This document shows positions 1 to 64,000 of a stretch of DNA of 64,000 bases, piece after piece (the first letter of the stretch is position 1; each line of letters starts with the position of its first letter). The DNA is from Desulfomicrobium macestii (GTDB lineage: Bacteria; Desulfobacterota; Desulfovibrionia; Desulfovibrionales; Desulfomicrobiaceae), in NCBI RefSeq assembly GCF_014873765.1, contig NZ_JADBGG010000002.1, forward strand, positions 124,001 through 188,000, written 5' to 3'. The position numbers and the translations under genes were made by a program. The notes under the pieces were generated by a model. The model was given only the letters and a program-made list of their open reading frames with translations. It was not told where the DNA came from and did no database searches.

Positions 1-632
1 GCGCCCCGGACGATGCACGGTTCCCGGCGCAGCCGCTCCGGACTCAGGTTTATGCCGTACAGCTCTTCCCACTGTCCCACCTCCGAAGCCGCGATGCCGG
101 ACCAATCCAGATCGGCGGACCAGAAGTCCGGGCCGGGCCCTTCGTAGCGCGCCAGCACTTCCAGTTCCGTGTCCTTGGCCTGAAATTGCGAGGGCCACCA
201 GACCGGCAGGGCGGCCTCGTACTCTTCGCCGTTCTCGGTGACGATGCAGTTCAGGTGTCCGCTGAAATTGGGCAGCCGCTGACTGGCCGCCTTGCGCGAC
301 CAGGGGCACAGATCCAGAAAGGGTGCGCCGCGCTCCGAACCGAGCGCCAGGCCCGCGCCTCCGCAGAAACCCAGGTACTTGCCGCCGCCGCGTATGTGCT
401 CGCGGATTTCCCTGCGGCCGTCTTCGCCCAGGGCCAGGGATTTGAGCCTGGCCCAGCCCCCCGGGACGAGCAGCGTGGCGCCTCCATGACCGCGCAATGC
501 CCCGGCGCGGACCTGCTCGGCCTTGAGCAGGGTCACGGGGGCGTGCAGGGCTTTCAGGGCGCGGTGGAGAAGCAGGACCCACAGGTGCGATTCGTCCCAC
601 AGCAGGACCAGGGGCGGGAGGTGTCTGTGCAT
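1..632 (-). CDS. BPL_N-domain protein (biotin-protein-ligase N-terminal-like), 3' end outside window
   Basis: An open minus-strand frame runs from an ATG at 632 to the left edge of the window without a stop, about 210 codons, so the gene is truncated by the window and not broken. The N-terminus has WDESHLW, then LLVPGGWARLK and GGGKYLGFCGGAGLALG. This is the class I glutamine-amidotransferase-like fold of the BPL_N family, in which the nucleophile-elbow cysteine sits in a GFCGG or GxCxG context. Members are annotated as biotin-protein-ligase N-terminal-like, but the enzymatic role is not established; the ligase catalytic domain is not seen here. Later WWPSQFQ and WEELYGINLSPERLRRE complete a family-like order. 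It is divergent from valS with about 145 bp between starts. The frame is open upstream of 632, so an earlier GTG or TTG start is possible. Substrate unknown. Confidence 0.75.
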   Translation of the reverse strand, partial: MHRHLPPLVLLWDESHLWVLLLHRALKALHAPVTLLKAEQVRAGALRGHGGATLLVPGGWARLKSLALGEDGRREIREHIRGGGKYLGFCGGAGLALGSERGAPFLDLCPWSRKAASQRLPNFSGHLNCIVTENGEEYEAALPVWWPSQFQAKDTELEVLARYEGPGPDFWSADLDWSGIAASEVGQWEELYGINLSPERLRREPCIVRG

Positions 633-718
633 GTCCGACGGACTAGCAGGAAGCACGATGGCGGGCAAGTCGGGCTTGATTTTTGGGGTTCGCCCCAGTA
701 CTCATTTTTGTTTCCGTG

Positions 719-743
719 GCGCCGGGCATTCCGGCGCTTTTTT
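719..743 (+). terminator. Hairpin plus T-run in the valS leader (terminator or attenuator)
   Basis: GCGCCGG (719-725) and CCGGCGC (731-737) form a perfect 7-bp stem with a 5-base loop, followed by six T residues (738-743). It lies 33 bases before the valS ATG and points in the direction of valS. No plus-strand gene lies upstream for it to terminate, so premature termination of the valS transcript is possible. No T-box specifier domain or valine-rich leader peptide was found. Confidence 0.5.
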
Positions 744-776
744 GCCGCAAACAGCTCATTATCCGGAGTTCATCAT

Positions 777-3440
777 ATGGCCAACGAGACGCTTTCCAAG
801 GGATACGAACCAGCCGACGTGGAAGAGCGGTGGCTTGAGTACTGGAAGACGCACCAGAGTTTCACCCCCGACGCGGCCAAGGCCGCGACCCACGTCAAGG
901 ACAATTACTCCATCGTCATCCCGCCGCCCAACGTCACGGGGGCCCTGCACATGGGACACGCTCTCAACCTCACCCTGCAGGACATCATGTGCCGCTACAT
1001 GCGCCAGCGCGGCAAGACCGTGCTCTGGGTGCCGGGCACGGACCACGCGGGCATCGCCACTCAGAACGTGGTCGAACGCAAACTCCTGGGCGAGGGCAAG
1101 AAGCGTGAAGACCTTGGCCGCGAGGAATTCATAAACCGCGTCTGGGAATGGAAGGAAGACTACGGCGGACGCATTCTGAACCAGATCCGGCGCATGGGCG
1201 CCAGCGTGGACTGGAGCCGGGAACGCTTCACCATGGACGAGGGACTGACCAAGGCCGTGCGCGAGGTTTTCGTCTCTCTCTACGAACAGGGGCTTGTCTA
1301 TCGCGGCAAGTACATCATCAACTGGTGCACCCGCTGTCACACGGCCCTGGCCGATGACGAGGTCGAGTACGCACCGGCCAAGTCGACCCTCTATCATTTG
1401 CGCTATCCCCTGGAGGACGGTTCGGGTTCCGTGACCGTGGCCACGGTGCGCCCCGAAACCATGCTCGGCGACACGGCCGTGGCCGTGCACCCCGAGGACG
1501 AACGCTATCAGTCCATGATCGGCAAGTACGTCATTCTGCCGCTGGTGGGGCGGCGCATTCCGATCATCGCCGACGCCTACGTGGATCGCGAATTTGGAAC
1601 CGGCTGCCTCAAGATCACTCCGGCCCATGACATGAACGACTGGGAACTGGGCCGCAAATACGGTCTGGAGGCGATTGGCGTCATCGACGACAAGGGGTGC
1701 ATGAACGACAACGCGCCCGAGGCGTATCGGGGCATGAGCGCCGTCGACTGCCGTACGCTCATCGCCCAGGATCTGCGCGCCTGCGGGGCGCTCACCGCCG
1801 AGGAGCCCTACGAGAACAAGGTCAACCAGTGCTATCGCTGCAAGACCACCATCGAGCCGTTCGTGTCCGAGCAGTGGTTCGTTTCCGTCAAGCCCCTGGC
1901 CGAAAAGGCCCGCCTTGCCGTGGAGGACGGACGTACGACCATCTGGCCCGCGCAGTGGAACAAGACCTATTTCAACTGGCTCGACAACATCCGCGACTGG
2001 TGCATCTCCCGTCAGCTGTGGTGGGGACATCGCATCCCGGTCTGGACCTGCCGGGACTGCGGCGAGATCATTGTCGCCCGCGAGGACCCGACCTCCTGCA
2101 AATGCGGAAGCACAGCCCTTTCTCAGGACGAGGACGTGCTAGACACGTGGTTTTCCTCCGCCCTGTGGCCGTTCTCGACCATGGGCTGGCCGGAGCAAAC
2201 CAACGAGCTCAAAGCCTTCTACCCGACCTCGCTCCTGGTCACGGGTTTTGACATCCTCTTCTTCTGGGTGGCCCGCATGATGATGATGGGCCTGCAGTTC
2301 ATGGATGAAGTGCCCTTCAAGGACGTCTACATCCACGCCCTGGTCCGCGACGAGCACGGCAAGAAGATGTCCAAATCCACGGGCAACGTCATCGATCCCT
2401 TGGAAATGATCGACAAGTACGGCTGTGACTCCCTGCGCTTCACCCTGACCTCGTTCGCGGCCATGGGCCGTGACATCAAGCTCTCCGAGGCGCGCATCGA
2501 GGGGTATCGTCACTTCATCAACAAGATCTGGAACGCGGCCCGGTTCGCCCTCATGCATGTCGATGGAAACGAGCCCGAGTTTGATCCCAAAGTCATGACG
2601 GCCCTGCATCACAAGTGGATTCTGCATCGTCTGGAGATGCTCAAGAACGAACACGCCGCCCAGATCGAAGGCTATCGTTTCAACGAGGCGGCCCAGGGTC
2701 TGTACGGATTCGTCTGGCGCGAGTTCTGCGACTGGTACCTGGAGCTGATCAAGCCCGAGCTCTACGGCGATGATCCGGCAGCCAAGGCCGCGGCGCGGTC
2801 GTGCCTCAAGCACGTGCTCTCGGAGATCATGGTCATCGCCCACCCGGTCATTCCCTTCGTGACCCAGGAGATCTGGTCCTCCATCCCATCTCTCGATGCC
2901 GAGAGCCTGGCCGTGCGCCCCTATCCCAAGGCCCGCCCCGAGTGCGAGGACGAGGCGTCCGTGCGCGACATGGAGTTTCTGCAGGGAGTCATCGTGGCCG
3001 TGCGCAACATCCGCTCCGAGCTGGGCGTTGCGCCGGGCGTGGCCCTGACGGTCATGGTTCGTGCGGGCGGGGAAGATCAGCGCTTCCTCAAGGCGCATGA
3101 AACGGAGATCGCGGCCCTGGCCCGGGTCGGGACCCTGATCGTGGGCGCGGACATCGAGCCGCCCCGGGGCTGCGCCTCGGCTGTGGTGCGCGGCTGCGAA
3201 CTCTTCGTGCCCCTTGAGGGCGTGGTCGATTTTGTGGCCGAACTGGCCCGTCTGGACAAGGAGCTGGGCAAGATCAGCAAAGAGCTTGATTTTGTGACAA
3301 AGAAGCTTGGCAACGAGAGTTTTGTCAGCAAGGCTCCCGAGGAAGTTGTGGCCAAGGAAAAGGCCAAGGCGGAGGGATTCGCCGAGAAGAAGGCCACCCT
3401 GGAGCAGCTGCGGGCCAGGATGCAGGAGTTTGTGGGGTGA
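777..3440 (+). CDS. valS: Valyl-tRNA synthetase
   Basis: Class I aminoacyl-tRNA synthetase that charges tRNA-Val in the cytoplasm, 887 aa, a normal length for bacterial ValS. The HIGH-type signature is PPPNVTGALHMGHALN near residue 50 and the KMSKS loop is GKKMSKSTGN near residue 530. Between them lie the editing (CP1) domain, with ATVRPETMLGDTAVAVHP, and cysteine pairs (CTRCH, CRDCG, CKCG) typical of zinc-binding inserts. The C-terminus, LARLDKELGKISKELDFVTKKL, is the charged coiled-coil arm characteristic of ValS. The ATG at 777 is chosen because CCGGAG lies just before it and the protein then begins at the conserved segment LSKGYEPADVEERW; the frame is open upstream but that part overlaps the antisense BPL_N gene and is unlike ValS. 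Confidence 0.98.
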   Translation: MANETLSKGYEPADVEERWLEYWKTHQSFTPDAAKAATHVKDNYSIVIPPPNVTGALHMGHALNLTLQDIMCRYMRQRGKTVLWVPGTDHAGIATQNVVERKLLGEGKKREDLGREEFINRVWEWKEDYGGRILNQIRRMGASVDWSRERFTMDEGLTKAVREVFVSLYEQGLVYRGKYIINWCTRCHTALADDEVEYAPAKSTLYHLRYPLEDGSGSVTVATVRPETMLGDTAVAVHPEDERYQSMIGKYVILPLVGRRIPIIADAYVDREFGTGCLKITPAHDMNDWELGRKYGLEAIGVIDDKGCMNDNAPEAYRGMSAVDCRTLIAQDLRACGALTAEEPYENKVNQCYRCKTTIEPFVSEQWFVSVKPLAEKARLAVEDGRTTIWPAQWNKTYFNWLDNIRDWCISRQLWWGHRIPVWTCRDCGEIIVAREDPTSCKCGSTALSQDEDVLDTWFSSALWPFSTMGWPEQTNELKAFYPTSLLVTGFDILFFWVARMMMMGLQFMDEVPFKDVYIHALVRDEHGKKMSKSTGNVIDPLEMIDKYGCDSLRFTLTSFAAMGRDIKLSEARIEGYRHFINKIWNAARFALMHVDGNEPEFDPKVMTALHHKWILHRLEMLKNEHAAQIEGYRFNEAAQGLYGFVWREFCDWYLELIKPELYGDDPAAKAAARSCLKHVLSEIMVIAHPVIPFVTQEIWSSIPSLDAESLAVRPYPKARPECEDEASVRDMEFLQGVIVAVRNIRSELGVAPGVALTVMVRAGGEDQRFLKAHETEIAALARVGTLIVGADIEPPRGCASAVVRGCELFVPLEGVVDFVAELARLDKELGKISKELDFVTKKLGNESFVSKAPEEVVAKEKAKAEGFAEKKATLEQLRARMQEFVG

Positions 3441-3703
3441 GGCGCTAACATTTCCGGGCCCGACGTCACCCCGTTTTTCATGGGAAGGCGTGGCGCGTTG
3501 TTGCCGGATCATTACCGCGAAGGCGGGAATCCATGCCTTTTCCTGTACAAGGGGATGGACCCCGTTTTCACGGGGATGACGTCATGGTGACGCGTCTGCC
3601 CGGAGAAGCCCCCGCAACTTCGGGGTTCCCACCTTCGACAGCTTGGGCGGGAAGTTCACGGATCGAAAAAATAACAGCGGAAACGCTCAGGAAAGGAACA
3701 ATC
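3441..3703. other. Intergenic region between valS and cobA-hemD
   Basis: About 260 bases without a recognisable gene. It holds a REP-type palindromic pair (3509-3585) and ends with an AGGAAAGGA ribosome-binding site before the cobA-hemD ATG. No strong intrinsic terminator with a T-run was seen after valS. Confidence 0.6.
3509..3585. repeat. REP-type dispersed palindromic element
   Basis: Two short hairpins stand side by side: CCGCGAAGGCGG within 3513-3525 and CCCCGTTTTCACGGGG near 3560-3576, each flanked by ATCCATG or GGATGAC type ends. Closely similar units occur at 28497-28523 and as an inverted pair at 39043-39127, always between genes. The form GTCATTCCCGCGnAGGCGGGAAT is a familiar repetitive extragenic palindrome in many proteobacteria. 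Confidence 0.7.
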
Positions 3704-5212
3704 ATGGCCAAAGCATATCTCATCGGCGCGGGTCCCGGCGACCCGGGTCTCATCACGGTCAAGGGGCAGCGCCTCATGCAGGAATGCGAGGTCGTCATTT
3801 ACGATTACCTTGCCAGCAAGACCTTTCTGGCCCTGTGCCGTCCCGACGCCGAGATCATCTATGTCGGCAAGAAGGGCGGCGACCATACCCTGCCCCAGGA
3901 CCAGATCAACGACCTGATCGTGGCCAAAGTCAGGGAAGGCAAGAACGTGGCCCGCCTCAAGGGCGGCGATCCCTACATTTTCGGGCGCGGAGCCGAAGAG
4001 GCCGAGGAGCTGCTCGAAGCCGGGCTCGAATTCGAGGTCGTCCCCGGCGTGACCTCGGCCGTGGCTGGCGCGGCCTATGCGGGCATTCCGCTCACGCATC
4101 GCAAGTACGCTTCCTCCGTGTCGCTCATCACCGGCCACGAGGACCCGACCAAGCCTGATTCCGCCCATAACTGGCCGGCTCTGGCCACGGCGGCCAGTAC
4201 GCTGTGCTTCTACATGGGCGTGAAGAATCTGCCGTACATCTCGGCCAAGCTGATCGAGAACGGGATGCGCGCGGACATGCCCGCCGCCCTGGTGCGCTGG
4301 GGCACGACAAGCGAGCATCAGTCCTGGGTCTCGACCATCGGCGAGATCCCGGCCATGGCCGAGCGTGAAGGGGTGAAGGCTCCGTCCATGCTGGTCGTGG
4401 GCGAGGTGGTGCAGCTGCACGACACCCTGAACTGGTTCGAGAAGCTGCCCCTGCACGGCAAGGGCGTGGTCGTGACCCGGGCCCGGGAGCAGGCCAGCGG
4501 TCTGAAGGACACGCTGGAAGGCTTGGGCGCGGCCTGCTACGAGTTTCCGACCATCACCATCGTGCCCCTGGAGGATTATGCTCCGGTCCGCGCGGCCATA
4601 GACCGCCTGCAGGATTACGACTGGGCCATTTTCACCTCCGTCAACGGCGTGCGTCATTTCTGGAACCAGCTCGAACTCGTGGGCAAGGACGCCCGGGCTT
4701 TCGGCGCCATGCAGATCGCGGCCATCGGACCTGCCACGGCCGAGGCGCTCCTGGAGCGCGGCATCCGTCCCGACTTCATCCCGCCCAAGTACGTGGCCGA
4801 ATCCGTGGTCGAGGGGCTGCTTGAGCGTGGCATCGCAGGCAAACGCGTCCTCATCCCCCGCGCCAGGGTCGCCCGTGAAGTGCTGCCCGAGGAGTTGGCC
4901 AAGGTCGCGGCCCAGGTGGACGTGCTTCCGGTCTACGAGACGCAGTTGACCCAGGAGGACGGCGCCGAGATCATCGATCTTCTCGAAAAGGGCAGGCTCC
5001 ATTACCTGACCTTCTCCAGCTCATCCACGGTGGAGAACTTCTTCGCCCTGGTCCCGGCAGACACCCTGCGCCCCTATGTCGGCCAGGGGCTGAAGATCTG
5101 CTGCATCGGCCCCGTGACGGCAGGCACCCTGAAGGATTACGGGTTCACTCCCGACATCATGCCCGAGGACTACACCATTCCGGCCCTGGTCGAAGCACTG
5201 GTGAAGGGCTGA
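3704..5212 (+). CDS. cobA-hemD: Fused uroporphyrinogen-III C-methyltransferase / uroporphyrinogen-III synthase
   Basis: A 502-aa two-domain enzyme of the tetrapyrrole pathway. Residues 1 to about 245 are the SAM-dependent uroporphyrinogen-III methyltransferase (CobA/SUMT) that makes precorrin-2: GAGPGDPGLITVKG at the N-terminus, then YVGKK, RLKGGDPYIFGRG and VVPGVTSAVAGAAYAGIPLTHR. From about residue 250 the uroporphyrinogen-III synthase (HemD) domain follows, with GVVVTRAREQA, FTSVNGVRHF, AAIGPATAEALLERG and a C-terminal LTFSSSSTVENFF. Such fusions are known in Desulfovibrio and in Firmicutes, where one protein feeds siroheme, heme and cobalamin synthesis. The ATG at 3704 follows an AGGAAAGGA ribosome-binding site; the frame is open further upstream through a REP element, which argues against an earlier start. 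purN follows after 4 bases. Confidence 0.96.
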   Translation: MAKAYLIGAGPGDPGLITVKGQRLMQECEVVIYDYLASKTFLALCRPDAEIIYVGKKGGDHTLPQDQINDLIVAKVREGKNVARLKGGDPYIFGRGAEEAEELLEAGLEFEVVPGVTSAVAGAAYAGIPLTHRKYASSVSLITGHEDPTKPDSAHNWPALATAASTLCFYMGVKNLPYISAKLIENGMRADMPAALVRWGTTSEHQSWVSTIGEIPAMAEREGVKAPSMLVVGEVVQLHDTLNWFEKLPLHGKGVVVTRAREQASGLKDTLEGLGAACYEFPTITIVPLEDYAPVRAAIDRLQDYDWAIFTSVNGVRHFWNQLELVGKDARAFGAMQIAAIGPATAEALLERGIRPDFIPPKYVAESVVEGLLERGIAGKRVLIPRARVAREVLPEELAKVAAQVDVLPVYETQLTQEDGAEIIDLLEKGRLHYLTFSSSSTVENFFALVPADTLRPYVGQGLKICCIGPVTAGTLKDYGFTPDIMPEDYTIPALVEALVKG

Positions 5213-5216
5213 TTCA

Positions 5217-5885
5217 ATGACCATCGCGCTGGGCGTCCTCGTTTCCGGGTCCGGGTCCAACCTGCAGGCCATACTCGACAGGGTGGCCGACGGCGGCCTC
5301 GACGCCGAGATCCGCATCGTCATCGCCAACAAGCCTGACGCGCAGGGGCTTGAGCGCGCCCGGAAGGCGGGTATCGCAACCGCCTGCGTGCGCCACGACG
5401 AGTTTCCCGAGCGTGCGGCCTTTGACGGCGAGCTGGTCCGGCTGCTGCGGGAGGCCGGTGTCGAGCTCGTGGCCCTGGCCGGGTTCATGCGCATCCTTAC
5501 CCCGGCGTTCTTGACGCCCTTTGCCGGTCGCGTGGTCAACATCCATCCCGCCCTGCTTCCGGCCTGTCCCGGGCTGCGCGCCCAGGGGCAACAGGCCGAC
5601 CACGGTGTGCGGCTGGCCGGATGCACCGTGCATTTCGTGGACGAGCAGATGGATCACGGCCCGGTCATCATCCAGGCCGCCGTGCCCGCCTATCCGGACG
5701 ACGACGAAGCCTCCCTTGGGGCGCGCATATTGGAGATGGAACATCGTATCTATCCCCAGGCCCTGCACTGGATCGCCCAGGGCCGGGTGCGTGTCGAGGG
5801 ACGGCAGGTCGTGGTCCGGGACGCATCCAGAACCATGGGCGCGCTGTGGGCCAATCCGCCTTTGGAACCGCCTTTTGATTCTTGA
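5217..5885 (+). CDS. purN: Phosphoribosylglycinamide formyltransferase
   Basis: Cytosolic enzyme of purine synthesis that transfers the formyl group of 10-formyl-THF to GAR, 222 aa. Visible motifs are LVSGSGSNLQAILD (phosphate-binding loop), IANKPDAQGLERA, LAGFMRIL, NIHPALLP (the catalytic His segment, usually NIHPSLLP) and GCTVHFVDEQMDHGPVIIQ. The expected Asn-His-Asp active-site set is present. It starts 4 bases after the cobA-hemD stop, so the two are probably co-transcribed although their pathways are unrelated. The next gene starts 11 bases downstream. Confidence 0.96.
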   Translation: MTIALGVLVSGSGSNLQAILDRVADGGLDAEIRIVIANKPDAQGLERARKAGIATACVRHDEFPERAAFDGELVRLLREAGVELVALAGFMRILTPAFLTPFAGRVVNIHPALLPACPGLRAQGQQADHGVRLAGCTVHFVDEQMDHGPVIIQAAVPAYPDDDEASLGARILEMEHRIYPQALHWIAQGRVRVEGRQVVVRDASRTMGALWANPPLEPPFDS

Positions 5886-5896
5886 GGGAGGAAAGC

Positions 5897-6448
5897 ATGA
5901 ACACATTCGAACTGGTTTTGACCGATGAGGAGAAGCGCTTCTGCAAGGACCTCGTGGTCTGGGTCATCCGGGATCATCTCGGTCTGGCTTCCGGGCCGAA
6001 GCCCGCTCTTGAGTCCAGGACCCTGAGCGAGGAGCTGGGCGCTTTTGTGACCTTGAAGCGCGAGGGACGCCTGCGCGGCTGCATCGGCAACATCGTCGGC
6101 AAGGGCCCGCTGGCCGCCACCATCGAGCGCATGGCGGGCGCGGCGGCCTTCGAGGACCCACGCTTTTCTCCGCTGACGGCAGGGGAGCTCGATGATCTGG
6201 ATATCGAGGTCTCGGTCATGGGGCCGCTCTCGCCGTGTCCCGACCCGGAACTGATCGAGGTCGGCCGGCACGGGCTCTATATCCGCAAATCCGTGCATTC
6301 CGGCCTGCTGTTGCCTCAGGTGGCCACGGAGTGGGGCTGGGACCGCGAAACATTTCTGGATCAGACCTGCGTCAAGGCCGGCCTGCCCAAGGGAACCTGG
6401 CGCAAACCCAAGACGGAGATCTGGTGGTTTGAAGCCGTCATTTTTTAA
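5897..6448 (+). CDS. AMMECR1-domain protein (AmmeMemoRadiSam system protein A type)
   Basis: A 183-aa single-domain protein. The hallmark AMMECR1 segment LRGCIGNIVGKGPL is present near residue 60, followed by AAFEDPRFSPLTAGELDDLDIEVSVMGPL and, near the end, GLLLPQVATEWGWDRETFLDQTCVKAGLP, all in the family order. The biochemical role is unknown; in many genomes the protein is encoded with a Memo-like protein and a radical SAM protein as the AmmeMemoRadiSam set. Neither partner is seen in this window. The ATG at 5897 is preceded by GAGGGAGGAAAG; an in-frame ATG at 5882 would overlap purN and lacks as good a site. Confidence 0.9.
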   Translation: MNTFELVLTDEEKRFCKDLVVWVIRDHLGLASGPKPALESRTLSEELGAFVTLKREGRLRGCIGNIVGKGPLAATIERMAGAAAFEDPRFSPLTAGELDDLDIEVSVMGPLSPCPDPELIEVGRHGLYIRKSVHSGLLLPQVATEWGWDRETFLDQTCVKAGLPKGTWRKPKTEIWWFEAVIF

Positions 6449-6461
6449 AGGAAGGTGCTCA

Positions 6462-7016
6462 ATGCGTACTTTTGTTTTTGCCTTGATTCTGCTTTGCCTG
6501 TTTTCGTCTACCGTTCTCGCGGAAGGCCCCAGGGTTTCCCTGACCACGAACAAAGGCATCATCGTCATCGAACTCGACGAGGCCAAGGCCCCTGTCTCGG
6601 CCCGGAATTTTCTGACCTACGTGAGCGAGGGCTTTTACGACGGCACGGTATTTCACCGCGTCATCAAGGGTTTCATGATCCAGGGCGGCGGCATGGATAC
6701 GGCCATGCACCAGAAGCGCGGCCATGATCCCATCAAAAACGAGGCCGACAACGGTCTTAAAAATGACAAGTACACGGTCGCCATGGCCCGTACGGGCGAG
6801 GTCGATTCCGCCACGTCCCAGTTTTTCATCAACACGGCCGACAACGCGTTTTTGAATCACGGCGCTCGTGATTTCGGATACGCCGTCTTCGGCCGGGTCG
6901 TCGCGGGCAAGCGCGTGGTGGACCTTATTGAAGCCGTGAACACGGGCTCCAAGGGCATGCACGGGGATGTCCCGGTCGAGCCTGTCATCATCGAAAAGGC
7001 TGAAGTGATGCAGTGA
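6462..7016 (+). CDS. Periplasmic cyclophilin-type peptidyl-prolyl isomerase
   Basis: A 184-aa cyclophilin that would catalyse cis-trans isomerisation of prolyl bonds in the periplasm. Residues 1-20 (RTFVFALILLCLFSSTVLA) are a classical cleavable signal peptide. The mature part has the PpiA/PpiB motifs FHRVIKGFMIQGGG, AMARTGEVDSATSQFFIN and YAVFGRVVAGKRVVD, so the catalytic Arg and the QGG/QFFIN substrate groove are intact. AAAGGAAGG precedes the ATG. It is the last gene of the plus-strand run valS to 7016 and ends just before a perfect bidirectional terminator. Confidence 0.95.
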   Translation: MRTFVFALILLCLFSSTVLAEGPRVSLTTNKGIIVIELDEAKAPVSARNFLTYVSEGFYDGTVFHRVIKGFMIQGGGMDTAMHQKRGHDPIKNEADNGLKNDKYTVAMARTGEVDSATSQFFINTADNAFLNHGARDFGYAVFGRVVAGKRVVDLIEAVNTGSKGMHGDVPVEPVIIEKAEVMQ

Positions 7017-7027
7017 TCCTGCGCCAA

Positions 7028-7080
7028 GCACCACAAAAAAAGGGGCGGTCCGGTAAGGATCGCCCCTTTTTTTGTGGTGC
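7028..7080. terminator. Bidirectional intrinsic terminator
   Basis: A perfect 20-bp inverted repeat has arms at 7028-7047 and 7061-7080 with a GC core (GGGGCG/CGCCCC) and flanking A7/T7 runs, so it works on both strands. It sits between the convergent cyclophilin gene and the TRAP permease gene. Confidence 0.95.
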
Positions 7081-7092
7081 TTCGTATCTTTT

Positions 7093-8367
7093 CTAGCGCA
7101 GCAGGCTGGGCAGGATGGTGGTGATGATCGGAAAGAGGGTCAGGATCAGCAGGGTGGCCAGCAGCGCGAGCAGGTAGGGCACGGCGGCCTTCATGACCTT
7201 TTCAAGCGGCACCTTGGTGATGGCGCTGGCCACGAAGAGGTCGAGGCCCACCGGCGGGGTGATGCAGCCGATGGCCAGGTTGCAGACCATGAGCACGCCA
7301 AAGAAGAGCGGGTCGATGCCAAGGCTCTTGGCCACCGGGAGGAAGATGGGGGTCAGGATGACCACGGCGGCCGAGGCGTTGACCATGGTCCCGATGAACA
7401 GCAGCAGCACGTTCATGGCCAGCAGGAAAAGAACCGGGGATGAGGTCAGGCTGGCCACGAAGGTGCCCACATGATGGGGAATCTGCAGGTTGGTCAGGAG
7501 CCACCCGAAGACGTTGGCCGCGCCGACCAGAAACATGATGATGGTCGTGCCGATGACGGCCTGGAAGATGATCTTGGGGAAATCCTTGAATTTGAGTTCC
7601 TTGTAGATGAACAGGCCGACCAGAATGCCGTACACGGCGGCCACGGCCGCGGCTTCGGTCGGGGTGAAGATGCCGCCGTAGATGCCGCCGATGATGATGA
7701 CCGGGGTCATGAGGGCGAAAAAGGAGTCCTTGAAGGAAGTCCACAGCGCCGAGGTGGAGAACGTGCCCTCGGGTTTGAGCCCGCGTTTTTTGGCCAGATA
7801 CCAACTGACCAGCATCATGGACAGACCCATGAGCAGGCCGGGCAGGAAACCGCCCACGAACAGATCGCCGATGGAGGTGTCGGCGATGACGCCATACACG
7901 ACCAGGGTGATGGACGGCGGAATGACGATGCCCACGGTGCCGCCGGCGGCGACGATGCCGGTGGCCCACTCGCGCGTGTAGCCTTTCTTTTCCATCTCAT
8001 TGACCATGGTCGAACCCAGTGCGGCGGTGGTGGCGGCGGACGACCCGGAGATGGCGGCGAAGAACATGCCCGAAACGGCCACGGCCTGGGCCAGTCCTCC
8101 GGTGAAGGAGCCGACCAGGGCCTGGGAGAAGTTGACCAGCCTGCCGGTCACGCCGCCCGCGGACATGAACGATCCGGCGAGCATGAAGAAGGGCACGGCC
8201 ATGAAGGAAAACGAGTCGATGCCCGAGTACATCATCTGGGAAACCATGACGAGGGGCATGTTCATGAAAAAGTGTAGGACGGTGGCCGCGGCCAGACACA
8301 GGGCAAAGGCCACGGGCACGCCAAGGGCGGTCAGGCCCAGAAAGACGAAGAGCAGTACGTATTCCAT
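7093..8367 (-). CDS. dctM: TRAP transporter large permease (DctM)
   Basis: A 424-aa inner-membrane protein of the TRAP family, the sodium- or proton-coupled channel subunit that moves the substrate delivered by DctP. Around twelve hydrophobic segments are visible, with the DctM hallmarks GSSAATTAALGSTMVNEMEKKGY, GTVGIVIPPSI, GGIYGGIFTPTEAAAVAAVYG and NLAIGCITPPVGLDLFVASA. The start at 8367 (MEYVLLFVFLGLTALG) is chosen because AGGAGGGAT lies just upstream on the minus strand and it begins 2 bases after the dctQ stop; the open frame further upstream only runs antiphase through dctQ. Third gene of dctP-dctQ-dctM. Confidence 0.96.
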   Translation of the reverse strand: MEYVLLFVFLGLTALGVPVAFALCLAAATVLHFFMNMPLVMVSQMMYSGIDSFSFMAVPFFMLAGSFMSAGGVTGRLVNFSQALVGSFTGGLAQAVAVSGMFFAAISGSSAATTAALGSTMVNEMEKKGYTREWATGIVAAGGTVGIVIPPSITLVVYGVIADTSIGDLFVGGFLPGLLMGLSMMLVSWYLAKKRGLKPEGTFSTSALWTSFKDSFFALMTPVIIIGGIYGGIFTPTEAAAVAAVYGILVGLFIYKELKFKDFPKIIFQAVIGTTIIMFLVGAANVFGWLLTNLQIPHHVGTFVASLTSSPVLFLLAMNVLLLFIGTMVNASAAVVILTPIFLPVAKSLGIDPLFFGVLMVCNLAIGCITPPVGLDLFVASAITKVPLEKVMKAAVPYLLALLATLLILTLFPIITTILPSLLR

Positions 8368-8369
8368 GG

Positions 8370-8864
8370 CTATCCCTCCTGCCTGGCGCGAGATTTGGAA
8401 ATGTCCCTGATGATGCGCAGGGTCTCCTTGAAGAGGTACAGGAGCATGAGCACGCAGCTGACAGGGATGATGACATAGACCCAGCTCATGGGAATATCGA
8501 GGCCCGGGGCGCGCTGGAAGGTCATGATGGAGGTCATTTTCCAGCCCTGGGTCAGGAGCAGGATGATGAATACATATCCGCAGGCGTTGATGATGACGTC
8601 CAGAATGGTGCCGAAGCGGGTGCCCTTGAACTTGTCCGGCAGAAACTGCACGGCCAGATGTCCGGTTTCTCCCATGATCAGCGCCGAGCCCAGGAAAACG
8701 ACCCAGACAAAGAGGAAACGTGCCAGCTCCTCGGACCATTCAGGGGTGTATCCGAACATGTAGCGGGTCACGACCTGGGCAAAGATGATCAGGAGCATGA
8801 TCGACATGGCGACGACGGAAAATCCGTACAGTACCGAGCGCACGCCCTTGAGGAGCTTGTCCAT
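8370..8864 (-). CDS. dctQ: TRAP transporter small permease (DctQ)
   Basis: A 164-aa protein with four predicted membrane segments, the usual size and topology of the DctQ subunit that pairs with DctM. The segment PEWSEELARFLFVWVVFLGSA near residue 40 is the family signature. CAGGAGGATTC precedes the ATG at 8864. The stop is 2 bases before the dctM start, which suggests translational coupling. A strong hairpin lies between this gene and dctP. Confidence 0.95.
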   Translation of the reverse strand: MDKLLKGVRSVLYGFSVVAMSIMLLIIFAQVVTRYMFGYTPEWSEELARFLFVWVVFLGSALIMGETGHLAVQFLPDKFKGTRFGTILDVIINACGYVFIILLLTQGWKMTSIMTFQRAPGLDIPMSWVYVIIPVSCVLMLLYLFKETLRIIRDISKSRARQEG

Positions 8865-8890
8865 GGAATCCTCCTGGAAATATGATGATA

Positions 8891-8919
8891 AAAAACCCGC
8901 CCGGCAAACCGGGCGGGTT
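8891..8919 (-). terminator. Intercistronic hairpin between dctP and dctQ
   Basis: An 11-bp perfect GC-rich stem (arms 8894-8904 and 8909-8919, loop CAAA) is followed on the minus strand by a run of T. It directly follows dctP and precedes dctQM, so it may terminate part of the transcript or protect the dctP mRNA end. Binding proteins are normally needed in excess over permeases. Confidence 0.75.
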
Positions 8920-8931
8920 CATGAGAATGAG

Positions 8932-9903
8932 CTATTTGCCGAGAGCCAGCACCTTGTCGATGTTGTCCTGTCCGACAGTGGGGGCGAATTCCTTCCACAC
9001 GGGCTGGGTGGCTTCCATGAACGGGGCGCGGTCGACTTCGATGACCTCGATCTTGCCGGTGGCCTTGATCTTGTCCCAGTACTCGTTGTCCTGCTGGGTG
9101 GAGAGTTCGCGCTGCCAGGCGACGGCCTCGGTGGCGGCTTCCTGGATAATGGCCTTTTGGGCGTCGCTGAGCTTGCTCCAGGTAACCATGGAGATGAGCA
9201 CCGGTTCCGGGGCATAGGCGTGGGCGGTCATGGATGCGTACTTCTGCACTTCGAAGAAGCGCTTGGTGTAGATGTGTGCGCTGGGGTTTTCCTGTCCGTC
9301 TACGGTGCCCTGCTGCATGGCGGAGTAGAGCTCGCCGAAGGCCATGGGCGTGGGGGAGCCGCCGAGGGACTTGATGGTTTCGATGTAGATCTTGTTGGAC
9401 ATGACGCGGATCTTGAGGCCATCCATGTCGGCCGGGGCTTTGACCGGACGGACGTTGTTGGTCAGGTGGCGGATGCCGTTCTCCATGTAGCCCAGCAGCT
9501 TCAGGCCGCGGGGCTCAAGCTCCTTGCCCAGTTCCATGCCCACGGTGTCCAGAGCCTTGTAGGCGTGGGCGCGGTCCTTGAACAGGAAGGGCAGGTCGAA
9601 AAGGGACATCTTGGGCTGGAACTGCCCGAGGTCCGCGGTGCCGGTCAGGACCATGTCGATGGTGCCGTAGATGAGACCCTCGGTCATGTCCTTCTGGCTG
9701 CCCAACTGGGAGGACGGGAAGACCTGGACTTCCATTTCTCCGCCGGACTTTTCCCCGACCAGCTTGGCGAAATGGTCGGCGCCCTTGGCATAGGGATGGC
9801 TGACTTCGGCGATATGGCCGAGCTTGAGCACTGTTTTGGCAAAGGCGGGAATGGTCAGGGCTACTGCGATCACAAGGACTGCACACATGAAGAAACGTTT
9901 CAT
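8932..9903 (-). CDS. dctP: TRAP transporter substrate-binding protein (DctP)
   Basis: A 323-aa periplasmic solute-binding protein. MKRFFMCAVLVIAVALTIPAFA is a signal peptide. The mature part begins VLKLGHIAEVSHPYAKGADHFAKLV and contains the DctP motifs QLGSQKDMTEGL and LKIRVMSNKIYIETIKSLG (the conserved Arg of this strand normally binds the substrate carboxylate), then TPMAFGELYSAMQQGTVDGQENP. C4-dicarboxylates or related organic acids are the likely ligands, but the sequence alone does not fix this. The start at 9903 has GGAGGAGTC upstream; the open frame further upstream has no family similarity. It heads the dctPQM operon. Confidence 0.95.
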   Translation of the reverse strand: MKRFFMCAVLVIAVALTIPAFAKTVLKLGHIAEVSHPYAKGADHFAKLVGEKSGGEMEVQVFPSSQLGSQKDMTEGLIYGTIDMVLTGTADLGQFQPKMSLFDLPFLFKDRAHAYKALDTVGMELGKELEPRGLKLLGYMENGIRHLTNNVRPVKAPADMDGLKIRVMSNKIYIETIKSLGGSPTPMAFGELYSAMQQGTVDGQENPSAHIYTKRFFEVQKYASMTAHAYAPEPVLISMVTWSKLSDAQKAIIQEAATEAVAWQRELSTQQDNEYWDKIKATGKIEVIEVDRAPFMEATQPVWKEFAPTVGQDNIDKVLALGK

Positions 9904-10023
9904 GACTCCTCCGTCAACAAAAAACGTTATGGGCGCGGACGCGCGGGGAAGGGACCTCAAGTTTTGATGAGAAGAGGATATGACGGGGAGGGGGAAAAAT
10001 ACGGTTTGGAACGTAAAAAGAAA

Positions 10024-10056
10024 AAGCGCCATTTTGTGGATTAAGCGCATTTTGTT
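10024..10056. promoter_or_regulatory. Direct repeat upstream of dctP, candidate response-regulator site
   Basis: AAGCGCCATTTTGTG (10024-10038) is repeated almost exactly as AAGCGCATTTTGTT (10043-10056), 19 bases apart, on the same strand. It lies between the response-regulator gene and dctP, about 120 bases before the dctP start. Tandem half-sites of this kind suit a dimeric CitB/DcuR-type regulator. The regulator match is inferred from position only. Confidence 0.45.
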
Positions 10057-10104
10057 CACGGCGGCATCAGGGTCCCCCTTTCAGGAGTGGCCAAGGCAGG
10101 TCTC

Positions 10105-10788
10105 TCAGCGGCTGAAATAGCGGCGTTCGGGTCGGCCCACGCTGCCGTAGACCACGTCGGCGTAGAGCGTGCCTTCGGAGATGAGGTATTCAAGATACCG
10201 GCGCGCGGTGGAACGGCTGATACCGATCAGTTCGGCCACATCCTCCGCGCTGCGACCTGCGGGTTCGGTTTGCTCGAACGCGCCGCGCACCTTGGTCAGG
10301 GTCAGACCGTCGATACCCTTGGGGAGGCAGCTGCTGCCGAGGGGCGGGCAGGGACTTGCGGGATGCAGCAGCGTGTCCACGTCGTGCTGCTCGATGGCGT
10401 TTCCAAGTCCAAGGCGCTCCCGGTAGGCGCAGAATTTGGTCAGGCATTCATGGAAGCGTTCGGCGGTGACGGGTTTGATCAGATAGTCGAATACCCCGCC
10501 GCGCAGGGCCTCTTTCAAGGTCCCGACTTCGCGCGCTGCGGTGATCAGGATGACGTCGATTTCCAGGTTCTGGGCCCGGATTTCCCGTAGAAGATCCGTG
10601 CCGGGGCCTTCCGGGAAATAGAGGTCAAGCAGGATGAGGTGCGGCTCCAGGGCTTGGGCCATGTCCCGCGCGTCATCAAGTCGGTGGGCGATGCCGACGA
10701 CTTCGCAGCCCTCGACCCGTTCGGTGAAGCGGCGATGCAGATCCGCGATGCGTACATCGTCTTCGACAACAAGTACCCTGGTAATCAT
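10105..10788 (-). CDS. CitB/DcuR-family response regulator
   Basis: A 227-aa two-component regulator. The receiver domain covers about residues 1-125: acidic pocket E9-D10-D11, phospho-acceptor D55 in LILLDLYFPE, ITAAR and the conserved Lys in DYLIKPVT. The C-terminal part holds a winged-helix-like DNA-binding segment, AEDVAELIGISRSTARRYLEYLISEGTL, as in DpiA/CitB and DcuR. Its ATG overlaps the stop of the upstream sensor kinase gene (ATGA overlap), so the two are translationally coupled. With the TRAP genes next to it, control of dctPQM in response to an organic acid is the natural inference. Confidence 0.93.
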   Translation of the reverse strand: MITRVLVVEDDVRIADLHRRFTERVEGCEVVGIAHRLDDARDMAQALEPHLILLDLYFPEGPGTDLLREIRAQNLEIDVILITAAREVGTLKEALRGGVFDYLIKPVTAERFHECLTKFCAYRERLGLGNAIEQHDVDTLLHPASPCPPLGSSCLPKGIDGLTLTKVRGAFEQTEPAGRSAEDVAELIGISRSTARRYLEYLISEGTLYADVVYGSVGRPERRYFSR

Positions 10789-12407
10789 GTCTGCTCCTTG
10801 GGAATGACCACGGTGAAAAGAGCGCCGCCCAGGCTGCCGCGGCTGACCATGATCTGTCCGTTCAGCTCATCCAGACGCTGGCGGACCAGATACAGCCCGA
10901 CTCCGCGCCGCCCACGGCCCTTGGATGAAACCCCTTTCTCGAAAATCCGCTCAAGCTGGTCCACGGCCACTCCCGGCCCGGCATCCTCGACCTCGAAGAC
11001 GATGTCGTTGCCAAGGTCCGTGAAGGACATCTCGACCATGCGCAGTTGCTGCGGCTGCGTCAGGACCGCATCAAAGGCGTTGTCCAGGAGGTTGCCGACA
11101 ATGGTCACGATCTTTTCCTGGCGAATCCATTTTGGCACATCGGCCATGCTGCTGTCCCGGTCGATGGCGAAATTGATCCTGAGCTCCTTGGCCCTGTTGT
11201 ACTTGCCGAGGATGATGGCTGCAATGACCGGATGGGGCACGGATTCGCCAAGGAATCGGATGAATTCCTCATAGCCCGAGGATTCGGTGACCACCAGTTC
11301 CAGGGCTTCGCGGTAGGCTTCGATCTGAATGAGTCCTGCGATGGTGTGCAGCTTGTTCGAGTATTCATGGGTCTGTACGCGCAGCAGTTCGGAGTATTCC
11401 TGCACTCGCGAAAGCTCCGCAGCCAGGAGGTCAAGCTCGTCCTTGCGCCTGAAACTGGCCACGACGCCCTGAATTTTCTGGTCCTGGAAAACGGGCACGA
11501 TGTTGAAGATGAGCTCCTGACCGTTGACGGTTCGTTCCTGGTCAAACTCGGATTGGCCCGTGCGCAGAGCCTGCTCAAGACCCGCCTCCGGGATGATGCC
11601 GGAGGCGGGTCTGCCCGCAAAACGTTCATCGAGGCTCAGCCCCGCATAGCGCTGCGCAGCCTGGTTTGCGACGCGGATGTTGCCATGGTGGTCGATGGCC
11701 AGAACTCCCTCGCGGATTGTCTGCAGGACGGCGACACGTTCCAGATACAGGCTGGTTATTTCAGATGGTTCAAGGCCCAGGGTCAGCTTCTTGAGGCGCC
11801 CGGCGATGACCACGGCGCTCAGGATGCCGACCACGCTCATGCCGATGATGTACATGAGCGGCTTGTCCAAGTGGGCAGAGATTGATTGATGAATGCTTTC
11901 GGATAGATAGCCAACAGATACGAAGCCGATGATGGAGTTGTCCTCGTCCAGGATCGGAGTCATCCCGCGTAGGGACCTGCCAAGGGTTCCGACCGCTTCG
12001 GAAACATAGGATTTACCTTCCTGCAAGGCAGGCCCGGTGTCTCCGCCGACAAAGGTCTGGCCTATGCGTGCGGGCACCGGGTGTGAATAGCGCTTCTGCG
12101 CGCTGTCGCCGATGACCACGAACGATGCGCCGGTCTGAGTGCGGATGTTTTCGGCCAGGGTTTGAATTTCCCCTTGCGGGTCGCCTTCGAGCAGCGCCTG
12201 CCGGATGCGCGGGATCTGGGCGATGGTCCTGGCTGTTTGCAGGGCCGTCTGGCCGATCTGTTCATGCAGCATCTCTTCGGTCAGCCCGGAGATGACGTGC
12301 CAGCTGACGGCGATCTGAATGACGACCAGGGCCAGCACCATGTGGATCAGATGTGCCTGGATGGTGGCGGGCCGCAGTCGGCTGATTATGTGGAGCCAGG
12401 ATCGCAT
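10785..12407 (-). CDS. CitA/DcuS-family sensor histidine kinase
   Basis: A 540-aa membrane kinase. One hydrophobic helix near the N-terminus (HMVLALVVIQIAVSW) and a second around residues 185-205 (MYIIGMSVVGILSAVVIAG) enclose a periplasmic domain of about 140 residues, the PDC/sCache layout of carboxylate sensors. A cytoplasmic PAS domain follows (VLQTIREGVLAIDHHGNIRVANQAA), then the His box VQTHEYSNKLHTIAGLIQ typical of CitA/DcuS, and an HATPase domain with GNLLDNAFDAV, VEDAGPGV and GRRGVGLYLVRQRL. The start at 12407 (MRSWLH) is preferred over 12458 because GGAGGTACAAAAA precedes it on the minus strand. It probably senses an external organic acid for the adjacent TRAP system. Confidence 0.93.
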   Translation of the reverse strand: MRSWLHIISRLRPATIQAHLIHMVLALVVIQIAVSWHVISGLTEEMLHEQIGQTALQTARTIAQIPRIRQALLEGDPQGEIQTLAENIRTQTGASFVVIGDSAQKRYSHPVPARIGQTFVGGDTGPALQEGKSYVSEAVGTLGRSLRGMTPILDEDNSIIGFVSVGYLSESIHQSISAHLDKPLMYIIGMSVVGILSAVVIAGRLKKLTLGLEPSEITSLYLERVAVLQTIREGVLAIDHHGNIRVANQAAQRYAGLSLDERFAGRPASGIIPEAGLEQALRTGQSEFDQERTVNGQELIFNIVPVFQDQKIQGVVASFRRKDELDLLAAELSRVQEYSELLRVQTHEYSNKLHTIAGLIQIEAYREALELVVTESSGYEEFIRFLGESVPHPVIAAIILGKYNRAKELRINFAIDRDSSMADVPKWIRQEKIVTIVGNLLDNAFDAVLTQPQQLRMVEMSFTDLGNDIVFEVEDAGPGVAVDQLERIFEKGVSSKGRGRRGVGLYLVRQRLDELNGQIMVSRGSLGGALFTVVIPKEQT

Positions 12408-12605
12408 TTTTTGTACCTCCGCGCTTGCGTCATGGTCATCGCGGATTGCGGGTGTCATGGCAAGGCGCTTCCTGTGCGTGGTGCATGCGTGGCGGCTGTG
12501 ACAAGTCGTCCAAGGGCGTCATGCTTTGATAATCAGAGGGCAAAAAGTGGGCCGTGCCTCTTGTCAGAAGTGCGCGTGACATTAAGAATTCAATAACAGT
12601 TTTCA

Positions 12606-12633
12606 TTGACGATTGATGGTTTTAGAGTATCAT
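12606..12633 (+). promoter_or_regulatory. Candidate sigma-70 promoter for the gene at 12669
   Basis: TTGACG (12606-12611) and TATCAT (12628-12633) are separated by 16 bases in an AT-rich stretch. Transcription would start near 12640, giving a short leader that ends in TTTTTGGAGGCACCT before the ATG at 12669. Confidence 0.6.
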
Positions 12634-12668
12634 GTATCTCAAACATCAAACTCTTTTTGGAGGCACCT

Positions 12669-13049
12669 ATGGTAAACATGGATTATCCAGGCCCCTGCTT
12701 TGCTTGTTCCGCAATTGATGGATGTGCGACTGAAGAAGCGAAAAAATTGGCTGTAAAAGGCTATTGCAAAGGCGTCGAACGAGAACTCAATGCATGGAAG
12801 GCGACTCTTTATGATGTGATGGTCGGCTTTCTGGACCTCGGTGACAAGGATCGAGGCGCACTGGTTGACGCTGTCGCCGAGATAAAGGCTCTGGTGCGCG
12901 AGATCGAGACGAAAACCGCCCAACTTGAAGCTGAATGTCCGCTGGAGATGGGACCCGTGGAAAAGGATCTGGGTGACAAGATGGGCAAGCTGCGCGTGCA
13001 TTACACCAAGGCTATGGAAGTGATCGGAGCCGGCTCATTCGGAGGTTGA
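12669..13049 (+). CDS. Small conserved-type cytosolic protein of unknown function
   Basis: A 126-aa protein that I do not recognise. It starts MVNMDYPGPCFACSAIDGC, with Cys in CFAC and a further Cys six residues later, then YCKGVERELNAWK and ECPLEMGP, so there are five Cys in all, most of them near the N-terminus. The middle is predominantly helical and charged (DAVAEIKALVREIETKTAQLE), suggestive of a helical bundle or short coiled coil; no signal peptide or membrane segment is seen. It is clearly a gene: it has a good promoter, a perfect GGAGG site 6 bases before the ATG and its own strong terminator. The metal- or redox-binding role of the cysteines is speculative. Confidence 0.8.
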   Translation: MVNMDYPGPCFACSAIDGCATEEAKKLAVKGYCKGVERELNAWKATLYDVMVGFLDLGDKDRGALVDAVAEIKALVREIETKTAQLEAECPLEMGPVEKDLGDKMGKLRVHYTKAMEVIGAGSFGG

Positions 13050-13083
13050 AGAAAAACCCTGCTTTTTGAAAACCAAATAATCG

Positions 13084-13111
13084 CGCCCGGTGACAGTCAC
13101 CGGGCGTTTTT
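13084..13111 (+). terminator. Intrinsic terminator
   Basis: CGCCCGGTGA (13084-13093) pairs perfectly with TCACCGGGCG (13097-13106), loop of 3 bases, followed by TTTTT. It closes the monocistronic gene at 12669-13049. Confidence 0.9.
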
Positions 13112-13256
13112 GTTCCTGCTCCCGGCAGCGGGCGGATTTTTCAGCAAAGCCGCGCCTTATGAGGGAGGCCGAGATGCCAGTGCTTGCCGCCTCGGCGCTG
13201 GAAGGGGCGGATAGTTGCCGGAGGGCAAGATTTGCAACCATGAGGGAGGCGCGGTC

Positions 13257-13664
13257 ATGAATCCGATTTTTTGGCTCAAGCTCTATTTGTTCACCATCCC
13301 TGTCTTCTTCGCCATCGACATGATCTGGCTGGGCTTCGTGGCCAGAAATTTCTACAAGACCAACCTGCATCATCTCTTGAGCCCGGAAGTCAATTGGCCT
13401 GCGGCGTTCGCGTTCTATTTCATATATATAGCGGGGATTCTTCTCTTTGCCGTCCGTCCTGGCCTGGAAGCCCAGTCTTTGGTCCGGGCCTGCATGTTTG
13501 GCGCGCTCTTCGGCTTTTTCACCTACGCCACGTACGATCTGACCAACCTCGCGACCTTGCGGGACTGGCCGGTGCTGGTCGCTGTGGTCGATATCGCCTG
13601 GGGCATGGTCCTGTGCACCCTCGTCGCCGGAGGCAGCTACCTCATCGGAGTGCGGCTGAACTGA
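13257..13664 (+). CDS. DUF2177-family integral membrane protein
   Basis: A 135-aa protein with four hydrophobic segments. The N-terminal FAIDMIWLGFVARNFYKTNLHHLL and the later GALFGFFTYATYDLTNLATLRDWP are the conserved DUF2177 blocks. Function is unknown for the family. It opens a plus-strand run in which the following genes overlap by 4 bases, and the same genes often travel together with cyclopropane-synthase-like enzymes in other bacteria. GGGAGGCGCGGTC precedes the ATG at 13257. Confidence 0.88.
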   Translation: MNPIFWLKLYLFTIPVFFAIDMIWLGFVARNFYKTNLHHLLSPEVNWPAAFAFYFIYIAGILLFAVRPGLEAQSLVRACMFGALFGFFTYATYDLTNLATLRDWPVLVAVVDIAWGMVLCTLVAGGSYLIGVRLN

Positions 13665-13682
13665 AACTTCAGGGAGGAGTCC

Positions 13683-14495
13683 ATGACTGTCGTATTTCTT
13701 GGTGCGGCCGTGGCATTGCTTTTGACCATGAACACCATGTTTGTCATCGGGACGCGTGCAAGTGACAACAGCCTCATCGACATAGCCTATGGCCCGGCCT
13801 TTGTGGCGGCCTGTCTCGGAGCCTGGCTCGCGAGCGGGATGGAGTTGCATTTCAGGCCGCTGCTCATGTTCTGTCTGCTGTGTCTTTGGGCCGTGCGCCT
13901 GGCGGTGCACATCGGCTTGCGCCATCGGGGTCGCGGCGAGGATTTTCGCTACCGGAATTTTCGCGAGCAATGGGGAGACACCTTTGTCTGGCGAAGTTTC
14001 CTGCAGATTTACATGCTGCAGGGGCTGGTCGTGTTCCTGGTCGCCATGCCCATCCTTCTGGCCGTGGCCGGACCCGGATCCGGGCTCGTCTGGACCGATG
14101 TCCTGGGTGCGGCCCTCTTTGCGGTGGGCTTTTTCTTCGAGGCCGTGGGCGACTGGCAATTGTCCCGTTTCAAGAGGACTCCGGCCGGCAAGGGCAGGAT
14201 CATGACCACGGGGCTGTGGCGTTACACCCGCCATCCCAATTATTTTGGCGAAGCCGTGCTGTGGTGGGGCTTCTTTTTTCTGGGGCTTGGTGCCGGGCAT
14301 GGCTGGTATGGTCTGGTCAGCCCCGTACTCATCGGATTTTTGCTCCTGAAAGTATCGGGCATCCCCATGCTGGAAGACAAATACAAGGGCCAGCCTGAGT
14401 TCGAGGCCTATAAAAGCGCTACCAGCGCCTTTTTTCCCTGGCCCCCTCGCACCTTGAAAACCCGCCCCGGCGGCGACGATTCGGAGCATGCATGA
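13683..14495 (+). CDS. DUF1295 / steroid 5-alpha-reductase-like membrane protein
   Basis: A 270-aa polytopic membrane protein. The C-terminal third carries TTGLWRYTRHPNYFGEAVLWWG, the signature of the DUF1295 and isoprenylcysteine methyltransferase/steroid reductase superfamily, plus GDWQLSRFK and a terminal EDKYKGQPEFEAYKSATSAFFPW. The N-terminal part has DNSLIDIAYGPAFV. Its exact substrate is unknown; membrane lipid reduction is plausible given its neighbours. AGGGAGGAGTCC precedes the ATG. The stop overlaps the start of the FAD oxidoreductase (ATGA). Confidence 0.9.
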   Translation: MTVVFLGAAVALLLTMNTMFVIGTRASDNSLIDIAYGPAFVAACLGAWLASGMELHFRPLLMFCLLCLWAVRLAVHIGLRHRGRGEDFRYRNFREQWGDTFVWRSFLQIYMLQGLVVFLVAMPILLAVAGPGSGLVWTDVLGAALFAVGFFFEAVGDWQLSRFKRTPAGKGRIMTTGLWRYTRHPNYFGEAVLWWGFFFLGLGAGHGWYGLVSPVLIGFLLLKVSGIPMLEDKYKGQPEFEAYKSATSAFFPWPPRTLKTRPGGDDSEHA

Positions 14496-15766
14496 ATACA
14501 GGCAGGGCGAATGCCAAAAAGACAGTGGCCGTTATCGGCGGCGGCGTGGCCGGGATCGTGGCCGCGCACCTCTTGCAGGATAGCCGCGAGGTGACCATCT
14601 TCGAGAAGGAAAATTATCTGGGCGGGCACACGCACACCGTTTCCGTCCCGGATGGCCCGGACGGGGGAACCCCTGTGGATACGGGCTTCATCGTCTTCAA
14701 CGAGGCCACCTATCCGCTTTTCATCAAATTTCTCGAAGAGCTTGAAGTCCCATCAAGGGAGGCTCAGATGTCGTTCGCATTTCATTGCGAGCGCACCGGT
14801 TTGACCTACGCCGGGACGGACCTGGCCGGGCTGTTCGCCCAGCGCTCCAATCTGTTTTCCGTGCGCTATTACCGTTTTCTGTTCGAGATTGTCCGCTTTT
14901 GCCGTCAGGGCAAGGCGGATCTCAAGGACGGACAGGAGCTTGGCACCCTCGATGACTACGTGCGCCGCCATGGTTTTTCATCCTTCATGGTCGAGAACTA
15001 TCTGCTGCCCATGGCCGCGGCCATCTGGTCGACTCCGGCCGGACGGGTGGGACAGTTTCCGGCCCTGTCCTTTTTGCGATTCTTCAACAATCATGGGCTT
15101 CTCTCCCTTGTTGATCGTCCACGTTGGAGAACGGTTTCAGGGGGCAGTTGCAGCTACGTCCGGGCATTTTTGCGTCGTTTTCGCGGAGAGGTGCGGCTTG
15201 ACGCTCCCATCGAAGAAATCCGGCGCGGCGCGTCGGGGGTCAGCGTGACGGTTGCCGGTGAGGAACCGCGCATTTTTGATGACGTGTTCATCGCGGCCCA
15301 TGCCGATCAGGCCCTGCGCCTTTTGGGCGATCCTTCACCGGAGGAGGCGCGCCTTCTCGGGGCCTGGCGTTACGAGGAAAACACGACCGTCCTGCATACG
15401 GATGTTTCGGTGTTGCCCCCCTCGCCCAAGGCCTGGGCCTGCTGGAATTTCAGGCGGGAAGCCCAGGAGAACGCGCGGGTTTTTGTAACGTATGCCATGA
15501 ATCTTCTGCAGGGTCTGGCCGCAAGCAAACAGTATCTCGTGACCCTCAACCGGCCGACTCCCCATGACGAATCCACGGTCCTGGCCAGTCTGGTCTACCA
15601 TCATCCGGTGTACACCAGGGAATCCATGGAGACGCAGGGCTCCCTCTCTTCCTTGAACGGTCACCGAAACACCTATTTCTGCGGCAGCTATTTCGGCTTC
15701 GGATTTCACGAGGACGCGGTTCGCTCCAGTCACGAAGCCGTGCGGAAGTTCAGGAGGGAGGAATGA
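14492..15766 (+). CDS. FAD-dependent amine-oxidase-type oxidoreductase
   Basis: A 424-aa flavoprotein. The Rossmann FAD motif is VAVIGGGVAGIVAAHLL followed by FEKENYLGGHTHTV, the usual ADP-binding and GGH pattern of the amine oxidase/desaturase superfamily; the C-terminal FAD-contacting segment is NTYFCGSYFGFGFHEDAVRSS. No signal peptide or membrane anchor is seen. In other bacteria this family member is coupled to a DUF1365 protein and a cyclopropane-synthase-like methyltransferase, where it is thought to oxidise or desaturate membrane acyl chains. Here both ends overlap neighbours by 4 bases (14492-14495 and 15763-15766), which strongly supports a shared pathway. Confidence 0.9.
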   Translation: MNTGRANAKKTVAVIGGGVAGIVAAHLLQDSREVTIFEKENYLGGHTHTVSVPDGPDGGTPVDTGFIVFNEATYPLFIKFLEELEVPSREAQMSFAFHCERTGLTYAGTDLAGLFAQRSNLFSVRYYRFLFEIVRFCRQGKADLKDGQELGTLDDYVRRHGFSSFMVENYLLPMAAAIWSTPAGRVGQFPALSFLRFFNNHGLLSLVDRPRWRTVSGGSCSYVRAFLRRFRGEVRLDAPIEEIRRGASGVSVTVAGEEPRIFDDVFIAAHADQALRLLGDPSPEEARLLGAWRYEENTTVLHTDVSVLPPSPKAWACWNFRREAQENARVFVTYAMNLLQGLAASKQYLVTLNRPTPHDESTVLASLVYHHPVYTRESMETQGSLSSLNGHRNTYFCGSYFGFGFHEDAVRSSHEAVRKFRREE

Positions 15767-17727
15767 ATTCGCGGATTTATGTCGGAACCCTGAGCCATTT
15801 GCGCACGCATGAGGCCAGGCATGGCTTTGATTACGATCTGCATCTGTATGCCCTGGATATTGACGAACTGGACCGGCTGGAGCGCGATACATTCTGGTTC
15901 GGACACAACCGTTTGCGCCCCCTGGCTTTGCATGACCGCGACTATCTGCATCATGGGGACGAGGGGTTGCGGGACAAAGTGCTGCGCGCCTTGCGGGAGA
16001 ACGGAGTGGATCTTGCGCCAGCGCGCATCGTGCTGATCACGGCCCTGCGTCAATTTCATTACGTTTTCAACCCGGCCAGCTTCTTTTACTGTTACGACGC
16101 GTCGGACCGTCTTGCGTGCGTCCTGACACAGGTCAACAACACCTTCGGCGAGACCCACCTCTACGTACTCGTCCCCGAAGGCGAGGAGAGGAGTTTTGGC
16201 GCGCGGAAGGCTTTTCATGTCTCCCCGTTTTTTCCACGTCGCGGTCGCTATGAGTTCATGTTTTCCGAACCGGGCGACGAGCTTGCCATCTCCATCACGT
16301 ATTATCTGGGCGACCAGCAGGCCCTCAAGGCGTCATTCACCGGCGCGGCGCGACCCATGACCGGTCGCAATCTGGCGCGGATACTCATGGGGCATCCTTT
16401 GCGGGCGGTCCTGACCGTCCCGCGCATCGTGGCCCAGGCGGCGCGGCTTTATTTTCGCAGCAAACTCGCCGTCCACCCGAAGCCTGAACCTGCTTCCTCC
16501 ATGACGATCCGTCAGGCTCCGCCGACACTGCTCGACACGCTTGGCAAGTGGGCGGTCAGGCGCTTCTTGCGGCAACTGGATCATGGACAGCTGACGCTTG
16601 GCCTTCCGGACGGGGGGCGGGAAATATTCGGTTTGTCCGGATCGCTGCCAAAGGCCGAGATTACGGTGCAAAGATCGCGTTTTTTCAGCCGCGTCATGCT
16701 TTCCGGGGACATCGGCTTTGGAGAGGCCTACGCCGACGGCGATTGGAACAGCCCGGAACTGGTCCGCCTGCTCTGCCTGCTGGCGCAGCGCGAGGATGTC
16801 CTGGATGATCGGCGCTTCTGGCCTGCCCTGGCGGGGAGAGCGCTCAATTTCATGACGCATCTGCGCCGCCCCAACACCGTCGCCGGGAGCCGACGCAACA
16901 TCGGCGAGCATTACGACCTCGGGAATGATTTTTACAGGCTCTTTCTGGATTCGACCATGTCCTATTCCGGCGGCATCTTCAAAAGCGCAGAGGATTCCCT
17001 TGAAGATTCCCAGTTCGCCAAGATGCACGCCATCATCGACATGGCCGGTCTTGGCCCGGAAGACCACGTGCTCGAGATCGGCTGCGGCTGGGGCGGCTTC
17101 GCCCTGGAGGCGGTGCGGCGCACAGGTTGCCGGGTGACGGGCATCACCATTTCAAAAGAGCAGCTTAAGTGGGCCACGCGCAGGGTACGGGAAGAGGGCT
17201 TGGAGGAGAACATCAGCATTCTGCTGACCGACTACCGCCATGTGCAGGGCAGCTTCAGCGCCATCGTTTCCATCGAGATGCTCGAAGCCGTGGGGCATCG
17301 CAATCTGCCTCTGTATTTTCAGACCCTTGACCGTCTGCTCGCTCCGAACGGACGGGCCGTGCTGCAGGTCATCACCATGCCCGACCAGAAATACAGGGCT
17401 TACCGCCTGGGTTCGGACTGGATCCGCAAGCACATATTTCCCGGCGGTCACTTGCCGTCCCTCGGGGCCATGGCCCAGGCCGTGGGCGCACGAAGCAGGC
17501 TGGGCATCACGCGCATGGAGGATATCGGGCTCCATTACGCCCGAACCCTTGAGTTGTGGCGGCTGGCGTTCATGTCGCGTGGCGATGAGGTCATGAAGCT
17601 GGGTTTTGATCAGAATTTTTTGCGCAAGTGGGAGTATTATTTCAGCTATTGTGAGGCAGGGTTTCGCAGTCGCACGGTTCGGAATTATCAGCTTCTGCTC
17701 TCCCGAATGGGTGAAACGGGATCATAG
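15763..17727 (+). CDS. DUF1365 - cyclopropane-fatty-acyl-phospholipid synthase fusion
   Basis: A 654-aa fusion. Residues 1 to about 240 are a DUF1365 domain: IYVGTLSHLRTHEARHGFDY, LRQFHYVFNPASFFYC, VNNTFGETHLYV and KAFHVSPFF. From about residue 265 the CFA synthase/mycolic acid cyclopropane synthase type methyltransferase begins: FGEAYADGDWNSPEL, NIGEHYDLGNDFYRLFLD, MSYSGGIF, the SAM motif VLEIGCGWGGFALEA, ISKEQLKWA and SIEMLEAVGHRN, through FPGGHLPSL to a normal C-terminus. No stop or frameshift separates them. The two are normally separate neighbouring genes, so the fusion ties the DUF1365 step to methylation of unsaturated phospholipid acyl chains. Last gene of the operon. Confidence 0.93.
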   Translation: MNSRIYVGTLSHLRTHEARHGFDYDLHLYALDIDELDRLERDTFWFGHNRLRPLALHDRDYLHHGDEGLRDKVLRALRENGVDLAPARIVLITALRQFHYVFNPASFFYCYDASDRLACVLTQVNNTFGETHLYVLVPEGEERSFGARKAFHVSPFFPRRGRYEFMFSEPGDELAISITYYLGDQQALKASFTGAARPMTGRNLARILMGHPLRAVLTVPRIVAQAARLYFRSKLAVHPKPEPASSMTIRQAPPTLLDTLGKWAVRRFLRQLDHGQLTLGLPDGGREIFGLSGSLPKAEITVQRSRFFSRVMLSGDIGFGEAYADGDWNSPELVRLLCLLAQREDVLDDRRFWPALAGRALNFMTHLRRPNTVAGSRRNIGEHYDLGNDFYRLFLDSTMSYSGGIFKSAEDSLEDSQFAKMHAIIDMAGLGPEDHVLEIGCGWGGFALEAVRRTGCRVTGITISKEQLKWATRRVREEGLEENISILLTDYRHVQGSFSAIVSIEMLEAVGHRNLPLYFQTLDRLLAPNGRAVLQVITMPDQKYRAYRLGSDWIRKHIFPGGHLPSLGAMAQAVGARSRLGITRMEDIGLHYARTLELWRLAFMSRGDEVMKLGFDQNFLRKWEYYFSYCEAGFRSRTVRNYQLLLSRMGETGS

Positions 17728-17781
17728 CGTATTTCCGCGTAAAGAGAGTTTTCAAGCCCCATCGTCGGGGGCACCAAAAAG

Positions 17782-17809
17782 AACGCCCAGCGGGAAGCCG
17801 CTGGGCGTT
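17782..17809 (+). terminator. Hairpin terminator after the lipid operon
   Basis: AACGCCCAGCGG (17782-17793) pairs perfectly with CCGCTGGGCGTT (17798-17809), loop GAAG. The following T content is modest (TGTCGTG), so termination efficiency may depend on the long stem. Confidence 0.75.
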
Positions 17810-18084
17810 TGTCGTGTGCCTCCCGTGTTCGGGAAGCGAGGGCTTTCGGAGAAGCCAGCTCCGAAAACCCCACACAGTCCATGACGCGATAGTCGATTTT
17901 TTTTTAACATGGGCTGAAGAAAAAAGTAAATCAAAAAGGCTTTGTAAGACAGAAATCGCTTTTTTTGTAGGACGCGCGCGGTGCGTTTTTCCGGGTGGAA
18001 AATTTCTTTCGGGGGGGGCGCCTTGGCCTTCGTGCTCCGGCTTGGCCCGTCTTTTGATCTATTGCTTCCAGCAGGAGGTGAAGA
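17810..18084. other. Non-coding region upstream of fliK
   Basis: No convincing gene. The stretch contains a T8 run (17898-17905), an A-rich patch and a G8 run (18011-18018). A weak sigma-54-like box, TGGCCCG-N4-TTGAT at 18043-18058, lies 26 bases before the fliK start, but its -12 element has GA where GC is expected. AGGAGGTG (18072-18079) is the fliK ribosome-binding site. Confidence 0.5.
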
Positions 18085-20151
18085 ATGCAGTTTTTTCCCG
18101 CATCCATGTCTGGTGGGGCACAGTCCTTTCGCGCTGGCGGCGCATTTGAAATGATGGAAAATCGGTCCGGTCAGGATTTTCATGATCTGTTTTCGGCGCA
18201 TCTGAACCAGCCGGATACAGCCGTCGTAACTCCTCAAACCAGTCAGGCCGAGCCGCCTGCAAGTCACGAACAGGTTTTCGCTGACGATCATGTTCCTGCC
18301 GAAGATGGAAGGGATACGGATTATCGCGAGTCGTCCCCAATTGAAGAAGAGAGTGTCTCCGCAAGTCCGGACCCTGCCGACCATGAGGGAAACCGTGTGG
18401 AAGAAAGCGCAGGTGGCTCGGCAAAAGCTGCCGTGCAGGAGCCCCAAGCCTCAGGATCTGGGCAGGCGGATTCCGTATCCGCTGCCGAGAGCGCTGCCTT
18501 GGATAAAGAGACCGGCGCCACGAATGCGGACAATGCGGATGACTCCACCGCTGCCGCAGTGCAGGAGCTGCTCGACAGCTTGGCCGAGGAAGTCAGGGCG
18601 AGGGGCGCGGACAACGATGAATCCGTCATTTCCGAAAAAATCGCGGCCCTGCACGAACTTCTCCGTCAATTCCAAAAGAGCGATCCTTCGAACCGCAGCG
18701 AACTGGCCGTGACCCTGGGCGAGCAGATGAGAAGCCTGAAGGCGGAGCTGGCAGCGGACGGGAAACGGGGCGAAGGCACCGAAAATTTGGAGCGGAAGAC
18801 ACAGAGCGCTTCGTCTTCTGTGATGCAGAAGATCGACGCCCTTTTGGTCCGCTTGGAAGCGCATCGGACGGCGGGACATGAAGGCGTGAGCCCGGACAAG
18901 AGCCTGACAAAGAGCCTGGGCAAGGCCGATGCTTCCGTTGCCTCGAAAGCCGGCGTCATGGAGGGAGCGCAGGATGGACAGTCCCGCGTCGCGAGGTCTC
19001 GGATTTTGGCGGTGGAAGCTGCGAAGGCCGCGTCCGGCGAAGCCCTGGATCGCAAGCAGGGCGATGATCCCAAGTCCGAGATTCCGGTCGCGCTGAAGGA
19101 CGGCAAGGGCCCTGAGATCGGAACTCGCCCGGTCCGCAGCGAGAAACAGTCTTCGGATGTTCAAGGTCAACCCGGAATTCGCGTCGCGGCGTCCGAGGGT
19201 TCCGCCGGGAAAAGCTCTGTGGTGCTTGATGCCACGGAAGAAGCTCTTTCGGCGCAGGACCGGCACGCAGAGTCCGTGGCCACCGACGCGGAGCGCAAGC
19301 ATGCCGCCGCAAAGGATCAGGACGGCGCCGCCCGCAACGGGAGCGTCGTGACGCGCGGCGGCCTGCCGGCTGCCGCCGACAGACCCGTGGCGGCAAGGGA
19401 AAGCTCCGGGCAGACGGTAGCGCAGGACGCGGCCTCCCTGGCGCGTGAGGGCGAAGCCGCTTCCGCCGGAAGCGCTGCGGCCGCGGATTCCAAGGGGGAG
19501 AAAAAGCAGCCCGATGCCCGTCAGGGATTTTTCGGCACGCAGGACGGGGAAAAATCGTCCTCATCCACCTCCCGCGCCGCCCAGGTCTCCGGGAACACAA
19601 AGACAGCACCCGAATCCCAGACGCTGACCCCAGCCTCCGCACAGACTTCCCAGAGTCAGTTTCAGCAGAGGATGGAGGCTCCCGTCAGTGCTCGCAACGC
19701 CGAGGTATATCAGCAGGTTGAGAACGGAGCCTTCAGGAACCTGGGGCAGGGCGTGAAGCAACTGGTCATTCGTCTTGATCCGGCCGACCTGGGGCAGGTC
19801 AGTGTCATTTTGCAGGTGCGGGGCAAGGAAGTGCAGGCCGTGCTCAGATCCAGCAATCAGGAGACCTCTTTGGCCTTGAATGAGCAACTGGGGCAGCTAC
19901 GCACGCAACTCGAAGCCCAGGGGCTCAAGGTCGGGAAACTTGAGGTGCAGACGCAACTGGCCGATTCTCAGAGCCAGTCGCAGTGGCAGGGCTCCGAGAA
20001 TCACAACCGCTATCAGGAAAACCAGGAATTGGCCTCGTCGGCCAAGCGCTGGCGCACTCTGGAACGGGTGGCGGGCGGTATGGTCCGGGATGTGCAAAAT
20101 AGCGGGCACAGGGAAAAACTTTCCCAAAGCGGCCTGGATATTTTTGCCTGA
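18085..20151 (+). CDS. fliK: Flagellar hook-length control protein
   Basis: A 688-aa FliK-type protein. The C-terminal domain (about residues 545-640) carries the Flg_hook signature VKQLVIRLDPADLGQVSVIL, VLRSSNQETSLALNEQLGQL and LEAQGLKVGKLEVQT. The preceding 500 residues are a low-complexity, Ala/Ser/Glu/Gln-rich, hydrophilic stretch without clear domains, as expected for the flexible ruler part that is exported to measure hook length. AGGAGGTGAAGA precedes the ATG. flgD follows after 12 bases and flgE after that, the usual FliK-FlgD-FlgE order. Confidence 0.93.
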   Translation: MQFFPASMSGGAQSFRAGGAFEMMENRSGQDFHDLFSAHLNQPDTAVVTPQTSQAEPPASHEQVFADDHVPAEDGRDTDYRESSPIEEESVSASPDPADHEGNRVEESAGGSAKAAVQEPQASGSGQADSVSAAESAALDKETGATNADNADDSTAAAVQELLDSLAEEVRARGADNDESVISEKIAALHELLRQFQKSDPSNRSELAVTLGEQMRSLKAELAADGKRGEGTENLERKTQSASSSVMQKIDALLVRLEAHRTAGHEGVSPDKSLTKSLGKADASVASKAGVMEGAQDGQSRVARSRILAVEAAKAASGEALDRKQGDDPKSEIPVALKDGKGPEIGTRPVRSEKQSSDVQGQPGIRVAASEGSAGKSSVVLDATEEALSAQDRHAESVATDAERKHAAAKDQDGAARNGSVVTRGGLPAAADRPVAARESSGQTVAQDAASLAREGEAASAGSAAAADSKGEKKQPDARQGFFGTQDGEKSSSSTSRAAQVSGNTKTAPESQTLTPASAQTSQSQFQQRMEAPVSARNAEVYQQVENGAFRNLGQGVKQLVIRLDPADLGQVSVILQVRGKEVQAVLRSSNQETSLALNEQLGQLRTQLEAQGLKVGKLEVQTQLADSQSQSQWQGSENHNRYQENQELASSAKRWRTLERVAGGMVRDVQNSGHREKLSQSGLDIFA

Positions 20152-20163
20152 GAGGAGGCGGTC

Positions 20164-20844
20164 ATGATCGATCAGATTTTGCAGCAGCAGGGCGGTTTTT
20201 ACGGCGCGGACACGGCATCCAAGAACGATGTCCTGGGCAAGGACGCCTTTTTGAAGCTTCTGGTGACCCAGTTGCAGAATCAGGATCCGCTCAATCCTCT
20301 GGACGACAAGGAATTCATTGCCCAGCTGGCGCAGTTTTCGAGCCTTGAGCAGATGACGAATATTTCCGAGGGCATCACCTCCCTCACGGACAAGACCGCC
20401 CAGCAGGACATGCTCAGCGCAGTCAACTACATCGGCAAGGAAATCACGGCTTCGGGAGACGGAATCACCAAGAGCGGAAATTACGTGACTCCGGTCTACT
20501 TCACCCTGGCCGACGCCGCCGCGCAAGTCTACGCCAATGTTTACGATGAAAATAACAATATGGTGCGTACCGAGAAGTTCTCCTCCATGCAGGCCGGGGA
20601 GTTTGGATTCACTTGGGACGGTCTGGACTACAACGGGAATCCGGCCAACAGCGGCCAGTACAACGTATATTTTTCAGCGGAAAGCCCAACCGGGGCAACG
20701 GTTTTTGTCGACACGGAAGTCTCCGGCACCGTGACCGCACTGGAACAGGGCGACGGGGAGACATTCTTCCGCCTGAGCGACGGACGTAAGATCAGTTTCA
20801 GCGACATCAAGAAGGTCATCCAGCCGGTTGTGGCTGAAGAGTAA
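20164..20844 (+). CDS. flgD: Flagellar hook assembly (capping) protein
   Basis: A 226-aa FlgD, the scaffold that caps the growing hook and adds FlgE subunits. The N-terminal signature LGKDAFLKLLVTQLQNQDPLNPLDDKEFIAQLAQFSSLEQM is complete. The C-terminal half shows the beta-rich Ig/tudor-like part: WDGLDYNGNPANSGQYNVYFSAE and VTALEQGDGETFFRLSDGRKISFSDI. GAGAGGAGGCGGTC precedes the ATG. Confidence 0.96.
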   Translation: MIDQILQQQGGFYGADTASKNDVLGKDAFLKLLVTQLQNQDPLNPLDDKEFIAQLAQFSSLEQMTNISEGITSLTDKTAQQDMLSAVNYIGKEITASGDGITKSGNYVTPVYFTLADAAAQVYANVYDENNNMVRTEKFSSMQAGEFGFTWDGLDYNGNPANSGQYNVYFSAESPTGATVFVDTEVSGTVTALEQGDGETFFRLSDGRKISFSDIKKVIQPVVAEE

Positions 20845-20888
20845 ATTTTCTTCACAGCTCATTGCAGTGAATCAAGAAGGGGGTAGTT

Positions 20889-22544
20889 ATGGGTTTGTCA
20901 GCATCTCTGTACTCCGGGACCAGCGGTCTCAAGGCTCATGGCGAGGATATGACCGTCATCGGCAACAACATCTCCAACGTCTCGACCATAGGATTCAAGG
21001 GCTCGCGCATGTATTTCGAGGATGCGCTGAGCCAGCAGATCACCACAGCTTCCGGCAGCGGCCAGGTGGGACGAGGTGTGGCCGTGGGTACGGTCATGGG
21101 CGATTTTTCCCAGGGCTCCCTGGAGAGCACCACAGAAGCCACGGATTTGGCTGTCGGCGGCAACGGATTTTTCATGGTTTCCCCCGCCGGGCAGGAAATC
21201 AATTACTACACGCGAGCCGGAAACTTTCGTTTTGACGAGGATGGCTATCTGGTCAATCCTCAAGGTTACCGTCTTCAGGGGTGGGAAGTACAGCAGACAA
21301 ATGCGAGCGCCTCAACCACCGGAAACACGACAGCTCCGACGAAATCCGGAGTGCAGATTCAGGGCGTGCCTCAGGACGTGAAATTGGAAAATTTCCAGTC
21401 TCCACCCCAGGCAACGGCTCGGATTGATGTGATCGTCAACGTAGACTCTGCATCGGAGGATAAGTCAGCTTCCACCACTTCCCCGTTTACATCGTTATTC
21501 AACGCGTATGACGCGGGGGAAGCTTCACCACTGACCGAAGAAAGTTACGCATATCAGACTACAATAAAGGTTTATGATGAAAACGGCTCGTCCCACAATC
21601 TAACTGTGTATATGGATCCTGTTGGCGATGAGAATGTTGAGTCTGAAGCTGGAGGTAAGAAGTATTGGGAATATATTGTTACTGTTCCTCCTGGTGACGA
21701 TAATCGCGAGTTCTGGGATGGTGTTGCTGATCCGAAAATGAAAGGTGTTTTGATGGCTGGTACTCTTACATTCAACGCGGCTGGCGAACTCGAGAATATG
21801 TCCGCGTTCACGATCAACGATACCACCTTGCCCCCTGATACACTGACTTCCTGGGAACCTGCCGATATCTCGCCGACTGGCTATCCACGGTGTACGGCCA
21901 ATTTTTTGGGAACCTCGGATGGAAGTATTGTGGGGCCGCTTTCCAAAAATATCGAGATCAATTTTGGCTTGCGGAACAAGACGACAACATGGGACCCTGG
22001 GCCCGCCGGTCAGAATCCTGAAGCCTCAGACCTCGGTCTTGACAACTTGGCCGCGTTGGCAACCCTTGACCCAAGCGACTTGGCCCTTATTAACGGTTTT
22101 GATGTGACGGATAAAAGCGCTCTCTCATCCACCAACTACAGCACCGGTTCCACGACCATCTTTCAGGCCCAGGACGGATACACCGCAGGATTTTTGCAGA
22201 ACATCTCAGTGGACCGAGATGGGGTCATCACTGGTAGGTATTCCAACGGGCAGGTTCTGCAACTCTTCGCCGTGACTCTGGCCACGTTCAACAACAACTA
22301 TGCCCTGTACCGCGAGGGCGGGAACCTCTTTTCCGAGACGCGCTCCTCGGGGCCGCCCATCACCGGATTGGCGAACACCGGGGGCAAGGGTAGCATCGCC
22401 TCCAACTCCCTGGAGCAGTCCAACGTGGACTTGGCCACGGAGTTCGTGAAGATGATCACCACGGAAAAGGGCTTCCAGGCCAACTCCAAGACCATCACCA
22501 CCGTCGATCAGATGCTGACCGTACTTATCCAGCTCAAGCGTTAG
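20889..22544 (+). CDS. flgE: Flagellar hook protein
   Basis: A 551-aa hook subunit. The N-terminal rod-type motif SLYSGTSGLKAHGEDMTVIGNNISNVSTIGFK and the C-terminal QSNVDLATEFVKMITTEKGFQANSKTITTVDQMLTVLIQLKR define it. The middle (roughly residues 180-300) is the surface-exposed variable domain, and its codon use changes sharply: 15 of 42 codons end in G or C over 21660-21785 against 25 of 30 over 20940-21029. This points to import of the variable domain from an AT-richer source, or relaxed codon selection. The frame stays intact. GAAGGGGGTAGTT precedes the ATG. Confidence 0.97.
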   Translation: MGLSASLYSGTSGLKAHGEDMTVIGNNISNVSTIGFKGSRMYFEDALSQQITTASGSGQVGRGVAVGTVMGDFSQGSLESTTEATDLAVGGNGFFMVSPAGQEINYYTRAGNFRFDEDGYLVNPQGYRLQGWEVQQTNASASTTGNTTAPTKSGVQIQGVPQDVKLENFQSPPQATARIDVIVNVDSASEDKSASTTSPFTSLFNAYDAGEASPLTEESYAYQTTIKVYDENGSSHNLTVYMDPVGDENVESEAGGKKYWEYIVTVPPGDDNREFWDGVADPKMKGVLMAGTLTFNAAGELENMSAFTINDTTLPPDTLTSWEPADISPTGYPRCTANFLGTSDGSIVGPLSKNIEINFGLRNKTTTWDPGPAGQNPEASDLGLDNLAALATLDPSDLALINGFDVTDKSALSSTNYSTGSTTIFQAQDGYTAGFLQNISVDRDGVITGRYSNGQVLQLFAVTLATFNNNYALYREGGNLFSETRSSGPPITGLANTGGKGSIASNSLEQSNVDLATEFVKMITTEKGFQANSKTITTVDQMLTVLIQLKR

Positions 22545-22558
22545 TCCGCTAAGCTTTC

Positions 22559-22610
22559 AGCACGAAAAAAACCCGTTTCGGCAATTCCGGAACGGGTTTT
22601 TTTTCGTGCT
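22559..22610. terminator. Bidirectional intrinsic terminator between flgE and flaG
   Basis: A long inverted repeat has arms AGCACGAAAAAAACCCGTTT from 22559 and its near-perfect complement ending at 22610, with A7 and T8 runs on both sides of a CCCGTT stem. It serves convergent flgE (plus) and flaG (minus). Confidence 0.93.
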
Positions 22611-22621
22611 GACCAAACGGT

Positions 22622-23005
22622 TTAAAGGGCTTTGTCCAGAAAAAGTCCGACCATCTTTTCTATGGAAACGGCCAGGTCGAGCATCTCGTCGGCGGGGATC
22701 TTGCGGATCAGCTTTTGCGTTTCGGGGTCACGCACCTCCACCTGGACCGTGTCGGTTCGCTCATCGATGTGAAACTTCAGGTTCACACCCAGGGAGGACA
22801 TGTAGGAATCGACCGCTTCGGTCAGGTTTTGCAGTTTCTGCGCGGAAATTTCTTCCGACTCGTCTGGCGTCGCTCCGAACTGCCGACCCTGAAGCCCGCC
22901 CGATACGGCACGCTCCGCGTCTTCGAAGTCGGATTTGAGCTGATTGGTTTGCTCGACGGGCGCCAGAAGTTCCTGGGGCTCGTAGGAGAGGGAGGTTATT
23001 TTCAT
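22622..23005 (-). CDS. flaG: FlaG-family protein
   Basis: A 127-aa FlaG-type protein. The C-terminal domain NLKFHIDERTDTVQVEVRDP followed by ETQKLIRKIPADEMLDLAVSIEKMVGLFLDKAL matches the FlaG pattern (VxVxDxxTxEVIRxIPxEExL). The N-terminal half is hydrophilic and variable. FlaG proteins affect flagellar filament length or assembly; the exact role differs by species. The start at 23005 (MKITSLSYEP) is chosen because AGAGGAGG lies 8 bases upstream on the minus strand, better than the in-frame ATG at 23083. It diverges from the flagellin gene. Confidence 0.88.
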   Translation of the reverse strand: MKITSLSYEPQELLAPVEQTNQLKSDFEDAERAVSGGLQGRQFGATPDESEEISAQKLQNLTEAVDSYMSSLGVNLKFHIDERTDTVQVEVRDPETQKLIRKIPADEMLDLAVSIEKMVGLFLDKAL

Positions 23006-23155
23006 GGCCGAGGCCTCCTCTTGATGGATGAGTTCATCAATATAATCGTCCAGCGGGAGGAAAACTTTAGCCGTGGGAGGCAATTTTGACCTCTTTGCCG
23101 GAGTTCTGTCTGGGGTATTGATCTAAAATGCTGGAAATAATAAATAAATTTTAAA

Positions 23156-23171
23156 TGGCATCCTGTGTGCA
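23156..23171 (+). promoter_or_regulatory. Candidate sigma-54 promoter of the flagellin gene
   Basis: TGGCATCCTGTGTGCA has the invariant GG (23157-23158) and GC (23169-23170) separated by exactly 10 bases, and TGGCA matches the -24 element. Transcription would start near 23182, leaving a leader of about 25 bases that ends in AAGGAGGATCTCAC before the ATG at 23207. The AT-rich stretch upstream would suit enhancer or IHF bending. Confidence 0.7.
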
Positions 23172-23206
23172 ATATTGCGTGCATACCAGCGTAAGGAGGA
23201 TCTCAC

Positions 23207-24130
23207 ATGTCTTTGGTCATAAATCACAACTTGATGGCGATGAACTCCGCCAGGAACCTGTCCAATTCCTACAGCAGTTTAGCAACCTCGACCCGGCGCC
23301 TTTCCTCCGGATTGCGCGTGGGCACCGCCGCCGACGATGCGGCGGGCCTGGCCATCCGCGAGTTGATGCGCGCCGATATCGCGTCCCTCAATCAGGGCGT
23401 CCGCAACGCCAACGACGCCATCTCCATGATTCAGACGGCCGACGGCGCCCTCGGCGTTATCGATGAAAAGCTGATCCGCATGAAGGAACTGGCCACCCAG
23501 GCAGCCACCGGTACCTATGGATCGGATCAGCGTCTGATCATCGACTCGGAGTACCAGGCCATGGCCTCGGAAATTACCCGAATCGCCAATGCGACGGACT
23601 TCAACGGAATTTATCTGCTCAACGGCAATCTTTCATCATCGGAAACTAATGCTGCCGATTGGGGTGATGGTCACAAGGGCAGCGGCTTGCAGGCCCAAGG
23701 CGCCATGAAGATTCACTTCGGCACGGGCAACGATTCGGCGGAAGACTACTATTACATCGCCATCGGCAACTCCACCGCTTCGGCGCTTGGCGTCGGCAAC
23801 CAGTCCGATCCGGCTGTTGGCGGCGGCTTCAGTATTTCCACCCAGCAGGGGGCGCAGCAGTCGCTCGACGCCATCAACGAAGCCATTGTCTCTAAGGACA
23901 ATATCCGGGCCAGCCTTGGTGCCTTGCAGAACCGCCTGGAGAATACCATCACCAATCTGAGCATTCAGGCCGAGAACCTGCAGGCCGCCGAGTCGCGCAT
24001 TTCCGACGTGGATGTGGCCCAGGAAATGACGGAATTCGTGCGCAACCAGATCCTGACCCAGTCCGCCGTGGCCATGTTGGCGCAGGCCAACCAGCTGCCG
24101 CAGATGGCCATGCAGCTCATGCAGGGTTAA
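23207..24130 (+). CDS. fliC: Flagellin
   Basis: A 307-aa flagellin. The conserved N-terminus SLVINHNLMAMNSARNLSNSY, LSSGLRVGTAADDAAGLAIRE and NDAISMIQTADGALGVIDEKL and the C-terminus AESRISDVDVAQEMTEFVRNQILTQSAVAMLAQANQLPQMAMQLM form the D0/D1 coiled-coil core. The central variable domain is short (about 80 residues), giving a small flagellin. AAGGAGGATCTCAC precedes the ATG. It is monocistronic, with a sigma-54-type promoter and a hairpin terminator. FliW and CsrA, encoded at 54 kb, are the expected translation-level controllers in this type of bacterium. Confidence 0.98.
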   Translation: MSLVINHNLMAMNSARNLSNSYSSLATSTRRLSSGLRVGTAADDAAGLAIRELMRADIASLNQGVRNANDAISMIQTADGALGVIDEKLIRMKELATQAATGTYGSDQRLIIDSEYQAMASEITRIANATDFNGIYLLNGNLSSSETNAADWGDGHKGSGLQAQGAMKIHFGTGNDSAEDYYYIAIGNSTASALGVGNQSDPAVGGGFSISTQQGAQQSLDAINEAIVSKDNIRASLGALQNRLENTITNLSIQAENLQAAESRISDVDVAQEMTEFVRNQILTQSAVAMLAQANQLPQMAMQLMQG

Positions 24131-24166
24131 TCGGGTTTCCATCGGCAAAGGCAATGATCAAAGACA

Positions 24167-24191
24167 AAGCCGGGGCGTTTGGCCCCGGCTT
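24167..24191. terminator. Hairpin terminator between fliC and rnc
   Basis: AAGCCGGGGC (24167-24176) pairs perfectly with GCCCCGGCTT (24182-24191), loop GTTTG, followed by TGTTTTCTTG on the plus strand. It lies between the convergent fliC and rnc genes. Confidence 0.8.
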
Positions 24192-24227
24192 GTTTTCTTG
24201 CAATGCCTTTTGCTGGTGATGGCGGGC

Positions 24228-24956
24228 TTATGCGCCTGGTTCGGAAAGATCAGGGAAGCGTTTCCGCAGGAGCAGCAGAGCCTGCTCGGCAGCGCCCTGC
24301 TCGGCCTTGCGCATGCTGCGCTCCTCCCATTCAACCTCGGTCTTGTCCGGCATGGTCACCACGACGGTGTACTGCTTGGCGTGTTCCGGGCCCTGGCTGT
24401 CGCGTAGCGCATACGAAGGCCTGGCCTTCCAGATGCGCTGGGTGGCTTCCTGCAGCAGGCTTTTGAAGTCGCGCGGTCGGAAGGTTTCAGGAGGCGCGGG
24501 CCACTGTCCCTCGAACAAAAAATTGACGCATGTGATCGCGGACTCCAGCCCCCCGTCAAGGTAGACGGCGCCGAGCACCGCTTCCAGGGCGTCGCTCAGC
24601 ACGGAATTTTTTTCTCTCCCGCCCTGCACATCCTCACCGCGGCCAAGGAGCAGGCATGAGCCAAGACGAATCCTTCTGGCCGCCTGCGCGAGCGCTCCTT
24701 CGCTGACCAGCGCGGAGCGCATTTTGGTCAGATGGCCTTCCTGCACTTCCGGAAATTTGCGAAACAATTCCTGGGACACAGCCAGCTCAAGAACCGCATC
24801 ACCAAGAAATTCGAGCCGTTCGTTATGCGGACAGCCGTGTTCATTGGCGTGGGAGCTGTGTGTGAGGGCTTGGATTAAAAGCTTGACTTGCTTGAATTCA
24901 TAATGGATTTCATTCTGCAGCGATTGCAGTGCATCCGATGGAACTTCCAGTGACAT
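24228..24956 (-). CDS. rnc: Ribonuclease III
   Basis: A 242-aa double-strand-specific endoribonuclease for rRNA and mRNA processing. The signature NERLEFLGDAVLELAVSQ carries the catalytic Glu/Asp, KMRSALVSEGALAQAAR follows, and the second metal site is in DALEAVLGAVYLDGG. The C-terminal dsRNA-binding domain starts near residue 160 (DFKSLLQEATQRIWKARPSYALR) and ends in KAEQGAAEQALLLL. The start at 24956 (MSLEVPSDA) has GGAGAACCTTA upstream on the minus strand and matches the usual length; the open frame beyond it runs into the divergent neighbour. Only 11 bases separate its start codon from the next gene's. Confidence 0.96.
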   Translation of the reverse strand: MSLEVPSDALQSLQNEIHYEFKQVKLLIQALTHSSHANEHGCPHNERLEFLGDAVLELAVSQELFRKFPEVQEGHLTKMRSALVSEGALAQAARRIRLGSCLLLGRGEDVQGGREKNSVLSDALEAVLGAVYLDGGLESAITCVNFLFEGQWPAPPETFRPRDFKSLLQEATQRIWKARPSYALRDSQGPEHAKQYTVVVTMPDKTEVEWEERSMRKAEQGAAEQALLLLRKRFPDLSEPGA

Positions 24957-24967
24957 TAAGGTTCTCC

Positions 24968-27061
24968 ATGAGAGACGATTATCTTCACGCCCTTTTTTCT
25001 CCCCAAACCATCGCCGTTGTCGGTTCATTCGACAACGCAGGAGCCTCGGCCCGTGTCGTGCTTTCAAATCTTGAAGGCTGGGGGTATCAGGGGAGGATTG
25101 TTCCCGTCAATTGGACCTCCGGACAGGATCCCCGAACCCTTGACGATCTGAAAGGAATCGACCTCGCCGTGGTCTGCCTTGCTCCTGAATTTGTGCCTGA
25201 AGCGCTGGAATGGATCGCGGACATGGGCATCAAGGCGGTCATCATCATTTCCGCCGGATTCCGGGAGATCGGGGGGCAGGGCTATTATCTCGAAGAATCC
25301 ATCATCCAGTTGGCCGAACGCCGGAACCTGACCCTGCTCGGGCCCAACTGTCTGGGCGTGGCTTCCTGGGCGGACCATCTGAACGCATCGCTCATTTCCC
25401 GGCTGCCCAGCCAGGGTAATATCGCCTTTTTTTCGCCATCCGGATCCATGTGCAACGCCATTCTGGATTGGGCCGCAAGCGAGGAGATCGGTTTCTCCAA
25501 ATTCGCAAGCCTCGGCAACCGGGCGGTCATCGATGAAGCGTCCATGCTCCAATTTCTGGCCGAAGACCCCCAGACCAGCGTCATCATCGGGTATCTGGAA
25601 GGCATGAACAACGGCCGCCGCTTTGCGCGCATCAGCCAGACCATCACCCACGAGAAGCCGGTCATCATGCTGCAGGCCGGCATGACCGAGCACGGGCAGA
25701 AGGCAATTTCTTCCCATGTGGGTGCCCTGACCGGATCGGAGCGGGCCTACCAGACCGCCCTGAAGCAGGCGGGCATCATTCAGGTGGACAATCTCTCCAC
25801 ACTCTTCGATCTGGCGCGCATGTTCGGCACCCAGTCCCTGCCCAAGGGGCCGAATCTGGCCATCGTCACCAATTCCGGAGGAGCCGGGATTCTGGCCGCC
25901 GACGGAATGGCCGGGACCAGCCTCATCCTTCCGCGCCTCGGCCGCGATACGGCCGCCCGTCTGGCCGACGTTCTTCCCCGCCATGCACAGACCTCCAATC
26001 TTGTGGACATCGGCATGGAAGCCACCCCCGTTCAGTATGCACAGGCTTTGAACACGGTGCTGCACGACCGGCAGATCCAGATGGTCCTGCTGGTCATCGC
26101 TCCGGGGCTTGGCGTGGACCTGCCGGCCATCGTGCGCGAACTGGTCGCCTTGCCAAGGGCGGAAGGCAAGACCGTCGCGGTCTGCCTGATCGGCCAGGAA
26201 GGGGTGATGGAAGAGAAACGTTTTCTGCAGCGTCACGGCCTGCCCTGCTATTCCAACCCCAAGGCGGCGCTGGCCAGCTTCGAGGCCATGCTTCGCTATG
26301 CCGGGTGGAAGACCAAATCCTATCCGGTCGAGGTCTGTTACCGCCGGGACAAGGCCAAGGCCGAGCGTTTTCTGAAAGACTGCCTCGATGTCGGCAAGAC
26401 CGAGCTGTTCGGCTTTGAAGTGCAGCCCCTGCTCATGGCTTATGAGCTTGGTTTCCCCCGCACGGAGCTTGCCCGGACCAGCAAGAGCGCGGTCAAGATC
26501 GCCAAGCGTCTGGCCTGTCCAGTGGCGCTGAAGATTGCATCCCCGCATATCGAGTACAAAAGCGATGTGGGCGGAGTCGAGGTCAATCTGCAGACTTCCG
26601 AAGAGGTTCGCCTGGGTTTCATGAAATTGACTTCGCGCGTGCAGCGCCTGCGCAGCGAAGCCTTTGTCTCGGGTTGTCTGGTCCAAGAAATGATTCTCGG
26701 CAAACCGGCGGAAGTTTGCATTCGGGTCCAGCGCGATCCGAAGTTCGGTCCGCTGATCCGCTTCGGGCTGTCGGGCAGCCAGGCGGACATTTTCCAGGAG
26801 TATTCGATGCGTCTTGCACCATTGTCCCTGGATGACGCCGCCGGAATGATGCGGGAACTCAAGGTCTTCTCCCTGCTCAAGCGGGAGCGTGGGCGCGAGG
26901 CGCTGGACTTGCGGGCTCTTGAGGATGTATTGTTGACATTGTCGCAGATGACTCTGGATTTTCCTGAAATTTACACCCTGGAATTCGATCCTGTTCTGGT
27001 CACGTCGAGGGGGGCCTGGGTGGCCGGGGCGCGAATGTCTCTTTTGCCTCAGTCTGAATAG
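24968..27061 (+). CDS. ADP-forming acyl-CoA synthetase (acetate-CoA ligase type), fused alpha-beta
   Basis: A 697-aa NDP-forming acyl-CoA synthetase, which interconverts acyl-CoA + ADP + Pi and acid + CoA + ATP. Domain order is CoA-binding (FSPQTIAVVGSFDNAGASARVV, LGPNCLGVASW), two succinyl-CoA-ligase-like domains (SSHVGALTGSERAY, with the expected catalytic His; VTNSGGAGILAADGM) and a C-terminal ATP-grasp domain (ALKIASPHIEYKSDVGGVEVNL, VQEMILGKPAEVCIRVQRD, TLEFDPVLV). Acetate is the likely product by family, but other acids are possible. The ATG at 24968 begins the conserved CoA-binding domain; an earlier ATG at 24929 would overlap rnc. The next gene is a phosphotransacetylase-like protein, which suggests acyl-CoA/acetate energy metabolism. 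Confidence 0.92.
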   Translation: MRDDYLHALFSPQTIAVVGSFDNAGASARVVLSNLEGWGYQGRIVPVNWTSGQDPRTLDDLKGIDLAVVCLAPEFVPEALEWIADMGIKAVIIISAGFREIGGQGYYLEESIIQLAERRNLTLLGPNCLGVASWADHLNASLISRLPSQGNIAFFSPSGSMCNAILDWAASEEIGFSKFASLGNRAVIDEASMLQFLAEDPQTSVIIGYLEGMNNGRRFARISQTITHEKPVIMLQAGMTEHGQKAISSHVGALTGSERAYQTALKQAGIIQVDNLSTLFDLARMFGTQSLPKGPNLAIVTNSGGAGILAADGMAGTSLILPRLGRDTAARLADVLPRHAQTSNLVDIGMEATPVQYAQALNTVLHDRQIQMVLLVIAPGLGVDLPAIVRELVALPRAEGKTVAVCLIGQEGVMEEKRFLQRHGLPCYSNPKAALASFEAMLRYAGWKTKSYPVEVCYRRDKAKAERFLKDCLDVGKTELFGFEVQPLLMAYELGFPRTELARTSKSAVKIAKRLACPVALKIASPHIEYKSDVGGVEVNLQTSEEVRLGFMKLTSRVQRLRSEAFVSGCLVQEMILGKPAEVCIRVQRDPKFGPLIRFGLSGSQADIFQEYSMRLAPLSLDDAAGMMRELKVFSLLKRERGREALDLRALEDVLLTLSQMTLDFPEIYTLEFDPVLVTSRGAWVAGARMSLLPQSE

Positions 27062-27110
27062 TCGGGCCGTGATCGAAAAAATAATTTCGCAGTCCTGATC
27101 GGGAGGGAAT

Positions 27111-28172
27111 ATGGTAGGAATTTATGTAGGGGCGACGTCCGGTTATTCCGGGAAAAACATGATTGCCATGGGGATCGGGCTCAAGCTGCAAAAAGAGGGC
27201 TACCGGGTTGGTTACATGAAGCCGGTGGGTGCCTTGCCGCAGGAAAAGAACGGAGTGCTGGGCGATGCCGACGCGTTTTTCGTTCAGGACATCCTGGGGC
27301 TTTCCGAGAATCCCGCCCTGGTCACTCCCGTGGTCGTGGACCAGGATTTCAAGATGAAGGCCTTCACGGGCAAGTGCGAAGATCTGATGCCTCGCATCAA
27401 GACCGCCTACGAAGAGCTCGGCAAGGACAAGGATGTCATGATCGTGGCCGGTTCCGGCAGCATGTATTCGGGCAAGTACTGCGGTGTGGACGGGATCAGC
27501 GTGGTCAAGTCCCTCGGGATCAAGTCCATCATCATCGATCGCTACGTCAAAGAGCTCAATTACGACTACCTCATCGCCATGAAGGAACTGCTCGGAGAGC
27601 AGCTTCTGGGCGTACTTCTGAACGACATTCCCCCGGCTTTCAAGGAAGAGCTTGATTCGCTTCTGCATCCGTTCATGGAGAGCAAGGGTATCAAGATTCT
27701 GGGCAAGATCCCGTCCGATCCGCTCATGGGCGCCATCAAGGTCGCGGATCTGGCCGACCGTCTGGGCGGCAAGGTCATTACCGCCCAGGACAAGTCCGAG
27801 CGGGTGGTGGAGAATTTTCTGATCGGCACCATGCAGGTCGAAAATTTTATGACCCATTTCCGCAAGAGCAAGAAGTCCGCGATCATCGTCGGCGGAGACC
27901 GCTCCGATGTTCAGCTGGTCGCCCTGGAAGGGCAGTGCCAGTGCCTGGTGCTGACCGGCAATCTCTATCCCAACGACATCATCATGACCCGGGCCGAGGT
28001 TCTCGAAGTGCCCATCGTGGTCGTTCGCGACGACACCTTCACCGTGGCCAAGAAGATGGAAGCCATCCTGTCGCGGCACAAACTGCGTGACGTGATCAAG
28101 ATCCAGCACGGCTCCCAGCTGGTTAGCTCCATCATTGATTTCCAGTACATGAAGGAAAGTCTTGGGATCTAA
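27111..28172 (+). CDS. DRTGG-domain phosphotransacetylase-family protein
   Basis: A 353-aa protein with an N-terminal BioD/AAA-26-like P-loop fold (YVGATSGYSGKNMIAMGIGLKLQKEG, YMKPVG) and a C-terminal DRTGG-like domain (about residues 205-320, IVGGDRSDVQLVALEGQCQCLVLTG, with PIVVVRDDT). This is the architecture of the N-terminal region of long phosphotransacetylases, without the catalytic PTA domain, so its activity is unknown; it may be a nucleotide- or effector-binding regulator. The P-loop is GATSGYSGKN. It lies 49 bases after the acyl-CoA synthetase, probably in the same operon. CGGGAGGGAAT precedes the ATG. Confidence 0.85.
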   Translation: MVGIYVGATSGYSGKNMIAMGIGLKLQKEGYRVGYMKPVGALPQEKNGVLGDADAFFVQDILGLSENPALVTPVVVDQDFKMKAFTGKCEDLMPRIKTAYEELGKDKDVMIVAGSGSMYSGKYCGVDGISVVKSLGIKSIIIDRYVKELNYDYLIAMKELLGEQLLGVLLNDIPPAFKEELDSLLHPFMESKGIKILGKIPSDPLMGAIKVADLADRLGGKVITAQDKSERVVENFLIGTMQVENFMTHFRKSKKSAIIVGGDRSDVQLVALEGQCQCLVLTGNLYPNDIIMTRAEVLEVPIVVVRDDTFTVAKKMEAILSRHKLRDVIKIQHGSQLVSSIIDFQYMKESLGI

Positions 28173-28195
28173 AAACTTCGGACCCCATGCAAAAA

Positions 28196-28228
28196 GGAAA
28201 AAGCCCCGTGAAATCGGGGCTTTTTTTT
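28196..28228 (+). terminator. Intrinsic terminator
   Basis: AAGCCCCG (28201-28208) pairs with CGGGGCTT (28215-28222), loop TGAAAT, followed by a T8 run. It ends the acyl-CoA synthetase/DRTGG operon. Confidence 0.93.
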
Positions 28229-28235
28229 CGGGTGG

Positions 28236-28409
28236 CGCGTTCCGGTACTGGCCAGGCAAGGTCTGCCGGAACTCCCTCGCCGGCTTCGTAATGTTTCCCG
28301 GCCTTGAACTTTGGGCAGCGGGCAGGGCACTGTCCGTCACGCGGCCGGAAAACAAACGATGCCTGGCTCTGTCAGACAGCTGGCGACCCCTGCCCGGACC
28401 AACCGCCAT
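28236..28409 (+). repeat. Structured palindromic repeat, copy A
   Basis: First of five related elements. It carries the 5' conserved core GCCGGAACTCCCTCGCCGGC (28265-28284) and the 3' conserved core AACGATGCCTGGCTCTGTCA (from 28356). An inner stem, TGTTTCCCGGCC with GGCCGGAAAACA, lies between them, and an outer imperfect stem pairs GGCCAGGCAAGG with CCTGCCCGGACC. It lies between the ends of two convergent genes. About 180 further non-coding bases to 28590 hold a REP unit. Confidence 0.75.
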
Positions 28410-28496
28410 ACACCGCAGTGAATCCCGGATCAGGGTTGTTCTTCGATAGACGTGCAGGCGATCGGACCAATTCAAAGCCTCGCTCACTGCCGCGAT

Positions 28497-28523
28497 GTCA
28501 TTCCCGCGAAGGCGGGGATCCAT
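28497..28523. repeat. REP-type dispersed palindromic element
   Basis: GTCATTCCCGCGAAGGCGGG followed by GATCCAT; the CCCGCGAAGGCGGG core can fold on itself. It matches the units at 3509 and 39098. Confidence 0.75.
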
Positions 28524-28590
28524 TTCCTCCGAGTCGGCAGGGCATCGCTTCCGGGTGAAGAAGCCCCGACCCTTGCCTTTCAAACAGTTG

Positions 28591-30210
28591 TCAGATTTCC
28601 CGGATGGCCTGGGTCAGTTTCTTCTGGTCGTCCTTGAAGAGTTTGTAATTGATGGAATCTTCCAGCGCCTGGCGGCTGGCCTCGATGATGTTGTAGGATA
28701 CGCCCACCGTGGTCCAGCGGCTCTTTTGATCCCCGGATTCGATGAGCACCCGCACCACGGCCGCTGTTCCGCCGTGCCCGTCTTCGCGGACCGATCCGGT
28801 CAGGACGCGAACCTTGAAGTCCAGGAGACGCATTTCGCCAAGGTTGGGGTAGAAGCGCTCCAGACCCTTGCGTAGCGCGCAGTCCATGGCGTTGACCGGA
28901 CCCTTGCCCGTGGCCGCCGTGTGCTCGATCATGCCGCCGACGCGCAGCATGACCGTGGCCTCGGTGAAGGGTTCCATCCCCTCGGTGAAGACCGAGTCCA
29001 TGATGCGAAAGCTGATCAGCCTGAAATAGTTGCGGGCCCGTCCCAGCACGCGGTTGACCAGGAGTTCGTAGGATGCTTCGGCGGCCGAATATTCGTAGCC
29101 TTGGTCCTCGCGGTTCTTGAGTTCGGTCAGCAGCTCAAGGACAAACGGGTCGCCCTTGTCCAGTTCGAATCCATACTGCTTGGCCTTGAAAAGGATGTTG
29201 GACTGCCCGGCCAGGTCCGAGAGCAGAATACGTTGCTTGTTGCCGACCAGTTCGGGTTCGATGTGTTCGTAGGTGCGCGGGTTGCGGCGTACGGCGGCGA
29301 CATGCACCCCGCCCTTGTGCGTAAAGGCCGACTGCCCCGTGTACGGCTGGCGCTTGAAGCAGCGCAGGTTGGCCACTTCGGCCACAAAGGCCGAGGTGTC
29401 GGTCAGGCGCTCCAGATGCCCCTCGGGCAGGCAGGAATATCCCATCTTGAGTTCCAGGTTGGCGATGATGGAACAGAGGTTGGCGTTGCCGCAACGCTCC
29501 CCGTAGCCGTTCATGGTGCCCTGGACCTGAACGGCCCCGTGCCGGACGGCCGCCAGGGAATTGGCCACGGCCAGCTCACAGTCGTTATGGGCGTGGATGC
29601 CCAAGCGCGCTTCGGGCAGGCGTGTGCGCACCGCGTCCATGATGGCGGCGACCTCCTCCGGCAGGGTGCCGCCGTTGGTGTCGCAGAGCACCAGGAGATC
29701 CGCGCCGGAATCCAGCGCCGTGCCAAGGCAGGAGATGGCGTAGTCGGCGTTCTTCTTGTACCCGTCGAAGAAATGCTCGGCATCGTAGAAAAGCTCTTTG
29801 GCGTGGGGGCGCAGGAAGGCCAGGGAGTCCCGGATGAGTTCGAGATTGCGCTCCAGGGTGATTTTCAGGGCGTCGGTGACGTGGATGTCCCAGGTCTTGC
29901 CGAAGATGGTCATCACCGAAGCGCCGGAATCGATGAGCGCGAGCAGATTGGCGTCGTTCTCCGCCGAGACCTTGGCTGCATGGGTTGAGCCGAACGCCGC
30001 CAGCCTGGCCGTGCTGAGCTGGTACTGCTGCATCTCCGCGAAAAAGCGTTTGTCCTTGGGGTTGGAGCCGGGCCATCCGCCTTCGATGTAGGCCACCCCA
30101 AGCTGGTCGAGCTTGGTGGCGATGCGCAGCTTGTCCTCTGTCGAAAGATTGAGTTCCTCGGACTGGGTGCCGTCACGCAGGGTGGTGTCGTAGATTTGAA
30201 TGGTGTTCAT
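28591..30210 (-). CDS. cimA: (R)-Citramalate synthase
   Basis: A 539-aa enzyme that condenses acetyl-CoA with pyruvate to citramalate, the first step of the pyruvate route to 2-oxobutanoate and isoleucine. The HMGL-like barrel begins IQIYDTTLRDGTQSEELNLS, with later LCDTNGGTLPEEVAAIMDAVR and LGIHAHNDCELAVANSLAAVRHGAVQVQGTMNGYGERCGNANLC, the metal-binding His-x-His motif included. The C-terminal LeuA-type allosteric domain starts near residue 400. The N-terminal pattern and the 539-aa length favour CimA over 2-isopropylmalate synthase. The ATG at 30210 has AGGAATTCA upstream. A leader-peptide attenuator rich in isoleucine codons lies directly upstream, which supports the isoleucine role. Confidence 0.93.
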   Translation of the reverse strand: MNTIQIYDTTLRDGTQSEELNLSTEDKLRIATKLDQLGVAYIEGGWPGSNPKDKRFFAEMQQYQLSTARLAAFGSTHAAKVSAENDANLLALIDSGASVMTIFGKTWDIHVTDALKITLERNLELIRDSLAFLRPHAKELFYDAEHFFDGYKKNADYAISCLGTALDSGADLLVLCDTNGGTLPEEVAAIMDAVRTRLPEARLGIHAHNDCELAVANSLAAVRHGAVQVQGTMNGYGERCGNANLCSIIANLELKMGYSCLPEGHLERLTDTSAFVAEVANLRCFKRQPYTGQSAFTHKGGVHVAAVRRNPRTYEHIEPELVGNKQRILLSDLAGQSNILFKAKQYGFELDKGDPFVLELLTELKNREDQGYEYSAAEASYELLVNRVLGRARNYFRLISFRIMDSVFTEGMEPFTEATVMLRVGGMIEHTAATGKGPVNAMDCALRKGLERFYPNLGEMRLLDFKVRVLTGSVREDGHGGTAAVVRVLIESGDQKSRWTTVGVSYNIIEASRQALEDSINYKLFKDDQKKLTQAIREI

Positions 30211-30293
30211 TGAATTCCTGGCGGTGTCCGCCGGCCGTGTGGCCTGGTGTTCATGGTTGCATGCCCGACGGGCCTGGTTTGTCATTTTTCGCA

Positions 30294-30329
30294 TGAAAAA
30301 AAGCCCCCGGACCTTGCGGTCGGGGGCTT
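30294..30329 (-). terminator. Attenuator terminator upstream of cimA
   Basis: Read on the minus strand, AAGCCCCCGACC (30329-30318) pairs with GGTCCGGGGGCTT (30313-30301), loop GCAA, followed by a T run that ends near 30294. The 5' arm of this terminator (CCCCCGACCG, 30326-30317) is also perfectly complementary over 10 bases to CGGTCGGGGG at 30378-30369 inside the leader peptide gene, giving the alternative antiterminator. Confidence 0.88.
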
Positions 30330-30363
30330 TGCTCTTTTGTGGATATCCGCTTGTGCAGACGCG

Positions 30364-30438
30364 TCACTCCCCCGACCGTGATCCTGGAATCACGGAAATG
30401 AGAATAATAATGGAAATGGGGGTAGCGATGTTTTTCAT
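30364..30438 (-). CDS. Isoleucine-rich leader peptide controlling cimA
   Basis: A 24-codon reading frame (75 bases with stop) that is too short for ordinary gene finding. It reads MKNIATPISIIILISVIPG and then SRSGE; 7 of 24 residues are Ile, with one Leu and one Val, and codons 10-12 are three ATT in a row. AGGAA lies about 7 bases before the ATG. The last third of the gene forms a hairpin of its own (CCGTGAT/ATCACGG within 30395-30376), overlapping the antiterminator arm at 30378-30369. A ribosome stalled on the Ile codons would free that arm to pair with the terminator's 5' arm. This is textbook transcription attenuation and it senses charged tRNA-Ile, the end product of the CimA pathway. 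Confidence 0.87.
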   Translation of the reverse strand: MKNIATPISIIILISVIPGSRSGE

Positions 30439-30456
30439 GTTTGTTTCCTGTCTGCG

Positions 30457-30485
30457 TAGATGAACAATGGAGAATCGATTGTCAA
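30457..30485 (-). promoter_or_regulatory. Candidate promoter of the cimA leader transcript
   Basis: On the minus strand a perfect TTGACA (-35, 30485-30480) is followed by 17 bases and CATCTA (30462-30457) as a weak -10. Transcription would start near 30450, about 12 bases before the leader peptide ATG, so the leader RNA would hold little besides the attenuator. Confidence 0.55.
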
Positions 30486-30545
30486 GCTGATCTTTGTCTC
30501 CCCGGGGTCACGACAAGAACGCCAGCAGGTTGACGGCGGGCTTTT

Positions 30546-31670
30546 TTAGGGCCTGTGCATGGTGTCCAGGACGATTTTTGCCGCGCGCGCTGTGGCCCCT
30601 CCGTTGCCGAGCAGGGAGGGCAGAGTGCCGAGCTGGTCAAGAACGCGGGCCCGGGACGGTGTATTCTCGATCCATTGCGCCACGGCGGCGGCCAGGGCCG
30701 CGGGGTTGGCATCGTGCTGCAGGAAATCCGGGAAGACGGGTTCGCCCAGGATGAGGTTCGGCAGGGAGATGAAAGGCACCTTCACCAGCATGCGCCCCAA
30801 AAGATAGGTAAGGGGGGAAAATCTGTAGGCCACGGCCGTGGGCACTTCGAGCAGGGCCGTTTCCAGTGTCGCAGTGCCCGACGCGGCCATGATGGCCCGG
30901 CAGGAGCGCATGAGTTCGTAACGGGAGGAGCTTTCGACCAGGGTGACCGGAGTTTTTGAGACCCAGCAGCTGGTGATCAGTTCCCGGTCCATGCCAGGAG
31001 CTACGGGCAGCACGAATTCCAGATCGGGATAGCGGACGGCCAGCAGGGCGGCGGCGCGGGAGAAAATGGGCAGCAGGGACGTGATTTCGCGTTTGCGGCT
31101 GCCGGGAAGGATGCCGATGCGGTTGTCGTGGCGATGGACATTCATGATCCGGGGCGTTCTGATGGAGTCTAGCAGGGGGTGGCCGACATAGTCGATGGAC
31201 AAGCCGTGGCGGGCGTAGAATTCGACTTCAAACGGGAGAATGGAGATCAGGCGATCGACGTGGCGGCGCAGGAACGCAACCCGCCCCTCCCGCCAGGCCC
31301 AGAGCTTGGGGCTGATGTAATATACGACGGGAATGCCCAGACGCTGCGCGATTCGGGCCACACGGAAGTGAAAATCCGGGGCGTCGATGACCACCACCAC
31401 ATCCGGACGGGATGTTGCCAGCTGGCTTTCAAGGGTACGCAAGAGGCCCATGATTCTGGGGAGTTGTGCCAGGACTTCGGTGAAGCCCATGACCGACAGG
31501 GCCTCTGTGCACAGCATGGCCTCGACCCCTTCTTCACGCATGGCCGGTCCGGCCATGCCCAGGAATCTGGCATCCGGGCACTGGTCACGCAGGGCCTGAA
31601 CCAGAAGCTGGCCATGCAAATCGCCGGAAGTTTCTCCGGCATTTATCCAGATGGTGGGCGTGTGCGTCAT
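30546..31670 (-). CDS. lpxB: Lipid-A-disaccharide synthase
   Basis: A 374-aa GT-B family glycosyltransferase that joins UDP-diacylglucosamine to lipid X to give the lipid A disaccharide at the inner face of the cytoplasmic membrane. Typical segments are INAGETSGDLHGQLLVQAL, FLGMAGPAMREEGVEA, VVVIDAPDFHFRVARIAQRLGIPVVYYISPKLWAWREGR, LPFEVEFYARHGLSIDYVGHPLLD, ILPGSRKREI and MAASGTATLETALLEVPTAVAYRFS. The start at 31670 begins the conserved domain; the open frame upstream overlaps the divergent VanZ-like gene. It shows that the organism makes lipopolysaccharide. Confidence 0.96.
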   Translation of the reverse strand: MTHTPTIWINAGETSGDLHGQLLVQALRDQCPDARFLGMAGPAMREEGVEAMLCTEALSVMGFTEVLAQLPRIMGLLRTLESQLATSRPDVVVVIDAPDFHFRVARIAQRLGIPVVYYISPKLWAWREGRVAFLRRHVDRLISILPFEVEFYARHGLSIDYVGHPLLDSIRTPRIMNVHRHDNRIGILPGSRKREITSLLPIFSRAAALLAVRYPDLEFVLPVAPGMDRELITSCWVSKTPVTLVESSSRYELMRSCRAIMAASGTATLETALLEVPTAVAYRFSPLTYLLGRMLVKVPFISLPNLILGEPVFPDFLQHDANPAALAAAVAQWIENTPSRARVLDQLGTLPSLLGNGGATARAAKIVLDTMHRP

Positions 31671-31752
31671 GGGATGGCAATAGTTCTTTGGCGTCAAAAT
31701 AACAAGAAGCCCGAACCCTTGCCCTGTCCGGACCTTTGGAATAGGTGAGGCC

Positions 31753-32136
31753 ATGCGTGAAAATACGGTCATCTTCCTGCACAAATTTTTCTGGGCGTTC
31801 TATGTGCTTGCCCTCATCGTCGGTTCCCTGATCCCGGTGAATATGTCCAGCGCACCGGAACAGAGCGACAAGGTTGTTCATTTCCTGGCCTATGCCCTGA
31901 TGGCTTCTTTTTGGCCCTCGTCCTGGAGACGCTCCTGGCTGACGGCGTTCTGTCTTGCCGGCGGACTTGGATTGCTGCTCGAGTTTGCACAGGGGGCGTT
32001 GCCCACGGGGCGTTTTTTCGATCCGTGGGACGCCGTGGCCAACGCCATGGGAGCCGGGGTTGGCGTCGGCGCGGTTTTAGTGTGGTCCCGATCAACGAGG
32101 CGAAATTTGTTTGAACGCATGAGGCGCAGGGCATGA
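31753..32136 (+). CDS. VanZ-like membrane protein
   Basis: A 127-aa protein with three to four hydrophobic segments. The family features DKVVHFLAYALMASFWP and LLLEFAQGALPTGRFFDPWDAVANAMGAGVGVGA (a GR-FD-WD-AN motif) are present. VanZ-like proteins are widespread, mostly uncharacterised small membrane proteins; the teicoplanin link holds only for the founding member. The stop overlaps the next start by 4 bases (ATGA). AGGTGAGGCC precedes the ATG. Confidence 0.88.
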   Translation: MRENTVIFLHKFFWAFYVLALIVGSLIPVNMSSAPEQSDKVVHFLAYALMASFWPSSWRRSWLTAFCLAGGLGLLLEFAQGALPTGRFFDPWDAVANAMGAGVGVGAVLVWSRSTRRNLFERMRRRA

Positions 32137-33083
32137 GCGCGGCTGAATTGTGGGCGCAGATTCTGTGGCCTCTGTGCAAACTGATTGGCCTTGTTTCCGT
32201 GGGACTCTTTGTCGGCAACCTGATCGAGGCCATGCACTGGACCCGTTTCATGGCGCGTCTGGCCAATCCCTTGACCCGTATCGGGCGCATGTGCGAAATT
32301 TCCGCCGCCAGTTTTTCCGTGGCCTTTGTTTCCGGCGTCACGGCCAACACCATGCTGGCCGAAGCGTACGACCAGGGCCGACTGTCCCGCCGTGAACTCA
32401 TCCTCACCAATCTCTTCAACAGCTTGCCGACCTATTTCTTGCACCTGCCGAGCATGATCTTTATCACCGTGCCCATCCTCAAATCCGCAGCTGTGGTCTA
32501 TCTTGGCATCACAGTGGGGGCGGCGTTGCTGCGCACGGTTCTGATTCTTTTCATTGGCCGGATTCTGCTGACCGGGCTTGACCGCTGCCATGCCATGGAC
32601 ATGCCCGCCCAGGAAAAGCTCGTGGCGCGGCAGGTCTTGCAGAAGACCTGGAGTCGTTTCAGGCGACGCATCAAAAAGATCGTGATGATTACCGCGCCCA
32701 TTTATGTCGGTGTTCATTTCATGAACAAGCTTGGCATGTTTGCGGTCGTCGAGCATTTTCTGGCCGAGCACATGAGTGCCATGTCCTGGCTGCATCCCAA
32801 GGCCATGGGCATCATTGTCTTTCAGCTGGCCGCCGAGTTTTCGGCCGGCATGGCCGCCGCCGGCGCTCTGCTCGACGCCGGGTCCATGTCCGTGCGCGAC
32901 GTGGTCATCGCGCTCATTGTCGGGAACGTCCTGTCTTCACCCATGCGGGCCTTCCGGCATCAGTTTCCCTACTACGCAGGCATTTTCAGGCCGAAACTGG
33001 CCTTGGAACTCATCGTTTGCAGCCAGGGTTTTCGCGTGGCCAGCCTGATTTTCTGCGGAGCCGTGTATTATTGGATGAGTTGA
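32133..33083 (+). CDS. Gate/nucleoside-recognition-domain membrane protein
   Basis: A 316-aa polytopic inner-membrane protein. Segments such as SAASFSVAFVSGVTANTMLAEAYDQGRLSRRELILTNLFNSLPTYFLHLP and the C-terminal GNVLSSPMRAFRHQFPYYAGIF place it in the Gate-domain (nucleoside recognition) superfamily related to SpmA/SpmB and to the concentrative nucleoside transporter core. The substrate is unknown and a transport role is an inference. It overlaps the VanZ-like gene by 4 bases, so the two form one transcription unit. Confidence 0.82.
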   Translation: MSAAELWAQILWPLCKLIGLVSVGLFVGNLIEAMHWTRFMARLANPLTRIGRMCEISAASFSVAFVSGVTANTMLAEAYDQGRLSRRELILTNLFNSLPTYFLHLPSMIFITVPILKSAAVVYLGITVGAALLRTVLILFIGRILLTGLDRCHAMDMPAQEKLVARQVLQKTWSRFRRRIKKIVMITAPIYVGVHFMNKLGMFAVVEHFLAEHMSAMSWLHPKAMGIIVFQLAAEFSAGMAAAGALLDAGSMSVRDVVIALIVGNVLSSPMRAFRHQFPYYAGIFRPKLALELIVCSQGFRVASLIFCGAVYYWMS

Positions 33084-33163
33084 GGGGGGCGTTTCGTGAA
33101 GTCGGACCGGGGGGGGAATATATAAAAACCTGGAAAACACGGCTGATTTTGCGATACGCGGCC

Positions 33164-33330
33164 CGCTGGCGGCATGGCCTTGAGCCCCGCCGGAACTCCC
33201 TCACCGGCCTCGTAGAGTTGAATCGTTGCGTGCAGGACAGAAAATCCAGTCGGTACATTCGGCAACGATTCAACAAACGATGCCTGGCTCGGTCAGACAG
33301 CCGACGCGTCTCAAGGCCATGCCGCCAGCG
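33164..33330 (+). repeat. Structured palindromic repeat, copy B
   Basis: The outer arms, 33164-33184 and 33310-33330, are perfect complements over 21 bases (CGCTGGCGGCATGG and onwards). The inner stem GTTGAATCGTTG (33217-33228) pairs with CAACGATTCAAC (33263-33274). Between outer and inner stems lie the conserved cores GCCGGAACTCCCTCACCGGC and AACGATGCCTGGCTCGGTCA. Same orientation as the other copies. Confidence 0.85.
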
Positions 33331-33397
33331 GACCTTGAGACCTGTTGGAACGTTCTCGCTGGCCTCGGAGGGATGAAGCGTTGGGTGCAGGGCAAAA
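33331..33397 (+). repeat. Degenerate 5' half-copy of the structured repeat
   Basis: GACCTTGAGACCTGTTGGAA and the following CTCGCTGGCCTCGGAGGGATGAAGCGTTG resemble the 5' half of copy B in order and spacing, ending in a GTGCAGGGC that matches GTGCAGGAC. No 3' half follows. A matching half-copy lies behind copy C at about 33608-33670. Confidence 0.6.
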
Positions 33398-33440
33398 TAT
33401 AAAAATTTAAAAAACACGGCTGATTTTGCGATACGCGGCC

Positions 33441-33607
33441 CGCTGGCGACATGGCCTTGAGCCCCGCCGGAACTCCCTTACCGGCCTCGTAGAGTTGAAT
33501 CGTTGCGTGCAGGACAACAAATCCAGTCGGTACATTCGGCAACGATTCAACAAACGATGCCTGGCTCGGTCAGACAGCCGACGCGTCTCAAGGCCATGTC
33601 GCCAGCG
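33441..33607 (+). repeat. Structured palindromic repeat, copy C
   Basis: Same layout as copy B. The outer arms (33441-33461 and 33587-33607) are again perfect complements, but the 5' arm has GCGACATGG where B has GCGGCATGG and the 3' arm has CCATGTCGC where B has CCATGCCGC. One G-C pair has thus become an A-T pair by changes on both arms. Confidence 0.85.
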
Positions 33608-33736
33608 GACCTTGAGACTTGCAGGAACGTTATCGCTGGTTTCGGAGGGATGAAGCGCTGGGTGCAGGGCGGAGAATTCAGCCACTACATCCGGCGGTGA
33701 TCCGAGACGCGATGGATGACCGGCAAAATGAGAGCC

Positions 33737-33767
33737 AAAAAAAACCCGGAATTTCCGGGTTTTTTTT
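33737..33767. terminator. Bidirectional intrinsic terminator downstream of pnp
   Basis: AAAAAAAACCCGGAA pairs with TTCCGGGTTTTTTTT across 33737-33767. It serves pnp on the minus strand and anything reading through from the plus strand. Confidence 0.9.
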
Positions 33768-33775
33768 GATTTGAA

Positions 33776-35983
33776 TTAACGACGGCGTGGTCCACCGCGA
33801 TCTCCGCCTCGGTCTCCGCCGCGCGGGCGGTCGTTACGCGGGCGGTCGGAGCGGGGCTGAACCGGTTCGGGTTCTTCACCCAGTTCTTCCAGGATGATGG
33901 CCTTGCGGCTGAGCTTGATGCGCCCGGAAGGCTCGATGTCGATGACCCGGACGCGGATGGCGTCGCCTTCCTGAACCACATCCGTCACCACGTTGACCCG
34001 GTCGCGGGCAAGCTGGGAGATGTGGCACAGGCCCTCAAGTCCGGGCAGGATTTCGATGAACGCGCCGAAGTCCATGATCTTCTTGACGATTCCGTCGTAG
34101 TCCTTGTTCAGCTCGGCCTTCTGGTCGTAGTAGAGGACCATTTCCCGGGCCTTGGCCAGGGAGGTCGAATCCGGAGCGAAGATGGAGATCTTGCCCGAAT
34201 CGTCGATATCGATGTCGGCGCTCGTGGCTTCGCAGATGGCCTTGATGTTCTTGCCGCCGGGTCCGATGACTTCGCGGATCTTGTCCTGGGAGATGTGCAC
34301 GATGTCCATCTGCGGAGCAAACTTGGACAGCTCGCCTCTGGGCGCCGCGATGAGCGCTTCCATCTGGTCGAGGATGTGCACGCGTGCGTCCTTGGCCTGG
34401 TGCAGGGCTTTCTGCATGACTTCGGCCGGGATGCCCGCGATCTTGATGTCCATCTGGATGGAGGTCACGCCGTCACGGGAGCCCGCGACCTTGAAGTCCA
34501 TGTCGCCGAGGTGGTCTTCGTCACCGAGAATGTCGGTCAGGACCAGGTACTCGTCGCCTTCCTTGATGAGACCCATGGCGATGCCCGCAATGGGAGTCTT
34601 GATGGGCACGCCAGCGTCCATGAGCGCAAGGGTGCCGCCGCAGACGGAAGCCATGGAGGACGAGCCGTTCGATTCCATGATGTCGGAGACAACGCGGATG
34701 GTGAACGGGAACGCGTCCGGCGCGGGCAGGACGGGATTCAGGGCCCGTTCGGACAGGGCGCCATGGCCGATTTCGCGGCGTCCGGGAGCACGCAGCATGC
34801 GCGCTTCACCCACGCTGTACGGCGGGAAATTGTAGTGCATGAGGAAGCGTCTGGACGTGTCGCCGGCCAGGGTCTCTATGCGCTGCTCGTCGCGGGTGCT
34901 GCCAAGGGTGCATGTGCACAGGGCCTTGGTCTCGCCGCGCGTGAAGATGGCCGAGCCGTGGGTGCGGGGCAGAAAACCCACTTCCATGATCAGGGGGCGG
35001 ACCGTGGTCAGGTCGCGGCCGTCGATGCGGATCTTGTCCTTCATGATGCGCTGGCGGACGATCTTCTTTTCCAGCTTTTCCATGATCTCGCCGACACCCC
35101 TGACGCGTTCGGGTGTTTCGGCAAATCTGGCTGCCAGGGCTTCCATCAGATTCTGCTTGACCTTCTTCTTGGCATCGCGGCGATCCATCTTGCCGGGCAC
35201 TGCCAGGGCTTCGGTCAGGGGCGTGGTGGCGAGTTCGGCCACGACGGCAATCAGTTCCGCGTCCTCGGCCGGGGGAGTGACCGTGAACTTTTCTCTGCCA
35301 AGTTCCTTGCGCAGCTCTTCCTGAACATCAAGCAGGGGGCCGAGCTGGGCATGTCCCCAGGCCACGGCTTCGGTCATGATGTCCTCGGACAGGAACTGGG
35401 CCCCGCCTTCGACCATGACCACCGCGTCGCGCGAACCGGCCAGGATCATGTTCAACTGGCTTGTGGCGAGCTCGGATGCCGTGGGGTTCAAGAGGAACTG
35501 TCCGTCGCGGTAGCCGACGCGGATGGCCGCGATGGGTCCGGCAAAGGGGATCTCGGAGATGTGCAGGGCCGTGGAAGCGCCGAGCATGGCCAGGATGTCG
35601 GCGGAGCGCTCCTTGTCCGAGGAGATGACCGTGGCGATGACCTGGATCTCGTTGGTGCAGCCCTTGGGGAAGAGCGGACGGATGGGACGGTCCATGAGCC
35701 GGGAGGTCAGGGTCTCGTGTTCGCTGGGGCGGCCCACTTCGCGGCGGAAGTAGTTGCCGGGAACGCGGCCTGCGGAATAGAGCATTTCCTGATAGTTGCA
35801 GGTCAGGGGAAGAAAATCCACGACCCGGTCCAGGGCCTGATGGGTGGCCGTGACCAGAACGACGGTGTCGCCCCACTGCACGGTCACGGCGCCGCTGGCC
35901 TGGAGCGCGAGCTTGCCGTGTTCGATGATGATTTCACTGTCGCCCATAGGGATGGTGCGTCTGGTGGTCTGAAAAGCTGCCAT
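33776..35983 (-). CDS. pnp: Polyribonucleotide nucleotidyltransferase (PNPase)
   Basis: A 735-aa phosphorolytic 3'-5' exoribonuclease of the RNA degradosome type. Two RNase PH domains are seen: the first with [22 protein letters not shown] and [20 protein letters not shown], the second with [59 protein letters not shown] and [24 protein letters not shown] domain ([25 protein letters not shown]) and an S1 domain ([32 protein letters not shown]) follow, then an Arg/Gly-rich tail. The ATG at 35983 follows CGAGGCAAATC. It is the last gene of the rimP-nusA-infB-rpsO-pnp operon and has a long hairpin in its leader. Confidence 0.98.
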
Positions 35984-36031
35984 GATTTGCCTCGTGATGG
36001 TTTGGGCACTCCCTGTCGAGGGCAGCGGGCG

Positions 36032-36094
36032 GCGGGTTTGGTGTTTAGTGCATGGTTCAACCGGGGTTGGGCCATGCACTAAACACAAAACCGC
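36032..36094 (-). promoter_or_regulatory. Long leader hairpin in front of pnp, candidate RNase III processing site
   Basis: GTGTTTAGTGCATGG and CCATGCACTAAACAC are perfectly complementary over 15 bases. The stem extends outwards through GCGGGTTTG/CAAAACCGC with a few mismatches and inwards through CAACC/GGTTG, about 25 bp in all over 36032-36094. It lies between rpsO and pnp, about 50 bases before the pnp start. In E. coli a hairpin at this place is cut by RNase III and then used by PNPase to repress itself. Confidence 0.7.
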
Positions 36095-36125
36095 AGGCAT
36101 GTGATGCTGCCGGGAGCGCGGTTCA

Positions 36126-36158
36126 AAAAAAGGGCAGGCGGGACCATTGGTCCCGCCT
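36126..36158 (-). terminator. Intrinsic terminator downstream of rpsO
   Basis: AGGCGGGACCA and TGGTCCCGCCT pair perfectly across 36136-36158. Minus-strand transcripts then run into GCCC and a T7 run near 36132-36125. It probably ends part of the rpsO transcript while some reads through into pnp. Confidence 0.85.
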
Positions 36159-36167
36159 TAAAGCTGT

Positions 36168-36443
36168 CTACTTGCGCAGACCGAGTTTCGCGATCAGATC
36201 GCGGTAACGCTGAATGTCTTTGTTCTTCAGGTAATTCAGAAGCTGTCTGCGTTTGCCGACGAGCTTCAGCAGACCTGTGCGGGAATGGAAGTCCTTCTTG
36301 TGACCTTTGAAGTGGTCAGTGAGGTACGTAATCCGTTCGGTCAACAGGGCTACCTGTACTTCAGGAGACCCGGTATCAGTTTCGGTTTTGCCATATTCCT
36401 TTACAACTTCAGCCTTGCGTTCAGGGGTTAAGACCACAGCCAT
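36168..36443 (-). CDS. rpsO: 30S ribosomal protein S15 (uS15)
   Basis: A 91-aa primary rRNA-binding protein of the 30S platform. Sequence blocks are [62 protein letters not shown] and [17 protein letters not shown], all typical. It lies between truB and pnp, the conserved bacterial order. GGAGGATAT precedes the ATG at 36443. Confidence 0.98.
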
Positions 36444-36501
36444 ATCCTCCGGTTATCATGTTTCTTCCACCTGACCATATCCACTTTGCGAACCAGAGTT
36501 T

Positions 36502-37425
36502 TCAGGCTTGCCAAAGCCCGCGCAGGATGGCCCATGACAGGACTCCCGCGCGCATGCCCGCTTCCATCAGGGCCAGGGGGGCCCTTTCGGCGGAGAGCAT
36601 GAGAGCCCGGTCCCCTTCCTGGGCCGGATAATCGGGAAAAAGGCTCGTCGGCAGCCATGCCCCATTCTGCACGAGCGCGGCCTGTTCGTGACTGAGCACG
36701 AGCTTGGGCCAGTGGGGCAGGGCCTGGGTCATGGGCAGGACAAGCTCATGGAGCTGATCCTTGCTTTCCAGCACTTTTTCCAGATCATGTGCCTGGGCGA
36801 GGGTGAACGGGTGGCTTGCCTCCCGCTCCAGTTCGCTGAGCACCGCTCCGCACCCAAGTCGCATCCCCAGGCTGTGGGCCAGGGAGCGGATGTAGGTTCC
36901 CGCGGAACAGGTGACTCGAAAATCAAGACTCGGCAGCTCCATGGAGAGCAGCTGCGAATCGAAAATTGTTACATCCTTGACCTTGACCGGAACTTCCTGG
37001 CCGGCCCTGTGCAAGGCATACAGGGGCTTGCCCTGGTGCTTGGCCGCCGATACCGGGGGCACTTCCTGGCTGATGGTTCCCTTCCAGCCGAGCACCTCGG
37101 CCCGCACTGCATCGGGGTCCAGGTGCTCCCATGGCGCTTCGGCGAGAACCTTGCCTTGCGTATCGTAGCTGTCCGTGGTCTGTCCGAGGATCAGGCGCCC
37201 CCGGTAGGTCTTGCGGCCATCGACCAGATAGCCGGCCAGCTTGGTGCCCTGTCCGAGCAGGACCACCAGAACTCCCGTGGCCATGGGGTCGAGGGTACCG
37301 GCGTGCCCGATTTTTTTCTGCCCCAGGCGGCGCTTGATCTGATTCAGGCAATCCGCCGAAGTGGGACCTCCCGGTTTATGCAAAACCAGCACCCCGTCAA
37401 GTTGTTTCAGTGACGGTGCGCTCAT
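36502..37425 (-). CDS. truB: tRNA pseudouridine-55 synthase
   Basis: A 307-aa enzyme that makes the universal pseudouridine 55 in the T-loop of tRNAs. The catalytic Asp is in IGHAGTLDPMATGVLVVLLG near residue 46; GVLVLHKPGGPTSADCLNQIKRRL opens the protein, and TYRGRLILGQTTDSYDTQG and VTCSAGTYIRSLAHSLGMRLG complete the TruB motifs. A short C-terminal extension (PUA-like) is present. It overlaps the upstream nrnA gene by 4 bases. Confidence 0.97.
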   Translation of the reverse strand: MSAPSLKQLDGVLVLHKPGGPTSADCLNQIKRRLGQKKIGHAGTLDPMATGVLVVLLGQGTKLAGYLVDGRKTYRGRLILGQTTDSYDTQGKVLAEAPWEHLDPDAVRAEVLGWKGTISQEVPPVSAAKHQGKPLYALHRAGQEVPVKVKDVTIFDSQLLSMELPSLDFRVTCSAGTYIRSLAHSLGMRLGCGAVLSELEREASHPFTLAQAHDLEKVLESKDQLHELVLPMTQALPHWPKLVLSHEQAALVQNGAWLPTSLFPDYPAQEGDRALMLSAERAPLALMEAGMRAGVLSWAILRGLWQA

Positions 37426-38384
37426 GACTTGCCCAGCTCCTCGGTCACGGCCTGGATCATGGTCGCCTTGGCCTGCTCCATGTCCATGAGCAGGGTCCCG
37501 CCGGCGGCGTTGCGATGCCCGCCTCCGCCAAAGCGGAAGGCCACGGTTTGCACGTTGGTGCTGCTTTTGGAACGCAGCGAAAATTTGATGCCCTGTTCTT
37601 CCTCGCGCAGGCTGATGGCCACCTGTACCCCGTTTACGTAGAGGACGGTGTTGACCAGTCCTTCGGTATCCTCGGGGCCTGTTCCAGTCTGCTCGAAGAG
37701 TTCACGCGTAAAGCAGATGAGGCTGATCTGCCCGTCCGCGTACAGGCGGGCCTGTTGCAGGACAGTGCCGCGCATCTGAAGCTGGCTGAGCTTTCCGGTG
37801 GATTGCTTCTGTTCGTGGAAAGGTCCGGGCAAAAGGCCCAGGCGCAGGATTTCTGCGGCCATCTCCAGGGTTTCGGGTCGGGTGTTGTTGAAACAGAAGT
37901 CCCCGGTGTCGGAAATGAGCGCCAAATAGACATATTCGCCCAGCAGGCCCACCAGCGGGACTCCCAGCTTTCGGGCCAGCATGCCGACCATTTCGCCCAC
38001 CGATGACGCACGCTGTTCGACCCAATTCAGGGTGCCGAACATGGGATTGCCCAGGTGATGGTCGATGTTGAACACTTTCTTGGTCTTGAGCCACGGCGCG
38101 ATGAGTTCTCCGGCCCGTTCGGCGCTGCCGCAGTCCAGAACTATGAGGTTGTCCGGCTCTTCCTCGGGCAAACGGGTCAGGATCTCGCGTTTGGGCGTGA
38201 GCCATTCAAAGCGACGGGGGATGCCGGACTCGTTGAAGAGGACCACCTTCTTGCCCAGGGCGTCGAGAAGTTCTCCCATGGCCAGCATGGAGCCCAGGGC
38301 GTCGCCGTCCGGGGAAACGTGCGCGAGGACAAGAAAATTGTCCGCGTCCCGCAGTTGCTCAGCTATCTGTTTCAGGAGGGGCAT
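37422..38384 (-). CDS. nrnA: DHH/DHHA1 phosphoesterase, NrnA-type oligoribonuclease/pAp phosphatase
   Basis: A 320-aa DHH-family hydrolase. The metal-binding motifs are LAHVSPDGDALGS, VLDCGSAERAG and NIDHHLGNPMFG (the DHH motif), and the C-terminal DHHA1 domain ends in FGGGGHRNAAGGTL. NrnA homologues degrade short oligoribonucleotides and dephosphorylate pAp, which matters in sulfate-assimilating and sulfate-reducing bacteria. It overlaps truB by 4 bases and rbfA by 26 bases; its place between rbfA and truB is common in this lineage and in Firmicutes. GGGTGAGGTTC type start sites are not obvious, but the overlap gives coupling. Confidence 0.93.
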   Translation of the reverse strand: MPLLKQIAEQLRDADNFLVLAHVSPDGDALGSMLAMGELLDALGKKVVLFNESGIPRRFEWLTPKREILTRLPEEEPDNLIVLDCGSAERAGELIAPWLKTKKVFNIDHHLGNPMFGTLNWVEQRASSVGEMVGMLARKLGVPLVGLLGEYVYLALISDTGDFCFNNTRPETLEMAAEILRLGLLPGPFHEQKQSTGKLSQLQMRGTVLQQARLYADGQISLICFTRELFEQTGTGPEDTEGLVNTVLYVNGVQVAISLREEEQGIKFSLRSKSSTNVQTVAFRFGGGGHRNAAGGTLLMDMEQAKATMIQAVTEELGKS

Positions 38385-38703
38385 CGTACACCATGTCTTC
38401 GAGGAAGGTGTCCCACTTGAATCGCAGGTCCGGGATGCCGCGCAGGTTGAGCTCCTTGCTCAGCCGCGAACGCAGAAAACCCTTGGCATGGTAGAGCGCC
38501 TTGGTGATCTCGGGCTCTGCCGCGCGTCCGCGCAAGTGGGTGTAGAGGACCTCGGCAATGCTGAAATCCCGGTTCAGGCGCACTCCGGTGATGGTTACAA
38601 GGGCAAGGGTCGGGTCCTCGACCTCCTGAATCAGGAGCGAGGCCAGGACCTGCATGATCTGATCGCCCATCTGTATGGCGCGTCTCGAATTGCTTCTTTG
38701 CAT
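38359..38703 (-). CDS. rbfA: 30S ribosome-binding factor A
   Basis: A 114-aa KH-like factor for 16S rRNA maturation and cold adaptation. The family motifs RAIQMGDQIMQVLASLLIQEVEDPTLALVTITGVRLNRDFSIAEVLYT and the C-terminal DLRFKWDTFLED (usual PxLxFxxDxS) are present. It precedes nrnA-truB and follows infB and DUF503, the standard order. It overlaps nrnA by 26 bases. Confidence 0.95.
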   Translation of the reverse strand: MQRSNSRRAIQMGDQIMQVLASLLIQEVEDPTLALVTITGVRLNRDFSIAEVLYTHLRGRAAEPEITKALYHAKGFLRSRLSKELNLRGIPDLRFKWDTFLEDMVYDAPPETDS

Positions 38704-38709
38704 AAAAAA

Positions 38710-38997
38710 TCAGGCTCCAAATACGTCCATGTCGGCATGGACAAGCTCGTCGGCGGTGGAAGCTTCCACCATGGCCAGTACTTTGGACAGTCGGCTGTGT
38801 ACGTGCGCCGTATCGTTGGAGACCGTGACCACCCCGAGAACCAGGACCTGATGGGAATCCTGTGATTCGGTTTCGGCCACGGCAACATTGAAGGTGTTGC
38901 GCAGCTTCTGCTTCAGGCTGTTGGCGCTTTTTCGCTTTTCCTTCAAGGAAAAAACGCCGTGCAGGCGGAATTCCAGGCGCAGGGTGCCGATGATCAT
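38710..38997 (-). CDS. DUF503-family protein
   Basis: A 95-aa small protein. MIIGTLRLEFRLHGVFSLKEKR and KSANSLKQKLRNTFNVAVAET show the DUF503 pattern (LxxPxxxSLKEKRxxxxxL), and VVTVSNDTAHVHSRLSKVLAMVE follows. The family (YlxP) is found beside infB and rbfA in many bacteria, and a role in ribosome biogenesis or translation is inferred from that context. The start at 38997 is chosen to begin this conserved block. It ends 6 bases before rbfA. Confidence 0.9.
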   Translation of the reverse strand: MIIGTLRLEFRLHGVFSLKEKRKSANSLKQKLRNTFNVAVAETESQDSHQVLVLGVVTVSNDTAHVHSRLSKVLAMVEASTADELVHADMDVFGA

Positions 38998-39042
38998 GGC
39001 CGTGTACCGTTCGTAAATCCAACGTGCTGAAAAAAATGAACG

Positions 39043-39127
39043 GCATGGATTCCCGTCTGAGCAGGGATGACGCACCGGCCGTTCGCGTCACTTCCGTGTC
39101 ATTCCCGCGCAGGCGGGAATCCATGCC
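39043..39127. repeat. Inverted pair of REP-type elements
   Basis: CATGGATTCCCGTCTGAGCA (39043-39062), continuing to 39072, and GTCATTCCCGCGCAGGCGGG (39098-39117), continuing to 39127, are the same unit in opposite orientations about 25 bases apart, so the pair can fold into a large hairpin. The pair lies between infB and DUF503 in the middle of the operon. Confidence 0.75.
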
Positions 39128-39142
39128 TTTTGTTTCCGCTTT

Positions 39143-39168
39143 CTTGAGGACCGCAGCCGGTCCTCAAG
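39143..39168 (-). terminator. Hairpin directly after infB
   Basis: CTTGAGGACCG (39143-39153) pairs perfectly with CGGTCCTCAAG (39158-39168), loop CAGC, 12 bases after the infB stop. No T-run follows on the minus strand, so it is more likely an mRNA-end protector or partial terminator than a full stop within the operon. Confidence 0.6.
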
Positions 39169-39180
39169 GGGCGCCCGGCC

Positions 39181-42069
39181 CTAGATGGTCCGGGCTTCCT
39201 CGACCAGTTCAAAGGCTTCGATGATATCTCCGGACTTGATATCATTGAAGTTCTCCAGGCCCGCACCGCAGTCGTAGCCCTTGGTCACTTCCTTGGCGTC
39301 ATCCTTGAATCGCTTCAGGGAGCTGAGCTTGCCGGTGTAGATGACCACACCGTCGCGCAGCAGACGGACGTTGGCGTTGCGCTTGAGCTTGCCGTCACTG
39401 ACCATGCAGCCTGCGATATTGCCGATCTTTGGCACGCTGAATACCTGCTGCACGTCGGCCTGGCCGAGGTACACTTCCTTGATGTCGGGAGAGAGCATGC
39501 CGGACATGGCCGCCTTGATGTCATCCACGAGCTTGTAGATGATGTCGTAGAAGCGGATGTCGACCTTTTCCTGCTCCGCCACTTCCTTGATCTTGGCCGT
39601 GGGACGGATGTTGAACCCGATGATGAGGGCGTTGGAGGCCGATGCCAGCAGAATGTCGGATTCAGTGATGGCCCCGGCGCCGCCATGGATGAGGGCGATC
39701 TTGATCTCGTCCGTGGACAGCTTGCGCAAGGCCTCGGAGATTGCTTCAAGGGAGCCCTGCACGTCGGCTTTCAAGAGCAGGTTCAGGTTCTGGGCCTCTT
39801 CGCCGGCCTTGGTGGCCAGGAAGCTTTCGAGGGTGACCTTGGATTCCTTGGCCAGTTCCTTGTCGCGATGCTTGACGCGGCGTTCTTCGGCGATCTTGCG
39901 GGCAACCTTCTCGTCCTTGACGATGACGAACTCGTCGCCTGCTTCGGGGATGCCTTCAAAACCCTGGATCTCCGTCGGGATGGCCGGTCCGGCGGTCTTG
40001 ATCTGTCGGCCCTGGTCATCGAACATGGCGCGGACCTTGCCACTGATCAGGCCGCACACGAAGGCGTCGCCCTGGGTGATCTGGCCTTCCTGGATGAGAA
40101 CCGTGCCCACGGGGCCGCGGCCCTTGTCCAGCTTGGCTTCGACCACGTGGCCGCGGCCGGGCTTGTCCGGGTTGGCCTTGAGGTCGAGCACTTCGGCCTG
40201 CAGCAGGATAAGTTCGAGCAATTCGTCCAGGCCTTCGCGCTTCTTGGCGGAGACGTGGGCGAAGATGGTATCGCCGCCCCAGTCCTCGGGCATGAGTCCA
40301 AGATCGGACAGTTCGCGCTTGACGCGGTCGGGGTCGGCCCCTTCCTTGTCCATCTTGTTCACGGCCACGACGATGGGCACGCCCGCCGCCTTGGAGTGGC
40401 TGACGGCTTCCTTGGTCTGCTCCATGACGCCGTCATCGGCGGCCACGACCAGGACGACGATGTCCGTGACCTTGGCGCCACGGGCGCGCATGGTGGTGAA
40501 CGCCTCATGGCCGGGGGTGTCCAGGAAGACGATCTCGCCGCGTGACGTGGCCACGTGGTAGGCGCCGATGTGCTGGGTGATGCCGCCGGCTTCGCCCGAT
40601 GCCACGCTGGTGGAGCGGATGGCGTCCAGGAGCGAGGTCTTGCCGTGGTCGACGTGGCCCATGATGGTCACGACAGGGGGACGGGGCTTCAAGTCCTCGG
40701 CCTTGTCGGCCTCCTTGGGCAGCAGGAAGTCGTCTTCGGAGAATCCGGCCCTTTCCACTTCATATTTGAATTCGGCAGCCAGGAGCAGGGCCGTGTCGAA
40801 ATCCAGGGACTGGTTGATGGTGGCCATCACACCCAGGGAAAAGAGCTTTTTGATCAGGTCCTGGGCCTTGATGCCCATCTGATGGGCCAGGTCGGTCAGC
40901 CTGATGGTGTCGTCGATGCGAATCTTGCGCTTGGACGCCTTGAGCGGCTGCGTGTTCTGTGCCTGGGCCCGGGCTCCACCGGCTCTGCGAGCCTCGGCAC
41001 GCTGGGCCTTCTTGCCCTTGCCCATGGAGAATTCTTCCTTGCGGTACAGATCGGCTGCCTCCACCGTGCGGCGACCCTTCTTTTTCTTGCCGCGGCTGTC
41101 CTTGGTACCCTCGGTTTCAGGGGCGGGACGTGGCGGAGCTCCGAGGTTGGCCGGTCCGGAGGGACGCGGAGCGCTCGGGCGCTGACCACCGGGGCCGCCG
41201 GGGCCACCTGGGCCGGAAGGACGTCCGCCCGGTCCGGAGGGACGCGGGGTATAGCCTGCCGGACCCATGGGGCGCGCTGCCGGTCCCATGGGACGAACCG
41301 GCTGGCCGTCCACGCGGGTGTCGGGAAATTCGACGATGGTGGGCCGGGAGATGATCTTGACCTGAACGGACGGAGGAGCGGGCTTGGCTTTTTTGGTCTT
41401 CTTGCGGGCGCGCTTGGCTTCCTCGGACTCGCCTTCGGTTTCCGCGGTTGTCTCGTCTCCGGCTTCACCGGGAGTCTCGGCAGGTGCCTGAACGGTCTTT
41501 TCGGCGGTTGCGGCATCGGCATCGGCCGATTCAGCGGCCACCGGCTCGGCAGGGACCTCTTCGACGGAAACCGGAGCTTCGGCGATCGGAGCCTCGGCCA
41601 CAGGCGTCTCTTCCTTCGCGGATTCCTCGGGCGCGGCCTTGGCGCTGGAGACTTCCTCGATGATGCGCGCCGGGGTGACGATGACCGCCCTCGAAGGCTT
41701 GCGCGCCGTGGACTTCTCGGTCGCCTCGGCCGTTTCAGTCACAGTCTTGGCTGGCGCTTCTGCCGGGGTCTCGGCGGGAGTTCCGTCCTTGGGCTGTGCT
41801 TCGCCGTCCGTTTCCGGGGTTTCGGCCTCGGCGGCAGAGACCTTGTGCCGCTTGCGCACGATGACGCCAGAGGTGGCGCGCGTGTCCACGACCTGGGGCG
41901 CGGCGGCCCGGTTCTGGTGGTGATTGCGGACCTGTCCGACTTCTTCGTCGGTCAGGCTGCTCATATGGCTCTTGGCCGGGATTTTGAGTTCCCGCAATAA
42001 CGTCATCAAATCCTTGCTGGAGATATCAAGCTCCGTGGCAAGGTCTCTCACCCGCAATCTAGTGGACAT
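39181..42069 (-). CDS. infB: Translation initiation factor IF-2
   Basis: A 962-aa GTPase that brings initiator tRNA to the 30S subunit. The G domain has the P-loop [27 protein letters not shown] and the SAKK motif; domains II-IV follow with [39 protein letters not shown] and [23 protein letters not shown], ending near the usual C-terminus. The N-terminal region is a long Ala/Glu/Pro-rich stretch (about residues 70-240) followed by a Gly/Pro/Ser-rich segment with repeated RPMGPA and RPSGPGG units, typical of the flexible IF-2 N-terminus. [22 protein letters not shown] starts the N-terminal helical domain. Start at 42069 overlaps ylxR by 11 bases. Confidence 0.98.
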
Positions 42070-42316
42070 GCCCAACCCCCTTACATTTCTTCTGCCAGCC
42101 CTTGAATCGCTCGAATTTGTTCCGGCACGCCGCATCGCGGCAAAGATAAAAACCCCGTCCCGGTGTTTTTCCGGTGCTGTCAGCGGTCAGAGTGAGCTCT
42201 CCGTGAACAGGGCAGGTAAATCTATATAGTTCTTCTTTGGAAAAGCGCTGCCTGCAAATCACGCACATGCGTATAGGCCCTTGCGCGCAGGCGGTCTTGT
42301 CGTCCGCTGGGATCAT
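42059..42316 (-). CDS. ylxR: YlxR-type RNA-binding protein (DUF448)
   Basis: An 85-aa protein with [12 protein letters not shown] at the start and [16 protein letters not shown] in the middle, the hallmark DUF448/YlxR Cys pattern. YlxR proteins are found between nusA and infB almost everywhere and bind RNA or nucleoid; reported roles include regulation of gene expression and RNase P interaction in some species. Here it is exactly between nusA and infB: its start abuts the nusA stop and its end overlaps infB by 11 bases. Confidence 0.92.
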
Positions 42317-43642
42317 CTATGCTTCGTCTCCGTCCGCGTAATCAGCATCTTCCCCTTCGACCGCGCCTTTTGTTTCCGATTCCTCGGATTCTTCCGGGGT
42401 TTCTTCCCGGTTCTGGCTGATGAGGAGGTTCAATGCTCCGCGCAGGGCGCCGATGTTTTCTTCACTGATGCCCTGGATGTCGAGCAATTGCTCGTTGGTG
42501 CAGGCGGCCATGGCTTCAAGGGAATCGAAGCCGGCTTCGGTGAAGTCCGCAACGGAGACCTGGGCCGCGCTAGCCAGCTGTTCCAGCAGGTGGCGGTTCT
42601 TGTGCACCTTGTTGAAGCGGCTGTTGGTGAAAATGTCGATCTTCCAACCCAGAAGCTTGGCCGCGAGCTTGACGTTCTGGCCCTTCTTGCCGATGGCCGG
42701 GGTCAGCTGATCCTCGGGTACCACGACTTCCAGGGATTTTTCCTCGTCGTCGATGGCGATCTTGGAGATGCGTGCCGGGGACAGGGCGTTGGCCGCGTAG
42801 GTGGCGATGTCCGGGCTCCAGAGCACGATGTCGATGCGCTCGCCGCGCAGTTCCTGCACGATGCTGTGGATGCGCGAGCCGCGGATGCCGACGCAGGCGC
42901 CGACCGGGTCGACGTTGGAATCCTGGGACAGGACGGTGACCTTGGCGCGCAGGCCCGGGTCACGGGCCACGCCCATGATGTTCACGGTGCCGTCGGCCAC
43001 TTCGGGCACTTCACGGCGGAAAAGGGCGGTCATGTACTCGGGATCGGAACGGGTGATGATGATCTGCGGCCCGCGTCCTTCCTTGCGTACGTCGATGATG
43101 AGTCCCTCGACCCGGTCGCCCTGACGGAAGCGTTCACGCGGGATCTGCTTGTCCTTGGGCAGGAGGGCCTCGGTCCGGCCGAGGTTGATGATCCAGCCGG
43201 AACGGTCACGACGCTGGATGATGCCGCTGACGATCTCGCCTTTGCGGTTCTTGTATTCCTCGAAGATGATTTCCTGTTCGGCGTCGCGCATGCGCTGGAT
43301 GATGACCTGCTTGGCGCTCTGGGCGGCGATGCGGCCAAGATCCTCGACCTGCAGGCGAAATCCGATGGCGTCGTCAAGCTCGACGTTGGGGTCGTGCTTG
43401 ACTGCTTCGACCATGAGAATCTCCGTGTCGGGATCCTCGACCTCTTCGACCACGATTTTGAACTGGTAGACTTCGATCTCGCCGGTCTCTTCATTGAAGG
43501 TGACCTCGATATCCATCTTGTCACCGTATTTTTTGGTCACGGAGGCCCGAATGGCTTCTTCCAGTGTGTCGATCAGCATTTCACGGTCGATGCCCTTGTC
43601 CTTGCTGATCTGGTCGATGGCTTTTTTGAGTTCCAAATTCAT
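42317..43642 (-). CDS. nusA: Transcription termination/antitermination factor NusA
   Basis: A 441-aa RNA-polymerase-binding factor. The N-terminal domain starts NLELKKAIDQISKDKGIDREMLIDTLEEAIRASVTKKYG; an S1 domain follows (GEIVSGIIQRRDRSGWIINLGRTEALLPKDKQIPRE), then two KH domains (VACVGIRGSRIHSIVQELRGERIDIV-type GACVGIRGSRI, and VPEDQLTPAIGKKGQNVKLAAKLLGWKIDI). The C-terminus carries one helix-hairpin-helix-like repeat and an acidic tail, shorter than in E. coli where two repeats are present. It abuts ylxR. Confidence 0.97.
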   Translation of the reverse strand: MNLELKKAIDQISKDKGIDREMLIDTLEEAIRASVTKKYGDKMDIEVTFNEETGEIEVYQFKIVVEEVEDPDTEILMVEAVKHDPNVELDDAIGFRLQVEDLGRIAAQSAKQVIIQRMRDAEQEIIFEEYKNRKGEIVSGIIQRRDRSGWIINLGRTEALLPKDKQIPRERFRQGDRVEGLIIDVRKEGRGPQIIITRSDPEYMTALFRREVPEVADGTVNIMGVARDPGLRAKVTVLSQDSNVDPVGACVGIRGSRIHSIVQELRGERIDIVLWSPDIATYAANALSPARISKIAIDDEEKSLEVVVPEDQLTPAIGKKGQNVKLAAKLLGWKIDIFTNSRFNKVHKNRHLLEQLASAAQVSVADFTEAGFDSLEAMAACTNEQLLDIQGISEENIGALRGALNLLISQNREETPEESEESETKGAVEGEDADYADGDEA

Positions 43643-43690
43643 GAACGTCCTCCGTTCTCCGTGCGGAAACAACCCGCCGTATTCCGAAAT

Positions 43691-44179
43691 TTATCGTTTC
43701 TTGCCCTGATCAAAGGGCTCGTAGACGAGGTTGGCCTTGCCCACATCGTCCCAGTTCAATTCAAATGTATTGCTGTCGTCGGTCAGCGTAAACATGGGCG
43801 GTTCGACACCGAGCAGACGCCCCTTGAAATTTTTTCTGCCCTCAAGCGGGTTTTCCATGCGGATGCGCACCGTCTGCCCCACATGGGCCTGCAGCTGCTC
43901 CAAGGAGAAAAACGGCCGCTCAAGGCCGGGCGAGGACACTTCCAGTGTGAATGCTCCGGGAATGATGTCCTCCACGTCCAGGGCCAGGCTCAGATGTCTG
44001 CTGACCTCCGAGCATTCGTCGATGCCGACCCCGTGTTCGGAGTCCAGATAGACCCGTACGATCTTGTGCCGTCCCCCGGCCGCGAAAAGCAGGTCGATGC
44101 CCCAGACTTCGAGGTCCCGGGCCTGACACAGGGGAGTCACCATTTCCATGAGCCGCGCGTGTATTTCGTTTTTGTCCAT
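43691..44179 (-). CDS. rimP: Ribosome maturation factor RimP
   Basis: A 162-aa factor for 30S subunit maturation. Motifs: PLCQARDLEVWGIDLLFAAGGRHKIVRVYLDSEHGVGIDECSEVSRHLSLALD, then GAFTLEVSSPGLERPFFSLEQLQAHVG and a C-terminal Sm-like domain (FKGRLLGVEPPMFTL). It starts the protein-coding part of the nusA-pnp operon, downstream of tRNA-Gly and its terminator. Confidence 0.95.
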   Translation of the reverse strand: MDKNEIHARLMEMVTPLCQARDLEVWGIDLLFAAGGRHKIVRVYLDSEHGVGIDECSEVSRHLSLALDVEDIIPGAFTLEVSSPGLERPFFSLEQLQAHVGQTVRIRMENPLEGRKNFKGRLLGVEPPMFTLTDDSNTFELNWDDVGKANLVYEPFDQGKKR

Positions 44180-44195
44180 CTTATAAGCCTATCGG

Positions 44196-44227
44196 AAAAA
44201 AAAAGGTGGACCACGAAAAGGCCCACC
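44196..44227 (-). terminator. Terminator after tRNA-Gly
   Basis: On the minus strand GGTGGGCC and GGTCCACC (44227-44220 and 44212-44205) form an 8-bp stem with one mismatch, followed by nine T residues (44204-44196). It separates the tRNA from rimP, so the tRNA transcript can end here or partly read through into the operon. Confidence 0.85.
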
Positions 44228-44267
44228 CCCATCAGCTACCGAAAATCAGTATGACCACATACAGGAG

Positions 44268-44342
44268 TGGAGCGGGTGACGAGGGTCGAACTCGCGACTC
44301 CAAGCTTGGGAAGCTTGTACTCTGCCATTGAGCTACACCCGC
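44268..44342 (-). tRNA. tRNA-Gly (anticodon CCC)
   Basis: A complete 75-base cloverleaf including an encoded CCA end. The acceptor stem GCGGGTG/CACCCGC is perfect; the D-arm is GCTC/GAGT, the anticodon stem CAAGC/GCTTG with loop TTCCCAA (anticodon CCC), and the T-arm is GCGAG-TTCGACC-CTCGT. Discriminator base is T. It reads GGG codons. Its place just before rimP is the position of metY (initiator tRNA) in E. coli. Confidence 0.95.
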
Positions 44343-44434
44343 TCTGCAACCGTTTCCCTTGCATGAGTGGGGGGATGGCAGTCAAGTGTTTTTTTCCCGT
44401 GGCCCTTGTGAACCCGGCGATCATGCATTTCAAG

Positions 44435-44450
44435 TGGCCTGGTATTTGCT
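44435..44450 (+). promoter_or_regulatory. Candidate sigma-54 promoter of the flgF operon
   Basis: TGGCCTGGTATTTGCT matches the consensus TGGC-N7-TTGCW: the GG (44436-44437) and GC (44448-44449) are separated by exactly 10 bases. Transcription would start near 44461, about 18 bases before the flgF ATG at 44479; ACCAAGGAGGACC is the ribosome-binding site. Confidence 0.78.
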
Positions 44451-44478
44451 CAATGAGCGTTACCAAGGAGGACCCCCC

Positions 44479-45255
44479 ATGCAAGACAGCAGTTATAGCG
44501 CCGTATTCGGGGCTCTTACACAGCAACATCGACTGGATAGCATCGCCAATAATTTGGCTAACGTGAACACCACGGGTTTCAAGAGCGAAAAACTGGCCTT
44601 TCGGGATACCTTTCGCCGCTATGCCCATGACATGGTCGACCCTAACACCACTCTGAACGAGAAGGTACCCTGGCCGCAGCCCAATCTTTTGGCGCAGCCC
44701 AGGATTTCCGAGGCGGTCATCGACATGTCCCAGGGACCAATGAAGAGCACGGGCAACCCGCTTGACCTGGCCATCGCAGGGGACGGTTTTTTCCGGGTCC
44801 AGACGCCCGAAGGGGAATTCCTGACCCGTCAGGGCGTGTACCATCGCTCGGCCGAGGGTTTTGTCGTGGACGCCCACGGCAATCAGCTCCTGGGCCAGGG
44901 CGGCCCCCTGCAGATAGCGGAAGGGGGAGCCGTGCTGGTTGACGCCGACGGCGGGTTCTCCGTTGACGGCGAACTTGTCGATACCATCGATCTGGTTCGC
45001 GTCGAGGACCCTCGCGTTCTGGAAAAGGTGGGCAATTCCCTGCTGCGCATCCGCCCGGGTGCGGAGGCACAGGCCATCCCGGCCGAGGATTCTACCGTGG
45101 AGCAGGGCTTTCTGGAGGCGGCCAACGTGAACGTGGTCTCGGAGATGGTCAACATGATCGAGGCCATGCGTGCTTTCGAGGCCTACCAGAAGATGATCAG
45201 CGGCTCGTTCGAGCAGGACAAGAAGGCCATCGCAGAGGTCGGTGCGCCCAGATAA
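44479..45255 (+). CDS. flgF: Flagellar basal-body rod protein FlgF
   Basis: A 258-aa rod subunit of the FlgF/FlgG family. The N-terminal SSYSAVFGALTQQHRLDSIANNLANVNTTGFKSEKLAF and C-terminal QGFLEAANVNVVSEMVNMIEAMRAFEAYQKMI are typical; GNPLDLAIAGDGFFRVQTPEGEFLTRQG is the central hook-rod motif. Unlike the following flgG, the body lacks the classical FlgG start TSASGM, which supports FlgF. The ATG at 44479 is right after AAGGAGGACCCCCC; the frame is open 40 codons upstream without a site. First gene of flgFGAHIJ. Confidence 0.93.
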   Translation: MQDSSYSAVFGALTQQHRLDSIANNLANVNTTGFKSEKLAFRDTFRRYAHDMVDPNTTLNEKVPWPQPNLLAQPRISEAVIDMSQGPMKSTGNPLDLAIAGDGFFRVQTPEGEFLTRQGVYHRSAEGFVVDAHGNQLLGQGGPLQIAEGGAVLVDADGGFSVDGELVDTIDLVRVEDPRVLEKVGNSLLRIRPGAEAQAIPAEDSTVEQGFLEAANVNVVSEMVNMIEAMRAFEAYQKMISGSFEQDKKAIAEVGAPR

Positions 45256-45332
45256 TATCCCTAGGCTTGCCGCCCGCGACCTGATCGCGGGACGCAGGAT
45301 GGGCGCGGGTGATCCCGCAAGGAGAAGAAGAT

Positions 45333-46115
45333 ATGATTCGCGCTTTATGGACCAGCGCCTCGGGCATGATCGCCCAGCAGCTCAATCTCGATGTCACGGC
45401 CAATAACCTGGCCAACGTGAACACCACCGGGTTCAAGAAGAACAGGGCCGAGTTCGAGGATCTCATGTACCAGAACATGAAGATCGCGGGCTCTTCAAAC
45501 CAGGAAGGCGATCGCCTGCCCGTGGGCATGCAGGTCGGCATGGGCGTGCGGCCCGTGTCCGTGCACAAGATATTTTCGCAGGGCGATTTCCAGAATACGG
45601 GCAACCAGCTCGATCTGGTCATTGAGGGCGACGGGTTTTTCCGCGTCGATCGCAGCGGCGAGGAGTCCTACACCAGAAGCGGCGCCTTCAAGCTCGACAG
45701 CGACGGACGCATCGTGACCGACAACGGGCACCCCCTGCAGCCTGAATTCATCGTCCCGCCAGAGACGCAGAACATCGTCGTGACCGAGGACGGCCGTCTG
45801 ACCTGCGTGGACAAGGCCGGAGCGGAGATCGCCGGCACGGACATTCCGGTCTACACCTTCGTCAACCCTGCCGGTCTCAAGGCCATGGGGCGCAACCTCT
45901 ATGTGCAGACCGACGGATCCGGCGAGGCGGTGGAGAGTGTGCCCGGAGAGAACAATGCCGGCACCCTGGCCCAGGGATTTCTGGAGATGTCGAACGTTGA
46001 GATCGTGGAAGAGATGGTCAACATGATCGTGGGCCAGCGCGCCTACGAGGCCAACTCCAAGTCCATCACCACGGCCGACACGATGCTGCAGACCGCCAAT
46101 CAGCTGAAGAGGTAG
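45333..46115 (+). CDS. flgG: Flagellar distal rod protein FlgG
   Basis: A 260-aa rod protein. IRALWTSASGMIAQQLNLDVTANNLANVNTTGFKKNRAEFEDLMYQ, GNQLDLVIEGDGFFRVDRSGEESYTRSGAFKLDSDGRIVTDNGHPLQP and EMSNVEIVEEMVNMIVGQRAYEANSKSITTADTMLQTANQLKR are nearly canonical. CAAGGAGAAGAAGAT precedes the ATG at 45333. flgA follows after 3 bases. Confidence 0.97.
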   Translation: MIRALWTSASGMIAQQLNLDVTANNLANVNTTGFKKNRAEFEDLMYQNMKIAGSSNQEGDRLPVGMQVGMGVRPVSVHKIFSQGDFQNTGNQLDLVIEGDGFFRVDRSGEESYTRSGAFKLDSDGRIVTDNGHPLQPEFIVPPETQNIVVTEDGRLTCVDKAGAEIAGTDIPVYTFVNPAGLKAMGRNLYVQTDGSGEAVESVPGENNAGTLAQGFLEMSNVEIVEEMVNMIVGQRAYEANSKSITTADTMLQTANQLKR

Positions 46116-46118
46116 CTC

Positions 46119-47069
46119 ATGCGTTTTTTCGTGGCTCTGTTCGTTCTTCTGCTCTGTCCCTGCTTGGCCGTGGCCCAGGGCCGGCTGATCGTGGCCGGGG
46201 CCGTGTGCGTGGACGGACCGGCCATCACCCTGAACGATCTGGCCCGCGCCGAGGGCGAGGACGCCAAGGCCATCCTGGCAGGCATCGGAACTGTACCACT
46301 TTTGGCCTCTCCCAAATTCGATGGTGCAAGGGCCAACCTCAATGGGGCCAGGCTCCGGGATCTGATCGTGCAGCGCTTCGGGACGGCCCTGCCGTCCGTG
46401 GACGTTCCCGATCAGGTTCAGGTCCAGCGCGGGGGACAGGTGCTCAGCTCCCTGTCCCTGCGGCCGGCCATCGACAAAATTTTGACGAATGCACTGGCCC
46501 ATCACGGGGGCGAAGTGGAAATCCGCGAGTATCGCATGGCGGACTATCTCTTTCTTCCGGAAAAGGAGCCGATTCAGGTCCGTGTCATTCCCGTGGGCAC
46601 TCCCGCGCCGGGGCGGATCAGCCTGCGCCTTGAGGCCGTGACCGAGGACGGGCGCCCGGTGCAGAGCTTCACGGGCACGGTTTTCGCCGATGTCTGGAAG
46701 ACCGTGCCTTGCGCCGCCCGCGTCCTGAACAGGGGCGACATCCTGGAGCCGGGCCTGGTGGGCTTTGCGCGCAAGAATCTGGCTTACATGGCGCGAGCGC
46801 CCTGGGATGGAGGCAATCTGCCCCTGCGCATGACCGCGGCGGTGGGCGAGGGGCAGGTCATCAGTGCCGACGCGGTGGAATTCATTCCCGTGGTGGCCAA
46901 GGGGCAGATTTTGACCCTTGTCTATGCGGGGCAGACACTCAAATTGACCGTGCCGGTCGAAAGTCTCGAGGACGGCGGCATCGGCAACACCATCCGGGTC
47001 CGAAACATGCAAAGCCGCAGAGTGGTGGCCGCGCAGGTTGTCGACGCAGAAACGGTGCGTGTGCCGTAG
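46119..47069 (+). CDS. flgA: Flagellar P-ring assembly protein FlgA
   Basis: A 316-aa periplasmic chaperone for P-ring assembly. The first 20 residues (RFFVALFVLLLCPCLAVAQG) are a signal peptide. The C-terminal SAF/ChapFlgA domain shows CAARVLNRGDILEPGLVGFARKNLA, AVGEGQVISADAVEFIPVVAKGQILTLVYAGQTLKLTVPVESLEDGGIGNTIRVRN and RRVVAAQVVDAETV, the FlgA pattern. It is longer than many FlgA (about 220 aa) because of an extra N-terminal domain of about 150 residues, as in other Desulfovibrionales. Confidence 0.93.
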   Translation: MRFFVALFVLLLCPCLAVAQGRLIVAGAVCVDGPAITLNDLARAEGEDAKAILAGIGTVPLLASPKFDGARANLNGARLRDLIVQRFGTALPSVDVPDQVQVQRGGQVLSSLSLRPAIDKILTNALAHHGGEVEIREYRMADYLFLPEKEPIQVRVIPVGTPAPGRISLRLEAVTEDGRPVQSFTGTVFADVWKTVPCAARVLNRGDILEPGLVGFARKNLAYMARAPWDGGNLPLRMTAAVGEGQVISADAVEFIPVVAKGQILTLVYAGQTLKLTVPVESLEDGGIGNTIRVRNMQSRRVVAAQVVDAETVRVP

Positions 47070-47082
47070 GCTGGGAGGAAAT

Positions 47083-47772
47083 ATGCAGAAAAAATTCTTT
47101 ATGTTCACGCTGGCCGTGCTGGCCATGACCGGATGCCGGACCACAGGCCGTCCGCCCATGCCCGCGGCCGTGGTCACGCCTCCTCCCCAGGAGCGGGTGG
47201 CCGAGGCCCAAAATCCGGGTTCGCTCTTCGATCCGGACGGGGCGACCATGCTCTTTGCCGACGCCAGGGCCAAAAGGGTCGGCGACATCCTGCTCATCAA
47301 GGTCGTGGAGACCACGCTGTCCAAAAGCAAGGCTTCGACCACGGCCGACAGGGCGAGTTCCATGGATCTGGGCGTGAGCGCCTATCTGGGTCAAAAACAG
47401 CTGCCGTTGATTCCCGATGCGACCGTGGGACCAGAGTCCCTGGTCAGTGCCAAGTCCACCAGCGGATTCGAGGGCGACGGCGAAACCAAGCGCGAAAGTT
47501 CCCTTACCACCACCGTGGCCGCCCGGGTGACCCGGGTTCTTGGCGGCGGACTCATGGAAGTGGTCGGGGCCCGCGAGACGCGGGTCAACGGCGAGACCCA
47601 GATCGTGCTGGTGCAGGGTGTGGCCCGGGATCGAGACATCGACGCCGACAATACCATCATGTCCACCAGTCTGGCCGAAGCGCGCATCGAACTTTACGGC
47701 GAGGGCGTCCTGGCCGACAAACAACGCCCCGGGTGGCTTGCGAGGATACTTGACAATGTGTGGCCATTCTAA
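47083..47772 (+). CDS. flgH: Flagellar L-ring protein FlgH
   Basis: A 229-aa outer-membrane lipoprotein of the flagellar L-ring. The signal peptide ends in the lipobox LAMTGC. The mature protein contains [147 protein letters not shown], all canonical. GGGAGGAAAT precedes the ATG at 47083. Its end overlaps flgI by 17 bases. Confidence 0.97.
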
Positions 47773-48871
47773 AACCAGACGCTTCGCTTTCCTGCTTCTC
47801 GCCCTTGGCCTGACCATGGGCCTGGCCATGCCGGCCGGGGCCGTGCGTCTCAAGGATATCGCCAGCTTCGGCGGGGTGCGTTCCAACGATCTCGTCGGCT
47901 ACGGACTGGTGGTCGGCCTGCCGGGAACCGGAGACAAGAGCAGTTCGCAGTTCACGATCCAATCCATGGCCAATATGCTTGAAAACATGGGGGTCAAGGT
48001 CGACCGGGCAGCGCTCAAGCCCAAAAACGTCGCAGCGGTCATGGTCACGGTCAAGATGCCGGCTTCGGCCAGACCGGGGTCCCGGCTCGACGCGACAGTA
48101 TCCTCCGTGGGGGACGCGTCCTCGCTGCTTGGCGGCGTGCTGCTCATGACCCCGCTCAAGGGCATTGACGGCAGCATTTACGCCCTGTGCCAGGGCTCCC
48201 TGGCCGTGGGCGGGTTTTCGGCCGGAGGAGATGCGGCCACGGCGACCAAGAACATCACCACCGTGGGTCGCATCCCCGGCGGCGCGGTGGTCGAGCGCAG
48301 CGTGCCCTTCAGCTTCAATGAGCAAAAGGACATCACCATCCAGCTGGGCGTGGAGGATTTTTCCACGGCCAAGCAGGTCGCGGACAGCCTGAACAAGGCC
48401 ATCGGCGGCCAGTACGCCCACGCCCAGGACGCCTCTTCCATAAGGCTCGGAATTCCTCCCCAGTATCAGGGGAACATCGTCGCGCTCATGGCCTCTCTTG
48501 AGAATCTGGAAGTACAGCCCGACAGCCGGGCCAAGGTGGTTGTCGATGAAAAGACCGGCACCGTGGTTCTGGGTTCCAACGTCACCCTGTCCCGGGTTGC
48601 CGTTTCCCATGGCAACCTGAACGTGGTCGTGTCCGAGCAGCCCCAGGTTTCCCAGCCTGGAGCGTTCTCCCCGGGTCAGACGGCCATCACTCCGTCCACC
48701 GAGATCGGCGTGCGCGAAGAGCAGCGGAGACTCGTCCTCATGGCCGGGGCTTCCATCCAGGAGCTGGTCGATGGCCTGAACGCCATCGGCGCCACTCCCC
48801 GGGACCTCATTTCCATTCTGCGGACCATGAAATCGGCGGGCGCCCTGCATGCCGATCTTGAGGTCCTCTAG
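47756..48871 (+). CDS. flgI: Flagellar P-ring protein FlgI
   Basis: A 371-aa periplasmic P-ring subunit. A signal peptide ([21 protein letters not shown]) is followed by [51 protein letters not shown], typical FlgI, then [65 protein letters not shown] and a C-terminus ending in [24 protein letters not shown]. The ATG at 47756 lies inside the 3' end of flgH and follows GCGAGGATACTTGAC. Confidence 0.97.
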
Positions 48872-48885
48872 CCAGCGGAGGCGGC

Positions 48886-49476
48886 ATGAACGAGATTATC
48901 ACCACGGGCCTGCCCGAACCTGATCCGACGCAAAGCCTGCAGGAACGCCTGCGGGATCTGCGCTCCCGGGTGCAGCCCGAAAAGGGGCTGGATGAGGTCA
49001 AGCTCAAGAAGGCCTGCCAGGATTTCGAGGCTGTGTTCATCGGCCAGATCTGGAAGCAGATGCGCGCTTCCGTACCCAAGGAAGGATTGCTTCATTCCAA
49101 GGAAGAGGAGAGCTATCTGTCCATGTTTGACCAGGAGCTCTCGGTCAAGATGTCGCAAAGCGGGGGCATCGGCTTGTCCGACATGCTCTATGCGAATCTT
49201 TCCGAGCGCTTGGTCAATGCCAGCCGCGACACGACATCGACGGCTCCCTTGCATCCCCTGAACGTGCCGGGTCGCGGCAAGGCTCCGTCCGGGACGCAGG
49301 CCGCGGCAGTGCCCCCGCGTACGTTGGCCGCGATCACGGCCCAGCATGAGGCCGAGATGCTGGCGCGAAGTATCGAGCAGAGGTCGCAGTCCGGAGAAGC
49401 TCAGACGAAGATCATGCCCACGGATCTTGAGGATGCCCTGCGCGTTGTGCGCATGGATGGCGAGGATGGCCCTTAG
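48886..49476 (+). CDS. flgJ: Rod-binding protein FlgJ (N-terminal domain type)
   Basis: A 196-aa protein with the FlgJ rod-binding domain: LKKACQDFEAVFIGQIWKQMRASVPKEGLLHSKEEESYLSMFDQELSVKMSQSGGIGLSDMLYANL. The C-terminal muramidase domain of enteric FlgJ is absent; the tail is a hydrophilic linker, as in many deltaproteobacteria, where another hydrolase must open the murein. AGCGGAGGCGGC precedes the ATG. The 209 bases behind it (to 49685) hold no recognisable gene. Confidence 0.92.
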   Translation: MNEIITTGLPEPDPTQSLQERLRDLRSRVQPEKGLDEVKLKKACQDFEAVFIGQIWKQMRASVPKEGLLHSKEEESYLSMFDQELSVKMSQSGGIGLSDMLYANLSERLVNASRDTTSTAPLHPLNVPGRGKAPSGTQAAAVPPRTLAAITAQHEAEMLARSIEQRSQSGEAQTKIMPTDLEDALRVVRMDGEDGP

Positions 49477-49685
49477 TGTTTATGACCACGGGGAAATTCT
49501 TGCCGGTGGGCAGGGCGCTGGAGCCTGTGTCCGGGACGGGAAAGGGCCTCTGGCGCAGCCTTTGGAGGGTCTGATGCATGCTGGTCGGCATTTTGCAATG
49601 ATCAGGAAAATGAAGGGTGCGCCAAGCAGGGATTTCCTGCCTCGGCCTTAATTTTCACTACCGCCCAAGTGTAAGGAAGCACGAT

Positions 49686-50159
49686 ATGCAACAGATCATT
49701 CTCGGCAGTCTCATTCGTCAGGCAAAAGGCACAGAGCTTCTCTGCCAGCTCCTGCGCGAGGAATACTCCTTGCTGCGGGCGGGCGCGCCGGATCAGGTGA
49801 CGGGACTTGAGATGTGCATCCAGGACCTGATCAGGCAGCTCGTGCGCGAACGCGAGGCTCTGGTCCATCGCCTGCAATCGGCGGGCATGACCAATCTGGC
49901 TGTTTTTCTGGAGACCCTGTCCGCCGCGGACAGGCGCATCTTTGAAACGTGGCGGGCCAAGATCATCACGCATGAGCAGGACAGCGGCCATCTGGCCTCG
50001 ATCAACGCCGATCTGGCCATGGCCCTGTGGAAGCAGAGCGGCGTGCTGCTCAGCCATTTTCAGAATCAGGTCGCACCGAGGGAGCGCAACACCTACTCGG
50101 CCAAGGGGACGTGGAAGGACCGCACGGCCACGGCGACTCTGGTGCGCGGGAGGCTCTGA
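49686..50159 (+). CDS. flgN: FlgN-like flagellar chaperone
   Basis: A 157-aa helical protein with the size and charge of FlgN, the export chaperone for the hook-associated proteins FlgK and FlgL. LLCQLLREEYSLLRAGAPDQVTGLEMCIQDLIRQLVREREALVHRL is the FlgN-type amphipathic helix pattern. Sequence similarity within this family is low, so the call also rests on its place directly before flgK (stop and start overlap by one base, TGATG). AAGGAAGCACGAT precedes the ATG. Confidence 0.85.
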   Translation: MQQIILGSLIRQAKGTELLCQLLREEYSLLRAGAPDQVTGLEMCIQDLIRQLVREREALVHRLQSAGMTNLAVFLETLSAADRRIFETWRAKIITHEQDSGHLASINADLAMALWKQSGVLLSHFQNQVAPRERNTYSAKGTWKDRTATATLVRGRL

Positions 50160-52249
50160 TGCCCGGCATCGCATCCCTGTTCAATATCGGGAAGCAGTCC
50201 CTTTTTGCCAACCAGTCGGCCATCGAGGTCGTCGGCAACAACATTTCCAACGCCAATACCGAAGGTTACAGCCGTCAGGCGGTGCGATTCGAGGATGGCT
50301 ACTACATCAATTACACTCCGGGCCAGCTCGGTACAGGGGTCAACGCGGCCGAAGTCATCCGTTATTTCGATGAGTTCACCGAGATCCTCTACAACACCAA
50401 GAGTTCGGAGCAGCAGCGCTGGCAGAAGCTTCACGAGAATCTGCAGAACGTTGAAATGATTTTCAACGAGTCCAACGCCGAAGGGGTCAATGCGGCGCTG
50501 TCCGCGTTCTGGGCCGACTGGCAGACCCTGTCCACCAATCCTGAGGATACGAGCGTGCGTGCGGCCCTGCTCGGACACGCTTCCAACCTGGAGCAGGCCA
50601 TCGGGGTCGTCCAGGGGGATTTGCAGCGATTGCAGGGGCAGACGGACGACACCATCGATGCGGAAGTCAAGGAAATAAACACCCTTCTGCAAAGCATCGC
50701 CGAGCTGAACAATCAGATCACCGTGACCGAAGAGACGGGCAAGAACAACGCCAACGGCCTGCGCGATCAGCGTGCGACCCTGGTTCGTGATCTGGCCGAG
50801 AAGATCGACATCAATTACATCGACAATGGCCTTGGCAACGTGACCATCACCACCAAGGCCGGCCATACCCTGGTCGATGGCACAAGCGCCTTCAGGCTGG
50901 CTTTCGAGTCAGCTCCGTTTTCCGCCTCTCTGGACAGCGCCTCGACGTTTACAGGGGACGTTTCGTTCGATGGCAAGAGCTCCAGCGAGTACACGCTTGA
51001 AATCGTGAACGGCGGGCTAATGTCTGACGGCGGCCTGACTTTCAAGGTTTCCGTGGACGGGGGCAAGACTTGGCTCAAGGACGAAAATGGAGTGGGTGTC
51101 TTCACGATCACGGATGAGGGAGTGCTGCTGCCCGACGGGAAGGGTTCCGTGCTTTTTTCTCCCAAGGCCGGTGATACGCTTACTAAAGGGGACCGTTTTC
51201 AGATTCTGCCCAATAAATCGGTTTTCTGGTATGAAACTTCCGCTTCCAAGATCAACATCACCCCGCAGGTCCTGAGCAACGGGGAAGACAACGAACGCCG
51301 TCTGACCGGCGGCAGCCTGGCCGGGTATTTTCAATTTCGGGATTCGAGCATCGGTGGCTATCTTGAAAAGCTCGACGCTTTCGCCAAGAGCCTGGCCTGG
51401 GAGGTCAATCGGCTTCATTCCCAGGGCACGGGTCTTGAGCGCTTCGAAGAGGTCACCGGCACGTACGGTTTGGTGGACAAGGATGCCGATCTTGGCGTCG
51501 ACGCCGGGTTGATCTTTGGCGAAAAGCTGGAGAGCGGCAACCTCATGATCGGCGTTTACGACAAGGACACCGGGGCGATGGTGCAGTTTCAGGGCCTGGA
51601 TTTCAATAACACATTGGCCGGAATCCAGAATTTCGATCCTACCGAGCACAGTCTGCAGGACGTGGTCGACGCAATCAACAACACCTTCGGCGCGCTCACC
51701 GCTTCGGTGCTGGACAATCATCTGCAGATCAGTTCCGACGCCGATCATGATTTCGCATTTGGCTCCGATACGACGGGACTCTTGGCCGCGCTTGGCATCA
51801 ATACGTTTTTCGAGGGCTCCGACGCCAGAACCCTCTCGGTCAACAACAGCGTGCGCAGCAATTCTTCCCGCATCAACACCGGCCACATCAACGGCGCCGG
51901 GGAGATGAACGAGGGCGACAACACCACGGCCGCCGCCATCGCTGCCTTGCAGACCAAGGCCGTGAGCACGCGCACCGTGATCGAGGGCACCTCGCGCCAG
52001 ACCTTGGGGGAATATTATTCTACCCTGGTCGCCAAGGCCGGATCGGACACGCAGTCCGCGAAGTTCAATGCTGAATACCAGGAGGCCCTGGCCAACGATT
52101 TGAGGTCGCGCCAGGAATCCGTCTCGGGCGTGAACCTGGACGAGGAAATGACCAACCTGATCAAGTTTCAGCATGCCTACACGGCCGCTGCCAAGCTGAT
52201 CACCACGGCCGAGTCCATGCTGGAAGTACTTTTGGGACTCAAGAACTGA
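50159..52249 (+). CDS. flgK: Flagellar hook-associated protein 1 (FlgK)
   Basis: A 696-aa hook-filament junction protein. The N-terminus PGIASLFNIGKQSLFANQSAIEVVGNNISNANTEGYSRQAVRFED and C-terminus SGVNLDEEMTNLIKFQHAYTAAAKLITTAESMLEVLLGLKN are canonical. The body holds the expected ELNNQITVTEETGKNNANGLRDQRATLVRDLAEKIDI. Length is somewhat above enteric FlgK. GGGAGGCTCTG precedes the ATG. flgL follows after 12 bases. Confidence 0.97.
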   Translation: MPGIASLFNIGKQSLFANQSAIEVVGNNISNANTEGYSRQAVRFEDGYYINYTPGQLGTGVNAAEVIRYFDEFTEILYNTKSSEQQRWQKLHENLQNVEMIFNESNAEGVNAALSAFWADWQTLSTNPEDTSVRAALLGHASNLEQAIGVVQGDLQRLQGQTDDTIDAEVKEINTLLQSIAELNNQITVTEETGKNNANGLRDQRATLVRDLAEKIDINYIDNGLGNVTITTKAGHTLVDGTSAFRLAFESAPFSASLDSASTFTGDVSFDGKSSSEYTLEIVNGGLMSDGGLTFKVSVDGGKTWLKDENGVGVFTITDEGVLLPDGKGSVLFSPKAGDTLTKGDRFQILPNKSVFWYETSASKINITPQVLSNGEDNERRLTGGSLAGYFQFRDSSIGGYLEKLDAFAKSLAWEVNRLHSQGTGLERFEEVTGTYGLVDKDADLGVDAGLIFGEKLESGNLMIGVYDKDTGAMVQFQGLDFNNTLAGIQNFDPTEHSLQDVVDAINNTFGALTASVLDNHLQISSDADHDFAFGSDTTGLLAALGINTFFEGSDARTLSVNNSVRSNSSRINTGHINGAGEMNEGDNTTAAAIAALQTKAVSTRTVIEGTSRQTLGEYYSTLVAKAGSDTQSAKFNAEYQEALANDLRSRQESVSGVNLDEEMTNLIKFQHAYTAAAKLITTAESMLEVLLGLKN

Positions 52250-52261
52250 TGGAGGCGAACC

Positions 52262-54034
52262 ATGCGCGTATCCCTTCGTAACCAGTACAGCAATTTTCTG
52301 TACAATCTGCAGGACACCCAGTCCAAGCTCATGGATTTGAACATGCAGGCTTCCAGCCAGAAGCGCATCAACAGGCCCTCCGATGATCCGGTGGGTACAG
52401 CCCGCGTGCTCAACTATCGGACCTCGCTGTCATCCATCGACCAGTACCGCACCAATATCGACACGGCCAAGGGCTGGCTCGGCCTGGCCGACGAATCCAT
52501 GATCCAGGTCAGCACCATTTTGACCAAACTCAAGGGGCTGGCCGAACAGGGCGCTTCCGGGACAATGACCGCTTCTGACCGCGAGGCGACTTCCTACGAG
52601 GTCCGTCAGCTTTTCAGCCAGCTGGTCAATCTGGGCAACACCCGTTTCGAGGGCAACGCCATTTTTGGCGGCCAGAAATTTGACGAGAGCGCCTTCGAGG
52701 AGGCGCTCATGGTTTACGACCAGGACGGCAACAGCCTTGGCCTGGCCACGGGCCTGGCCAGTCACAGCTTCGTAGTCCAGTTTCTGGGGGCCGAAGGGAC
52801 GGTCGTCCCTGTGAGCGGGGCGCCGGATTGCCGGTTCAGCAAGGACGGGGGCGCGACCTGGGAAACTGGGACATGGGACGCCAACGGGACGTTGAATTTG
52901 GGCGGGGTTAGCGTGAATCTGCCTTCAAACTATGAAGTGACGCTTTCGCCTCCCTCCAACACCTCGGTGTCGCAGGGCTCTTGGCTGACTATCGCGCCCA
53001 CGGCGGTGTACAAGGGCGATCACGAGTCCCAGTCCGCGGTGCTTTATACAGCGGGTGATCCCGACGTTGTCGCCCAGCCTCTTGGTGGGTTCGAGAAGGA
53101 TGTGACGGTGTCCGTCGCGGCGGCGGGGGCGAATCTGGACATCACCGTTTCGGCTGAGGTCAATGGGACGACCGAGTCATGGACCACCACGATTCCGAAT
53201 TCGACCTCCTGCATAGTGAAGACGCCTTACGGCCAAGTGCGGTTGTCCGGCGCTGATCTCGACGGAGCTGCATTTGACGTAAAAGCCGGATCCACGGGCG
53301 TCATTCAGATGGGGGCGGCGGTCAACGCCGAGGGACGCGGGCTTTTCACCAGCGACGTCATGGTCCGCATCGACAATGACCCTTCGGTGGATATTGGCGC
53401 CGGGACCCTGAATTACTCGTACAGCATCGACGGCGGTGTGAATTGGGACACGGGGCACAAGGCCGCAAATACCAGCGCCACGGCAGAGCTGCTGGTGCCC
53501 GGAGGCAAGCTGGTGCTTACGGCACGGGGTGCCGAGGATACGCTCGTCAAGAACGCCCAGTTCGTCATCCATCCCCAGACGGCGGCCCACAACGTGGAGA
53601 TTTCCGCCGGGCAGTATTTGCAGCTCAACAATGTCGGAGCGGAAATTTTTGGTGGCTACTATGAAAACGGGACTCAGCCGGTGTTCTCGGATTCCGACGT
53701 GGGCAAGAACATCATGGTCACCGTGGGCAAGCTGGTGGCCGCGCTTGAAAACAATAACCAGCAGGGCTGCGCCGAGGCGCTGGACGGCCTGAAGACCGGC
53801 CACGAATATTTCACCACCCAGCTGGCCTCCGTGGGTGCGCGGGAAAACCGGCTCGACGTGGCCGACACCGTTCTCTCCGGCCTCAAACTCAACGAAACCG
53901 AGCGCATGAGCAATGTGGAGGACGCGGATCTGGCCACGCTTCTGACGGAGCTGGCCAACCAGCAGCTGTCTTATGAGGCGGTCCTCAAATCCTCGTCCAT
54001 GATCATGAAGATGAGCCTGGTCAATTATCTGTAG
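52262..54034 (+). CDS. flgL: Flagellar hook-associated protein 3 (FlgL)
   Basis: A 590-aa junction protein. The N-terminus RVSLRNQYSNFLYNLQDTQSKLMDLNMQASSQKRINRPSDDPVGTARVLNYRTSLSSIDQYRTNIDTAKGWLGLADESMIQVSTILTKLKGLAEQGASG and the C-terminal EDADLATLLTELANQQLSYEAVLKSSSMIMKMSLVNYL are FlgL. The middle 300 residues are beta-rich and far longer than in enteric FlgL (about 317 aa), with flagellin-like variable repeats (TVSVAAAGANLDITVSAEV). GATGGAGGCGAACC precedes the ATG. Confidence 0.95.
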   Translation: MRVSLRNQYSNFLYNLQDTQSKLMDLNMQASSQKRINRPSDDPVGTARVLNYRTSLSSIDQYRTNIDTAKGWLGLADESMIQVSTILTKLKGLAEQGASGTMTASDREATSYEVRQLFSQLVNLGNTRFEGNAIFGGQKFDESAFEEALMVYDQDGNSLGLATGLASHSFVVQFLGAEGTVVPVSGAPDCRFSKDGGATWETGTWDANGTLNLGGVSVNLPSNYEVTLSPPSNTSVSQGSWLTIAPTAVYKGDHESQSAVLYTAGDPDVVAQPLGGFEKDVTVSVAAAGANLDITVSAEVNGTTESWTTTIPNSTSCIVKTPYGQVRLSGADLDGAAFDVKAGSTGVIQMGAAVNAEGRGLFTSDVMVRIDNDPSVDIGAGTLNYSYSIDGGVNWDTGHKAANTSATAELLVPGGKLVLTARGAEDTLVKNAQFVIHPQTAAHNVEISAGQYLQLNNVGAEIFGGYYENGTQPVFSDSDVGKNIMVTVGKLVAALENNNQQGCAEALDGLKTGHEYFTTQLASVGARENRLDVADTVLSGLKLNETERMSNVEDADLATLLTELANQQLSYEAVLKSSSMIMKMSLVNYL

Positions 54035-54043
54035 GAAGGGGTT

Positions 54044-54283
54044 ATGCTCATACTCTCTCGTCGCCCCGGAGAAAGCGTGCATGTGGGTGATGACATCAAG
54101 ATCACTATTTTAAGCATCAAGGGGCAGCAGATCAAGCTGGGCCTCGAAGTGCCTGAACACATGCCGGTCTACCGGGAAGAAATCTACCTCAAGGTGCAGA
54201 CCCAGAACGCCTCGGCCCTGGAACTCGACAACAACGATCTGATGATGGCGGCAGCAATATGGACAAGCAAAGACAAACAATAA
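54044..54283 (+). CDS. csrA: Carbon storage regulator (translational repressor) CsrA
   Basis: A 79-aa RNA-binding dimer. LILSRRPGESVHVGDDIKITILSIKGQQIKLGLEVPEHMPVYREEIYLKVQ is the CsrA core with the conserved RNA-contact residues; the C-terminal tail of 15 residues is longer than in E. coli (61 aa). Here it lies between flgL and fliW, as in Bacillus, Desulfovibrio and Campylobacter, where CsrA represses flagellin translation and FliW relieves it. GGAAGGGGTT precedes the ATG. Confidence 0.97.
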   Translation: MLILSRRPGESVHVGDDIKITILSIKGQQIKLGLEVPEHMPVYREEIYLKVQTQNASALELDNNDLMMAAAIWTSKDKQ

Positions 54284-54729
54284 ATTCACGCATCGGGCAG
54301 CTGGTCATCTCCGCGGACAAGACCATCCGGTTTCCTCGCGGCATCATCGGCTTCGAGTCCCTGCGGGAATTCGCCCTGGTGGAGTTCAAGCCCGGAACCC
54401 CCTTTCATTTCCTGCAAAGCATGGAAGTGCCGAGCATGGGCATGATGCTCGCCGACCCTTTCTCCTTCTTGCCGAACTATGAGATTCGGCTGGCCGCGGC
54501 CGAGGAGCGGATTTTGAAGGTGCGCAGCATCCACGACCTGGTCATCCTGGTCAGCGTGACCGTGCCCAAGGGCGATCCGCAGGGCAGCACCCTCAACCTG
54601 ACCGGGCCCATCTGCGTCAATGTCCAGGAGCGCCTGGGGCTGCAGTCCCCGCAAGTGGAATCGGGATTTCCGTCCCAGGTCCTGCTGCGCGATCTTGGAA
54701 ACGAGGACAGGCGCTTGGCCAATTCATGA
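54259..54729 (+). CDS. fliW: Flagellar assembly factor FliW
   Basis: A 156-aa antagonist of CsrA. The FliW motifs RFPRGIIGFESLREFALVEFKPGTPFHFLQSMEVPSMGMMLADPFSFLPNYEIRL and VLVSVTVPKGDPQGSTLNLTGPICVNVQERLGLQ-like VILVSVTVPKGDPQGSTLNLTGPICVN are present. FliW binds either flagellin or CsrA, so free flagellin releases translation control. It overlaps csrA by 25 bases, giving tight coupling. Confidence 0.95.
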   Translation: MDKQRQTINSRIGQLVISADKTIRFPRGIIGFESLREFALVEFKPGTPFHFLQSMEVPSMGMMLADPFSFLPNYEIRLAAAEERILKVRSIHDLVILVSVTVPKGDPQGSTLNLTGPICVNVQERLGLQSPQVESGFPSQVLLRDLGNEDRRLANS

Positions 54730-54730
54730 A

Positions 54731-54764
54731 AAAAAGCCTGGCCGGGTCACCGGTCAGGCTTTTT
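54731..54764. terminator. Bidirectional intrinsic terminator
   Basis: AAAAAGCCTGGCCGG pairs with CCGGTCAGGCTTTTT with one mismatch, loop GTCA, and A/T runs on both sides. It ends the flgF-to-fliW unit and the minus-strand flgM unit. Confidence 0.9.
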
Positions 54765-54783
54765 CAGTCGAGTCGCAAATGGG

Positions 54784-55086
54784 TCAGCCCCAGATGTCAA
54801 GCTCCTGCTTGAGCAGGCTGGCCGCGATATCCTTGCCGCTTGCACCGTACTCTCCCGCCTCTATCCGAGCCTTCACGTCGGCGACCTTGTCGGCTCGCAC
54901 TCCGTCGTTTTCCTGGGCAGCCTTGAGCATGCTCATCTTGAGCCGCGCTTCATCCGAAATGGAGATGCGGTCGGTTCCGCCGTCCGGATTGGCGACGGTC
55001 TTCTGGTGCTCCTGGCGCTGCTGCTCCAGCTGGTCCAGTCGTTGCGATTCGTAGCCGCTGAAAGATTTGATGGTGTTGATCGACAT
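54784..55086 (-). CDS. flgM: Anti-sigma-28 factor FlgM
   Basis: A 100-aa protein. The C-terminal half shows the FlgM pattern DRISISDEARLKMSMLKAAQ, then RADKVADVKARIEAGEYGASGKDIAASLLKQEL, with the VxxLKxxIxxGxY and IAxxLL signature. FlgM binds FliA (sigma-28) and is exported after hook completion, which releases late flagellar transcription. GGCAGGAGCGGAAA precedes the ATG at 55086. It is on the minus strand, separated from flgF-to-fliW by a terminator. Confidence 0.85.
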   Translation of the reverse strand: MSINTIKSFSGYESQRLDQLEQQRQEHQKTVANPDGGTDRISISDEARLKMSMLKAAQENDGVRADKVADVKARIEAGEYGASGKDIAASLLKQELDIWG

Positions 55087-55163
55087 TTTCCGCTCCTGCC
55101 GGGGTTTCCGGCCGCACTGGCTTGATCTTCATGTGGACGACATGCGTCCCCCAAGAACAAGAC

Positions 55164-55580
55164 CTAGAGCATTGTTTCGTTGACCCGGGTCAAGGCAATT
55201 TCCCACAACCGGCGCATGAAAGCATCCTTTTCGCCGTTGGTCAATTCCGCGACACCCTGGTCTGTTTTTTTCAGTATCTGAAGGCCGCTTCCGTCGGACG
55301 GGTACCTGAAAAGCACATCCTGCCCGAATTCCTTGGCCATCTGTGTCTTGATTTCGCGAACGACCGGGTTCGTGGTGTCCGAACCGATGAGGTTGTTCAC
55401 GATCTCGCCTGCGACCTTCTCGACCAGTTGGCGTCTTTTGGCTTCCTTGGAAATGGAAACGGAATCCTCTTGCCCGGCGCGGTCCATGTATTTCTTGAAC
55501 CTGGCAATGCGTCGACCCGCCTCTTGGTGCTGGTCGTACGTGCGCATCACGTTTTTGACGAGAAAGGGATTCACTGTCAC
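55164..55580 (-). CDS. Flagellar-cluster protein of unknown function
   Basis: A 138-aa hydrophilic protein starting at GTG (55580), MTVNPFLVKNVMRTYDQHQEAGRRIARFKKYM. Its middle DSVSISKEAKRRQLVEKVAGEIVNNLI has the same DxVSISxEAK pattern seen in FlgM and in other flagellar proteins. I do not recognise the family. A second GTG at 55574 is also possible. AGTAAGAGGTATGCCCT precedes the start. It is probably co-transcribed with flgM, which follows after 77 bases. A link with flagellar assembly is inferred from position and from the shared SIS-EAK-like motif. Confidence 0.75.
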   Translation of the reverse strand: MTVNPFLVKNVMRTYDQHQEAGRRIARFKKYMDRAGQEDSVSISKEAKRRQLVEKVAGEIVNNLIGSDTTNPVVREIKTQMAKEFGQDVLFRYPSDGSGLQILKKTDQGVAELTNGEKDAFMRRLWEIALTRVNETML

Positions 55581-55693
55581 AGGGCATACCTCTTACTTCA
55601 CCCTATCGGCCACTTGTCCGCGAACTTTAGTTTTATTTGCAAAAAAGTTTGTCCCCGCCCATAGCCCGCCCCAAGCGAACATTGCCCCTCTCC

Positions 55694-55722
55694 TTGAATA
55701 CGCGAGACCTTTTGCTTACACT
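55694..55722 (+). promoter_or_regulatory. Candidate sigma-70 promoter of nadK, leaderless
   Basis: TTGAAT (55694-55699) and TACACT (55717-55722) are separated by exactly 17 bases. The normal distance from the -10 box puts the transcription start at about 55729-55730, the A of the nadK ATG. No ribosome-binding site is seen before that ATG. Confidence 0.6.
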
Positions 55723-55729
55723 CCCGCAA

Positions 55730-56578
55730 ATGGGAAAAATCATCAGCAAAATAGTCATTGTCCATAACGTCGAGAACGAGCTGGCGGCCAACATGGCCCG
55801 GCAAATCCGGCGCTGGCTCGTTGGCGAAGGGCGCTCGGCGCGGATTGTCGCATCTTCCAAGGAAGAGGTCCACTGCGTCTCGACCTGGGGGGATGCGGAC
55901 ATGATCCTTACCCTGGGCGGCGATGGCACACTGCTCGCCGTGGCCCGGGCCGTGCAGGATCTGGGTATCCCGATCCTGGGCCTGAACCTCGGCAAAGTCG
56001 GGTTTCTTACGGAGCTTTCTCCCACGGACTGGCGCGAATCCCTGACGCTCATTCTGCGTGGTGAGTACGACATGTCCCAGCGGCTGGTCATAAGTTTTCA
56101 TGTGCTCCGGCGCGGTCAGGAGTATTACCGGGGTTACGCCATAAATGATCTGGTCATCAGCTGCGGAAGCCTGGCGCGCATGATCAGGCTGGACATGTGG
56201 TACGGCAACGACCACCTGGGCACGGTGCGGGCCGACGGCATGATCGTGGCCACGCCCACGGGCTCGTCGGGTTATTCCATCTCCGCGGGCGGGCCGCTCA
56301 TCTATCCGGAGCTCAACGTCTTCGCCCTGACCCCCATCTGTCCCTTCCTGCACGCCTTCAGGCCCATGGTCCTGCCGTTCGAGAACGACCTGCGCATCCT
56401 GGTCCTCGACGCCGACCCGGATGTCTATCTGACCCAGGACGGCCAGACCGGCGTGGTCCTGGCCGCCGGAGACAACATCTTCGCCTCCAGAGCCGAAAAA
56501 AGGCTCAACCTGATCCGTCCCCTGCATTCCCAATATGCCCACAAACTCAAGTCCAAGGGGTTCGTGCGCGAGAGTTGA
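55730..56578 (+). CDS. nadK: NAD kinase
   Basis: A 282-aa NAD/polyphosphate kinase that makes NADP. The GGDGTLL motif (ADMILTLGGDGTLLAVARAVQ) and the second Gly-rich segment DGMIVATPTGSSGYSISAGGPL are intact, with NDLVISCGSLARMIRLDM between them. Start at 55730 (MGKIISKIVIVHNVENELA) is chosen because the conserved core begins there and the promoter lies immediately upstream; the frame is open for 31 codons further upstream, but that part overlaps the promoter region and looks unlike NadK. Confidence 0.95.
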   Translation: MGKIISKIVIVHNVENELAANMARQIRRWLVGEGRSARIVASSKEEVHCVSTWGDADMILTLGGDGTLLAVARAVQDLGIPILGLNLGKVGFLTELSPTDWRESLTLILRGEYDMSQRLVISFHVLRRGQEYYRGYAINDLVISCGSLARMIRLDMWYGNDHLGTVRADGMIVATPTGSSGYSISAGGPLIYPELNVFALTPICPFLHAFRPMVLPFENDLRILVLDADPDVYLTQDGQTGVVLAAGDNIFASRAEKRLNLIRPLHSQYAHKLKSKGFVRES

Positions 56579-56688
56579 CGGGTTTGTCCTGGACTTTTGC
56601 CTCCTTTTCCGATCGGTTGGCGCGCATCGTCGGCAAAGTCGGCGTTGGCGTCTAAAAATTCTGCAACACTTTCCTTCAAGGACAACCC

Positions 56689-57383
56689 ATGCGTGAACAA
56701 GCCCGCCCCGGCTCAAGGCATTTGCCCCCCGGACTTCATATCATTCACGAAGACCGGGACATCATCGTCGTGGACAAGCCCGCCGGAATGCTGACCATGG
56801 CCACGGAGGCGGAAAAGACGCGTACCGCCTATTACGCCCTGACCGATTACGTGCGCAAGGGCAACGCCAAGTCCAGGTACAGGATTTTCATTGTCCATCG
56901 ACTGGACCGGGAGACTTCCGGGATTTTGCTTTTCGCCAAGACCGAGGCGGCCAAGCGCACCCTGCAGGATCAGTGGGAGGATACCACCAAAATCTACGCT
57001 GCCGTGGTGCACGGGCAAATGGACAAGCCCTCGGGCACGGTCATCTCCCATCTGGTGGAGAGCGGTGTGCACAAGGTCTATTCCACTCGCGACGCCAGGC
57101 TCGGCAAGCTGGCGCAGACCGCCTGGACCGTGGTCAAGGAGAAGGGGGGATATTCGCTTTTGAGGATCGAACTACTGACGGGACGCAAGCACCAGATCCG
57201 GGTGCAGATGGCGGATCTGGGGCATCCGGTGGCCGGTGACCGGAAATACGGAGGCAAGGGGGACAATTTTTCCCGCCTGGCGCTGCATGCCGCTTCAATC
57301 AGCTTCGCGCATCCGTTCTCGGGTCAACGCATGACCCTTGAAGCGCCGATGCCGACCATATTCGCGCAGCTGGTGGGCCGGGC

Positions 57384-57396
<13 letters not shown>
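56689..57396 (+). CDS. RluA-family pseudouridine synthase
   Basis: A 235-aa RNA pseudouridine synthase. The catalytic Asp is in [18 protein letters not shown] near residue 70; [18 protein letters not shown] opens the catalytic domain and [27 protein letters not shown] closes it. No S4 domain is present, so it is nearer the small RluA/RluE-like group than RluB/RluC/RluD. Target RNA and site cannot be told from sequence. Its 3' end overlaps the convergent ABC transporter ATPase gene by 13 bases. Confidence 0.93.
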
Positions 57397-58135
<739 letters not shown>

Positions 58136-58139
<4 letters not shown>

Positions 58140-58816
58140 GCGCGCTTTCCGCTGGTCTTGTTGATGAGTCTGTTCTCAAGGATCTTGAGGGCCTTGGCGA
58201 TGCTCATGGTCATGACCAGATAGACCATGGCCACGGCCATATAGACCTCGAACGCCCGAAAATTGACGGCCACGATCTCCTGGCCGGTCCGCAGCAGTTC
58301 GCCCACGCCGATGACCATCAGCAGCGAGGTATCTTTGAGGCTGATGATGAACTGGTTGCCAAGGGGTGGGATCATGCGTTTGAAGGCCTGCGGCCAGATG
58401 ATGTAGCGCATGGTCTGGGCCCGGGTCAGGCCGATGGAGCGTCCTGCTTCGGTCTGGCCGACATTGATGGACTGGATGGCCCCGCGCACGATCTCGGCGA
58501 TGTAGGCGCCTGAGTTGATGGCTATGACGATGACTCCGGCGATGAGCGGCGGGATGCGCAGACCCACGGCCATGGGTACGCCGTAATAGAGGAACATGGC
58601 CTGCACCAGCATGGGCGTGCCGCGAATGAGCTCCACATAGAGATCGGCGAGCTTGCGGACGAAAAAGGGGCGGGCCAGCTTCATGAGGCCCGTGGCCACT
58701 CCGAGAAGAAAGCCGAAAAACAGGCCGCCGATGGTCAGGTAGATGGTGTACCAGACTCCGCGCATGAGCATGGGCAGGGTGTCGATAACGACGCTTGGTT
58801 CGAATTGAAAGGCCAT
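58136..58816 (-). CDS. Polar amino acid ABC transporter, permease
   Basis: A 226-aa inner-membrane permease of the HisM/GlnP family, about five hydrophobic segments. The EAA-type cytoplasmic loop is [44 protein letters not shown], and [20 protein letters not shown] is the family's N-terminal signature. A single permease gene is present, so it would form a homodimer. The start at 58816 (MAFQFEPS) fits the family length; the frame is open a little further, including the intercistronic hairpin. Confidence 0.94.
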
Positions 58817-58828
58817 GGGTGTCTCGAA

Positions 58829-58855
58829 ATGGAGGCAGGAAGATCCTGCCTCCAT
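58829..58855. promoter_or_regulatory. Intercistronic hairpin between binding protein and permease genes
   Basis: ATGGAGGCAGGA (58829-58840) pairs perfectly with TCCTGCCTCCAT (58844-58855), loop of 3 bases, no T-run. It lies in the 56-base gap between the binding protein stop and the permease start, the usual place of an mRNA-stabilising stem that keeps binding protein in excess. Confidence 0.7.
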
Positions 58856-58872
58856 GGATGATTTAAGAGGGA

Positions 58873-59613
58873 TTACTTGGGCTCGGTGCCGAACCACTTG
58901 ATGTACAGTTCGCGGTAGGCGCCGCTGTCTTTGAGCTTCTGGAGCGCGGCGTTGGTCTTGGCGACCAGATCGCTGCCCTTGGGGAAGCCGATGCCGTAGG
59001 ACTGACCCATGTACAGGGGCCCGACGATCTTGGCCTGACCCTTGCCCACGGTGCGCACGAATTCGGAGATGACAGGGGAGTCGAAGATGACTGCATCGGC
59101 GCCGCCGGCGAGCAGTTCCATAAACATGGCGTCATTGTTGGGGAAAAGTTTCACTTCCTTGGCTCCGGCTTCCTTCTTGGCGAAGTCCTCGCTGGTGGTG
59201 CCGAGCTTGGTGGCCACGATCTTGCCGGTCAGACCCTTCACGTCGGTGATGTCTTCGTTGTCGGCCTTGACCAGGATCAGAAGGCCCGCGTTGTAGTAGG
59301 GGTCGGAGAAGTCGACGACTTCGGCGCGTTCGGGCTTGATGGTGATGCCGGCGATGCCGACGTCAACCTGGCCGGACTGCAGGCCGGGGATGATGCCGTT
59401 GAAGTCCATGGGCTGCAAGTCGTACTCGGCGCCGATTTCCTTGGCTATGGCGTCCCAAAGCTCCACGTCGAAGCCGGTGTGCTTGCCACTCTCGGGGTCC
59501 TTGAATTCAAAAGGCGGAAAATTGGTATCCGTGGCCACGACCAGCTTTTTGGCTGAAGCGGTGGTCGCGCACAGAGCCAGGGCTAAAACGGCGAAAAGCA
59601 GGATGCGTTTCAT
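58873..59613 (-). CDS. Polar amino acid ABC transporter, substrate-binding protein
   Basis: A 246-aa family 3 periplasmic binding protein. Signal peptide MKRILLFAVLALALCATTASA. The mature chain starts KKLVVATDTNFPPFEFKDPESGKHTGFDVELWDAIAKEIGAEYDLQPMDFNGIIPGLQSGQVDVGIAGITIKPERAEVVDFSDPYYNAGL, the family's signature, with an aspartate and arginine pattern expected for amino acid binding. Glutamine-type or another polar ligand is likely, but the ligand is not fixed. It heads the operon; CAAGGAGGCTCC precedes the ATG at 59613. Confidence 0.95.
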   Translation of the reverse strand: MKRILLFAVLALALCATTASAKKLVVATDTNFPPFEFKDPESGKHTGFDVELWDAIAKEIGAEYDLQPMDFNGIIPGLQSGQVDVGIAGITIKPERAEVVDFSDPYYNAGLLILVKADNEDITDVKGLTGKIVATKLGTTSEDFAKKEAGAKEVKLFPNNDAMFMELLAGGADAVIFDSPVISEFVRTVGKGQAKIVGPLYMGQSYGIGFPKGSDLVAKTNAALQKLKDSGAYRELYIKWFGTEPK

Positions 59614-59804
59614 GGAGCCTCCTTGGTGATGGATGAGAAGAAACGGGTTTGGCCACTATGGCGGAAAATCGTCCTTGGCATGGGCCAAAATGACGGAAAA
59701 TGCAAGAAGGTTGGCAGAATCGGAACGATCGGTTCTCTGGGAGGAACGGGCTGGGGGCGCGTGTTGGGGAGGCGGAGGGGTGGTTTGGCGCTGGATGCGG
59801 GGGC

Positions 59805-59980
59805 GCGTGTCGGTGCGGTCCGGGCAAGGTCTGCCGGAACTCCTTCGCTGGCCTCGTAATGCTTCCCGTCCTTGAGCTTTTGGCATCCTTGCGCGCTTTG
59901 TCCGGCACGCGGCCGGGAAGCAAACGATGCCTGGCTCAGTCAGACAGCCGACAGCCCTCGCCCGGACCACGCCGACACGC
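59805..59980 (+). repeat. Structured palindromic repeat, copy D
   Basis: The outer arms 59805-59825 (GCGTGTCGGTGCGGTCCGGGC) and 59960-59980 pair with three mismatches clustered in the middle. The inner stem TGCTTCCCG (59860-59868) pairs with CGGGAAGCA (59914-59922). The conserved cores GCCGGAACTCCTTCGCTGGC and AACGATGCCTGGCTCAGTCA lie between the stems. Confidence 0.8.
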
Positions 59981-60084
59981 TTGAGGCGATGTTGATGGGT
60001 TGCGGCGATGCGGACGGGTTGTGAAGGGAGGGGAGGGTGCTGGGGGCTGTCGGAGGTAGGGATTTGGCGCTGGATGCGGGGGGC

Positions 60085-60260
60085 GCGTGTCGGTGCGGTC
60101 CAGACAAGGTCTGCCGGAACTCCTTCGCTGGCCTCGTAATGCTTCCCGTCCTTGAGCTTTTGGCATCCTTGCGCGCTTTGTCCGGCACGCGGCCAGGAAG
60201 CAAACGATGCCTGGCTCAGTCAAACAGCCGACAGCCCTCGCCCGGACCACGCCGACCCGC
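60085..60260 (+). repeat. Structured palindromic repeat, copy E
   Basis: Nearly identical to copy D and 280 bases downstream of it, same orientation. It differs by scattered single bases, for example CCAGGAAGCA in place of CCGGGAAGCA on the 3' side of the inner stem and CAGACAAGG in place of CGGGCAAGG on the 5' outer arm; these are not compensated, so copy E may be decaying. Confidence 0.78.
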
Positions 60261-60321
60261 TTGAGGCGATGTGGACGGGTTGAGAGGGATGAGGACAGGT
60301 TGAAAAGGATGTGAATGGGGT

Positions 60322-60341
60322 GCAGGGGACGCGTCCCCTGC
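60322..60341. terminator. Perfect 20-base palindrome downstream of the glycyl radical enzyme gene
   Basis: GCAGGGGACGCGTCCCCTGC (60322-60341) is self-complementary over its whole length and lies 22 bases after the minus-strand stop. A T-run is not obvious, so it may act as an mRNA 3'-end stabiliser or a weak terminator. Confidence 0.55.
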
Positions 60342-60363
60342 CCGCCGGAGGCATCTTTTTAGC

Positions 60364-62724
60364 CTACGCCGTTTCCTGCTCTGTGCGCCGGATGATTTCC
60401 TCCTGGTGGTCCAGATCCAGGTCCACGAAGTAGTCGCTGTATCCGGCTACGCGGACCAGCAGGTTGCGGTGCTCGTCGGGACTGGCCTGGGCCTGGCGCA
60501 GGGTGGCCGTGTCCACCACGTTGAACTGGATGTGGTGGCCGCCGAGGCGGAAATAGGTGCGCACAAGTTGGGCGAGTTTGTCCAGATCCTGATCGGTTTT
60601 GAGGACGCCGGGCAGGAAGCGCTGGTTGAGGAGGGTGCCGCCGGATTTTATCTGATCCATCTTCGAGAGCGACTTGACCACGGCCGTGGGTCCGTTTCTG
60701 TCCGCGCCGTGGGAGGGCGAGGTGCCGTCGGACTCGGGCAGCCCGGCCAGGCGGCCGTTGGCCGAGGCTCCGAGCATCTTGCCGAAATAGACGTGGCATG
60801 TGGTGGAGAGCATGTTCAAGTGGTATTCGGTGCCCTTGGTGTTGGGGCGGCCGTCGATGGCCGTGAAGAGTGAATCGTAGATGCGGCGCATGATTTCGTC
60901 GGCCCGGTCGTCGTCGTTACCGAAGAAGGGGGTCTTGTTCCAGAGCTTCAGGCGCAGGGCTTCCGATCCTTCGAAATTGGATTGCAGGGCCTGGGCAAGT
61001 TTCTGCATGGGGACGGTCCCGGCGTCAAAGACGTGGGTCTTGATTGCGGACAGGCTGTCCGTGACCGTGCCGATGCCGCAGCACTGGATGTAGTTGGTGT
61101 TGTAGCGCGGGCCGCCGTCGTAGTAGTCCCGGCCTTTTTCGATGCAGTCGTGAATGACCGTGGACAGGAAGGGCGCAGGGGAGTGGGTGGCGTACATGCG
61201 CTCGATGTAGTTGTTGACGCGCACCTTGAGGTCCACCACCCAGTCCAGCTGGCGGGTGAAGGCGTCGTAGAGGTCGTCGAAGCTTGAAAAATCACGGGCG
61301 TCGCCGGTCCGGGGGCCGATCTGGCGGCCGGTGAGCTGGTCGCGTCCGTCGTTCAGGGCCAGTTCCAGGACCTTGGGCACGTTCAGGTAGCCGGTCAGGA
61401 TGTAGGCTTCCTTGCCGAAGGCCCCGGTTTCGATGCAGCCCGAGCAGCCGCCTTCGCGGGCGTCTTCCACGGTTTTGCCGACGCGCATCTGTTCCATGAC
61501 CACGGCGTCGGTGTTGAAGACCGACGGGTAGCCACAGCCGTTTTTGATGACGCGGGCGGCGGCCTTCAGGAAGCGGTCCGGCGTCTTCTGGCTGATGTGC
61601 ACGCTGGTCTGGGGTTGCAGGAGTCTCAGTTCATCGACCACTTCCAGGATGAGGTAGGAGAGCTCGCTCACCCCGTCGGAGCCGTCGCGCCGGAGGCCTC
61701 CGAGGTTGATGTTGGTGAAATCGTTGTAGGTGCCGCTCTCCTTGGCCGTGACTCCGACCTTGGGCGGGGCGGGGTGGTTGTTGACCTTGATCCACAGGCA
61801 ACAGAGCAGCTCCTTGGCCGCTTCGCGGGTCAGGGTGCCGTCGGCCAGGCCTTTCTCGTAGAAAGGGGTGAGGTGCTGATCGAGGTGGCCGGGGGTCATG
61901 GCATCCCAGCCGTTCAATTCCGTGATGGTGCCCAGGTGCACGAACCAATACATCTGTAGCGCTTCCCAGAAGTCGCGCGGGGCCTGGGCCGGGACGCGGC
62001 GGCAGACCTCGGCGATGCGCGTGAGTTCGGCCTTGCGCGTCGGATTTGGCTCGGTCTTGGCTTTTTCCCAGGCCAGATCGGCGTGGCGCTGGGCGAAGAC
62101 GATGGCCGCGTCGCAGGCGATGTCCATGGCCTTCAGCTGCTCGGCGCGGTCCGAGGCCAGGGGATCGTTCAGATAGTCCAGACGGCTCATGCGTTCGGCG
62201 ATGCGCGCCTTGAAATCATGCATGCCCCACTCGTAGATCGTGCCGTCAAGGGCCGTATGGCCGGGAGCGCGTTGTTCCATGAACTCGGTGAAGAGACCGG
62301 CTTCGTAGGCCGCCCGCCATTCGTCAGGAATCTGGGAGAAGACGCGTTCGCGCATGGACCGGCCGGTCCAGTAGGGGATGACCTCGCGTTCGTAGGTTTC
62401 GATATCCTCGTCGCTGACATGGTAGCGGGTCATGGGCCGGGTCGCGAGTACGCGCAGGTCCGAGGCCGAGTGGCAGGTCAGTTCGGGGAAGGTCGGCACG
62501 CACTTGGGGGCGGGGCCGCGTTCGCCGACGATGAGTTCGCCGTCGCCGAGGTAAATGGTTTTCTTTTCGCACAGGTCCCTGAAGACCAGGGCTCGCAGCA
62601 CAGGCAAGGAGTGTTTGCCGTAATTCTCGCGGTAGAAGCGGGTCTCCAGCAGGGCTCGCTCGATGGAAACGGACGGTTCGGCGGCGAAGCTCTCTTCGCG
62701 CAGGCGCATGATTCTGTCGTTCAT
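60364..62724 (-). CDS. hypD: Glycyl radical enzyme, trans-4-hydroxy-L-proline dehydratase type (HypD)
   Basis: A 786-aa glycyl radical enzyme of the pyruvate formate-lyase superfamily. The radical Gly is G761 in LVRVAGYSDYF and the thiyl Cys is C430 in GCSGCIETGAFGKEAY. Compared from memory with Clostridioides HypD, the active-site set is kept with a constant offset of four: H156, D274, S330, F336, C430, E432, Y446 and G761. HypD dehydrates trans-4-hydroxyproline to pyrroline-5-carboxylate. Choline lyase and glycerol or propanediol dehydratases carry a different pattern after the Cys. The activating enzyme gene directly precedes it. This hypD is not the hydrogenase maturation gene of the same name. 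Only the product assignment, not the enzyme class, is uncertain. Confidence 0.85.
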   Translation of the reverse strand: MNDRIMRLREESFAAEPSVSIERALLETRFYRENYGKHSLPVLRALVFRDLCEKKTIYLGDGELIVGERGPAPKCVPTFPELTCHSASDLRVLATRPMTRYHVSDEDIETYEREVIPYWTGRSMRERVFSQIPDEWRAAYEAGLFTEFMEQRAPGHTALDGTIYEWGMHDFKARIAERMSRLDYLNDPLASDRAEQLKAMDIACDAAIVFAQRHADLAWEKAKTEPNPTRKAELTRIAEVCRRVPAQAPRDFWEALQMYWFVHLGTITELNGWDAMTPGHLDQHLTPFYEKGLADGTLTREAAKELLCCLWIKVNNHPAPPKVGVTAKESGTYNDFTNINLGGLRRDGSDGVSELSYLILEVVDELRLLQPQTSVHISQKTPDRFLKAAARVIKNGCGYPSVFNTDAVVMEQMRVGKTVEDAREGGCSGCIETGAFGKEAYILTGYLNVPKVLELALNDGRDQLTGRQIGPRTGDARDFSSFDDLYDAFTRQLDWVVDLKVRVNNYIERMYATHSPAPFLSTVIHDCIEKGRDYYDGGPRYNTNYIQCCGIGTVTDSLSAIKTHVFDAGTVPMQKLAQALQSNFEGSEALRLKLWNKTPFFGNDDDRADEIMRRIYDSLFTAIDGRPNTKGTEYHLNMLSTTCHVYFGKMLGASANGRLAGLPESDGTSPSHGADRNGPTAVVKSLSKMDQIKSGGTLLNQRFLPGVLKTDQDLDKLAQLVRTYFRLGGHHIQFNVVDTATLRQAQASPDEHRNLLVRVAGYSDYFVDLDLDHQEEIIRRTEQETA

Positions 62725-63645
62725 CTATCCTCCGATGCGGACCGCAAGTCCGCAGTGCCGTAAAATTTCCATGGCCCGGTCCAGGCTGTCTGGATCGGCC
62801 GCGGGGATTGCATCTCCCGGGTAGGGCATGCCGAGCTTGGCGTATTTGCCTTTGGCAGCGGCGTGGTAGGGGAGCACGTCGATGCTCTGGATTCCGGGCA
62901 GGGATGCGGCCAAAAGGCCTGTGCGGCGAATGTTCTCCGCGTCATCGTTGATTCCCGGTATGAGCGGCAGCCTGAGCCCGATCCGTGCCCCCGACTCTGC
63001 CAGCAGGCGCAGATTGGAAAGGATCGGGGCGTTGGATACGCCTGTTGCCCGGCGGTGGGCGTCAGGGTCCATGTGTTTCAGGTCGAAAAGGAAAAGGTCC
63101 GTGTGCCTGGCGATGCGTGAGATCGTCGCGGCGGATGCGAAGCCGCTGGTATCCACGGCGCGGTGCAGGTGCTGCTGTCCGCAGGCCATGAGCATGGCTT
63201 CAAGAAAATCCGGCTGGGCCAGAGGTTCGCCTCCGGAAAAGGTCACCCCGCCTCCGGTTCCGGAGAAAAAGGGGATCTCCTTCTCTATCTCGGCCATTAC
63301 TTCGGACACGGCCCATGTCTTGCCCACGGCTTCGTGAGCCAGGGCCGGGCATGTCTCGGCGCAGACCCCGCAGGTGGTGCAGGTCTCATTGTCTCTGTCC
63401 ACGCCTGTCAGTCCGGGGCGCAGGGCTCCTTGCGGGCAGGTTTTCAGACATTCCCCGCAGCCGACGCATTTTTCCGGGAGGTGCACCATGACCGGCGCGG
63501 CCTCGATGCCTTCGGGGTTGTGGCACCACAGGCAGGACAGGGGGCAGCCTTTCAGGAAGACAGTCACGCGCAGGTCCGGCCCGTCGTGCAGGGCGTAGCG
63601 TTTGATGGCGAAAAGAGTGCCGGAAGGGGAGGAAGCGCTGGGCAT
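62725..63645 (-). CDS. hypE: Glycyl radical enzyme activating enzyme (HypE-type radical SAM)
   Basis: A 306-aa radical SAM protein. The cluster motif CxxxCxxC is FLKGCPLSCLWCHNPEG, typical of activases. A ferredoxin-like insert carries two CxxCxxC...C sets (CVGCGECLKTCPQGAL and CTTCGVCAETCP), as in PflC/CutD/HypE-type activases. Later GGGVTFSGGEPLAQPDFLEAML and DLKHMDPDAHRRATG are canonical. It installs the glycyl radical on the enzyme encoded next to it; its stop and the next ATG are adjacent, so the two are translated together. No neighbouring pyrroline-5-carboxylate reductase gene (proC) is in the window. Confidence 0.93.
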   Translation of the reverse strand: MPSASSPSGTLFAIKRYALHDGPDLRVTVFLKGCPLSCLWCHNPEGIEAAPVMVHLPEKCVGCGECLKTCPQGALRPGLTGVDRDNETCTTCGVCAETCPALAHEAVGKTWAVSEVMAEIEKEIPFFSGTGGGVTFSGGEPLAQPDFLEAMLMACGQQHLHRAVDTSGFASAATISRIARHTDLFLFDLKHMDPDAHRRATGVSNAPILSNLRLLAESGARIGLRLPLIPGINDDAENIRRTGLLAASLPGIQSIDVLPYHAAAKGKYAKLGMPYPGDAIPAADPDSLDRAMEILRHCGLAVRIGG

Positions 63646-63944
63646 TGGTAATTAGTAATGCAAGCCGTTATGTTTTTCAACGTGGAAACAGAGAATGTTC
63701 CCGGGGAAATGCCGGAATCGGGCGTGTTTGAAAAGATCGAAAAAAGGCATCTTTTTTAAGGGAACTTTTCAAATAAACTCTTGCCTCTTTTTTTAGAAAT
63801 ACGTATTTTCCATAGCCATGTATCAACCATTTCGGTTGGTGCGAGGTACGAGGAGACGGGAAGGGTTTTGGCCCAAAGGCGCGACAGATCCGATGGGAGA
63901 CTCAACCTGGATTTTTCAGTTTTTTTACAGGAGACAAGTGCATC
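63646..63944. other. Non-coding region upstream of the RRM-protein gene
   Basis: About 300 bases without a gene between the divergent activase and RRM-protein genes. It holds a candidate promoter (63781-63809), a leader of over 100 bases with a small hairpin (CAACC/GGTTG, 63824-63838) and a Shine-Dalgarno ACAGGAGACAAG. A long structured leader is common for cold-induced RNA-binding protein genes. Confidence 0.55.
63781..63809 (+). promoter_or_regulatory. Candidate sigma-70 promoter of the RRM-protein gene
   Basis: TTGCCT (63781-63786) and TATTTT (63804-63809) are separated by 17 bases. Transcription would begin near 63816, leaving a leader of about 130 bases. Confidence 0.5.
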
Positions 63945-64000
63945 ATGTCGAAGAACATTTATGTCGGAAACCTGCCCTGGAGTGCCACCGAGCAGGATGT
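63945..64000 (+). CDS. RNA-recognition-motif protein, 5' part only
   Basis: The reading frame starts MSKNIYVGNLPWSATEQDV and runs off the window. This is the beta-1/RNP2 start of a small RRM protein (IYVGNLPW), a common cold- or stress-related single-domain RNA-binding protein in deltaproteobacteria and cyanobacteria. ACAGGAGACAAG precedes the ATG. The rest of the domain cannot be seen. Confidence 0.88.
   Translation, partial: MSKNIYVGNLPWSATEQD

What the first reader, a model, noticed from the sequence alone, without database searches (positions are those of the whole stretch)
28236..60260. A family of five long palindromic elements with conserved cores and covarying stems
Copies at 28236-28409, 33164-33330, 33441-33607, 59805-59980 and 60085-60260 share two short conserved segments, GCCGGAACTCC(C/T)T and AACGATGCCTGGCTC, each about 20-30 bases. 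Inner and outer stems surround these cores, but their sequences are unrelated between locations (B/C against D/E against A) while they remain paired. Conserved single-stranded parts held by variable but paired stems are the signature of a selected structured RNA, or of a DNA element that must form a cruciform. All copies are intergenic and face the same way. I do not recognise the family.
Basis: partly seen in the sequence, partly recalled or inferred. Interest (0 to 1): 0.78.

Follow-up and report, generated by a model that had tools for sequence, protein, structure and literature searches.

The report
Multicopy covarying hairpin RNA family
About fifty long hairpins are scattered between the genes of this sulfate-reducing bacterium, each with different stem sequences but the same small internal loop, and the way the stems have changed shows that the strand opposite to the one first described is what evolution preserves, most likely as an RNA of unknown job.

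Summary
The five window copies belong to a family with 54 places in this genome; 9 of 16 genomes of the genus (Desulfomicrobium) hold 18 to 55, and it reaches Desulfonatronum and a few other members of the order. Rfam searches and one viral-collection scan found no match. Each copy is a near-constant-length rod: outer stem P1 (~33 bp, largely unrelated sequence between locations), a conserved asymmetric internal loop, conserved short stem P2, variable stem P3 (~13 bp) and an apical loop. Covariation is strong: 198 doubly changed cells against 60 in shuffles.

The new point is the strand. Flanking mutation does not explain this, and the complementary strand folds better in 141 of 162 copies. 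Selection thus preserves the complementary strand's fold, most simply as RNA. Many copies are at orthologous loci; they favour convergent gaps, and that strand opposes replication in 95 of 113 arrays (many loci shared between genomes). None of four protein families tested follows the family strictly. No promoter was found; transcription is untested. Function, a loop-binding partner, is inferred.

The parts
28236..28413 (-). copy A; outer stem partly decayed; cores present; preceded on the + strand by an intrinsic terminator (hairpin and T run about 28203-28228)
33160..33334 (-). copy B; near-perfect outer stem (30 of 34 compared positions Watson-Crick, 2 A-C on + = G-U on -)
33437..33611 (-). 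copy C, tandem to B; compensatory G-C to A-T change in the outer stem relative to B
59804..59981 (-). copy D (28 of 34 Watson-Crick, 3 A-C, 1 G-T)
60084..60261 (-). copy E, tandem to D; more A-C (minus-strand G-U) positions in the outer stem (25 Watson-Crick, 5 A-C, 1 G-T of 34)
33189..33214 (-). 5' core of copy B on the + strand (one side of the conserved internal loop and of P2); GARGGAGUU side when read on the minus strand
33276..33301 (-). 3' core of copy B on the + strand; CUGUYUGACYGAG side of the conserved internal loop when read on the minus strand
33335..33437 (-). decayed 5'-half remnant between copies B and C
33612..33735 (-). decayed third copy after C, without a recognisable 3' outer arm

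Best explanation
Shown: the family, its architecture, compensatory change of P1 and P3 at fixed genomic positions, and minus-strand selection of the fold. Inferred: that the folded molecule is RNA rather than single-stranded DNA, and that it is a rod whose stems act as measured scaffolds presenting one conserved purine-rich internal loop (CUGUYUGACYGAG opposite GARGGAGUU, including a nearly invariant tandem G·A/A·G mismatch) to a trans-acting partner, probably a protein. A partner is suggested by the uneven distribution among related species (18-55 copies in nine genomes, 3 and 6 in two, none in five). The RNA is more likely an independent transcript or a product of low-level intergenic transcription than a 3' UTR of its neighbour, because its constraint does not depend on neighbour orientation. 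Which process it serves (RNA processing or stability near gene ends, or sequestration of the partner) is a guess.
For: Covariation: 23 of 34 pairs change on both sides and 198 cells are doubly changed, against 14.9 and 59.9 in shuffles, none of 500 reaching the observed values; slid structures give at most 51 cells. Cognate outer arms pair at 0.73 of positions against 0.51 for swapped arms. Copies at the same locus in G000, G002 and G012, 79 of 81 pairs used: 107 double Watson-Crick changes in P1 (cells; the three genome comparisons share branches, so events are fewer), not significantly clustered (p 0.13). Strand: P1 A-C 163 against G-T 29, same direction in all three groups; same-locus pairs 147 against 22 in P1 and 24 against 6 in P3; flanking mutations 262 against 287. 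Minus-strand consensus energy -57.2 against -34.9 kcal/mol. The minus strand is more stable in 141 of 162 copies, while the left flank leans the other way (130 against 30). Recurrent top-strand C·A mismatches near the core become U·G pairs on the minus strand. G002 and G012 share 31 arrays in the same orientation, so many copies sit at old loci.
Against: No transcript data exist here. No sigma-70-like promoter enrichment on either side. Static P3 counts show no strand asymmetry (A-C 19 against G-T 21). P1 pairing and asymmetry are the same whether or not a gene runs into the copy (95.3% against 95.5%; 149:30 against 47:7), which weakens any read-through model and leaves single-stranded DNA possible. 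The orientation bias relative to replication (32 of 36, 31 of 37, 32 of 40) is not predicted by a plain RNA model. No partner protein was identified, and intermediate copy numbers (3 in G010, 6 in G015) blur the all-or-none pattern.
Confidence: 0.55

Rival explanations
1. Single-stranded DNA element: the minus strand folds as ssDNA and is recognised by a recombinase or transposase, as integron attC sites or IS200/IS605 ends are (recalled); copies persist mainly where that strand is the leading-strand template and so is rarely exposed.
For: Strong orientation relative to the fork in three genomes, not depending on the orientation of the 3'-side gene; multicopy, with tandem and partial copies; presence/absence differences at some loci; constraint independent of transcription context; Y1-transposase matches in 8 of 11 genus genomes with copies against 1 of 5 without.
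Against: No copy within about 1.5 kb of the 30 of 47 Y1 matches examined, and no Y1 match in G006, G013 and G015, which carry 18, 28 and 6 copies; no integron integrase above cut-off in the 16 genomes of the genus; many copies are at orthologous loci; compensatory changes accumulate in place without tract-like clustering; no clean target duplication found.
Confidence: 0.2
2. 3' UTR element of the neighbouring gene, like ERIC or YPAL: transcribed by read-through and acting on mRNA processing or stability.
For: The gene on the copy's 3' side points into it in 29 of 34 scorable arrays in G000 and 54 of 76 in G002 plus G012, often 100-200 bp away; convergent gaps are enriched, 36 of 76 against 49 of 254 background gaps.
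Against: An intrinsic terminator lies between gene and copy in 9 of 25 cases examined by a crude search; P1 pairing and strand asymmetry do not weaken where no gene runs into the copy.
Confidence: 0.13
3. Neutral palindrome maintained by template switching or hairpin mismatch correction during replication, without function.
For: Long palindromes are known substrates (recalled); copies are oriented relative to the fork.
Against: Double changes are not significantly clustered as copied tracts would be (15 adjacent against 11.3 expected); the loop is nearly invariant; the asymmetry keeps its direction in fork-opposed copies (9:3:0; few cells, loci partly shared).
Confidence: 0.07
4. Replication- or segregation-linked polar DNA signal read as a cruciform or duplex.
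For: Orientation follows GC skew in G000, G002 and G012.
Against: A cruciform is strand-symmetric and does not predict the G·U asymmetry; five of 16 genus members have no copy.
Confidence: 0.05

Closest known systems
ERIC, YPAL and NEMIS type structured intergenic repeats
   Same: Roughly 100-170 bp, dispersed, intergenic, long hairpins; for ERIC in Yersinia, co-transcription with neighbouring genes and an orientation-dependent effect are described (passages of PMC2229807 and PMC2267715)
   Different: Those families are defined by sequence similarity, several with terminal inverted repeats; here stems are largely unrelated between locations and only the loop, a short stem and short flanks are conserved
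REP elements with RAYT transposases
   Same: Multicopy extragenic palindromes; REP-like repeats also occur in this window and Y1 genes in this genome
   Different: REPs are 20-40 bp (abstract start of PMC3733652); none of the 30 Y1 loci examined is flanked by a copy
Integron attC sites
   Same: One strand's fold matters; stems vary while structure is kept (recalled)
   Different: No integron integrase above cut-off in the genus
Rfam structured RNA families
   Same: Covarying helices around a conserved loop
   Different: No Rfam family matches a copy at its gathering score: window at gathering threshold, four loci at E up to 5, where one copy had a MIR8670 hit at 29.2 bits against a gathering score of 150

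Membership tests
Structured RNA family (new) | Covariation beyond chance | tested here: met
Structured RNA family (new) | G·U pairs tolerated on one strand only | tested here: met
   Minus strand of the window; static P3 counts alone show no asymmetry
Structured RNA family (new) | A transcript | not testable with these tools
   No RNA-seq here; no promoter enrichment
ERIC/YPAL/NEMIS type repeats | Dispersed intergenic hairpins in many copies | tested here: met
ERIC/YPAL/NEMIS type repeats | Copies alike along their whole length | tested here: not met
   Median pairwise identity of outer 5' arms 0.40, minimum 0.22, in 36 copies
ERIC/YPAL/NEMIS type repeats | Target-site duplication at filled versus empty sites | tested here: inconclusive
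   Two filled/empty comparisons gave no clean boundary
REP/RAYT | Copies flank a Y1 transposase gene | tested here: not met
   0 of 30 loci examined, of 47 matches; one chance-like 3'-core match with 4 mismatches in L088
REP/RAYT | Unpaired GTAG or CGTC tag at one end | not tested
   Not scored for this family
Integron attC | Integron integrase in the genome | tested here: not met
   TIGR02249 over cut-off in 1 of 22 genomes, G018 of another genus, which itself has one weak family match
Retron or group II intron derivative | Reverse transcriptase in genomes that carry the family | tested here: not met
   PF00078 not found in G002, G003, G005, G010, G011, G013 and G015, which hold 43, 21, 42, 3, 54, 28 and 6 copies
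Y RNA | Ro60 (TROVE) protein | tested here: not met
   0 of 22 genomes
Any Rfam family | Score at gathering threshold | tested here: not met

The most novel reading that the evidence does not exclude
A genome-wide RNA system in which about fifty dispersed loci per chromosome each make a rod-shaped RNA with its own covarying stems but one shared recognition loop, encoded mostly against the direction of replication, all read by one lineage-specific partner whose loss lets the whole set disappear.
Probability: 0.2. Interest if true: 0.82.

Novelty: new variant of a known kind. Interest (0 to 1): 0.62.

Why it matters
Bacterial structured repeats are usually families of similar sequences. Here dozens of copies per genome share a loop, a short stem and short flanks, while their long stems evolve freely under strict pairing, many at old, fixed positions, with a clear strand signature. 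That gives many parallel evolutionary experiments on one RNA-like structure in each genome, and a concrete way to fish for an unknown partner. It also shows how G·U versus A·C counts can tell which strand of a palindromic repeat is selected, a general problem for such repeats.

Tried and rejected
Known RNA: Rfam at gathering score on the window gave only a tRNA; at E up to 5 on four loci, a TPP riboswitch over its gathering score and five matches below theirs, one of them over a copy.

Transposase or RAYT partner: Y1 matches occur in 8 of 11 genus genomes with copies and 1 of 5 without, so there is a loose correlation; but no copy lies near the 30 of 47 matches examined, and G006, G013 and G015 carry copies without a Y1 match. 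Reverse transcriptase, integron integrase and Ro60 do not follow the family. Other transposases were not tested.

Phage or virus origin: exact two-core pattern, 0 hits in viral contigs. The same pattern gave 84 loci in genome contigs (records very near the window's genome may be left out). Three loci with titles from other phyla (L168 Clostridia, L213 Chloroflexi, L222 Flavobacterium) lack paired arms (0.30, 0.27, 0.40 of 30 positions) and are taken as chance matches. Records titled 'Proteobacteria bacterium' share contig lengths with G011 of the window's genus (for example 136050).

Promoter search: no enrichment over shuffles in 162 copies. Enriched words in the flanks are a recurrent 3' flank (TTGAGG..TGGCGGG) and other repeats.

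Read-through 3' UTR model: weakened. Mutational bias as the cause of the asymmetry: not supported (the polarised P1 sample is small, 10 against 2 in 13 triplets). Template-switch maintenance: not favoured.

Rows left out before counts: near-identical copies or copies with N (46 paired copies to 35, 36); 204 candidates to 181 by arm pairing, then 136 non-redundant; 251 to 162; 2 of 81 same-locus pairs under 0.6 identity; 5 of 81 for differing P3 register; outer positions 3, 6 and 7 and positions 0-8, 13 of 19 triplets used for P1 and 29 flank alignments. Same-locus matching used stretches chosen mostly around copies, so absences are under-seen; it also gave 2 or 3 opposite-orientation matches per genome comparison, not resolved. 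Gene calls come from a crude codon-score caller of my own, which called 330 of 666 genes co-directional with the fork and may be wrong for single genes. One search printed wrong locus labels (shifted by four); positions were reassigned and the last four values are. The terminus position was set by eye; over the range allowed by the skew samples the counts run from 30 to 32 of 40 in G012, and one more copy could count as co-directional in G002.
Full report
Observation. The 5' core matches 5 times in the window against 0.00 expected from 100 shuffles. In the whole genome the 3' core has 54 places with up to 3 mismatches and the reversed pattern none; the 5' core has 39. Reading the fetched places, 46 have both cores at a start spacing of 85-90 bases and 8 have only the 3' core recognised, several in tandem arrays and one cut by a contig end. 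The covariance model gives 57 matches at E up to 0.01, five of them opposite-strand echoes of other matches.

Anatomy. On the + strand: outer arm of about 29 bases, GCCGRAACTCCYTCNCNGGCCTCGTA, inner region of 59-64 bases, AACGATGCCTGGCTCRGTCARACAGY, outer arm of about 33 bases. P1 is about 33 bp with a sharp end: pairing is 0.83 at index 32 and 0.11-0.58 from index 33 on. P2 is the conserved CGT/ACG and GGC/GCC block and P3 is about 13 bp. About ten bases outside on the 5' side (TGCGGTACGC type) and about 17 on the 3' side (TTGAGG..TGGCGGG type) also recur in many Desulfomicrobium copies. In Desulfonatronum a number of copies lie inside a further inverted repeat that differs between copies.

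Covariation. RNAalifold on 35 dereplicated copies finds 34 pairs, 23 with double changes. Counting with controls gives 95.7% paired cells (80.9 in shuffles), 198 doubly changed cells (59.9) and a score of 0.444 (0.164), none of 500 shuffles reaching any of these; sliding the partners by 1-3 columns gives scores of 0.126 or less. Because relatedness can inflate such scores, copies at the same locus in G000, G002 and G012 were compared. In 79 of 81 such pairs P1 shows 107 double Watson-Crick changes, and P3 38 in 76 pairs; these are cells, and the three genome comparisons share branches. Double changes are not significantly clustered. Double-to-single counts are 3:14, 9:81, 30:110 and 65:88 from the closest to the most diverged class, so doubles gain with divergence except between the first two classes. 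This fits two-step compensatory change at single pairs.

Strand. In P1 positions 9-32 of 136 copies the wobble-type cells are A-C 163 and G-T 29: 40:2 in G000, 91:11 in other Desulfomicrobium and a few further genomes, 32:16 in Desulfonatronum-like copies. A-C on the + strand is G-U on the minus strand. Between same-locus copies, single-sided changes between Watson-Crick and minus-strand G-U number 147, plus-strand G-U 22, other mismatches 87 in P1; 24, 6 and 24 in P3. Flanking DNA of the same loci gives 262 A-C-making and 287 G-T-making transitions, so mutation bias is not the likely cause. The minus-strand consensus is -57.2 kcal/mol against -34.9, on separate MAFFT alignments of the same 35 copies, and two positions often mismatched on the + strand become U-G, C-G or U-A pairs there in 32 and 19 of 35 copies (25 with G-C included in the second). 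The loop holds a nearly invariant tandem G-A/A-G mismatch (columns 24-25 with 118-119 of A4). Of 162 non-redundant copies 141 fold better on the minus strand, while 110 bases of left flank fold better on the plus strand in 130 and on the minus strand in 30. Against this reading, static P3 counts are even, 19 and 21. Copies in the rarer fork orientation keep the same direction of asymmetry, 9:3 and 3:0, but the numbers are small and loci partly shared. RNA is the simplest bearer of such a fold; minus-strand ssDNA is not excluded.

Placement. In G000 the gene on the 3' side points into the array in 29 of 34 scorable arrays. In G002 plus G012 the contexts are convergent 36, same direction 18 and 13, divergent 9 of 76, against 49, 70, 56 and 79 of 254 other gaps. 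The + strand runs with the replication fork, judged from GC skew, in 31 of 37 arrays of G002, 32 of 40 of G012 (30-32 over the possible terminus range) and 32 of 36 of G000, one of these with weak skew. Many loci are shared, so the three genomes are not independent. In G002 the switch of strand lies close to the switch of skew. The fork bias does not depend on the 3'-side gene: 43 of 54 when it points in, 19 of 22 when it points away (sums). P1 pairing does not depend on it either. Many loci are old: of 36 G000 arrays 22 have a same-orientation partner in G002 and 26 in G012; of 37 G002 arrays, 31 in G012. At the locus of copy A the copy is present in G000, G001, G005, G006 and G011, degraded in G013, and not seen in G002, G003, G004, G007, G010, G012, G014 and G015 in the stretches read.

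Distribution. With the covariance model R1, 13 of 22 family genomes match; in the window's genus nine of 16 have 18-55, two have 3 and 6, five have none. Of 348 genomes of the class, 26 match, in 8 of 59 genera, all within the same order; that search scored at most nine candidates each, so counts are lower bounds. Shared contig lengths (11616 with G015, 22936 with G013) tie the window's genus to Desulfomicrobium. That G002 is D. baculatum, and that both genera belong to Desulfovibrionales, is recalled.

Mechanism. The near-constant length, the free but paired stems and the nearly invariant loop point to a scaffold that presents a loop. The uneven distribution among sister species suggests dependence on a trans-acting factor. 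Promoter search was negative, and a terminator separates gene and copy in at least 9 of 25 cases examined. I therefore commit to a minus-strand structured RNA read by an unknown partner, at 0.55, with ssDNA mobility next.

Comparison. ERIC and YPAL repeats are the nearest in size, place and hairpin form; passages of PMC2229807 say that ERIC in Yersinia is co-transcribed with neighbours and that its orientation matters; passages of PMC2267715 give sizes and predicted folds. They differ in being sequence families. REPs are shorter (abstract start of PMC3733652; passages). Literature searches with genus or order names or repeat-family terms listed no paper that by title or abstract start describes this family; two of them returned no paper at all and two list 15 of 128 and 15 of 82. 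This covers only the open library. The paper of the 224 RNA motifs was not read; one search lists five papers whose text holds its title words.

Noticed in passing
window 3509-3533, 28498-28522, 39099-39123: Short palindromic repeats TCATTCCCGCGAAGGCGGGAATCCA (1 mismatch each); they resemble the CGTC-tagged REP class of PMC3733652 and related words are enriched beside copies of the family.
   Followed up: partly
window 60318-60352: A second palindromic repeat, GGGTGCAGGGGACGCGTCCCCTGCCCGCCGGAGGC, with similar stretches in many places of the genus.
   Followed up: partly
L154, L158, L159, L165, L233 and others: In Desulfonatronum, copies are nested in a further, outer inverted repeat (for example GGGCATTTTTGTTCTCA / TGAGAACAAAAATGCCC, TAACTACTCAGC / GCTGAGTAGTTA) that differs between copies but stays largely complementary; perhaps the insertion target or an extra stem.
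   Followed up: no
G012 compared with G002: Several same-locus copies lie at roughly mirrored positions in the two complete genomes (for example 2.72 Mb in G002 and 0.26 Mb in G012), suggesting inversions about the origin-terminus axis.
   Followed up: no
G018:C16:22588-23514: An integron integrase match over cut-off (401.6 bits) in another genus of the same family; none over cut-off in the window's genus.
   Followed up: no
G004, G007, G008, G009, G014: Five genus members have no copy, unlike sisters with 18 to 55; their genomes are 2.3 to 3.2 Mb. A gene-content comparison could reveal a partner.
   Followed up: no
L038:6954-7045: TPP riboswitch on the minus strand, over its gathering score.
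   Followed up: no
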